Shown: positions 1-24,604 of the stretch, one piece after another
Numbering within the stretch: position 1 is the first letter of the stretch
How the letters are laid out: each line of letters opens with the position of its first letter
DNA from: a virus
Length of the DNA: 24,604 bases
Virus record (IMG/VR): IMGVR_UViG_3300018476_000041
Location: 1-24,604 of that record
Strand: one strand, 5' to 3'
The notes under the pieces: model-generated
The model's input: only the letters and a program-made list of their open reading frames with translations
What the model was told of the DNA's origin: nothing
Database searches by the model: none
Program-made: the position numbers and the translations under genes

Positions 1-228
1 CCCCTGCAGCATCGACGCAACACCCGGTATGCAATTCACTTCCACCTGCACACCGCCCGTAAACAGCGGATAGAACTGTACGCTGTCGGGCGAGTACATG
101 AACATCAGGTTCGCCGGGTATGTCCAATCCGGCGGTGTAATGATTATGTACGGGTTCGCTACTCCAAGAGCGACAACGTGAGAGATTGCCGTCCCTGCGT
201 CGAAAGCCGGACCATCTATAATTTGCAT
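1..228 (-). CDS. Probable phage structural protein, N-terminal 76 residues (runs off the window)
   Basis: An open frame starts at the ATG at 226-228 and runs to the window edge without a stop, so only the N-terminus is present. A strong ribosome binding site (AGAGGA) sits 6 nt upstream and overlaps the stop of the next gene upstream. The peptide begins MQIIDGPAFDAGTAIS and contains PPDWTYPANLMFMYSPDSVQF followed by FYPLF. This resembles a common small phage structural protein type with a W-T-x-A-x-L-x-F-x-x-S-x-D-x-x-x-F pattern, in which a beta-rich domain is attached to virions or tails. The assignment is from memory of the pattern, not a search. It would mark the point where the replication arm gives way to structural genes. 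Confidence 0.6.
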   Translation of the reverse strand, partial: MQIIDGPAFDAGTAISHVVALGVANPYIIITPPDWTYPANLMFMYSPDSVQFYPLFTGGVQVEVNCIPGVASMLQG

Positions 229-238
229 GTTCTGTCCT

Positions 239-331
239 CTATTTAAGCGGCTTGGATATCAATGAAATACAAAGGATCATCAATGCAATGATGACACCCG
301 CAGTGATGAAAGTCGTTGGGTCGTATGTCAT
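239..331 (-). CDS. Small single-span membrane peptide (30 aa)
   Basis: The gene encodes 30 residues starting MTYDPTTFITAGVIIALMIL and ending ISKPLK. Residues 8-25 are almost entirely hydrophobic, so a single transmembrane helix with a short basic C-terminal tail is predicted. The start is supported by GGAGG about 6 nt upstream and by an ATGA overlap with the stop of the preceding gene (328-330), which suggests translational coupling. The stop overlaps the AGAGG used by the next gene. No family is recognised. A role in the envelope (lysis accessory, superinfection or membrane-associated replication) would be a guess. Confidence 0.6.
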   Translation of the reverse strand: MTYDPTTFITAGVIIALMILCISLISKPLK

Positions 332-567
332 TCGATCCTCCACACCCTGATCCCCTTGGCAAGCGTCTTGGTGCGCCACCTTGTGCCGGTCTTTTTGCGG
401 TGACTCTTGATGGCCCACCTGACGCGCTGTGCCGCTTTCTTGCGGTCTGGTCCCTCGCTTGGCACCAGAAAGCTGTCACCCGGCATGAGTCGTTCAAACC
501 CGTAATACGAGTTTGAATTGATAGCGTTGGAGATCGGAGGGGTTACGTTCTTCTCGATCACGTACAT
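328..567 (-). CDS. Small conserved phage protein, DUF7303-like (79 aa)
   Basis: The product begins MYVIEKNVTPP, has a central LMPGDSFLVP segment, and ends GTRWRTKTLAKGIRVWRIE. Together these form a pattern I recognise from many short phage proteins: an 'MPGDSF' box, an Arg/Lys-rich helix, and a closing 'G-x-R-V-W-R'. I associate that pattern with DUF7303 from memory. No function is established. The basic middle part suggests nucleic-acid binding, which is inference. The start at 567 is chosen because it follows the upstream TAG (569-571) by one base and has GAGG 7-8 nt upstream; longer in-frame starts lie inside the primase gene. It is the last gene of the replication run and overlaps the next by ATGA. 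Confidence 0.7.
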   Translation of the reverse strand: MYVIEKNVTPPISNAINSNSYYGFERLMPGDSFLVPSEGPDRKKAAQRVRWAIKSHRKKTGTRWRTKTLAKGIRVWRIE

Positions 568-568
568 T

Positions 569-3541
569 CTATGCCTCATCGATGAAGTTGGCGTGGACCG
601 TGCCTGCCAGATTGATTTCGAGCAGATACTCGGACGCACCAGCATACTCGGTGCCGGACGCAATTCTGGCCGGGATTGTAATCGCTCCCAGTTCAGTGGC
701 GAGTGACTTCATCATGATATGAATAGAGTAGCCGTTCTCCTGCAGCCATTGGTTCAAAAACGTCTTGCTGATCCTGACCATCTTGTCGTGAACACCAATG
801 TGAACCTGAATTGCATCCAGCCGATCCGGGTGCATTGAGAGTATCTGGATAGTCCCGGCAGCTGGCTTGCCGCGCCCGGCGTGGATGCGGTTGGTCCGCA
901 GCGTGTGCCGCGCCCGCCTGTCGTTGAGGAACTGCGCCAGCACGTTCACTACGTTGAAGGCGTCGCTCATGTCGACGTGCGACGCCTTGCGGTCGCCGCG
1001 CATGTTGTCCAGCGTGAGCTTCAGAAAGTGCTTCAGGCGTGGGATATCGATGTTGGTGAAGCCCAGCTGGTTGGCATACTCGGCACCCTTCAGGAGCGTG
1101 ACGATCATCACCCTCCAGAAGCGCTCCTCGTTGGCCATATCGAATTCCTTGCTGATCTCCTCGTTGAGCGCGAAGATCTCAGGTTCGATAGTGGCGATGT
1201 TGCTTCCCAGAAATCTGGCGTATTCCAAGCCAATTTGCCCGTAATTCTGGTCGAGGATGCCGTGCATCTTGTCAGCCAGAGCCGAACTGATCTGGCCCTT
1301 GCCCGTCGCGTTGCGCTTCACCTCGTACTCGAACACACGGTAGATGCCCGCTGCCGTGTTCTTTGAGTGCTGTGCAACATGATCCATGATGGAGTCATTG
1401 GACGCGCTGATCATCATGGTGCGCCACGAGCCAGCTTCCCGCATGTTCGCGCTTTGCGTCATGCGGTCTTTCTCTTTGCCCTTGACCAGATCGAACACCA
1501 TCTTGACGAAGCGCTTGCTCTCGTCCTCGCCCTTGAGTTCGTCCCAGTAGATCGGCAAGCTGTTGATCTGGCCCATCTTTCCGAACACGCTGTTGGACGT
1601 GTCAGTCGTCCCGGCCATCGCCATCTGGGGGTGGCCCCACACAGCTTGGGCGATACGCATCGCGGTGGTCTTGCCGAAGCCGGACTCGATTGAGTATGTG
1701 CTGAGAAGGATACCCGGCAGGTTGACGAACTTCAGCAGTGGTGCGGCGAACGCCGACGCGAGTATCCCCTCCAGCGCGGGCCGGTCCTGATCGGTGATCA
1801 TCCGTGCCGCTTCGATCCAAGGATCGCGGCTTCCCATCGGGGTGAAGCGCTTGACCAGCACCGGGTCGGGGTTCGCAGCACCTCTATCAGTGCCACCCGC
1901 CATCCACAGCGAGCCGCCGTATACGAAGCCCTCAAGGTCGCCCTTGGGAGTTTCGGACCATCCAAATGGTGCGGCGCTGACAACTGCTTGTTTGGATTGC
2001 TGTAATTTTCCAATCCACGACACGATGAACTCCCTTATGTTCTTGGCCTCACCGTCGCGGATGGGCATGCCTTGGTTCCAGAGGAGCCGGATCATCCCCT
2101 CTTTGGATGCCGCTTCCTTCAGGGGAAGCCCGATCTGAATGGCGCGTCCCAGTTCAGTGATGGTTGTAAAATTAAGCGTGTACACCGGGCTGATCTGCAG
2201 CGTCGGATTGTACATCGGATATGTACTCAGGGGGATGTCCGACGCGGTGCCGTCGCTGTCGATGAGTATCCGGCAGACAATGTTATTTTGTAATCGCTTG
2301 TAGCCAACTGGGAGATCGTTTGAGCCGACAGCTGGTCCGTTATATCCCGCACTACCTGCGCCCGCCGCTGCCGCAGCCGATACCTTCGCCATAAGCTGAG
2401 TTGCGGCAATGTTGAGAGGAGATCGATTTGCCGCAAGGAGTGGACAAGTTTGGCACCCCGCGTGCCCAGATGCAGAGATCGTTCGGCACGCAGGCCAGCC
2501 AAGATCCTTGCTCTGGCGGTCACGTTCTTTGCGGTTGAATAGCTCGTCGGTAGCGGCTTTGTCGTACTTGGCGCTTCCGCAGGCCATTGCGTGTGCATCC
2601 GCCCGTCCTCCTTCCGTGAAGGTTGCAATCAGAGTCGACAGGTTCCACAACGGATTGGAGTTTACGCCGGACTTGAGCGCGCTGCCAATAAAGTCGCACA
2701 GGGGCGCGATCTCGCTGAGATTGATTGGATAGCTTTCGACGCCGGTTTCGAGATCGCTGATGTCTTCGATGGGCGTCTTGCGCGGCAGGAAATCGAACGG
2801 CGAAACCACATGAAGCGGCGTGAATACTTTATAGGGCTCTAACGCTGTCTCCAGTCGAGCCACGCTGTAATCGCTACCAGTGCGCCCCCCAACAAGATCA
2901 ACTGGACGAGGGACATCCAGCTTCCGATTGAGAGTGCCCGGAACCCTAAGAATACGAGCAGCATCAATAGTACAGCCCGTATCGCATAGAAGCCCATTAA
3001 CTTTCGCTGCGTTGGCGAGGGCGTTGGCAAGCGGTTGCCATTCGTTGATTGTGAGTGCGCGGTCGAAGGTCCAGTAGATGTGGAACCCTCCACCGGATTT
3101 GACGATGACACTTGGTTTGGGGAGCCCGACGATGGCGATGAATGCGCTGAATGCGGCGAGTGCTTCCTCCAGTGTGTCATAGCTGTCCTTGTCGTTTCCT
3201 TTGGCGTCGATATCCATGAACAGGCTTTTGAACGCTGTTGCATTCTCCTGTGAGCGGATCGGCAACGTATACACATTGCCCTTCATGGATACCTTGGGTA
3301 GCGCGTCTCTCTGCGAGGACATGCAGACGTAGATATCTTCGACATCAGAAAGACTCTGCGCCCACTTTACAGTTCGCACAGCTTCTTGAACCGAACGCAC
3401 AGCACGACCTGTCCAGATCGGCTTGCCGGTGTGTTCGCTTATCTTGTTGGTCTTCCAGTGGATGTTAACGAATGAAGGAGCGTCGCCTTCTTGCGGCCAA
3501 GGCAAAACCTTGGCGAAATACGCCTGTGCAGAGTTGGACAT
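569..3541 (-). CDS. Primase-helicase: AEP-type primase fused to a P-loop helicase/ATPase (990 aa)
   Basis: This is a two-part replication protein expected to lay RNA or DNA primers and unwind the fork. The N-terminal third has the archaeo-eukaryotic primase motifs: FMDID with D110 and D112, SGGGFHIYW with H154, and D193-x-x-R-x-x-R-V-P-G-T-x-N-R-K. A Cys/His cluster follows (C352, H360, C363, C366), resembling the small zinc element of phage primases. After an Ala/Gly-rich linker (about 385-400) comes an ATPase domain with Walker A ESGFGKTT at 619-626, Walker B IYWDE (D667, E668), a sensor-like ISASND near 711-716 and a downstream Arg in GIYRVFEYE. The C-terminal half recalls DUF927-type helicases, but motor family assignment is tentative. 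The start has GGAAGAG upstream, preceded by the CCACCCAC leader motif. Confidence 0.88.
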   Translation of the reverse strand: MSNSAQAYFAKVLPWPQEGDAPSFVNIHWKTNKISEHTGKPIWTGRAVRSVQEAVRTVKWAQSLSDVEDIYVCMSSQRDALPKVSMKGNVYTLPIRSQENATAFKSLFMDIDAKGNDKDSYDTLEEALAAFSAFIAIVGLPKPSVIVKSGGGFHIYWTFDRALTINEWQPLANALANAAKVNGLLCDTGCTIDAARILRVPGTLNRKLDVPRPVDLVGGRTGSDYSVARLETALEPYKVFTPLHVVSPFDFLPRKTPIEDISDLETGVESYPINLSEIAPLCDFIGSALKSGVNSNPLWNLSTLIATFTEGGRADAHAMACGSAKYDKAATDELFNRKERDRQSKDLGWPACRTISASGHAGCQTCPLLAANRSPLNIAATQLMAKVSAAAAAGAGSAGYNGPAVGSNDLPVGYKRLQNNIVCRILIDSDGTASDIPLSTYPMYNPTLQISPVYTLNFTTITELGRAIQIGLPLKEAASKEGMIRLLWNQGMPIRDGEAKNIREFIVSWIGKLQQSKQAVVSAAPFGWSETPKGDLEGFVYGGSLWMAGGTDRGAANPDPVLVKRFTPMGSRDPWIEAARMITDQDRPALEGILASAFAAPLLKFVNLPGILLSTYSIESGFGKTTAMRIAQAVWGHPQMAMAGTTDTSNSVFGKMGQINSLPIYWDELKGEDESKRFVKMVFDLVKGKEKDRMTQSANMREAGSWRTMMISASNDSIMDHVAQHSKNTAAGIYRVFEYEVKRNATGKGQISSALADKMHGILDQNYGQIGLEYARFLGSNIATIEPEIFALNEEISKEFDMANEERFWRVMIVTLLKGAEYANQLGFTNIDIPRLKHFLKLTLDNMRGDRKASHVDMSDAFNVVNVLAQFLNDRRARHTLRTNRIHAGRGKPAAGTIQILSMHPDRLDAIQVHIGVHDKMVRISKTFLNQWLQENGYSIHIMMKSLATELGAITIPARIASGTEYAGASEYLLEINLAGTVHANFIDEA

Positions 3542-3560
3542 GCTTCTCTTCCGTGGGTGG

Positions 3561-3584
3561 CTGGGGGAGCGTTAGCTCCCCCAG
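3561..3584. other. Perfect 10-bp stem-loop between two replication genes
   Basis: CTGGGGGAGC (3561-3570) and GCTCCCCCAG (3575-3584) pair perfectly around a GTTA loop. The hairpin sits just after the stop of the 326-aa gene and just before the ribosome binding site of the primase-helicase. There is no T-tract on either side, so it is not a classical intrinsic terminator. It may instead stabilise mRNA 3' ends, act as a processing site, or limit ribosome read-through. Confidence 0.7.
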
Positions 3585-3590
3585 TAGAAA

Positions 3591-4571
3591 CTAAACAGCG
3601 TCGGACAGAAGATCGTCCAACGTAGTGTCCAGAGTAGTCTCAAATGTTTTTTCGGAAGGCGCGTTCGCTTGAGTATTAGCAGGAGCTTCTTGTTTGGCAA
3701 TCGTCTTCGTGGGCGTTTTTGTAATAGCAGGTGTAACAACAGGTGTAGCGACAGGCGCGGGTGTAGGTTCGGTTACCTGCGGAGTAACGGGCGCTGCGAT
3801 CTGCGGTGCGGCAGGGGCGGGGGCGGGTGCGATCTGCTGCACAACATGCACTACGTCAGTCCCTTCCGAGAGGATCTCCTTGACTTGGAAACCATCACGC
3901 AACTCCATCACTGCATCCGCCTGTGCATCGTTGAGCGGCGGCAGCGGAGTGAGGACCAGCTTCGGATACGCTTCGTTGGGATCGAATGAAATTTTGGTAC
4001 CTACTGCGTAGTAGGGGTAACCCATCGAACGCATCTGCTTCGCGTAATTGGCGAACTCCTTGAGAGAGTCAGCTGGTACGCGCAGCAACATCGGACCACC
4101 GAATGCTTCGTTACGGATATCACCCAAGGGTGATACTGCGACCCGCTTGGAGTCGCGGCACGCCTTGCCGGGTTTGCCTGCCGTAGTGATCCGCGAACCC
4201 CACTTGTTCTGGGGACAATCTGCACAGTTGGTGTGCTGCTTTGCGGTAGAACTCGGGTGCGGCACGATACCGGTGTTGGAGAAGCATTCGGGTGCTTTGG
4301 CAGCGCCTTCTTCATACTGGCTATAGAAGATCTTGGAGATCGGTACTGCCGCCTGCAGCAGTACAAGATCCACGCTATTGCGAGGACCATCGCCATCAGG
4401 ACGCATCAGAACGTGAGGCTCGGCACCGCCTCTAGTAATAGTCCATACCTTGCCCTTGATACGCAAGATCGGGTAGCCCGAGCTTACACCAGCGTCGAGC
4501 GCGGTATCGTCTCCAGCATCTGTGAAGCGGGACGAGATTGCTCCAAAACCGGGTGGGGGAAGTGCAGTCAT
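3591..4571 (-). CDS. Hypothetical replication-associated protein with Cys cluster, Pro/Ala linker and acidic tail
   Basis: The 326-aa product has three visible parts. A folded N-terminal region (about 30-240) has four cysteines, C96, C116, C119 and C138, in a layout that could bind zinc. A long Pro/Ala/Val/Thr-rich linker follows (about 247-300). The short C-terminal tail has evenly spaced Asp/Leu and ends TLDDLLSDAV. A folded domain plus flexible linker plus acidic tail is the plan of single-stranded DNA-binding proteins, and the position directly before the primase-helicase fits, but no OB-fold motif is recognisable by eye. An ssDNA-binding role is inference. The start has AAGGAG 6 nt upstream, overlapping the stop of the preceding gene. 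Confidence 0.65.
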   Translation of the reverse strand: MTALPPPGFGAISSRFTDAGDDTALDAGVSSGYPILRIKGKVWTITRGGAEPHVLMRPDGDGPRNSVDLVLLQAAVPISKIFYSQYEEGAAKAPECFSNTGIVPHPSSTAKQHTNCADCPQNKWGSRITTAGKPGKACRDSKRVAVSPLGDIRNEAFGGPMLLRVPADSLKEFANYAKQMRSMGYPYYAVGTKISFDPNEAYPKLVLTPLPPLNDAQADAVMELRDGFQVKEILSEGTDVVHVVQQIAPAPAPAAPQIAAPVTPQVTEPTPAPVATPVVTPAITKTPTKTIAKQEAPANTQANAPSEKTFETTLDTTLDDLLSDAV

Positions 4572-4580
4572 GATAACTCC

Positions 4581-4961
4581 TTATGCGCGGCGAACGCCGA
4601 CGATATACGTGGATGAGAAGTTCACACCGGGCGGCGGTGCGTTGTTTTCCTTGATGAACTCAGCTACCGCAGTGACATTGGCTTTGCGGTCGAGCAGATC
4701 GAAGGCATCATTTTCCACAACATAGTCCATGAATGCCTTGGGGTCAGCAAGCGATGCTGATTTCTTTTCGGTGCGGTATACCGTACCGCTGTCGGTGGCG
4801 ATGCTGTTTCCACCAACATCATTGAGGCGCTCAAGCAGATTGGTGTTGAGCCCTTCGAGGGTCTCTTTGAGCGGCTTGAGTTCGAGCTTCTGTTCCGCTT
4901 CCCTGTTCTTGATTTCGTCGCGAAGCGTGACGTATTCCGCGACCAGCGCGTTGATGTCCAT
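4581..4961 (-). CDS. Conserved phage coiled-coil protein (126 aa)
   Basis: The product begins MDINALVAEYVTLRDEIKNR. It has a charged helical region rich in Glu, Lys and Leu (about 8-45), then ATDSGTVYRTEKKSASLAD, a helical middle, and an ending with APPPGVNFSSTYIVGVRR. This pattern (coiled coil, G-T-x-Y-R, then P-P-G-V-N) is familiar from unnamed phage proteins encoded near ssDNA-binding and helicase genes. Its function is unknown; a partner of the replication or recombination proteins is plausible. The start at 4961 is preferred over longer in-frame starts because GGAG lies 6-7 nt upstream, preceded by a double CCACCCAC leader, and because longer versions would overlap the preceding gene. 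Confidence 0.75.
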   Translation of the reverse strand: MDINALVAEYVTLRDEIKNREAEQKLELKPLKETLEGLNTNLLERLNDVGGNSIATDSGTVYRTEKKSASLADPKAFMDYVVENDAFDLLDRKANVTAVAEFIKENNAPPPGVNFSSTYIVGVRRA

Positions 4962-4986
4962 TGGTATCTCCGTGGGTGGGTGGCCT

Positions 4987-5217
4987 TTAGAACTTTGCGT
5001 TTCCGAATGCGTCCCCAGAGGGGTTCGGTACGTTGGTTGGTTCGATCTGCATGATGTCGTCAAGCTCTGCTTCGGGCATCAGTTTTAGCAATTCCTGCCG
5101 TGCTTCCCATGCCTCATGTTCGGCACCGCTTAATGCCGCCTGAGCCAGCATTACTTCGTCTAGATAAGCGTTGTATTGTGCCAGCAGCTTTGCTGTTTTC
5201 ATGATCTTGTTCTGCAT
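4987..5217 (-). CDS. Small hypothetical helical protein (76 aa)
   Basis: The 76-residue product starts MQNKIMKTAKLLAQYNAY, is predicted to be alpha-helical to about residue 50, and ends with a Pro/Asn/Gly-rich tail (VPNPSGDAFGNAKF). It has an acidic stretch around EAELDDIM. No family is recognised. The start is supported by AGAGG 5 nt upstream. It is packed between the SNF2 helicase gene (stop at 5235) and the coiled-coil gene, so it belongs to the same transcript. Confidence 0.65.
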   Translation of the reverse strand: MQNKIMKTAKLLAQYNAYLDEVMLAQAALSGAEHEAWEARQELLKLMPEAELDDIMQIEPTNVPNPSGDAFGNAKF

Positions 5218-5234
5218 AGTTACCTCTGGGGTGG

Positions 5235-6800
5235 TTATTCAGCTGTGAGTGCAGTTTCGTCTTCGAACAGTTTGAGCAGTTGATCTTGTACTTTTTGTTT
5301 TTGTTGCAGCATCTTGTAGATACGCTTCTCTACCGGCGTACTTTGCAGATGAAGGACAAGCTGTTTATGCGCTTGACCAACTCGGCGTATGCGATGGTTA
5401 GCTTGATCATAAATTTCAAGAGACATGACCGGAGCAAACCAGATGACTGTGTCTGCCGCTGTGAGAGTAATACCGTGAGCAAGACACTGAGGATGAGCAA
5501 GTATAACGCGATATTTACCAGTGTTCTGGAACAGATTAAATATCTCAGCGCGCTTCGTAGCAGGTGTATCACCGTCAACAGTAGCATGTTCAATAAAACC
5601 AGCTGTGAGTGCGCTACTGATGCCGTCCAGTGCATGTTTGAATGGTGCGAACACCAGCACTTTACGGTCGGTACTCTCGATTGCATCCAGCAGTGCCTGA
5701 ATGCGATCATTGTTGTCGAGCGCCACGACCCGGTGGTTCTTGTCGTATACCCAGCCGGTTGATATCTGCAGCAGCTTCATCATGACAGCACCTGCGTTCG
5801 CTGCCGTGATTTCATGGTTCTGTACAGCTACGTAGCATTGCTCTGCCAGTGTCTTGTATATCTTGGTCTGCTTCGGCCCCAGAGCTACATCGACATTGCG
5901 CTCGACCATGTCGGGCAACTCTACTACGTCGTCCAGCGTAAAGCGTACTGCGGGTTGCATGGCCGCGAACGCTTTCTCAACTGCGTCGGGCTTCGGCACC
6001 CACTTGAATGCGGTTGCCTTGTGCATCAAGTCTTCGCGGAACCTAGAGAAGTATTTCGGCACGGTGTTGGGCGTGACGAGCCTTGCCTGTGCCCATGCAT
6101 CCGTGGGCGACGTAGGGATCGGCGAGCCAGTCATGCCCCACACCCACTCCATCCGGTTTGCCAGCCGGGACATGGACTTGTTGCGCTGGGACTGCCCGTT
6201 CCTGAATACGGCAAGCTCGTCAATCAGCAGCACGTTAATGTCGGTGCGCTTCATAAGCTCGTCAAAGATAACCCGATGACCGTCGTGGTTGATGACGAAG
6301 ACATCCACGTCGGGATCTTTCAACAGATCGAGCCGCTTTGCTTTGCTCCCGTGCAGCACTGCGTATTTGATATGCGGCACGGTCGAGAAGATTTCCCGCG
6401 CCCATGTGAATGTGAGCGTGGACAAGGGCGCTGATACCAGCATCTTGCCGCAGATGTTGTTACTACGAAGGTAATCGAACGCCCAGAGAGCCGCCTTAGT
6501 CTTTCCCGTCCCCATCCCGTTCAGGACGTACGCTCTTTGCTCCAGTGTCAGCATCGCCGATGTTGACTTCTGGCTCTTGAACGGCGTCCCTCCGCACCAG
6601 TCGTAATGCGTCAATATCGGGCTCGGTACGTCGTACCCCATCTTTCTTAACAAATACGTTTCGGTCGGGCGATGCGGAAGCAGAATGTGCGGCCCACCAG
6701 CGTGCGAGATACTTTTTGCTGTCGGGAAAAGGTTCTGGATGTTCTCCGCGAACGGCACTCCCACCATCTGGTGCTTCGGGCTGACTAGTACTGGTAGCAT
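5235..6800 (-). CDS. SNF2/SF2-type DNA helicase (521 aa)
   Basis: This is a DNA-dependent ATPase of the SF2/SNF2 type, common in phage replication modules, where it is thought to remodel forks or displace proteins. Motif I is NGMGTGKT (94-101), motif II LLIDELAVF with D194-E195, and motif III GMTGSP near 222-227. The C-terminal lobe has a QANHRIRRVGQ motif VI at about 466-476. Motif II reads DELA instead of the usual DEAH or DEGH; the catalytic Asp and Glu are retained. The N-terminal stretch with LLRKMGYDVPSPILTHYDW is typical of phage members and supports a start near 6800. The ribosome binding site is weak (AGGTG), and the first 305 nt overlap the VRR-NUC frame. Confidence 0.88.
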   Translation of the reverse strand: MLPVLVSPKHQMVGVPFAENIQNLFPTAKSISHAGGPHILLPHRPTETYLLRKMGYDVPSPILTHYDWCGGTPFKSQKSTSAMLTLEQRAYVLNGMGTGKTKAALWAFDYLRSNNICGKMLVSAPLSTLTFTWAREIFSTVPHIKYAVLHGSKAKRLDLLKDPDVDVFVINHDGHRVIFDELMKRTDINVLLIDELAVFRNGQSQRNKSMSRLANRMEWVWGMTGSPIPTSPTDAWAQARLVTPNTVPKYFSRFREDLMHKATAFKWVPKPDAVEKAFAAMQPAVRFTLDDVVELPDMVERNVDVALGPKQTKIYKTLAEQCYVAVQNHEITAANAGAVMMKLLQISTGWVYDKNHRVVALDNNDRIQALLDAIESTDRKVLVFAPFKHALDGISSALTAGFIEHATVDGDTPATKRAEIFNLFQNTGKYRVILAHPQCLAHGITLTAADTVIWFAPVMSLEIYDQANHRIRRVGQAHKQLVLHLQSTPVEKRIYKMLQQKQKVQDQLLKLFEDETALTAE

Positions 6801-7092
6801 TTTGTTTCACCTGTTCCAGATAAATTCTTAGGATGTGAGTCTTCTCAAGACTATCGATGACGAATGCTGCTCCACCAGCGTCTTCGATCTCTCTGAGGAT
6901 CATGCGCTGGCGAGTTGTGGGTTTCTGACCGGGCGCTTTAGCTTCGATGCCGATAAACATTCCGTAGTGACAAATCAGATAATCCACTGTGCTTGCGCCG
7001 TAGCCATACGGCACCGGCATGAAAACGTAACTATCGGGGTAACTAGCCAGCACTTTACCGATTGCAGCTTTGATCTTGCCCTCTGGTGTCAT
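6496..7092 (-). CDS. VRR-NUC domain nuclease with a long out-of-frame C-terminal extension
   Basis: Residues 1-95 form a VRR-NUC nuclease domain, a structure-specific fold of the PD-(D/E)XK superfamily. Visible are D37 in STVDYLIC, E50-x-K52 in IGIEAKAPG, and Q62 in TTRQRM. Stand-alone phage members are usually only about 90-120 residues. Here the frame continues to 198 residues, and the last 100 overlap the SNF2 helicase gene in another frame. That tail is rich in Arg, Asp, Pro and Ala and looks like an unselected shadow, so either the overlap is accidental or the ancestral stop was lost. The start overlaps the preceding stop by ATGA. It probably cooperates with the neighbouring helicase and Fe-S exonuclease. 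Confidence 0.8.
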   Translation of the reverse strand: MTPEGKIKAAIGKVLASYPDSYVFMPVPYGYGASTVDYLICHYGMFIGIEAKAPGQKPTTRQRMILREIEDAGGAAFVIDSLEKTHILRIYLEQVKQNATSTSQPEAPDGGSAVRGEHPEPFPDSKKYLARWWAAHSASASPDRNVFVKKDGVRRTEPDIDALRLVRRDAVQEPEVNIGDADTGAKSVRPERDGDGKD

Positions 7093-7394
7093 GGTACGAC
7101 CCTGTGCCTCTTTCGCTTTTTGCCGTTCAGGATTTCCGACACCCGTCCTTGACTGCGGACGCCGGTAACGTGGGCGATCTCAAGCATGGTCATCTTGGTG
7201 TTCGCCGCCAGCCAGCGAACCTTTGCACGGATAGCGGCGGTTATCCGTACAGACTTGGGTGGCGCTTTGCGGCACGGCGGCTCCCGCCATAACTGCGTCA
7301 GGGCTTTACTCAGCCATATCTTGGCTCTGCGTGGCACATCCGGCATTCTGCGGACGCCCTTGATGATCTCTCTGGCGTATGGAACGTCGCTCAT
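7089..7394 (-). CDS. Small helix-turn-helix DNA-binding protein (101 aa)
   Basis: The C-terminal half has a helix-turn-helix pattern (residues about 66-92: MTMLEIAHVTGVRSQGRVSE) followed by a basic NGKKRKRHR tail, so DNA binding is likely. The N-terminal half is basic and hydrophobic (VPRRAKIWLSKALTQLWR). It is coupled upstream (it starts 3 nt after the nuclease stop) and downstream (its TGA overlaps the VRR-NUC ATG). It could be a transcription regulator or a targeting factor for the flanking nucleases. No family name is claimed. Confidence 0.65.
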   Translation of the reverse strand: MSDVPYAREIIKGVRRMPDVPRRAKIWLSKALTQLWREPPCRKAPPKSVRITAAIRAKVRWLAANTKMTMLEIAHVTGVRSQGRVSEILNGKKRKRHRVVP

Positions 7395-7396
7395 TG

Positions 7397-8119
7397 CTAC
7401 TTACCGTTATGAGGACACACCTTGACCGGGCACCACCGCTTGCAGAGATAGCCGGGTTTGGCTGGATAGGTCGTCGTCTCGTGAGCAGTCTTGAGTGCTT
7501 CGACGCGGGGCCAGATGTTCTTCCACATCTTCGCCATCTGATCCCTGTGGAAGTCGGCGCGAGAACTGGCGTCGTCCTTGAGCCAGATGAACTCACTACG
7601 GATCTGGATCACCTCCGGATGATGCGCGAATACACAAGCCGCCATGAGTGCGAGTTGCTGCGAGTCTTCGACGATCTTGCCTGTCTTCCAGTCGACTACC
7701 AGTGCAGCTGGCCCGACAATCTTGACCACGTCGGCAATGCCGCGATACCACGGCTCGTTCTGGTCTTTCTTTTTGGCGTCACTGGCGAACCATTGCGTGG
7801 GAGCGAAGTTCGCATCGATGGCCAGCTGCTGCTCGACCAGTATGTTGCCTCTTGATCCCTTGCCGAGAATGCGCTCGACCCATTTCTCGTAGTGTCCCAT
7901 CCCCTTGGGGAGGGGCGTGGACTTCTCGATACGTTCGGCAAGCGCTTTGTGAACCGCGTTGCCCCACTGCAGGGCCTCGCCTTCCTCTTCCTTGATGTCC
8001 TTGGCTATGTCCAGATGCCAGTGACGCTTGGGGCAAGACTCGTAGTTCTTGAGGCGAGAGTAGCTCCATGCGAACGGCTTGACTGGACCGCCGCCATATC
8101 TGGTCGTGACGATATTCAT
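7397..8119 (-). CDS. PD-(D/E)XK exonuclease with Fe-S cluster cysteines (RecB/Cas4-like, 240 aa)
   Basis: This is a DNA exonuclease of the RecB/AddB/Cas4 class. The catalytic set is visible: H57 in GNAVHKAL, E96, D130 in YRGIADVV, D143 and K145 in VVDWKTGK, and the Q154/Q155 motif. Four cysteines are arranged as in Fe-S members: C29 near the N-terminus (YESCPKRHW) and C226, C230 and C235 near the C-terminus (YLCKRWCPVKVC). The length matches single-domain phage exonucleases. Likely roles are end resection for recombination or degradation of host DNA. There is no cas1, cas2 or CRISPR array nearby, so a CRISPR function is not suggested. The start TAATG overlaps the preceding stop. Confidence 0.85.
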   Translation of the reverse strand: MNIVTTRYGGGPVKPFAWSYSRLKNYESCPKRHWHLDIAKDIKEEEGEALQWGNAVHKALAERIEKSTPLPKGMGHYEKWVERILGKGSRGNILVEQQLAIDANFAPTQWFASDAKKKDQNEPWYRGIADVVKIVGPAALVVDWKTGKIVEDSQQLALMAACVFAHHPEVIQIRSEFIWLKDDASSRADFHRDQMAKMWKNIWPRVEALKTAHETTTYPAKPGYLCKRWCPVKVCPHNGK

Positions 8120-8463
8120 TACTCTGCCCCTGCCTCTTCGCTGATAAGTTCGCGTATCCGCTTTTTGTCGTCGTCGCTGAACCAGTAACCAACATTGCGG
8201 CGCGAGTGAACTTCAATGTCATATGGTTTGAGTAATTGACGCAATCGATGCGCTGCAACCTTGGCGTTAGCTGCTATTTCCATGTGCTGATGGATCACTG
8301 CGCTGGAGACTATTGGTAACTCAAGAAGTAACCCCATCAGGCTGTTCATGACGGGGGTCAGCTTAAAGGTAGCGAGCAAACGCTTGTTGCGCTGCCCTAG
8401 TGTAGTTTCGAGATCACGGATGCGGGTGCGCAACTCCGTAATCTCGCTGTCTTTTTTGTTCAT
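8119..8463 (-). CDS. Coiled-coil plus winged-helix regulator-like protein (114 aa)
   Basis: The product starts MNKKDSEITELRTRIRDLET, a charged coiled coil (about 5-33). A compact domain follows, with IAANAKVAAHRLRQLLKPYDIEV resembling the recognition part of a winged helix and ending in GYWFSDDDKKRIRELI. DNA binding or a regulatory role is inferred. A GTG start at 8494-8496 is possible in frame, but it would lie at or before the predicted transcription start of the promoter at 8497-8525. The ATG at 8461-8463, with a leader of about 25 nt, is therefore preferred. It is the first gene of a transcript that continues into the exonuclease, HTH, VRR-NUC and SNF2 genes. Confidence 0.7.
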   Translation of the reverse strand: MNKKDSEITELRTRIRDLETTLGQRNKRLLATFKLTPVMNSLMGLLLELPIVSSAVIHQHMEIAANAKVAAHRLRQLLKPYDIEVHSRRNVGYWFSDDDKKRIRELISEEAGAE

Positions 8464-8496
8464 GCCGGGCCTGCAGGTTGATACGCCTAGCCCCAC

Positions 8497-8525
8497 AATG
8501 TAACCTACAGTTCACCTGATATCAA
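8497..8525 (-). promoter_or_regulatory. Sigma70-like promoter for the recombination/replication sub-operon
   Basis: On the minus strand, TTGATA (8520-8525) and TACATT (8497-8502) are separated by exactly 17 nt. The -35 matches the consensus at 5 of 6 positions and the -10 at 4 of 6. The site lies in the short gap between the DNA polymerase stop and the next gene, and transcription would begin near 8490. This is the best promoter-like sequence I found in the window. Confidence 0.6.
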
Positions 8526-8528
8526 GGG

Positions 8529-10406
8529 CTATTTCGCATCACCATAGGAAGATCCGACACCTACTTCGGCAGCGAGGGGAAGCCCCGGTGCCCAGTCAGG
8601 AGTGCGCGTCATCTCATGGAGTACGAGCGCCTTGATCTCGTCCACTCGTTCGAGCGGCACGCCATACACAAGCTCGTCGTGTACTTGCATGCCGAGACCA
8701 ATGTGCCGCTGGATACGAAGTGCTGCGTCCATGGTGTGGATGCGAGCCAGCGCCTGCACGATGTTCTCCAGCAACTTGCCGCCGTAGATCTTCTTGGGCT
8801 CCGCACCGAACGTGAACATGTATTGCGTGCCGCGTTCTGATGCTTCGGTGTGAAGATTGTAGTAGTGCAGCTTCAATCCATTCGGCAACTTGACTGCGTT
8901 TCTCTCGAATTCGCAGGGACCGAGGTGGTATTTGTTGGTGTTACCCCGCAATACCGGGATGCCAATGTTCTGGAGGTAGCTCCATGTGTTGCTGATCGCC
9001 ATGAACTTCCTGCGATAGAGGCTGACGATTTCGTGCGCCTTCTCCATCGACATCTCGATCTTGGTGCCCAGCTGCAACTGGCTCTGGACTTCGATGGTGT
9101 TCTGGAATTTCTCTCCCCCAACCTGAAAGCCGAGACCCAGAATGCTCGTTTTGCCCATGAACCGTTCGTGCGGATGATCCTTCTTGTTGACTGGATACCC
9201 GAACACTGACGATGCGAATTTGCAGTAGACATCGATGCCGTCAGCAAAGTCCTTGACCAGATCCTCTTGCCCACACAGCCACGCTACGATCCTTGCTTCG
9301 ATCTGTGCAGCGTCCACCGTGAGGATAGCTTGTCCGGGTTTGGCTATGAGTGCGCGACGAAGATTGCCCCCTCGCGGCAGGTTCTGCATATTCAGCTTCC
9401 AGTCACCACTCAAGCGACCAGTATGCGCGCCTGCATAACGAAGCGGGATCGGCATTAACTTCTGCTCGCCGTTCTTCCAGTCGAGATTTGCTATGCTTAG
9501 TAACCTTTCAGAGCGCCGCTCTTCGAGAGTGCTTTTGTGCCCGAGCCGTGCCGCAACCAGCACCTGCACTGCAGTGTTGGGGAAAGTCTCCAGTGCAATG
9601 AAGTCCTTGTCGGTCTTGGCGAATGCGTAGCCAACCTTGCCAGTGAGCGGCGAGATCTTCTGCGGCGGCTCGCAACCGAAGTTACGAAGCAGTGTTGCGA
9701 ACTTCTCGTTCGACATCAGGTCTGCCTTGCCGTTCGTTCCGAGCAGCATGGCGCTTGCCATCAATTCCATTTTCTGTTGTTGGACGGCAGCGAGGTGGGT
9801 AGCGATTGCGTTTTGATCCAGCAGGAATTTGGGCTGGATGGCGCAGCGAAGCACCATGTCCATGGTCAGGAGTTCTTTGATCGGGAACAATCCAGCCCTG
9901 ACGGTCTTGTCGTAAATTGTGGCGCAGAGATCCGCATCGTTCTTGGAGTACTCCGAGTATGCGGGCATGCGTCCGGCGTCGATGATCGCTTGCCGGGTCA
10001 TACCTTCGACGGATTTTACTTCGTCGCCCTTGATGCCAATCTCCAGATGCTTGGCTACTGAAGCCAGCGAGAGCGACTTCAATCTGTGACCATAGAGCGC
10101 GCGGCTGATGCCGAGTGTGTCCGCCATCAGGCGGGGTACTACGTTGTACCTCCACGCCAGAATACTCATATCGAACAAAGAGTTATGGCTGACGACACAG
10201 GCGCTGTCGAGCTTTGCCTGTTTGATCCAGCTGGCGAAGTCGATACCATCGACTACGTAGGTGTCTTGGTTGTCGGGCCATCCCTCCTTGACCGCGCAGA
10301 GAATTGTCTCAAAGCGACTGTCGAGAATGTATTCGACCGGAGTCATTTTTCTGAGAGAAAACTCCTTGTCGTAGTAAGTTTCGAAGTCCAGCACGACGGT
10401 TCGCAT
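8529..10406 (-). CDS. Family A DNA polymerase with 3'-5' exonuclease (625 aa)
   Basis: This is the replicative DNA polymerase. The N-terminal proofreading domain has Exo I VLDFET (D7, E9), Exo II SHNSLFDMSIL (N75, D79) and Exo III YSKNDADL (Y153, D157). The polymerase domain has motif A VDAAQIEARIVAW (D365, E370, R372), motif B ERFMGKTSILGLGF (R415, K419) and motif C VHDELVYG (H576, D577, E578). There is no 5'-nuclease domain, as is usual for phage enzymes. The start at 10406 (MRTVVLDFETYYD) is preferred: AGGG lies about 9 nt upstream and Exo I then falls at the usual distance. An upstream in-frame ATG at 10443-10445 lacks a ribosome binding site. Confidence 0.92.
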   Translation of the reverse strand: MRTVVLDFETYYDKEFSLRKMTPVEYILDSRFETILCAVKEGWPDNQDTYVVDGIDFASWIKQAKLDSACVVSHNSLFDMSILAWRYNVVPRLMADTLGISRALYGHRLKSLSLASVAKHLEIGIKGDEVKSVEGMTRQAIIDAGRMPAYSEYSKNDADLCATIYDKTVRAGLFPIKELLTMDMVLRCAIQPKFLLDQNAIATHLAAVQQQKMELMASAMLLGTNGKADLMSNEKFATLLRNFGCEPPQKISPLTGKVGYAFAKTDKDFIALETFPNTAVQVLVAARLGHKSTLEERRSERLLSIANLDWKNGEQKLMPIPLRYAGAHTGRLSGDWKLNMQNLPRGGNLRRALIAKPGQAILTVDAAQIEARIVAWLCGQEDLVKDFADGIDVYCKFASSVFGYPVNKKDHPHERFMGKTSILGLGFQVGGEKFQNTIEVQSQLQLGTKIEMSMEKAHEIVSLYRRKFMAISNTWSYLQNIGIPVLRGNTNKYHLGPCEFERNAVKLPNGLKLHYYNLHTEASERGTQYMFTFGAEPKKIYGGKLLENIVQALARIHTMDAALRIQRHIGLGMQVHDELVYGVPLERVDEIKALVLHEMTRTPDWAPGLPLAAEVGVGSSYGDAK

Positions 10407-10490
10407 TATAGCATCCCTGTTGACATATAATTTGGTGTGACCCATATAGAGACCTACGCTCTTGTAGCGTCTCCTGTGGGTGGGAGTATA

Positions 10491-10528
10491 AGCCGGTCAG
10501 AGAGGTCCAGACTCTGACCGGCTTTTTT
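10491..10528. terminator. 12-bp stem-loop with T-tract on the plus side
   Basis: AGCCGGTCAGAG (10491-10502) pairs perfectly with CTCTGACCGGCT (10512-10523) around a 9-nt loop. Six T follow on the plus strand (10523-10528), giving a classical intrinsic terminator in that direction. Read in the direction of the genes (minus), the hairpin comes right after the stop at 10530 but is followed only by TATACT. Termination there may be partial, while antisense transcription would be blocked. Confidence 0.75.
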
Positions 10529-10529
10529 A

Positions 10530-11231
10530 TTAGCTCATGCCGTAGAACGTAGCGAACGGCTCGTTGTGCAGTTGCCCAACCTTGATCTCAAGTGTCACTT
10601 CTCCGAATTCAGGAGGCTTGATGTCGTGCGGGATCAGTTTCGCATTGGCGATGGTTTCCGCAGTAAGCCTGCATGCTGCCAGCAATGAACTGGCAAGCGG
10701 CGGAATTTTGCCCGGCATTTTGAGTTCCTGAAGTTCTTTCGAAAGTTCTCTGGTGCTTTCACGCTCGCCAAGCAGCGAGATGATCGTGGGCCAGTAGTAC
10801 CGTACTGCAGTCTTGGAACATACGGCATTGAGCATATCCAGAACCTTGGCTACGCGACCGAACTCTTTGGATGGATCGCCGCCATTCTCTATCCAGTAGT
10901 TGATGCGGTCGATGACATGCTTCGGCGCGTCGGGCTGAATAGAGAGATCGCGAACCATCGGGAGTGCGCGCTTCTCTGCGCTGCTGCGCATATACAGCAG
11001 CGCGGTCTGTACCTTCCCTTCACCGCAGTCCAGCTTGAAGCTGTGAACTTGCGATGATGTGTCGAGGTATGAACCGATATCGCGAAAGATATGCCGCGCT
11101 TCGGACGGCACGAAGGTGTCGATGTATTCCTGCTGTGTCAGAGACATCTGGCCTAGTTGCTTGCGCCTGCTGTAGAGTACACGGATGTTCTCCCGAATGT
11201 CATACATTGTGGAGCGGCTGAATGCGGACAT
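10530..11231 (-). CDS. Hypothetical protein upstream of the DNA polymerase (233 aa)
   Basis: The 233-aa soluble protein begins MSAFSRSTMYDIRENIRVLY. It is predicted to be mostly helical, with a middle region VIDRINYWIENGGDPSKEFG and a C-terminal beta-like stretch EFGEVTLEIKVGQLHNEPF. No catalytic motif or known domain was recognised. A very good ribosome binding site (CAGGAGTAACT then ATG) supports the start. It ends directly before the hairpin at 10491-10523 and precedes the DNA polymerase gene, so a replication-related role is possible but unproven. Confidence 0.7.
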   Translation of the reverse strand: MSAFSRSTMYDIRENIRVLYSRRKQLGQMSLTQQEYIDTFVPSEARHIFRDIGSYLDTSSQVHSFKLDCGEGKVQTALLYMRSSAEKRALPMVRDLSIQPDAPKHVIDRINYWIENGGDPSKEFGRVAKVLDMLNAVCSKTAVRYYWPTIISLLGERESTRELSKELQELKMPGKIPPLASSLLAACRLTAETIANAKLIPHDIKPPEFGEVTLEIKVGQLHNEPFATFYGMS

Positions 11232-11233
11232 AG

Positions 11234-11449
11234 TTACTCCTGTGGTAAGTTTTGGGTGGGGGGTGCGTCGAGTTTTAATAGTTTGCTCACCAGCTTGCCG
11301 CGCGACGCTACGTCAAACCGTTGATAGATGTCGTAGAGATGTACCTTCACCGTGCCGTGCGCGATGTTGAGTGCGCGAGCGATTTCCTTATTGCTCATAC
11401 CTTGGAGTATGAGATTGACGATCTCTTGCTGGCGTGGTGTCAGGTTCAC
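11234..11449 (-). CDS. LuxR/GerE-type helix-turn-helix protein (71 aa)
   Basis: The product is almost only the DNA-binding domain of LuxR-type regulators: LTPRQQEIVNLILQGMSNKE, then IARALNIAHGTVKVHLYDIYQR, the classical GerE four-helix unit with the recognition helix around GTVKVHL. It has no receiver or ligand-binding domain, so it would act as a constitutive binder or as a partner for another factor. The start is a GTG that overlaps the preceding TGA (GTGA), with AGGA 5 nt upstream. It is a good candidate for a regulator of early or middle phage genes. Confidence 0.85.
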   Translation of the reverse strand: MNLTPRQQEIVNLILQGMSNKEIARALNIAHGTVKVHLYDIYQRFDVASRGKLVSKLLKLDAPPTQNLPQE

Positions 11450-11673
11450 TTATCCTGCTCCGGTGCGAGGGCAGCGCGGGCGATTTCCTCGCGGTATCGC
11501 AACACTTTGTTCGCGTCCCAAGGCCGTCCGCAACAAGGACATGGAAGTGTGGCGGGTTCCTGTTTTGACAGTTTCAACCCAACCATCACCCCGTGCGCCA
11601 GCACAGCAGCTTCTTTGGTTTCCGCTTTAACTGACGCCTCGCGCCAGTATTCGATTTGATCGTCGACGCTCAT
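11446..11673 (-). CDS. Small protein with a CxCC motif and shared C-terminal tag (75 aa)
   Basis: The product starts MSVDDQIEYWREASVKAETK, has a short zinc-like motif LPCPCCGRPW, and ends in EEIARAALAPEQDK. That ending is nearly the same as in the two genes upstream. The ATG at 11671-11673 is chosen because it overlaps the upstream TGA and has AGGA 4 nt upstream; a longer in-frame start lies inside the upstream gene. Its function is unknown. The shared tail arises from a repeated DNA segment that encodes both the end of one gene and the ribosome binding site of the next. Confidence 0.7.
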   Translation of the reverse strand: MSVDDQIEYWREASVKAETKEAAVLAHGVMVGLKLSKQEPATLPCPCCGRPWDANKVLRYREEIARAALAPEQDK

Positions 11674-11879
11674 TTGTCCTGCTCCGGTGCGAGTGCGGCG
11701 CGGGCGATCTCTCCCATAGGCGCGTTGGCAGGATGCCATGATCGTTCAGCGATCTCCCGCAGCGCCGCCTCCAGCGTCTCGATGCGGTCGGCGGCTTCGT
11801 TCCGATCCTTATCGACCGTCCACAGGTTTGGGTCGTCTGGATCAACTGCCGCGCGCAGCCGCTCCACAAGGTCGCTCAT
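11670..11879 (-). CDS. Small coiled-coil protein, tandem paralogue 1 (69 aa)
   Basis: The product begins MSDLVERLRAAV, has a helical core EAADRIETLEAALREIAER, and ends GEIARAALAPEQDK. It is clearly paralogous to the next upstream gene, which has MTDLVERIRG and EAADRIEALEAALREIE. Proteins of this look are frequent in phages and have no known function; the core predicts a coiled coil and probably oligomerises. The start overlaps the previous TGA as ATGA. The DNA of the core is a 48-bp near-exact repeat of the neighbour. Confidence 0.7.
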   Translation of the reverse strand: MSDLVERLRAAVDPDDPNLWTVDKDRNEAADRIETLEAALREIAERSWHPANAPMGEIARAALAPEQDK

Positions 11880-12031
11880 TTCACTTGCTCCGGTGCGAGG
11901 GCCATAACCTCAGAAATCCATCCTCCGTCGAACGGCCCGCCCTCCAGCGCCCAACAATCATTCAACGCCACCAGTTTCATCTCGATCTCCCGCAGCGCCG
12001 CCTCCAGCGCCTCGATGCGGTCGGCGGCTTC
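11751..12031. repeat. 48-bp direct repeat (11751-11798 and 11984-12031)
   Basis: The two 48-bp copies differ by one base (t at 11776, c at 12009). They encode the coiled-coil core of the two paralogous small genes. A second repeated segment of about 35 bp, containing CTGCTCCGGTGCGAG, lies at the ends of the genes near 11450 and 11673, with a shorter copy near 11885. The pattern fits tandem duplication or recombination between modules. Confidence 0.85.
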
Positions 12032-12115
12032 ATGCAAGATGCGGTGCGGCCATTCTATTTTCGCGTGAGGATGCCCGTCACAGGCACCGCGTATACGTTC
12101 AACAAGGTCGGTCAT
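11876..12115 (-). CDS. Small coiled-coil protein, tandem paralogue 2 (79 aa)
   Basis: The product begins MTDLVERIRGACDGHPHAK, contains the coiled-coil core EAADRIEALEAALREIEMK, and ends SEVMALAPEQVK. The start at 12115 is chosen because AGGACAA and AGGAG lie just upstream; longer frames would run into the terminator at 12137-12170. It is the first gene after that terminator, and its stop overlaps the next start (ATGA). Its function is unknown. The duplication with the downstream gene suggests expansion of a small helper-protein family. Confidence 0.7.
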   Translation of the reverse strand: MTDLVERIRGACDGHPHAKIEWPHRILHEAADRIEALEAALREIEMKLVALNDCWALEGGPFDGGWISEVMALAPEQVK

Positions 12116-12136
12116 TTGTCCTACTCCTGTAAATGA

Positions 12137-12170
12137 GAAAAGCCGGGGAGACATTTGCGTCCTCCCCGGC
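12137..12170 (-). terminator. Intrinsic terminator after the metallopeptidase-VWA gene
   Basis: On the minus strand GCCGGGGAG (complement of 12162-12170) pairs with CTCCCCGGC (complement of 12142-12150) around an 11-nt loop. TTTTC follows. It lies between the stop at 12203 and the next start at 12115, in the correct direction to end the upstream transcript. Confidence 0.75.
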
Positions 12171-12202
12171 AGTTGTCCCTCTGCCGTGCAAGGCTTCGGG
12201 GA

Positions 12203-13576
12203 TCAGGCGGCTTGCTTGGGAATATCTACCACGTCTCCGAACGGATACTTGGCGGGTTCGTAGATGCTTCCCCAGATCGTCATATACTCGGGCTCCTTGT
12301 CCGGAAACGTACCCAAGCCATCGGTCAGGTAGACCAGCGCATCCGGTTCGAGACCCATCTTCTTGATCTCTTCGAACACCGGGATGAAGTTGGTACCACC
12401 ACCGCCCGGCATCGGCTTCTTACGCAGCGCAAACAGATCGCCTGCCTCTTCGACTTCATCGACACGATGAACTTTAGCGTCGCACCACATAACTACGAGA
12501 CGCTTCGGCCTGATATCTTCGAGGATACCGGACATCTCCGCGAAGAACATATCCAGTTCTCCCTGACCGATAGAGCCAGAGGTATCGACAGCGACAACAA
12601 CAGCGCCGCAGCCAAAGCCAGAGCGACCCGGTGCATAGATATCACGAACAATGAGCCGACGGTTGGGACGCCGCCAATCGTTCGAACCAGAGCCAGCCTT
12701 TCTTGCGAACAGAGCGACGATCTTATCCGTCCAATCCACTTTGGGCAGAAGGATCTCATTGAGGAGACGCTCTAACCCCGCAGGTAACTTACCTTGCGCC
12801 TTCGCTACGTTCGCAGCCGCAACGATCTGCGTCTGCCATTCGATCTCGCTGCGCTCGCTCGCTGCCGACACAGGATCTTTACCCTGTGAAGTACCGGGTT
12901 CGAGATGCTCATCGAAGCTCTTGCCCTTGACGCCGCTGCCGCCGTTGACTTCGCCATCGTCACAAGGCTTGCCGCCGTTACCGGGCTGCTTGCCGGGTTG
13001 ATCGCCGGGCTTTTTCGGCTGCTTGCCGCCATTCTTTTTCTTGTAGAGCTTCTTGTAGATATCGAGAGCGCTGTCGGCCAGCGTAGCGATGCTCTTGTCG
13101 TGCAGCCAGTCTTTATTAAAGAGTCCGATTTTGCCATCGATCAAGCAGTCGTTGATGATCAGATCGGTAGCGACGTTCATCAGCTTCTGGTCGTACGGCA
13201 GGGTGGAGCCGTCGGGATAGCTGATCTTGCCACGCCGCTGCCAGCCAAGCATCAGACCGCAGTGGTTCCAGATGCAGTGCATGATCTCGTGAGCGAGGAT
13301 GAAGATGCGTTCGTTCAAATTGTATTTGAAGAACGTATCCGGATTGAGCAGCATGTTGCTGCCGTCAGTTGCTGCGATGGGTACATCGCGGGTGAACAAC
13401 GCAACGTGCTTGGACGCAGTGTTGTCCAGCATGGTGTAGAAGATGTGCGTGAACGCCGGACAGTGCCAGTTAAGCGCTGTGCGGGTCTTGCCCCAAGCGT
13501 CAGCCTGCACGGGAGTGAGTGCGCAGGGCGTGACGCCGGACTTAGCCTGTGGCTTGGTCGGCGCTACAGATGTCAT
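12203..13576 (-). CDS. Metallopeptidase-like protein with VWA domain (DUF2201-like, 457 aa)
   Basis: The N-terminal domain has a zincin motif HEIMH (96-100) in ILAHEIMHCIWNH, followed by ATDLIIND. A low-complexity Gly/Lys/Pro linker follows (about 180-230). The C-terminal half is a von Willebrand factor A domain with a complete MIDAS: DTSGS (331-335), GGGT (392-395) and YLTDG (D419). This matches the DUF2201 plus VWA architecture. Such proteins usually pair with a MoxR-type AAA+ ATPase, and one is encoded four genes upstream (14613-15704). The role is probably ATPase-driven remodelling or processing of a protein target; the target is unknown. The start at 13576 has GGAG 7 nt upstream; a longer open frame overlaps the preceding gene. 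Confidence 0.85.
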   Translation of the reverse strand: MTSVAPTKPQAKSGVTPCALTPVQADAWGKTRTALNWHCPAFTHIFYTMLDNTASKHVALFTRDVPIAATDGSNMLLNPDTFFKYNLNERIFILAHEIMHCIWNHCGLMLGWQRRGKISYPDGSTLPYDQKLMNVATDLIINDCLIDGKIGLFNKDWLHDKSIATLADSALDIYKKLYKKKNGGKQPKKPGDQPGKQPGNGGKPCDDGEVNGGSGVKGKSFDEHLEPGTSQGKDPVSAASERSEIEWQTQIVAAANVAKAQGKLPAGLERLLNEILLPKVDWTDKIVALFARKAGSGSNDWRRPNRRLIVRDIYAPGRSGFGCGAVVVAVDTSGSIGQGELDMFFAEMSGILEDIRPKRLVVMWCDAKVHRVDEVEEAGDLFALRKKPMPGGGGTNFIPVFEEIKKMGLEPDALVYLTDGLGTFPDKEPEYMTIWGSIYEPAKYPFGDVVDIPKQAA

Positions 13577-13895
13577 TGATAGTCTCCGTGGGTAGATATG
13601 TTTGAAGCAGATAGAAGATTGCCAGCTGCGCTTCCAGTGCGGAGCGAACGTAGATTGGTGGTTGATCAGGAGCAACTCTGTCGCAAGGTTCTGTAAGTGA
13701 GTCGTCCTTGTGCATGTCATCGCGGAGAGGCTTGTAGAGATTAAGCTCGTAACGATCAGGATTAGATAGCGAGATCGGTCGTATCGTCCATAGCGCGATG
13801 CGAGCAGTTGGGAGGTGGCATTGATAGAGTATGTTACCGTCTGGCTTGTTAGTTTCGCCGGGGAAGCCTAACAGTGGAAAGCGCTTAAAGGCCAT
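13542..13895 (-). CDS. Hypothetical protein between the AAA+ and VWA genes (117 aa)
   Basis: The product starts MAFKRFPLLGFPGETNKPDG and has a mixed hydrophobic/polar composition with a C-terminal helix EAQLAIFYLLQTYLPTETIND. No domain was recognised. The start has AGGAG about 10 nt upstream. Its end overlaps the VWA gene start by 35 nt and its start overlaps the preceding gene by 11 nt, so the genes from the RHH regulator to the VWA protein form one coupled unit. Confidence 0.65.
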   Translation of the reverse strand: MAFKRFPLLGFPGETNKPDGNILYQCHLPTARIALWTIRPISLSNPDRYELNLYKPLRDDMHKDDSLTEPCDRVAPDQPPIYVRSALEAQLAIFYLLQTYLPTETINDICSADQATG

Positions 13896-14115
13896 ATTCT
13901 TGCTTCTCCTCTGGCGAGAACAACTCCACATCGTTACGCCCTAGGAACAGATCGTCAGCCTGAATGGCAATATCAGGAGGACGCTTGTCAGCAAGCAGCT
14001 TTGCAGTAACGAGTAACTCCTTTGCGGATGCACGTACCGCAGTGAGCATCAGTTCTGCCTGATGGTCGCTTTCGAAGTCGATCCGCAGATCGATGATCCA
14101 GTTTCTAAGAGTCAT
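13885..14115 (-). CDS. Small hypothetical helical protein (76 aa)
   Basis: The product begins MTLRNWIIDLRIDFESDHQ, has a long helix (ELMLTAVRASAKELLVTAKL), and ends ELFSPEEKQEYGL. No family is recognised. The start is supported by AGAGGA about 8 nt upstream. It overlaps the RHH gene upstream by 11 nt and the next gene downstream by 11 nt, which points to translational coupling. Confidence 0.65.
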   Translation of the reverse strand: MTLRNWIIDLRIDFESDHQAELMLTAVRASAKELLVTAKLLADKRPPDIAIQADDLFLGRNDVELFSPEEKQEYGL

Positions 14116-14320
14116 GCTTGAGTTCCTCTATGGTAAACAGTTCATGCGCGTCGGACTCTTCCAGATCCAGCTTGCCGCACAGGACCATGTTGAGGACCAT
14201 GGAATTGAAGTCCATCCCTTCTTCCTTGGCCATCTTGATGATCTCAGCGAAGAGCTTGTCGGGGAAGCGAACAGCTACTTGTGTCTGGCCCCGCTTGTGG
14301 AAGCCTTTTGGGTATTTCAT
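14105..14320 (-). CDS. Ribbon-helix-helix (Arc-like) DNA-binding protein (71 aa)
   Basis: The short protein has the RHH layout: a beta-strand TQVAVRFP (13-20), helix 1 DKLFAEIIKMAKEEG and helix 2 FNSMVLNMVLCG. Arc/MetJ-type dimers bind DNA with the paired strands, so this is a likely repressor. An acidic C-terminal tail follows (LDLEESDAHE). The ATG at 14318-14320 has the strongest ribosome binding site in the window (AGGAGGT). It starts immediately after the stem-loop-rich noncoding region, so that region may be its operator or leader. Confidence 0.8.
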   Translation of the reverse strand: MKYPKGFHKRGQTQVAVRFPDKLFAEIIKMAKEEGMDFNSMVLNMVLCGKLDLEESDAHELFTIEELKHDS

Positions 14321-14337
14321 GTTACCTCCTGAGTAAG

Positions 14338-14612
14338 AAAAACGGTGGGTGAGGTTGGGGGTAATGAACCCCACAGGCTTACAGGGAGCCTCACTTACGC
14401 TACCACCATCACGGCACGATCCACACTGCAGTGCGAGCGCCTTTTAGTACGAGAGTCACCTCGCTTCATCATGGAGGTTGGCACCTCCACTAGCCGGTGA
14501 CTAACCGGCGTGGCTAGTTACCTCCAAGGTTAGCGGGACGGGATGACATCTACAGGCGTTGTCCTTCGGACGTTGCCCCGGCGATGCTCCCGCCCCTACC
14601 CTGCAGGGGTTC
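14338..14612 (-). ncRNA. Stem-loop-rich noncoding region, candidate structured RNA or origin
   Basis: No gene fits in this stretch between the AAA+ ATPase stop and the RHH start. It holds a series of helices: 14344-14348/14403-14407 enclosing 14349-14354/14389-14394 and 14356-14360/14369-14373; 14433-14437/14460-14464; 14473-14478/14483-14488; 14493-14498/14504-14509 extended by 14487-14490/14510-14513; 14533-14538/14588-14593 enclosing 14555-14557/14575-14577 and 14561-14564/14568-14571; and 14593-14597/14605-14609. In the gene direction the first listed compound helix is followed by five T, so a transcript could terminate there. A competing pairing exists (14501-14506 with 14528-14533). It could be a regulatory leader, a small RNA or a replication structure. 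The strand is assumed from the genes. Confidence 0.5.
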
Positions 14613-15704
14613 TTAGTTGATGAGTGCGGCCATCAACGATGCGTTCTGGGATGACCAAGCACGCATTGCCGGATCGATAACCAGATCGTGGTTGCGGTTG
14701 CACGCAGCCTTCGCGAACGTCACCGCGAACTCTTTCGGCATGCGCTCGATGTACTCGATCACAGGCTTCAGAGTTGCAGCAGTGACACGATGCGCGAGGC
14801 TGTAGATCACCAGCATCTGAGCATCGGGCTTCAGCGGCAGCTTTGCCTGCGAGGGGTTAGCCACGATGCTTTCGAACTTCGGCATCTCCCGCTCCAGACG
14901 GACGAAGGCGAAGTACTGCGTGGCACCTGCACCGATCAGGCCGATTGCACCTTCGACCGTCCGGGCATCATCGGGGAACTGCCCAATGCGCTTCTGCTTG
15001 ACCCGCATCTTGCGGTCCAGCATCACCAGCGACCGGGGAGTACACCACGGACCCTGCTTCTCAGGCACGCCATCCTGAAACAGGATCTGCGGGTTCTGGA
15101 TCGCGAACGCAATGGTCAGCGGCGAGACACCGTGAGCCGTTGCCCACTTCTCCCAAGACACCAGATCGTCCGAGATGTCGTACTCGCCCCGGCGGTTGAT
15201 GACGAAGTCGAACTCCTTGGTGACACCCGAGCGATCAGATGCACGGTTGGACGCGGCGATCACGCCCCAGCCAGCCTTGTTCTCACCACCCAGCACCCAC
15301 GGACCCAACTCCTTGTTGAGGAACAGTTCTGCAGAGACGCGCTTGGTGTCGGCTTCTGCCTGACCATATTCATCAAGGAAGAGAATACCGCGCTTGTATG
15401 CCCACGTCGGCTTACCTTGCGTAGTAATCTGCCACAGCGGCAGGGTCGGCTCAGAGACGGTGATCTTCTTGCCGTCGCCGAAGTCACGCTCGCCCTTGAA
15501 GAGGTAGCCCATGAGATCGGGCACCTGCTGGGTGGCGAGGAAGAGCTTGGCGAAGCCCCATTCGAAGCCGTCACGCTCTGACAGGACTTTGACGAGATGC
15601 TCGACGAACTCGGACTTGCCGCGTCCCGGTGCAGACTTAAGCTGCACGGAAATGCCAGCGTCAATGTCGTCAATGACTTCGTTCTCAAGGTCTGTGAAGT
15701 TCAT
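14613..15704 (-). CDS. MoxR-type AAA+ ATPase (363 aa)
   Basis: This is an AAA+ chaperone-like ATPase. Walker A is SAPGRGKS (24-31), Walker B LFLDE (108-112) and sensor 1 IAASNR near 149-154. A conserved FDFVINRRGEYDI stretch and a C-terminal helical lid follow. MoxR-family ATPases typically work with VWA-domain proteins to load metals or remodel complexes. The downstream metallopeptidase-VWA protein (12203-13576) is the obvious partner, although four features intervene. The start has AGGAG about 10 nt upstream, preceded by the CCACCCAC leader and by a GCGCACTC element overlapping the previous stop. RavA/ViaA and MoxR-VWA conflict systems are known relatives by architecture. Confidence 0.85.
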   Translation of the reverse strand: MNFTDLENEVIDDIDAGISVQLKSAPGRGKSEFVEHLVKVLSERDGFEWGFAKLFLATQQVPDLMGYLFKGERDFGDGKKITVSEPTLPLWQITTQGKPTWAYKRGILFLDEYGQAEADTKRVSAELFLNKELGPWVLGGENKAGWGVIAASNRASDRSGVTKEFDFVINRRGEYDISDDLVSWEKWATAHGVSPLTIAFAIQNPQILFQDGVPEKQGPWCTPRSLVMLDRKMRVKQKRIGQFPDDARTVEGAIGLIGAGATQYFAFVRLEREMPKFESIVANPSQAKLPLKPDAQMLVIYSLAHRVTAATLKPVIEYIERMPKEFAVTFAKAACNRNHDLVIDPAMRAWSSQNASLMAALIN

Positions 15705-15743
15705 AGTTCAGTTCTCCTGATGTGGGTGGGTGGTTTGAGTGCG

Positions 15744-16142
15744 CTACGCGATGAACTCGCTAGCTTTTAATGATTTGAGTTTCTGGTGTACGCTAACACC
15801 ATCTCTGGTTTCGCAGGTATGATAGGGACCGCATGTCGGACACTGGTGCCTGCGCCAGTATCCGTCATGACGTTTGGTTGTCATCTTGACGTTGCCGTAC
15901 CTGCCGCATTGGGGACAGCCCATGTTGATGGGCAGTCCGTCTTCCCTGATCGTGTTCGGAACAGGGACATTGCGGGGTGACTCAGCCAGTATCTTATCTG
16001 TCTGACCCTCATATCGCACCACCATGAAATGGTTGCGGCAGCTGGGGCAGGCAAACCACATCCTGACGTGGTCCGGCTTGGCTACGTAGTGCTTGAGCCT
16101 CGCTGACTTCTGACATTGTGGGCAAGCCATATAGGTTGGCAT
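15744..16142 (-). CDS. Tandem zinc-ribbon protein (132 aa)
   Basis: Four CxxC pairs are present: C7/C10, C32/C35, C76/C79 and C101/C104. This gives two zinc ribbons of the type MACPQCQKSARL...WFACPSC and GCPQCGRYG...HQCPTC. Tandem ribbons of this type are found in phage transcription or DNA-associated proteins (Ogr/Delta-like by general look); function is unproven. The start at 16142 follows the preceding stop by one base, and upstream in-frame starts lie in the preceding gene. Its TAG overlaps the first base of a GCGCACTC element. Confidence 0.75.
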   Translation of the reverse strand: MPTYMACPQCQKSARLKHYVAKPDHVRMWFACPSCRNHFMVVRYEGQTDKILAESPRNVPVPNTIREDGLPINMGCPQCGRYGNVKMTTKRHDGYWRRHQCPTCGPYHTCETRDGVSVHQKLKSLKASEFIA

Positions 16143-16143
16143 G

Positions 16144-16386
16144 TTACACCGTGATGGTTGGATTGCGGGTCTCGTAGTATTGGATCTCAACTACTTTCTT
16201 CTGAGTGCGCAACAAACTATGGCGCTGGTCGGGTGTTATCCTTTCATAGTGGTCGCGATCAATTACCAGCAAGTTGCTCTGCTCACTGAAGAGCGAGATC
16301 AACTTGGGGTGGGGCAGCGTGCCGTGTTCAACGTACCTGATGATACGCGGCAGGCCAGCGTCGTTAGTGAATGCGAAGTCGCTCAC
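16144..16386 (-). CDS. Small hypothetical protein with GTG start (80 aa)
   Basis: The product begins (M)SDFAFTNDAGLPRIIRYVEH and ends KKVVEIQYYETRNPTITV. No known domain was recognised. The start codon is GTG and overlaps the preceding TGA (GTGA). The downstream zinc-ribbon gene starts one base after its stop, so three genes are tightly coupled. One GAGTGCGC copy (16203-16210) lies inside this coding region. Confidence 0.6.
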   Translation of the reverse strand: MSDFAFTNDAGLPRIIRYVEHGTLPHPKLISLFSEQSNLLVIDRDHYERITPDQRHSLLRTQKKVVEIQYYETRNPTITV

Positions 16387-16760
16387 TCTACAGCCCTCGG
16401 TGCCGGACGTGCAGCCAGACGCATCAACTCATCACGAGCATCGCGGTCGGTTGTGGTGTTGGTGACTACCTGCCCGCCGTGGCGCGTGGTGTCAGGCTTT
16501 GCATGCAGCGTCTTGCTGACGAGGCGCGCGTAGCCGGTGATGTCGTCCCAATGATCAGCATGCGACGGATCGCCTGAGAGTACACGCGCGATCTTCATCG
16601 CGATCATGTCCAGCGACTCGCGCTGCATGTCGGTGAGGATCGCCCAGTTGTTGCCTTCCCGCATTGCTTGGCGCAGGTGCTGTGCAGTGCGCGAAGTATC
16701 TGCGTAGTTACCGTGCGTGGTCTGCCGGTCGGCAAGCACGTTATCGATTTGGTCAGCCAT
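16383..16760 (-). CDS. DUF6378-like phage protein (125 aa)
   Basis: The product starts MADQIDNVLADRQTTHGNYA. It contains WAILTDMQRESLDMIAMKIA and RVLSGDPSHADHWDDITGYA, a pattern I recognise as DUF6378, common in phages of proteobacteria, where helices carry conserved His/Asp residues. Function is unknown; the His/Asp pattern has led me to think of nucleotide metabolism (MazG-like), but this is inference. The ATG at 16758-16760 is supported by GGAG 8 nt upstream. A longer frame would overlap the preceding gene more. Confidence 0.78.
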   Translation of the reverse strand: MADQIDNVLADRQTTHGNYADTSRTAQHLRQAMREGNNWAILTDMQRESLDMIAMKIARVLSGDPSHADHWDDITGYARLVSKTLHAKPDTTRHGGQVVTNTTTDRDARDELMRLAARPAPRAVE

Positions 16761-16762
16761 AG

Positions 16763-16963
16763 TTACTTCTCCGGGTTGAAAGCGAGGTCGATTGCTTCGG
16801 GTTTGCCCCACACATAGTCCATGGCGGGAGTGCGCGTCGTGCGTTCAAGTTTCAGCCGTGCAGCAATCAGTGCCGCATTAGCTGTTGTGGCTTCGATGAA
16901 CATCAGCCGCGTGTCGTTGTGGTTGGTTGGGATCTTGGTGTATTCGATCCGGTATTCGGGCAT
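16763..16963 (-). CDS. Small hypothetical protein (66 aa)
   Basis: The product begins MPEYRIEYTKIPTNHNDTRL, has a helix TTANAALIAARLKLERT, and ends EAIDLAFNPEK. The fold looks like a strand-helix-strand mini-domain. No family is recognised. It has a strong ribosome binding site (AGGAG, 7 nt) that overlaps the stop of the preceding gene, and it ends 2 nt before the DUF6378-like start. A GAGTGCGC copy (16828-16835) lies within it. Confidence 0.6.
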   Translation of the reverse strand: MPEYRIEYTKIPTNHNDTRLMFIEATTANAALIAARLKLERTTRTPAMDYVWGKPEAIDLAFNPEK

Positions 16964-16972
16964 TGATATCTC

Positions 16973-17152
16973 CTATTTGATGAGGATCTGGATCTCGTCG
17001 TACAGCGTCCACACATCGCACACGATACAACCCTTCTCGTAATCAGGGCAGCGCGGGCCGTAGTACTTCGTGAAGTACTTCTCCATGTCTTTCAGGATCT
17101 TGGCGGTGTCTTCGTTGGCTTCCTCCTCGGTCGGATAGTTTTGTTTGGGCAT
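16973..17152 (-). CDS. Small Cys-containing protein (59 aa)
   Basis: The product begins MPKQNYPTEEEANEDTAKIL, continues with a charged helix, and then has RCPDYEKGCIVCDVWTLYDE. The three Cys (C-x6-C-x2-C) might bind metal. Its start has GGAGAG about 6 nt upstream. The start lies inside the frame of the upstream basic protein. Codon use and the sensible helix pattern favour this gene as real in the overlap. Function is unknown. Confidence 0.6.
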   Translation of the reverse strand: MPKQNYPTEEEANEDTAKILKDMEKYFTKYYGPRCPDYEKGCIVCDVWTLYDEIQILIK

Positions 17153-17300
17153 CGGGTCTCTCCATGAACAGCTGGAATTTCTTGGGGCGGGGAGTGCGCG
17201 GTTTGCGAGGCTTCTTGACCTTGGGGGCAGCGACCATGCCGTACGGCGTGGCGTATGGCCAAGGGCACATCTCGTCGTGGATGAGCTTCTTCTCTTTCAT
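17043..17300 (-). CDS. Small basic Pro/Lys/Arg-rich protein with an overlapping C-terminus (85 aa)
   Basis: The product begins MKEKKLIHDEMCPWPYATPY, then has a highly basic repeat-like stretch VKKPRKPRTPRPKKFQLF resembling DNA- or RNA-binding tails. The last 40 residues or so overlap the 59-aa gene in another frame and look like shadow sequence. Either the true stop was lost by a frameshift or the two genes genuinely overlap by 110 nt. The start is 2 nt after the preceding stop, with only a weak binding site, so it is probably translated by re-initiation. Confidence 0.5.
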   Translation of the reverse strand: MKEKKLIHDEMCPWPYATPYGMVAAPKVKKPRKPRTPRPKKFQLFMERPDAQTKLSDRGGSQRRHRQDPERHGEVLHEVLRPALP

Positions 17301-17302
17301 GA

Positions 17303-17980
17303 TTACTTCTCAAGTAACCGTTCGATGGTCTTCTTTAATTCCTGGCCCTTGGCAAAGAGCGTGTTGACCTGACTGGTGATGTTGCTCTGCAGCTCTCTTA
17401 GTTCTGCGAGGAATGCCTTTGCTTCTTCGCTGGCTTTGCTGCGGTTCTCATTCACGTCGGGGCCGAAGTATTCATCCCTGAGTGCGCTGACCCATGCACG
17501 CGGCACGCCGAGATCGAGGGACACTTTCTCGTCGGACCAGTTGTCGTGATAGCCAGTGGCTTCGCCGACATAGACCTCGTTGATCTTCTCGAAGATGATG
17601 CGCCTCTCGTCGCGTGTCATGGTCCGCGGCGGTTCGGTTGCTGGTGCAGTCTTGGGCGACGGGGGCGGTGACACGGGTGTCATGGGTACGATCTTGTTGC
17701 TTGCCATGTTGTCGTCTCGCTTTCTGTGGGATGCGATCTTGATTGCGGTGAAGCATTCGGGGCATCGGTTCTGGTGTGGGCTTCGACCGATTTTCCAGCC
17801 CAGCTTCTCGAACTTGGAGTTAGCAAAGCGCTCAGTTATTTCGTCGTCGTTGCCGTGAGAGCGCGATGTGTTCACGGGTAGTGATTGTGCTACTTGGCAG
17901 TGCCCGCACACGGCACGGGCTCCGCGTCGTGGCTGGCCGGATACGTCAACTGTGCAAATCTCCAAAGCTGCATAGGCCAT
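17303..17980 (-). CDS. Two-part protein: Cys-rich N-terminus and helical coiled-coil C-terminus (225 aa)
   Basis: The N-terminal part (1-90) has two CxxC pairs: CGHC in ARAVCGHCQVA and CPEC in NRCPECF. The stretch between (FANSKFEKLGWKIGRSPH) is familiar from small zinc proteins of proteobacterial phages. A Pro-rich linker (PMTPVSPPPSPKTAPATEPP) leads to a second module. That module has RDERRIIFEKINEVYVGEA, WSDEKVSLDLGVPRAWVSAL (HTH-like) and a C-terminal coiled coil. These look like two ancestral genes fused in frame; an internal ATG at 17705-17707 could also start the second part. The start at 17980 has AGGAG about 10 nt upstream and overlaps the DUF7448-like gene by 35 nt. A longer open frame to 18355 is a shadow. 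Confidence 0.68.
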   Translation of the reverse strand: MAYAALEICTVDVSGQPRRGARAVCGHCQVAQSLPVNTSRSHGNDDEITERFANSKFEKLGWKIGRSPHQNRCPECFTAIKIASHRKRDDNMASNKIVPMTPVSPPPSPKTAPATEPPRTMTRDERRIIFEKINEVYVGEATGYHDNWSDEKVSLDLGVPRAWVSALRDEYFGPDVNENRSKASEEAKAFLAELRELQSNITSQVNTLFAKGQELKKTIERLLEK

Positions 17981-18359
17981 CGTCGTCTTGCTCCTGTTGT
18001 GGGTTGGTGATGAGATGTTCACTGATGTCAAATCCGCCGTAGTATCCATTGTGAACGTTGTGATTGACGACTGTGAAGCTGCCAAGAAACGTGTCGACAA
18101 TGAGAAACTGTTCGTCGTGACAGCTTTCGTCATCGCGGTGCCCGGTGCGTGAGCTTGGCATAATGCGATACCCAACGAAAACCAGTCCCTCCCAATAATG
18201 GAGCGGATCGTCAGTGGACATATATCGCCGTTCACAGCAGTACTCTGCGATATCTGCGAGGATAAGTGTCCGATCTTCGAACTTGATAACCAGTTCGTTT
18301 TGTTCGATGCGGATACTTCTAATGATTTTGCCTCTGCAGGCTTTGGCTGCTTCATCCAT
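17946..18359 (-). CDS. DUF7448-like phage protein (137 aa)
   Basis: The product has IKFEDRTLILADIAEYCCER, then RYMSTDD, YWEGLVFVGYRI and a C-terminal GSFTVVNHNVHNGYYGGFDI. The combination C-C-E-x-R-Y-M-x-T-D-D plus T-x-V-N-H-N-x-H-N-G-Y-Y-G-G-F is, from memory, DUF7448, a beta-rich phage family of unknown function. Its invariant Cys, His and Asn residues suggest a metal or catalytic site. The start has AGGAG 6 nt upstream, directly preceded by TAG-CGCACTC of the upstream gene. It overlaps the next gene by 35 nt. Confidence 0.78.
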   Translation of the reverse strand: MDEAAKACRGKIIRSIRIEQNELVIKFEDRTLILADIAEYCCERRYMSTDDPLHYWEGLVFVGYRIMPSSRTGHRDDESCHDEQFLIVDTFLGSFTVVNHNVHNGYYGGFDISEHLITNPQQEQDDDGLCSFGDLHS

Positions 18360-18376
18360 GTGGGCTCCTGAGTGCG

Positions 18377-18550
18377 CTAAACTTTGAAAGGAAAGTCTTT
18401 ATTTACTTCGCGTTTGAAGTTGGCGAGTTCTTCTTGCTCACGCTGTATGATCATGTGCTCGTAGAGCACCTTGAAAGCCCGCATCTCGCGAAGCGATAGC
18501 TGACTGGCGAGCTTGATCATTGCAGTGATTGGTTCTTTGTCCAGTGTCAT
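18377..18550 (-). CDS. Small helical protein (57 aa)
   Basis: The product begins MTLDKEPITAMIKLASQLSL and continues as one long amphipathic helix (REMRAFKVLYEHMIIQREQE), ending NKDFPFKV. No family is recognised. The start overlaps the stop of the membrane peptide upstream as ATGA, with GGAG 8 nt upstream. Its TAG shares its last base with the first base of a GCGCACTC copy (18370-18377), which is immediately followed by AGGAG of the next gene. Confidence 0.6.
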   Translation of the reverse strand: MTLDKEPITAMIKLASQLSLREMRAFKVLYEHMIIQREQEELANFKREVNKDFPFKV

Positions 18551-18618
18551 CGGAGTGTCTCCAGTCCCATTACAAAGAGAAGTATGAAGATGATCCAGCA
18601 GTAAGTGTTCTCGCTCAT
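18547..18618 (-). CDS. Very small membrane peptide (23 aa)
   Basis: The peptide MSENTYCWIIFILLFVMGLE-TLR is nearly all hydrophobic from residue 7 to 19, so it should sit in the inner membrane. It has a GGGAG ribosome binding site about 8 nt upstream. Its start overlaps the preceding stop (TGATG) and its stop overlaps the next start (ATGA). That precise coupling at both ends is the main evidence that it is translated. Confidence 0.5.
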   Translation of the reverse strand: MSENTYCWIIFILLFVMGLETLR

Positions 18619-19100
18619 CAGAAGTCTCCCGGTGCTACTTGAGCGCAGGGAACGCCGTTCGCTCGCCACATATTCACAACACGCGAGCGATCATCGAATG
18701 CCATGATGGGTTCGTAACCATCAATGCGTAACTCCTGAAGTAACTCCTGCTTAATGATCGAGTCGTCGCGATAGTCCAGATCAGCACGCATGTAGAGTGG
18801 CATGTTCGGCAGCTTGGCTACTCTTTCCAGCCACTCCTGAGTAGCTGCACGCTGGCACTCGTTGCGACCGCTCATCAGGATCACGCGGTAGGAGAAGCGC
18901 TGCGTGCATGCCGTATTCCACAGCGTACGGCACAGTTCGATCATGTGCGGGATAGGTTTATCGGCGAAGCAGAAGTGCTTGAAGGCTTCCCAGTCCTTGG
19001 GCTTGGACTGGATGAAGTGCAGGCGGTGCGTCAGGTCCGCCAGCGTGCCGTCTATATCAAATACATAACAGGGCGTGGGTGGGTGAGTGCGCTCAGTCAT
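18618..19100 (-). CDS. HAD-family phosphatase, polynucleotide 3'-phosphatase-like (160 aa)
   Basis: This is a DxDGT-type HAD enzyme. D15 and D17 lie in VFDIDGTLAD, motif II is ILMSGR (S77), K117 lies in IIKQEL, and the acidic motif is AFDDRSRVVNMWR (D136, D137). The ending NGVPCAQVAPGDF is typical of the 3'-phosphatase domain of T4 PNK-like proteins and of stand-alone phage versions. The kinase P-loop domain is absent. It would clean 3'-phosphate ends of DNA or RNA, helping repair or tRNA/DNA end processing. The start overlaps the upstream TGA (ATGA). The first residues (TERTHPPTP) are encoded by a GCGCACTC element plus a CCACCCAC motif. Confidence 0.82.
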   Translation of the reverse strand: MTERTHPPTPCYVFDIDGTLADLTHRLHFIQSKPKDWEAFKHFCFADKPIPHMIELCRTLWNTACTQRFSYRVILMSGRNECQRAATQEWLERVAKLPNMPLYMRADLDYRDDSIIKQELLQELRIDGYEPIMAFDDRSRVVNMWRANGVPCAQVAPGDF

Positions 19101-19362
19101 CTTCGTAGTCCTTCAGGAATTGTTCAGCCAGTGAGTCCCATCCGATAACGCAGAGTTGGAGGAATTCATTCCTGTCGCAGCGGGTTGCGACGGCAGTGCG
19201 GATCAGTTCGTGCAGTATGATGGATGCAGCTATCTCTAGTATGTCTTTGGCTTCCATGCCGCCGATCTGGCAGGTGTGAGCGGTGTCTCGTATTGCCTTG
19301 CTGACACGCTCCCCCATGAGTTGGTACATGTCGTCAGTCATGACGTGATGCGTGCGCTTCAT
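19093..19362 (-). CDS. Small hypothetical helical protein (89 aa)
   Basis: The product begins MKRTHHVMTDDMYQLMGERV and is helical throughout (KAIRDTAHTCQIGGMEAKDI, then LEIAASIILHELIRTAVATR), ending in an acidic tail KDYEDD. No known domain was recognised. The start at 19362 overlaps the preceding TGA (ATGA) with GAGGAAGAAG upstream. A longer in-frame start lies inside the upstream gene and is less likely. Confidence 0.6.
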   Translation of the reverse strand: MKRTHHVMTDDMYQLMGERVSKAIRDTAHTCQIGGMEAKDILEIAASIILHELIRTAVATRCDRNEFLQLCVIGWDSLAEQFLKDYEDD

Positions 19363-19526
19363 TTCTCTTCTTCCTCGGGGAATGGAATGGGTGGGGTGAG
19401 AGTCGAGATCCATGTCGTCTCGTCGATGTCTCGGCTATATTCATCAGCTTCGTCAAACGATACGAACGGCCCGACGAACCCGAAGCCATCGCTCAGGTTG
19501 CCAATTACAAGGATGTATTGGTTCAT
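19359..19526 (-). CDS. Short conserved-looking phage protein (55 aa)
   Basis: The product starts MNQYILVIGNLSDGFGFVGP and continues FVSFDEADEYSRDIDETTW before ending FPEEEEK. The pattern of a strand, G-F-x-x-x-G-P-F, then an acidic helix is familiar from many short phage proteins of unknown function. ATGA overlaps occur at both ends (19523-19526 and 19359-19362), and AGGAA lies close upstream. It is probably a single small alpha/beta domain. Confidence 0.62.
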   Translation of the reverse strand: MNQYILVIGNLSDGFGFVGPFVSFDEADEYSRDIDETTWISTLTPPIPFPEEEEK

Positions 19527-19849
19527 TTCCTGTAGTCCCTCTTCTGTGGCTCAACTACATCGTCAGGGAAAACAACTCCCTTGCCGAAGATCCACTCAAA
19601 GCAAATGCAATCTCCACCATCGGTGATGATCACACGCTCGGTGAGCCCGGCATGGGCAGAGACGTTCATGGTGTAGTGGGCGGCGGCAGCGAGCGCTTCC
19701 GTGACGGGCACATAGCGCGCGACGTACTCGTATGATCCATCGGGAAAGAACTGGCAGACGCTGAAGCGCTCATCGCTGTCTTGGATCAGCTTGGTGATGC
19801 GTGCGTCTTCGATCTGGTTCGGTGTGCGGTTGTCGTTGTCATGTGTCAT
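19523..19849 (-). CDS. Small hypothetical phage protein (108 aa)
   Basis: The product begins MTHDNDNRTPNQIEDARITK and has a beta-rich centre (FSVCQFFPDGSYEYVARYVP). A helix VTEALAAAAHYTMNV and a final GDCICFEWIFGKGVVFPDD follow. No family name is known to me. The start at 19849 is chosen because GGAG lies 9 nt upstream and it overlaps the preceding TGA. In-frame ATGs further upstream lack spacing to a binding site. Confidence 0.62.
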   Translation of the reverse strand: MTHDNDNRTPNQIEDARITKLIQDSDERFSVCQFFPDGSYEYVARYVPVTEALAAAAHYTMNVSAHAGLTERVIITDGGDCICFEWIFGKGVVFPDDVVEPQKRDYRK

Positions 19850-20229
19850 CTTCTGCATCTCCAATATGCTTTGCCCCTGCCGTAGTAACGCTTGCCCTTG
19901 CCACGGCAGATGTCGGTTCGGGGTTTGTGTTTGAGTGCGCGAACTGGTTCTGGCTCGGCAGCCTCGGGCTGCCGTTCGGTATTTTGCGTTGGTGCTGCTT
20001 CCGGAGTTACTTCGGGAGCAACTATGATGCGCTCGGTTGGAATAATTCGAGGTGCTTGGTCCTGATACGCCTTCTTGAGAATTGTAGTGTGGTCAGCTAC
20101 TTCCACTGGCGCTTGCATTGCCTTCACCGGCACCGGGGGCGCATTGACTGCGCTCCAGATGGCGGTGATGAACAGGGCAAGCGCGAATGTGCAGCCCAGC
20201 AGTTCGACTGCAGAGCGGATGTGGCGCAT
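19846..20229 (-). CDS. Membrane-anchored or secreted small basic protein (127 aa)
   Basis: An N-terminal hydrophobic segment (residues about 8-29, VELLGCTFALALFITAIWSA) should act as a signal anchor. A Pro/Glu/Ala-rich periplasmic linker follows, then a basic Cys-containing end (RTDICRGKGKRYYGRGKAYW-RCRR) with two cysteines that may form a disulfide. This layout is common in small secreted phage or alphaproteobacterial proteins. A role in the periplasm, including lysis or host-wall interaction, is inferred. A strong AGGAG lies 6 nt upstream. The sequence TAG-CGCACTC-AGGAG forms the whole junction with the previous gene. Confidence 0.65.
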   Translation of the reverse strand: MRHIRSAVELLGCTFALALFITAIWSAVNAPPVPVKAMQAPVEVADHTTILKKAYQDQAPRIIPTERIIVAPEVTPEAAPTQNTERQPEAAEPEPVRALKHKPRTDICRGKGKRYYGRGKAYWRCRR

Positions 20230-20247
20230 GCGTGGCTCCTGAGTGCG

Positions 20248-20898
20248 CTAGACGGTTTTCGGGCTGATCCAAGTATTGAGTTGCTCGGCAGCGATCAGTA
20301 CTTCGGGCGAGCTATCCTGAATGCCGGGATACTTCTCGCCAGTGATGAGGTCTTCGAGGATCTTCTGAGCCTTCTTGATCTGGCCCTCGACGGTGACCGT
20401 CTTGGTGTTCTCGGACTTCGCCACTGCCGCCAAGATCATGTCATCGTCCATCGGCTCGTCGAGTTTCAGCTGTTCGCGAGCGACACAGACGTAACCCTCG
20501 TAAGGCGACTTGAGTTCGATGCCATCCTTCTTGGCCTTGCGCATTATGACGGTGGCACGGTTGAAGACATCGACTGCATCCCATTTTGGATTGGATGCGA
20601 ACAAACAGATCTGTCGCAACTTTGAGATGTTGGACTTCAGGCCCTTCTCAGTGCGGTCGTGGATCGCTCGCTTGCCTGCATTGATGATGAAGGCTTTGAA
20701 GACACGAGCGGCACCGTCGTCGCCGTTCTTGTCCTTGGAGAGATCGAGAACGCTGTCGTAGACGATGCGAGCAACGTGGATGGCGAGGTTCGGCATGGCG
20801 TCGTCGCCAGCGGCTTGGGCGTAGGCGAGGTCACGGACGATGGCCATGGCGTCGTCCAGACGTGTGTCGTTGGTCAGGTTGTGGGCGAGAGCAGACAT
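20248..20898 (-). CDS. Hypothetical protein of the accessory block (216 aa)
   Basis: The product begins MSALAHNLTNDTRLDDAMAI. It is predicted to be almost all alpha-helical, with segments ARVFKAFIINAGKRAIHDRT and KLRQICLFASNPKWDAVDVF, and ends NTWISPKTV. It may be DNA-associated (K/R-rich middle), but no motif is diagnostic. The start at 20898 has AGGAGGG about 6 nt upstream and is preferred over longer frames that run into the dyad at 20945-20976. It is one of the larger unknown early proteins here. Confidence 0.7.
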   Translation of the reverse strand: MSALAHNLTNDTRLDDAMAIVRDLAYAQAAGDDAMPNLAIHVARIVYDSVLDLSKDKNGDDGAARVFKAFIINAGKRAIHDRTEKGLKSNISKLRQICLFASNPKWDAVDVFNRATVIMRKAKKDGIELKSPYEGYVCVAREQLKLDEPMDDDMILAAVAKSENTKTVTVEGQIKKAQKILEDLITGEKYPGIQDSSPEVLIAAEQLNTWISPKTV

Positions 20899-20944
20899 AG
20901 TGATCCCTCCTGTGGGGGGTTTGGGTGGGTTATGGTGGAAGCAT

Positions 20945-20976
20945 CCCATGGGTTACTACTGAAAGCAACCCATGGG
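20945..20976. promoter_or_regulatory. 10-bp inverted repeat built from two CCCATGGG palindromes
   Basis: CCCATGGGTT (20945-20954) and AACCCATGGG (20967-20976) form a perfect inverted repeat with a 12-nt spacer. Each arm itself contains the 8-bp palindrome CCCATGGG. There is no T-tract, so a dimeric-repressor operator or an mRNA hairpin is more likely than a terminator. It lies between the gene ending at 21010 and the ribosome binding site of the 216-aa gene. Confidence 0.6.
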
Positions 20977-21009
20977 TAGCATTTGGGGGAGTCGCGCGTG
21001 TGAGTGCGC

Positions 21010-21300
21010 TTAGTCCGGAATGCCGTCGTCAGCGCTGGTCTCGTTGACCTTGGCGCGGATCGAGAACGACAGGGCGGGGGCGCGAGCGGATGCACCATCC
21101 TTCCTGCGCCATGCATTGACCCAATACTCCTTGCCGTCCACGTTCAGGGTGCCGGTGAAGTCAGCATCCTGCTTCCCTTCCCGTTTGCGCTCGTTCTTCC
21201 AGATCGATCCCCGGTTGGTGTTGTCGTACTGCGGCTTCTCGCCGGGTACTTCGGCAGGGGTGGAAGAGCCGAATGCGTCGCTGAAGTTATCGTTAGACAT
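21010..21300 (-). CDS. Small phage protein, paralogue A of an NRGxIWKNERK family (96 aa)
   Basis: The product starts MSNDNFSDAFGSSTPAEVPG. Its core (NRGSIWKNERKREGKQDADF, TGTLNVDGKEYWVNAWRRKD) and its final ALSFSIRAKVNE match the gene at 23628-23921 closely. Small proteins with N-R-G-x-x-x-K-N-x-R-K, D-F-x-G-x-x-x-V-D-G and W-x-x-x-W are common in phages and plasmids; the DUF736 family is vaguely similar. A small beta-barrel, possibly nucleic-acid binding, is inferred. The binding site is weak (AGAAAG). A GAGTGCGC copy abuts the stop. Confidence 0.7.
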   Translation of the reverse strand: MSNDNFSDAFGSSTPAEVPGEKPQYDNTNRGSIWKNERKREGKQDADFTGTLNVDGKEYWVNAWRRKDGASARAPALSFSIRAKVNETSADDGIPD

Positions 21301-21630
21301 GGTGTTTGCTTTCTGATGCTCATGCATCTGTTTGTGCTTTGGTGGGTGGTTTTGCTGCTAACGCTGCAGCTAGCGTTCCGTCAGGAAGATTTATTGATGG
21401 CATCTTATGATCGGGGCGGGTTCGAAGACCCTTTCGTCATTCAGTGCCTGCAGGTGGGTAGGCTGCGTCGAAACGTGAGGACGCTATGTGAGTGCGCGAG
21501 TTCAGTACTTCATGGTCGTTACTCGGCATTGTAGGCGTGCAGTGACGCCTCGTTATAAGCCCCACGGGTGAGTGGGGCGGTGAGACCACTTACGCTCACC
21601 CTCTTGCCAGATCATTGGTCTCCCTTTGGT
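21301..21630. other. Gene-poor gap with hairpins and a GAGTGCGC copy
   Basis: No convincing gene lies here; several 11-30 codon frames exist on the minus strand but none has a good ribosome binding site. It holds hairpins 21360-21365/21372-21377, 21559-21565/21572-21578 and 21579-21584/21595-21600. The last two lie just after the stop of the gene ending at 21631 and may end its transcript. The 10-mer CACTTACGCT (21587-21596) also occurs at 14392-14401, where it again follows a CCCCAC and hairpin context. A GAGTGCGC copy is at 21490-21497. Confidence 0.55.
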
Positions 21631-21996
21631 TTAAGCGTTGAAGCGTTTGATCATTTCGATTGCGAGCTTGATCCTTCTTGCGGCTATGCTGGGCATCTCG
21701 ATCTCGACCGCATCGAGCGCGTCTTCGAGTAGCGGCTTGAGGTGCTTGTCGAGCAAGCGCTGGTACGAGTGCTTGAGTTCGGCGATGTCGAATTCCCGGT
21801 GGATTACTTCTGGGGTTACTGCAGGGGTAACAGGCGGCGTGAGAGCGCTAATCGGCACAATCGTGTACCCAGCGTAGTGAAGCTCCTTCATGAACTCGTT
21901 GACGCAGTCTTCTTGGCTGATGCCGTGCTGCGCATCAAGCCGCTGTTGGCTGACAGCTTCTTCGAGAGCCATGTAAAGTTCTTTCATTGCGCTCAT
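21631..21996 (-). CDS. Hypothetical helical protein (121 aa)
   Basis: The product begins MSAMKELYMALEEAVSQQRL. It has a short Pro/Val/Thr linker (LTPPVTPAVTPEVIHREFD) and a C-terminal helical domain (RLLDKHLKPLLEDALDAVEI) ending IEMIKRFNA. No family is recognised. The leader GAACATCGC before its ATG is identical to the leader of the gene at 22019-22351, but here the Shine-Dalgarno GGAGG has become AAAG. Translation may therefore be weaker or may start at the ATG at 21985-21987. Confidence 0.6.
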   Translation of the reverse strand: MSAMKELYMALEEAVSQQRLDAQHGISQEDCVNEFMKELHYAGYTIVPISALTPPVTPAVTPEVIHREFDIAELKHSYQRLLDKHLKPLLEDALDAVEIEMPSIAARRIKLAIEMIKRFNA

Positions 21997-22018
21997 GCGA
22001 TGTTCTTTCGTGTGAAGA

Positions 22019-22351
22019 TTAAAATGTGAAACAGGGGATGCCAGCTGCTCTCGCCTGCCGGATCATGTTGGCGGTGCCAGCACCACCGGGGAACGCTATG
22101 ACGATGTCGGGCTTGCCTTCGACCAGCATCTGCTTGTTGCGGATGGGGCCAGCGGCGCGTCCGTAAGTCTCCCAGTCTGCGTTGAACGTAAAGATGGGGA
22201 CATTGTTGTCGATAGCCCACTCGCGAGCGAGCCTGTCCGCGCCGCGCGCCCCGCCTTCGATGAGAGCGCAGGGATTATCCAGCGTATCGAGCGCCTCAAA
22301 GACCTTCTTGCGGTCATCGTAGTCGCGTCCGCCACAGACAAGTATTCTCAT
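22019..22351 (-). CDS. DUF2493 (YspA-type) SLOG-family protein (110 aa)
   Basis: The protein begins MRILVCGGRDYDDRKKVFEA and contains LIEGGARGADRLAREWA, then NADWETYGRAAGPIRNKQML and PDIVIAFPGGAGTANMIRQA. This is the classical SLOG/DprA-like Rossmann pattern of DUF2493, with the GGARGAD and PGGAGT nucleotide-binding loops. SLOG proteins bind or cleave nucleotide-derived ligands and occur in phages and in defence systems such as Thoeris-like ThsA. A role in sensing or removing a nucleotide signal during infection is inference. The start at 22351 has GGAGG about 8 nt upstream and overlaps the preceding TGA. Confidence 0.85.
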   Translation of the reverse strand: MRILVCGGRDYDDRKKVFEALDTLDNPCALIEGGARGADRLAREWAIDNNVPIFTFNADWETYGRAAGPIRNKQMLVEGKPDIVIAFPGGAGTANMIRQARAAGIPCFTF

Positions 22352-22572
22352 GCGATGTTCCTCCATGTGATCTTCTTCGGCAGGAGAGAAGGATCAACTG
22401 CGGTGACCGCGACGTTGATCATCAACAAGTGGTTCTTAACCGAAGAGTGGTGATTGGTGGTGGCGGCAGCGAGGGCTTTGTCCGCGTGGTCGGCGATGTT
22501 GCTGAGTGCGCGTTCCAAGAGTTTGACCTTACGTTCGAGGTCGCACATGTGACGGAATTCTTTGTTGTTCAT
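22348..22572 (-). CDS. Small coiled-coil protein (74 aa)
   Basis: The product begins MNNKEFRHMCDLERKVKLLE and is a charged helix to about residue 35, followed by a hydrophobic helix (NHLLMINVAVTAVDPSLL). It overlaps the DUF2493 start as ATGA and is therefore coupled to it. The start follows the CCACCC leader motif directly, with AAGG further upstream. A GAGTGCGC copy (22504-22511) is in the coding sequence. No family is recognised. Confidence 0.6.
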   Translation of the reverse strand: MNNKEFRHMCDLERKVKLLERALSNIADHADKALAAATTNHHSSVKNHLLMINVAVTAVDPSLLPKKITWRNIA

Positions 22573-22586
22573 GGGTGGGTTACCTT

Positions 22587-22676
22587 TCAGGTAATGAAGT
22601 GTGCAGTGATCCAGAGTGCCAGCACTGTGAGTTTGGCGAGGATGATGGTGAGGTTGAATGCCTCCATCCCCGTCAT
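22587..22676 (-). CDS. Small membrane peptide (29 aa)
   Basis: MTGMEAFNLTIILAKLTVLA plus LWITAHFIT has one hydrophobic helix from about residue 8 to 27. It overlaps the stop of the membrane peptide encoded just upstream (ATGA) and probably depends on it for translation, since no strong binding site precedes it. Two adjacent single-span peptides might work together, as holin/antiholin or other membrane pairs do, but this is inference. Confidence 0.45.
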   Translation of the reverse strand: MTGMEAFNLTIILAKLTVLALWITAHFIT

Positions 22677-22792
22677 GAGTCGCTATCCGTGAAGAAGTCC
22701 ACAGCCGAAGTCACGGCGATGTAGATGATGGCGTAGAGCGACAGGCCCGTTGCCAGCCCGAGGCCGCCCATCATGAGGGTGATGTGATCCAT
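22673..22792 (-). CDS. Small membrane peptide (39 aa)
   Basis: The product begins MDHITLMMGGLGLATGLSLY, continues AIIYIAVTSAVDFF, and ends TDSDS. Residues about 5-31 form one strong transmembrane helix. A good ribosome binding site (GGGAG, 9 nt) supports the start. The stop overlaps the next membrane-peptide start. The acidic tail would lie on one side of the membrane. No family is recognised. Confidence 0.55.
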   Translation of the reverse strand: MDHITLMMGGLGLATGLSLYAIIYIAVTSAVDFFTDSDS

Positions 22793-22866
22793 TGCAGGTT
22801 CTCCCGTTGGATTGTGGTGGGTGGAGTGGGTTGTTGGGAGAAGTGTTTGAGTGCGCGACGGTTAGC

Positions 22867-23133
22867 TCAGATCCTCTTGCTATCCGTCGTGTTCCAGTCG
22901 TTCCAGTCCCTCTTCACTGCAGCGAGGGAGGGGTACTGCGGGTTGTAATGGTCAGTGTCTCCGCGAATTCTTGCGTAGAGTTCCGAGCGGCGGCAGACGC
23001 GTTGGTACGCGGCTTCGTCCATGATGCGCTTCTGTGCGGCAGGCGAGGGGGTCTTCTTGGCGATGTAAAAGCTGAAGCCGAGACGACCGATGCGAATAAA
23101 GTGCAAACCGCCGACCTTCTTGTATGCGAGCAT
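22867..23133 (-). CDS. Small phage protein with GGLHFIRIGRLGFSFYI motif (88 aa)
   Basis: The product begins MLAYKKVGGLHFIRIGRLGF and continues SFYIAKKTPSPAAQKRIMDE. It ends with a Trp/Asp-rich tail (VKRDWNDWNTTDSKRI). The N-terminal beta pattern (G-G-x-x-F-I-R-I-G-R-x-G-x-S-F-Y) is familiar from short phage proteins of unknown function. The ATG at 23133 has GGAG 7 nt upstream and is preferred over longer starts. The leader 23134-23281 holds no other gene; it contains one GAGTGCGC copy (23199-23206). Confidence 0.65.
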   Translation of the reverse strand: MLAYKKVGGLHFIRIGRLGFSFYIAKKTPSPAAQKRIMDEAAYQRVCRRSELYARIRGDTDHYNPQYPSLAAVKRDWNDWNTTDSKRI

Positions 23134-23281
23134 TGCATATCTCCGATTTTTGGATGGAACCATTGTGGCACGAGACCCAGGGTAAACATGGCGCGATTGA
23201 GTGCGCAATAAGATGATCGTGAACGTAATGAGAACACGCTTTTTGTAATGATGCATTTGGCAACTAGAACAGGTATTGAAT

Positions 23282-23544
23282 GTTTGTGTGATTACAGTGG
23301 GATAAGGTGGAATAATATATTAGATGCTCTTTTTGAAAAAACGAGGGAGGGTTCAAACCAGTCCGAAGGTGGTATGCGGCAAATGCATGCCAGCTTTTTT
23401 CCCCGATTTTTACCCCCAGCTATGTAAATACATATTATATAATATATTATATAACCATAAGAGACTGAAAACGCTGGAAAAGACCTTTCCTGCCGTACAA
23501 AAGTTATGCATTATTTAGGGTCAAGTCTTTGTAATCACACAAAC
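23282..23544. repeat. AT-rich segment flanked by 14-bp perfect inverted repeats
   Basis: GTTTGTGTGATTAC (23282-23295) and GTAATCACACAAAC (23531-23544) are exact inverted copies. They flank about 235 nt that is clearly more AT-rich than its surroundings and carries TATAAT-like words on both strands. No protein gene fits well: the plus-strand frame at 23324-23518 has no ribosome binding site. A replication origin or control region with a DNA-unwinding element, or a small MITE-like insertion, are the main options. No target-site duplication is evident. Confidence 0.65.
23435..23454. repeat. 20-bp perfect AT palindrome
   Basis: The sequence from 23435 to 23454 is its own reverse complement, with arms TTATATAATA and TATTATATAA. 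It lies in the middle of the AT-rich segment, next to a second small dyad, TATGTA-AA-TACATA (23421-23434). It contains TATAAT on each strand but neither has a proper -35 at the right distance. It could melt or cruciform easily, as expected for an unwinding element. Confidence 0.8.
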
Positions 23545-23563
23545 TTCAAATTCCTGCTCTGAT

Positions 23564-23594
23564 AGGGGGACCACTTTCGTGCCGTGATCCCCCT
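23564..23594 (-). terminator. Strong hairpin after the 97-aa gene
   Basis: AGGGGGA (23564-23570) pairs with TCCCCCT (23588-23594), extended inward by CAC/GTG (23572-23574 with 23584-23586). It lies about 35 nt beyond the stop at 23628 in the transcription direction. The minus strand continues with ATCAG rather than a run of T, so termination may be inefficient. It may also be a 3' stabilising structure. Confidence 0.5.
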
Positions 23595-23627
23595 GCGTCG
23601 TGTTCGCGTGTAAGTTGAGTGCGCGAA

Positions 23628-23921
23628 TTAGATCTCGAAGTCGGCGTCGACCTTCTGCCGAACCGAGAACGTCATTGCGGGGGCTTTGAGGCTCGCACCT
23701 TCCTGCCGCTTCCAGCCGTTGACCCAGTACTGAACGCCGTCGATCTCCAGCGTGCCGGTGAAGTCAGCGTCTTTCTTGCCGGGGCGCTTGCGCTCGTTCT
23801 TCCAGATAGCGCCGCGATTGTTGTTGTCGTAGACCTTTTTGACGCTATGCGTGCGGCCCTTTTCGTTGCGTGCGTCGGCTTCAAGGTTGAGCGTGAGGCC
23901 GTTGTTGTTTGCTGCGGTCAT
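23628..23921 (-). CDS. Small phage protein, paralogue B of the NRGxIWKNERK family (97 aa)
   Basis: The product begins MTAANNNGLTLNLEADARNE. It shares NRGAIWKNERKRPGKKDADF, TGTLEIDGVQYWVNGWKRQE and a final MTFSVRQKVD with the gene at 21010-21300; the N-terminal tails differ completely. Duplicated small beta-rich proteins suggest a nucleic-acid-binding or host-takeover role, but this is inference. It has a weak ribosome binding site (AGAGAAAG), like its paralogue, and its leader carries the long stem-loop at 23974-24064. Confidence 0.7.
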   Translation of the reverse strand: MTAANNNGLTLNLEADARNEKGRTHSVKKVYDNNNRGAIWKNERKRPGKKDADFTGTLEIDGVQYWVNGWKRQEGASLKAPAMTFSVRQKVDADFEI

Positions 23922-23973
23922 GTCTGTGTCTTTCTCTGTGTTTGTTTGTGTCAGTGTTTAATCGTGAGAGCGC

Positions 23974-24064
23974 AACTCCTCGTAGCTCCATCGTCCCCAC
24001 GCTCATGCGGCATCCCGTGTGATGCAAGGCAGGCGTTTCGTGATGGAAGTTGCTACGAGGTGTT
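23974..24064 (-). ncRNA. Long interrupted stem-loop in the leader of the 97-aa gene
   Basis: CCTCGTAGC (23978-23986) pairs with GCTACGAGG (24052-24060). It is extended inside by CCATC/GATGG (23988-23992 with 24042-24046) across an asymmetric internal loop, and outside by AAC/GTT (23974-23976 with 24062-24064). An inner hairpin GCATC/GATGC (24010-24014 with 24021-24025) closes the top. This 17-bp interrupted helix with a branched top looks like a structured RNA leader or an origin hairpin. A further small dyad, GTTAC/GTAAC (24062-24066 with 24074-24078), follows. Confidence 0.55.
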
Positions 24065-24078
24065 ACTCAGTGGGTAAC

Positions 24079-24604
24079 ATTGAATGGTCAGATGATTGGA
24101 TGTTCAGAGGGGATGATCCTATGTGCCTTACCGGCGTCTAAGAGATATCGAGTCTTGCCGATGGTTCAGCGGGGTGTGGCCCGTTCCATCTTAGTAACTC
24201 TCGATGCAAAGATGATCATTGCTCCAAGGTATTCCCGTTTACGGTATCGCTCTTCAGTGAGCAGGTGGATCTTTCTCAATACACGGGAGGTCTAAAAAAT
24301 TTTTTTTCCCGAGGTGTGAGTGCGCATTCCCGAGGGATGAGTGCGCGCCACCGGCGACAAGGTAATGGGGTTTCGATCTGCCTTCGGCCACGCTCTCCTG
24401 AGAGGCGCATCACCTTTACACGGCGACCACATGAAACTATCCCACTACAGCGAAAGTAACTTGTCAGGTTACCCAACCGCTTTGCTCAATGGCGATTGTA
24501 ACCCAGTAATGGGGGAAAGGTTTAATGGGGGCGGCTCGGCAACGGGGGCGGGCCGGGGGGTGGACTGGACAGGTGGGTGGCCGGTGGCGGCCCGGCTTTG
24601 TTAG
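24079..24604. other. Gene-poor right end with homopolymer tract and G-runs
   Basis: No convincing gene is present: short frames lack ribosome binding sites and family-like sequence. The stretch holds a run of A6 followed by T8 (24294-24307), a 21-bp tandem repeat with two GAGTGCGC copies, and several GTTACCCA-like words (near 24071, 24468 and 24500). It also holds G-runs at 24511-24515, 24527-24531, 24544-24548, 24550-24552 and 24555-24560 that could form a G-quadruplex. The early promoter of the long minus-strand gene run may lie here or beyond the window, but I did not find a clear one. Confidence 0.5.
24308..24349. repeat. Two 21-bp tandem units, each with a GAGTGCGC copy
   Basis: The units at 24308-24328 and 24329-24349 share CCCGAGG at the start and TGAGTGCGC at positions 10-18, differing in the two bases between and the last three bases. 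This is the only place where the octamer occurs twice within about 20 bp, which suggests a two-site binding region. Confidence 0.8.

What the first reader, a model, noticed from the sequence alone, without database searches (positions are those of the whole stretch)
3053..24346. Strand-polarised octamer GAGTGCGC: 24 copies one way, none found the other way
The sequence shows 24 exact copies against about 0.4 expected per strand, all in the same orientation (GCGCACTC in the mRNA sense). Seven fall in the first 13.5 kb and 17 in the last 11 kb. Copies in coding regions fall in different frames, so this is selection on DNA or RNA, not on protein. Several copies sit exactly at gene junctions: TAG-CGCACTC-AGGAG at 18370 and 20241, TAG-CGCACTC at 15737, and TAA-GCGCACTC at 21002. 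Known analogues of dispersed asymmetric phage sites are the stoperators of mycobacteriophage L5 and the start-associated sequences of cluster K mycobacteriophages. Chi-like or replication-polarity sites are alternatives. The factor that reads it is unknown; the LuxR-HTH (11234-11449), RHH (14105-14320) and zinc-ribbon proteins are local candidates.
Basis: seen in the sequence. Interest (0 to 1): 0.88.

Follow-up and report, generated by a model that had tools for sequence, protein, structure and literature searches.

The report
One-strand 9-base signposts across phages
A 9-base DNA word, GCGCACTCA, is planted again and again on only one strand of a whole family of bacterial viruses, packed tightly at one end and ever more sparsely along the genome, just like the enigmatic sites where phages T5, phiKMV and tf carry built-in single-strand breaks in their DNA.

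Summary
In detail: GAGTGCGC occurs 24 times on the + strand and never on the other. In the coding sense the word is GCGCACTCA. It is not a transcription signal. In a monophyletic clade of related ~60 kb phages, including the isolate Rhizobium phage RHph_TM27A, the same 9-mer is strongly over-represented. Thirteen records plus the window carry 160 copies on one genome strand and 3 on the other. The polarity persists through the late arm, where genes run the opposite way (15 versus 3). This refutes stoperators and start-associated sequences. Rhizobium hosts are not enriched, so it is not host Chi. Three further properties emerged. Spacing grows with distance from the early end in all 12 near-complete genomes (mean Spearman 0.84). 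End-mismatch near-copies are absent (0 found, 29.5 expected). Sister phages use a related word, CGCTATCA, 14 versus 0. The closest match is the site-specific single-strand interruptions (nicks) of phages tf, T5 and phiKMV. tf has 14 one-strand 9-mers with the same gradient and the same indifference to gene direction. I infer nick sites read by a phage-encoded factor; the nicks themselves are untested.

The parts
3053..3060 (-). GCGCACTC(A) site inside primase-helicase gene; orthologous site kept codon-identical in G001, G002, G004
5607..5614 (-). GCGCACTC(A) site inside helicase gene
8600..8607 (-). GCGCACTC(C) variant site inside DNA polymerase gene
9348..9355 (-). GCGCACTC(A) site inside DNA polymerase gene; orthologous site kept in G001, G002, G004
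10962..10969 (-). GCGCACTC(C) variant site in gene
11369..11376 (-). GCGCACTC(A) site in LuxR-HTH gene
13517..13524 (-). GCGCACTC(A) site in DUF2201 (VWA-like) gene
15737..15744 (-). GCGCACTC(A) site at gene junction
16203..16210 (-). GCGCACTC(A) site
16828..16835 (-). GCGCACTC(C) variant site in gene
17192..17199 (-). GCGCACTC(C) variant site in gene
17480..17487 (-). GCGCACTC(A) site in gene
18370..18377 (-). GCGCACTC(A) site at gene junction, shares G of a TAG stop
19085..19092 (-). GCGCACTC(A) site at gene start/overlap
19933..19940 (-). GCGCACTC(A) site in gene
20241..20248 (-). GCGCACTC(A) site at gene junction, directly after the conserved early gene
21002..21009 (-). GCGCACTC(A) site directly after a TAA stop
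21490..21497 (-). GCGCACTC(A) site, intergenic
22504..22511 (-). GCGCACTC(A) site in gene
22849..22856 (-). GCGCACTC(A) site, intergenic
23199..23206 (-). GCGCACTC(A) site
23617..23624 (-). GCGCACTC(A) site just after an SSB-like gene
24318..24325 (-). GCGCACTC(A) site, second of a 21-bp-spaced pair at the early end
24339..24346 (-). GCGCACTC(A) site, first of a 21-bp-spaced pair at the early end
17856..17864 (-). variant site GCGCTCTCA, same strand
   Evidence: T at position 5 also used in G043
21840..21848 (-). variant site GCGCTCTCA, same strand
22261..22269 (-). variant site GCGCTCTCA, same strand
23965..23973 (-). variant site GCGCTCTCA, same strand
20248..20949 (-). conserved early gene (233 aa, all-helical model, no family); best gene-content correlate of the motif; tentative candidate reader

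Best explanation
GCGCACTCA (window: GCGCWCTCM) marks site-specific single-strand interruption sites of the T5/phiKMV/tf kind. A phage-encoded sequence-specific nicking system recognises the ~10 bp element and cuts one strand at each copy in progeny DNA; the breaks are sealed after infection. The sites are set densely near the early (left, probably terminal) end and thin out along the genome, so that the end-proximal DNA carries most breaks. Wrong-strand and weak copies are purged because they would give double-strand breaks or partial nicks. Shown here: one-strand polarity independent of gene direction, spacing gradient, near-cognate purge, orthologous-site conservation, no enrichment in Rhizobium hosts, and a changed motif in sister phages. 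Inferred: that the strand is actually nicked, that the left end is a terminus, why weak copies are purged, and what enzyme does it.
For: (1) The same 9-mer is the top-scoring one-strand 9-mer, against an order-3 Markov model, in the five carriers of the first blind scan (window, G001, G002, G004, RHph_TM27A); the same scan recovers tf's experimentally proven nick word TACTGTGAC, 11/0. (2) Thirteen motif-bearing records plus the window: 160 copies on one strand, 3 on the other. In the late arm, with genes on the opposite strand, 15 versus 3. tf's sci13 and sci14 likewise lie on the top strand inside its minus-strand late genes. (3) Spacing increases with distance from the early end in all 12 near-complete genomes, mean Spearman 0.84; tf nicks give 0.78; T5 major nicks at 9748, 22336, 39746, 78573 also widen. 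(4) Size and sharpness: 171 sites, 9 fixed positions (one two-letter), little flank; tf's nick site is also a 9-mer. (5) Near-copies with an end mismatch: 0 observed, 29.5 expected on both strands in 13 motif-bearing genomes; 33 against 20.7 in 10 motif-free ones; tf's one-mismatch copies are all on the nicked strand. (6) Codon-identical sites kept at orthologous positions in polymerase and primase across four genomes. (7) Sister G054 uses CGCTATCA 14/0 and G062 CTATCAC 11/0, with the same gradient, as LUZ24 and tf use one-base-different words.
Against: No physical nick was observed; no reads are available. No nickase was identified, and no gene shared with tf or phiKMV was found by BLAST. T5 nicking genes map to the late region, whereas the best gene correlate here is early and has no recognisable nuclease fold. 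G046 and G076 carry three wrong-strand copies, all in late genes. tf does not show the same-strand near-cognate purge.
Confidence: 0.57

Rival explanations
1. A phage-encoded, oriented protein-binding signpost that is not nicked: it tells a DNA-translocating or replicating machine (packaging motor, replisome, nucleoid-like early protein) which way it is going or which end it is at, as KOPS/SRS do for FtsK/SpoIIIE.
For: 8-10 bp size, strict one-strand polarity and a density gradient are also features of KOPS-type sites (own knowledge). A rapidly evolving early protein tracks the motif clade.
Against: No FtsK/SpoIIIE-like gene was recognised in the window. Gradient and tf comparison point to nicks. 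The motif clade is a single gain, so the gene correlation is confounded.
Confidence: 0.25
2. Chi-like site that protects the phage end from the host RecBCD/AddAB nuclease.
For: One-strand polarity and a density gradient from one end fit end protection; the orientation fits an enzyme entering the left end.
Against: Rhizobium genomes are not enriched: 22 copies in 6.7 Mb, 43 in 6.8 Mb, 2 in a 643 kb R. etli replicon, where about 51 per 6.7 Mb would be chance with equal base frequencies. Unrelated Rhizobium phages are not enriched (3 copies in 389 kb). The word changes within the phage clade. Near-copies are purged on both strands.
Confidence: 0.07
3. Transcription or RNA signal: stoperator, start-associated sequence, antitermination, pause or mRNA-processing site.
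For: All window genes run one way; several copies sit at gene junctions and intergenic copies are over-represented (10 of 24 in 16% of the sequence by the gene set used). In G046 and G076 the few late copies follow transcription.
Against: 15 late-arm copies in 8 genomes run against the late transcription unit (14 of them overlap a minus-strand ORF) and continue the spacing gradient. Copies lie deep inside coding sequence. No extended consensus.
Confidence: 0.06
4. Codon usage, protein repeats or mutational bias produce the word.
For: In-gene copies use two frames, mostly CGC GCA CTC.
Against: Synonymous-codon shuffles give 1.07 in-gene copies against 14; intergenic copies are equally exact; related outgroups with the same genes lack the word.
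Confidence: 0.01

Closest known systems
Localized single-strand interruptions of Pseudomonas putida phage tf and LUZ24-like phages (TACT/RTGMC; PMC3517423, PMC4482731)
   Same: 9-mer, one strand only, coding and non-coding, independent of transcription direction, dense in the left/early half and thinning rightward, related phages use a slightly different word.
   Different: Different word (GCGCACTCA), unrelated genome and hosts, nicks not demonstrated, purge of near-copies also on the site-bearing strand.
T5 major nicks (R/GCGCRGG)
   Same: One strand, spacing widens from the left end; both words contain GCGC.
   Different: T5 consensus is looser (occurs on the nick-less strand too); few major sites; shared GCGC may be coincidence.
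phiKMV-like interruptions (CGACN5CCTA/CTCCGG)
   Same: One strand only, in phiKMV 3/0.
   Different: Long gapped consensus, few sites, at annotated phage-promoter-like positions.
Mycobacteriophage L5 stoperators / cluster K start-associated sequences (own knowledge)
   Same: Dispersed asymmetric short sites in phages.
   Different: Those are oriented to transcription or starts; here polarity ignores transcription and most copies are in genes.
Chi, KOPS/SRS (own knowledge)
   Same: Polar 7-9 bp words linked to DNA processing machines.
   Different: Those are enriched in the host genome; this is not in Rhizobium.

Membership tests
Phage site-specific single-strand interruptions (T5/phiKMV/tf type) | short asymmetric word repeated on one DNA strand only | tested here: met
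   160 versus 3 copies in 14 records
Phage site-specific single-strand interruptions (T5/phiKMV/tf type) | polarity independent of gene direction, sites in coding and non-coding DNA | tested here: met
   15 late-arm copies against late transcription, 3 with it
Phage site-specific single-strand interruptions (T5/phiKMV/tf type) | denser in one end half of the genome | tested here: met
   tf 0.78, this clade mean 0.84
Phage site-specific single-strand interruptions (T5/phiKMV/tf type) | ligatable nick (3'-OH/5'-P) present in virion DNA at the word | not testable with these tools
   needs virion DNA or raw reads
Phage site-specific single-strand interruptions (T5/phiKMV/tf type) | phage nicking gene(s) | tested here: inconclusive
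   no identified nickase sequence to compare with; candidates listed only
L5-type stoperators | orientation fixed relative to transcription | tested here: not met
L5-type stoperators | mostly in short intergenic gaps | tested here: not met
   14 of 24 copies inside genes in the window
Cluster K start-associated sequences | placed just upstream of start codons | tested here: not met
   only a few copies are; most lie inside genes
Chi site of host RecBCD/AddAB | over-represented in the host genome | tested here: not met
   Rhizobium genomes and replicon; tested for the RHph host genus only, the window host is unknown

The most novel reading that the evidence does not exclude
A clade-wide, fast-evolving 'distance code': one-strand DNA signposts whose spacing grows roughly in proportion to distance from a genome end, read by an orphan phage factor during DNA packaging or ejection, with mis-oriented and near-cognate words purged. 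Nicking would be one output of a more general polar addressing system, and T5, tf and this clade would have converged on the same spacing law.
Probability: 0.25. Interest if true: 0.87.

Novelty: new variant of a known kind. Interest (0 to 1): 0.72.

Why it matters
Localized nicks in phage DNA have been known since the 1960s without a known function, and the tf paper notes that no survey of how widespread they are exists. This gives a sequence-only signature (one-strand word, gradient, near-copy purge), a new clade with a named isolate to test, a shared spacing law that any functional theory must explain, and natural motif switching that can be used to find the enzyme.

Tried and rejected
RHH protein as reader: found in the window and G001 only among the genomes checked; the neighbouring 73-76 aa protein that first seemed specific is also in G003. 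Exact TAGCGCACTCAGGAG scan: 21 contigs, none with a one-strand excess, all chance. Paired-motif scan: mostly coding tandem repeats; L371 carries three copies next to a relative of the early gene. Alternative words in G003 (ACCCACGG), G061 (TWCCCTAA) and G058: suggestive gradients, but many patterns were tried; only G054 and, less strongly, G062 are kept. Contig ends near sites: a few fragments end within 50 bp of a site, but not at a fixed offset; inconclusive. Early protein: no Pfam, PHROG or NCBIfam family, no PDB fold match. Its correlation with the motif is confounded by a single gain on the tree. Literature search for the word found nothing relevant among the papers listed.
Full report
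OBSERVATION. GAGTGCGC occurs 24 times on the + strand and 0 times on the other. All main genes run on the minus strand, so in the coding sense the word is GCGCACTC, followed by A in 20 of 24 cases. The window is a 24,604-bp virus record holding the early and replication arm: primase-helicase, helicase, RecB-like nuclease, DNA polymerase, a DUF2201 protein and many small early genes. In-gene copies number 14 against a mean of 1.07 in 500 synonymous-codon shuffles.

RELATIVES. The polymerase and primase led to related records. A blind scan shows GCGCACTCA as the top-scoring one-strand 9-mer, against an order-3 Markov model, in the window, G001, G002, G004 and Rhizobium phage RHph_TM27A. Further clade members carry it on one strand: G067 19/0, G044 15/0, G036 12/0, G048 11/0, G076 9/1, G046 9/2, G049, G043 and G042 8/0 each. 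With G001 14/0, G004 13/0, RHph_TM27A 9/0, G002 5/0 and the window 20/0 the sum is 160 against 3. A four-gene tree makes the motif carriers one clade, with motif-free relatives outside. Coordinates of RHph_TM27A above 20000 are one base too high because two fetched pieces overlap by one base.

IT FOLLOWS THE DNA STRAND, NOT TRANSCRIPTION. These genomes have an early arm and a late arm with genes on opposite strands. In the late arm 15 copies remain on the same genome strand, against late transcription, and 3 (two genomes) do not. In RHph_TM27A two copies lie inside annotated minus-strand genes EVB29_085 and EVB29_090. This argues strongly against transcription-oriented readings.

SHARP, CONSERVED, PURGED. 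Over 171 sites collected with the pattern GCGCWCTCA, position 5 is A (94%) or T (6%), there is a weak preference at the flanking bases on each side and little further. G043 and the window use T as well. Sites in polymerase and primase are kept codon-identical in four genomes whose proteins are 41 to 78% identical. Near-copies with a mismatch at either end are 0 against 29.5 expected over both strands in 13 motif-bearing genomes, and 33 against 20.7 in 10 motif-free phages. All one-mismatch neighbours together are depleted to 68 against 152 (ratio 0.45; the lowest of 400 shuffled words, both strands together, is 0.55), two-mismatch words hardly. The window itself keeps 6 end variants on the site strand and none on the other.

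SPACING LAW. Ordered from the early end, the gaps between successive sites grow in every one of 12 near-complete genomes (mean Spearman 0.84; 11 of 12 with p < 0.05), e.g. G036: 485, 641, 988, 1658, 1004, 2025, 1802, 2273, 2514, 8405, 14413. The proven nicks of tf behave the same (0.78), and T5's annotated major nicks at 9748, 22336, 39746 and 78573 also widen.

MOTIF SWITCHING. The outgroup phage G054 has its own word, CGCTATCA, 14/0 against 0.26 expected, with the same gradient (0.82) and two late-arm copies on the same strand; its sister G062 has CTATCAC 11/0, two of them in its late arm. CGCTATCA differs from CGCACTCA at two of eight bases. So the system is probably older than the word.

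HOST AND FACTOR. Gene content points to a 233-aa early gene (window 20248-20949): present in all motif carriers with sequence covering that region, only ~28-30% identical or not found in motif-free relatives. It has no known family and an all-helical model without a PDB match. As the motif was gained once, this is a correlation only. VRR-NUC and RecB-like nucleases, found in nearly all clade members, are other candidates.

MECHANISM. The only known systems I found with this set of traits are the localized single-strand interruptions. Phage tf has 14 one-strand 9-mers TACTRTGMC, none on the other strand, 11 in the left half, present in over 90% of molecules at the two sites measured, and two in oppositely transcribed late genes. 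Related phages use slightly different words, and phikF77 nicks are sealed early and reappear late. Sequencing-read excesses mark such sites in LUZ24-like and phiKMV-like phages (PMC4482731). I therefore infer that GCGCACTCA is a nick word. Not shown: the nick, the enzyme, the terminus.

Noticed in passing
window, GTGGGTGG on the + strand (CCACCCAC in coding sense): A second one-strand word, 10 copies versus 0, often just upstream of gene starts (ACCACCCACCCAC); only 4/1 in G001, so probably leader or ribosome-site composition.
   Followed up: partly
window 21010-21327 and 23628-23921: Two similar small genes both matching single-strand DNA-binding protein PHROGs 18154 and 7364: a duplicated SSB-like gene, each followed closely by a motif copy.
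   Followed up: no
window 24290-24346: Imperfect 21-bp tandem repeat GCGCACTCA..CCTCGGGAA followed by a run of A and T, near the end of the contig; possibly near a genome terminus or early promoter.
   Followed up: no
window 12203-13720 and 14613-15704: ATPase gene plus DUF2201 VWA-like gene pair; the latter is called 'HNH endonuclease' by its PHROG, which Pfam does not support.
   Followed up: partly
L089 22249-25332 (MN988461 42248-45331): Annotated 'putative integrase' in RHph_TM27A is the ortholog of the primase-helicase.
   Followed up: yes
G061, word TWCCCTAA: 9/0 copies with steadily widening gaps; a possible third word of the same system, not corrected for the number of patterns tried.
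   Followed up: partly
G046 48376 and 55445, G076 34408 (coordinates as oriented): The only wrong-strand exact copies, all in late genes; chance, decay or a local exception.
   Followed up: partly
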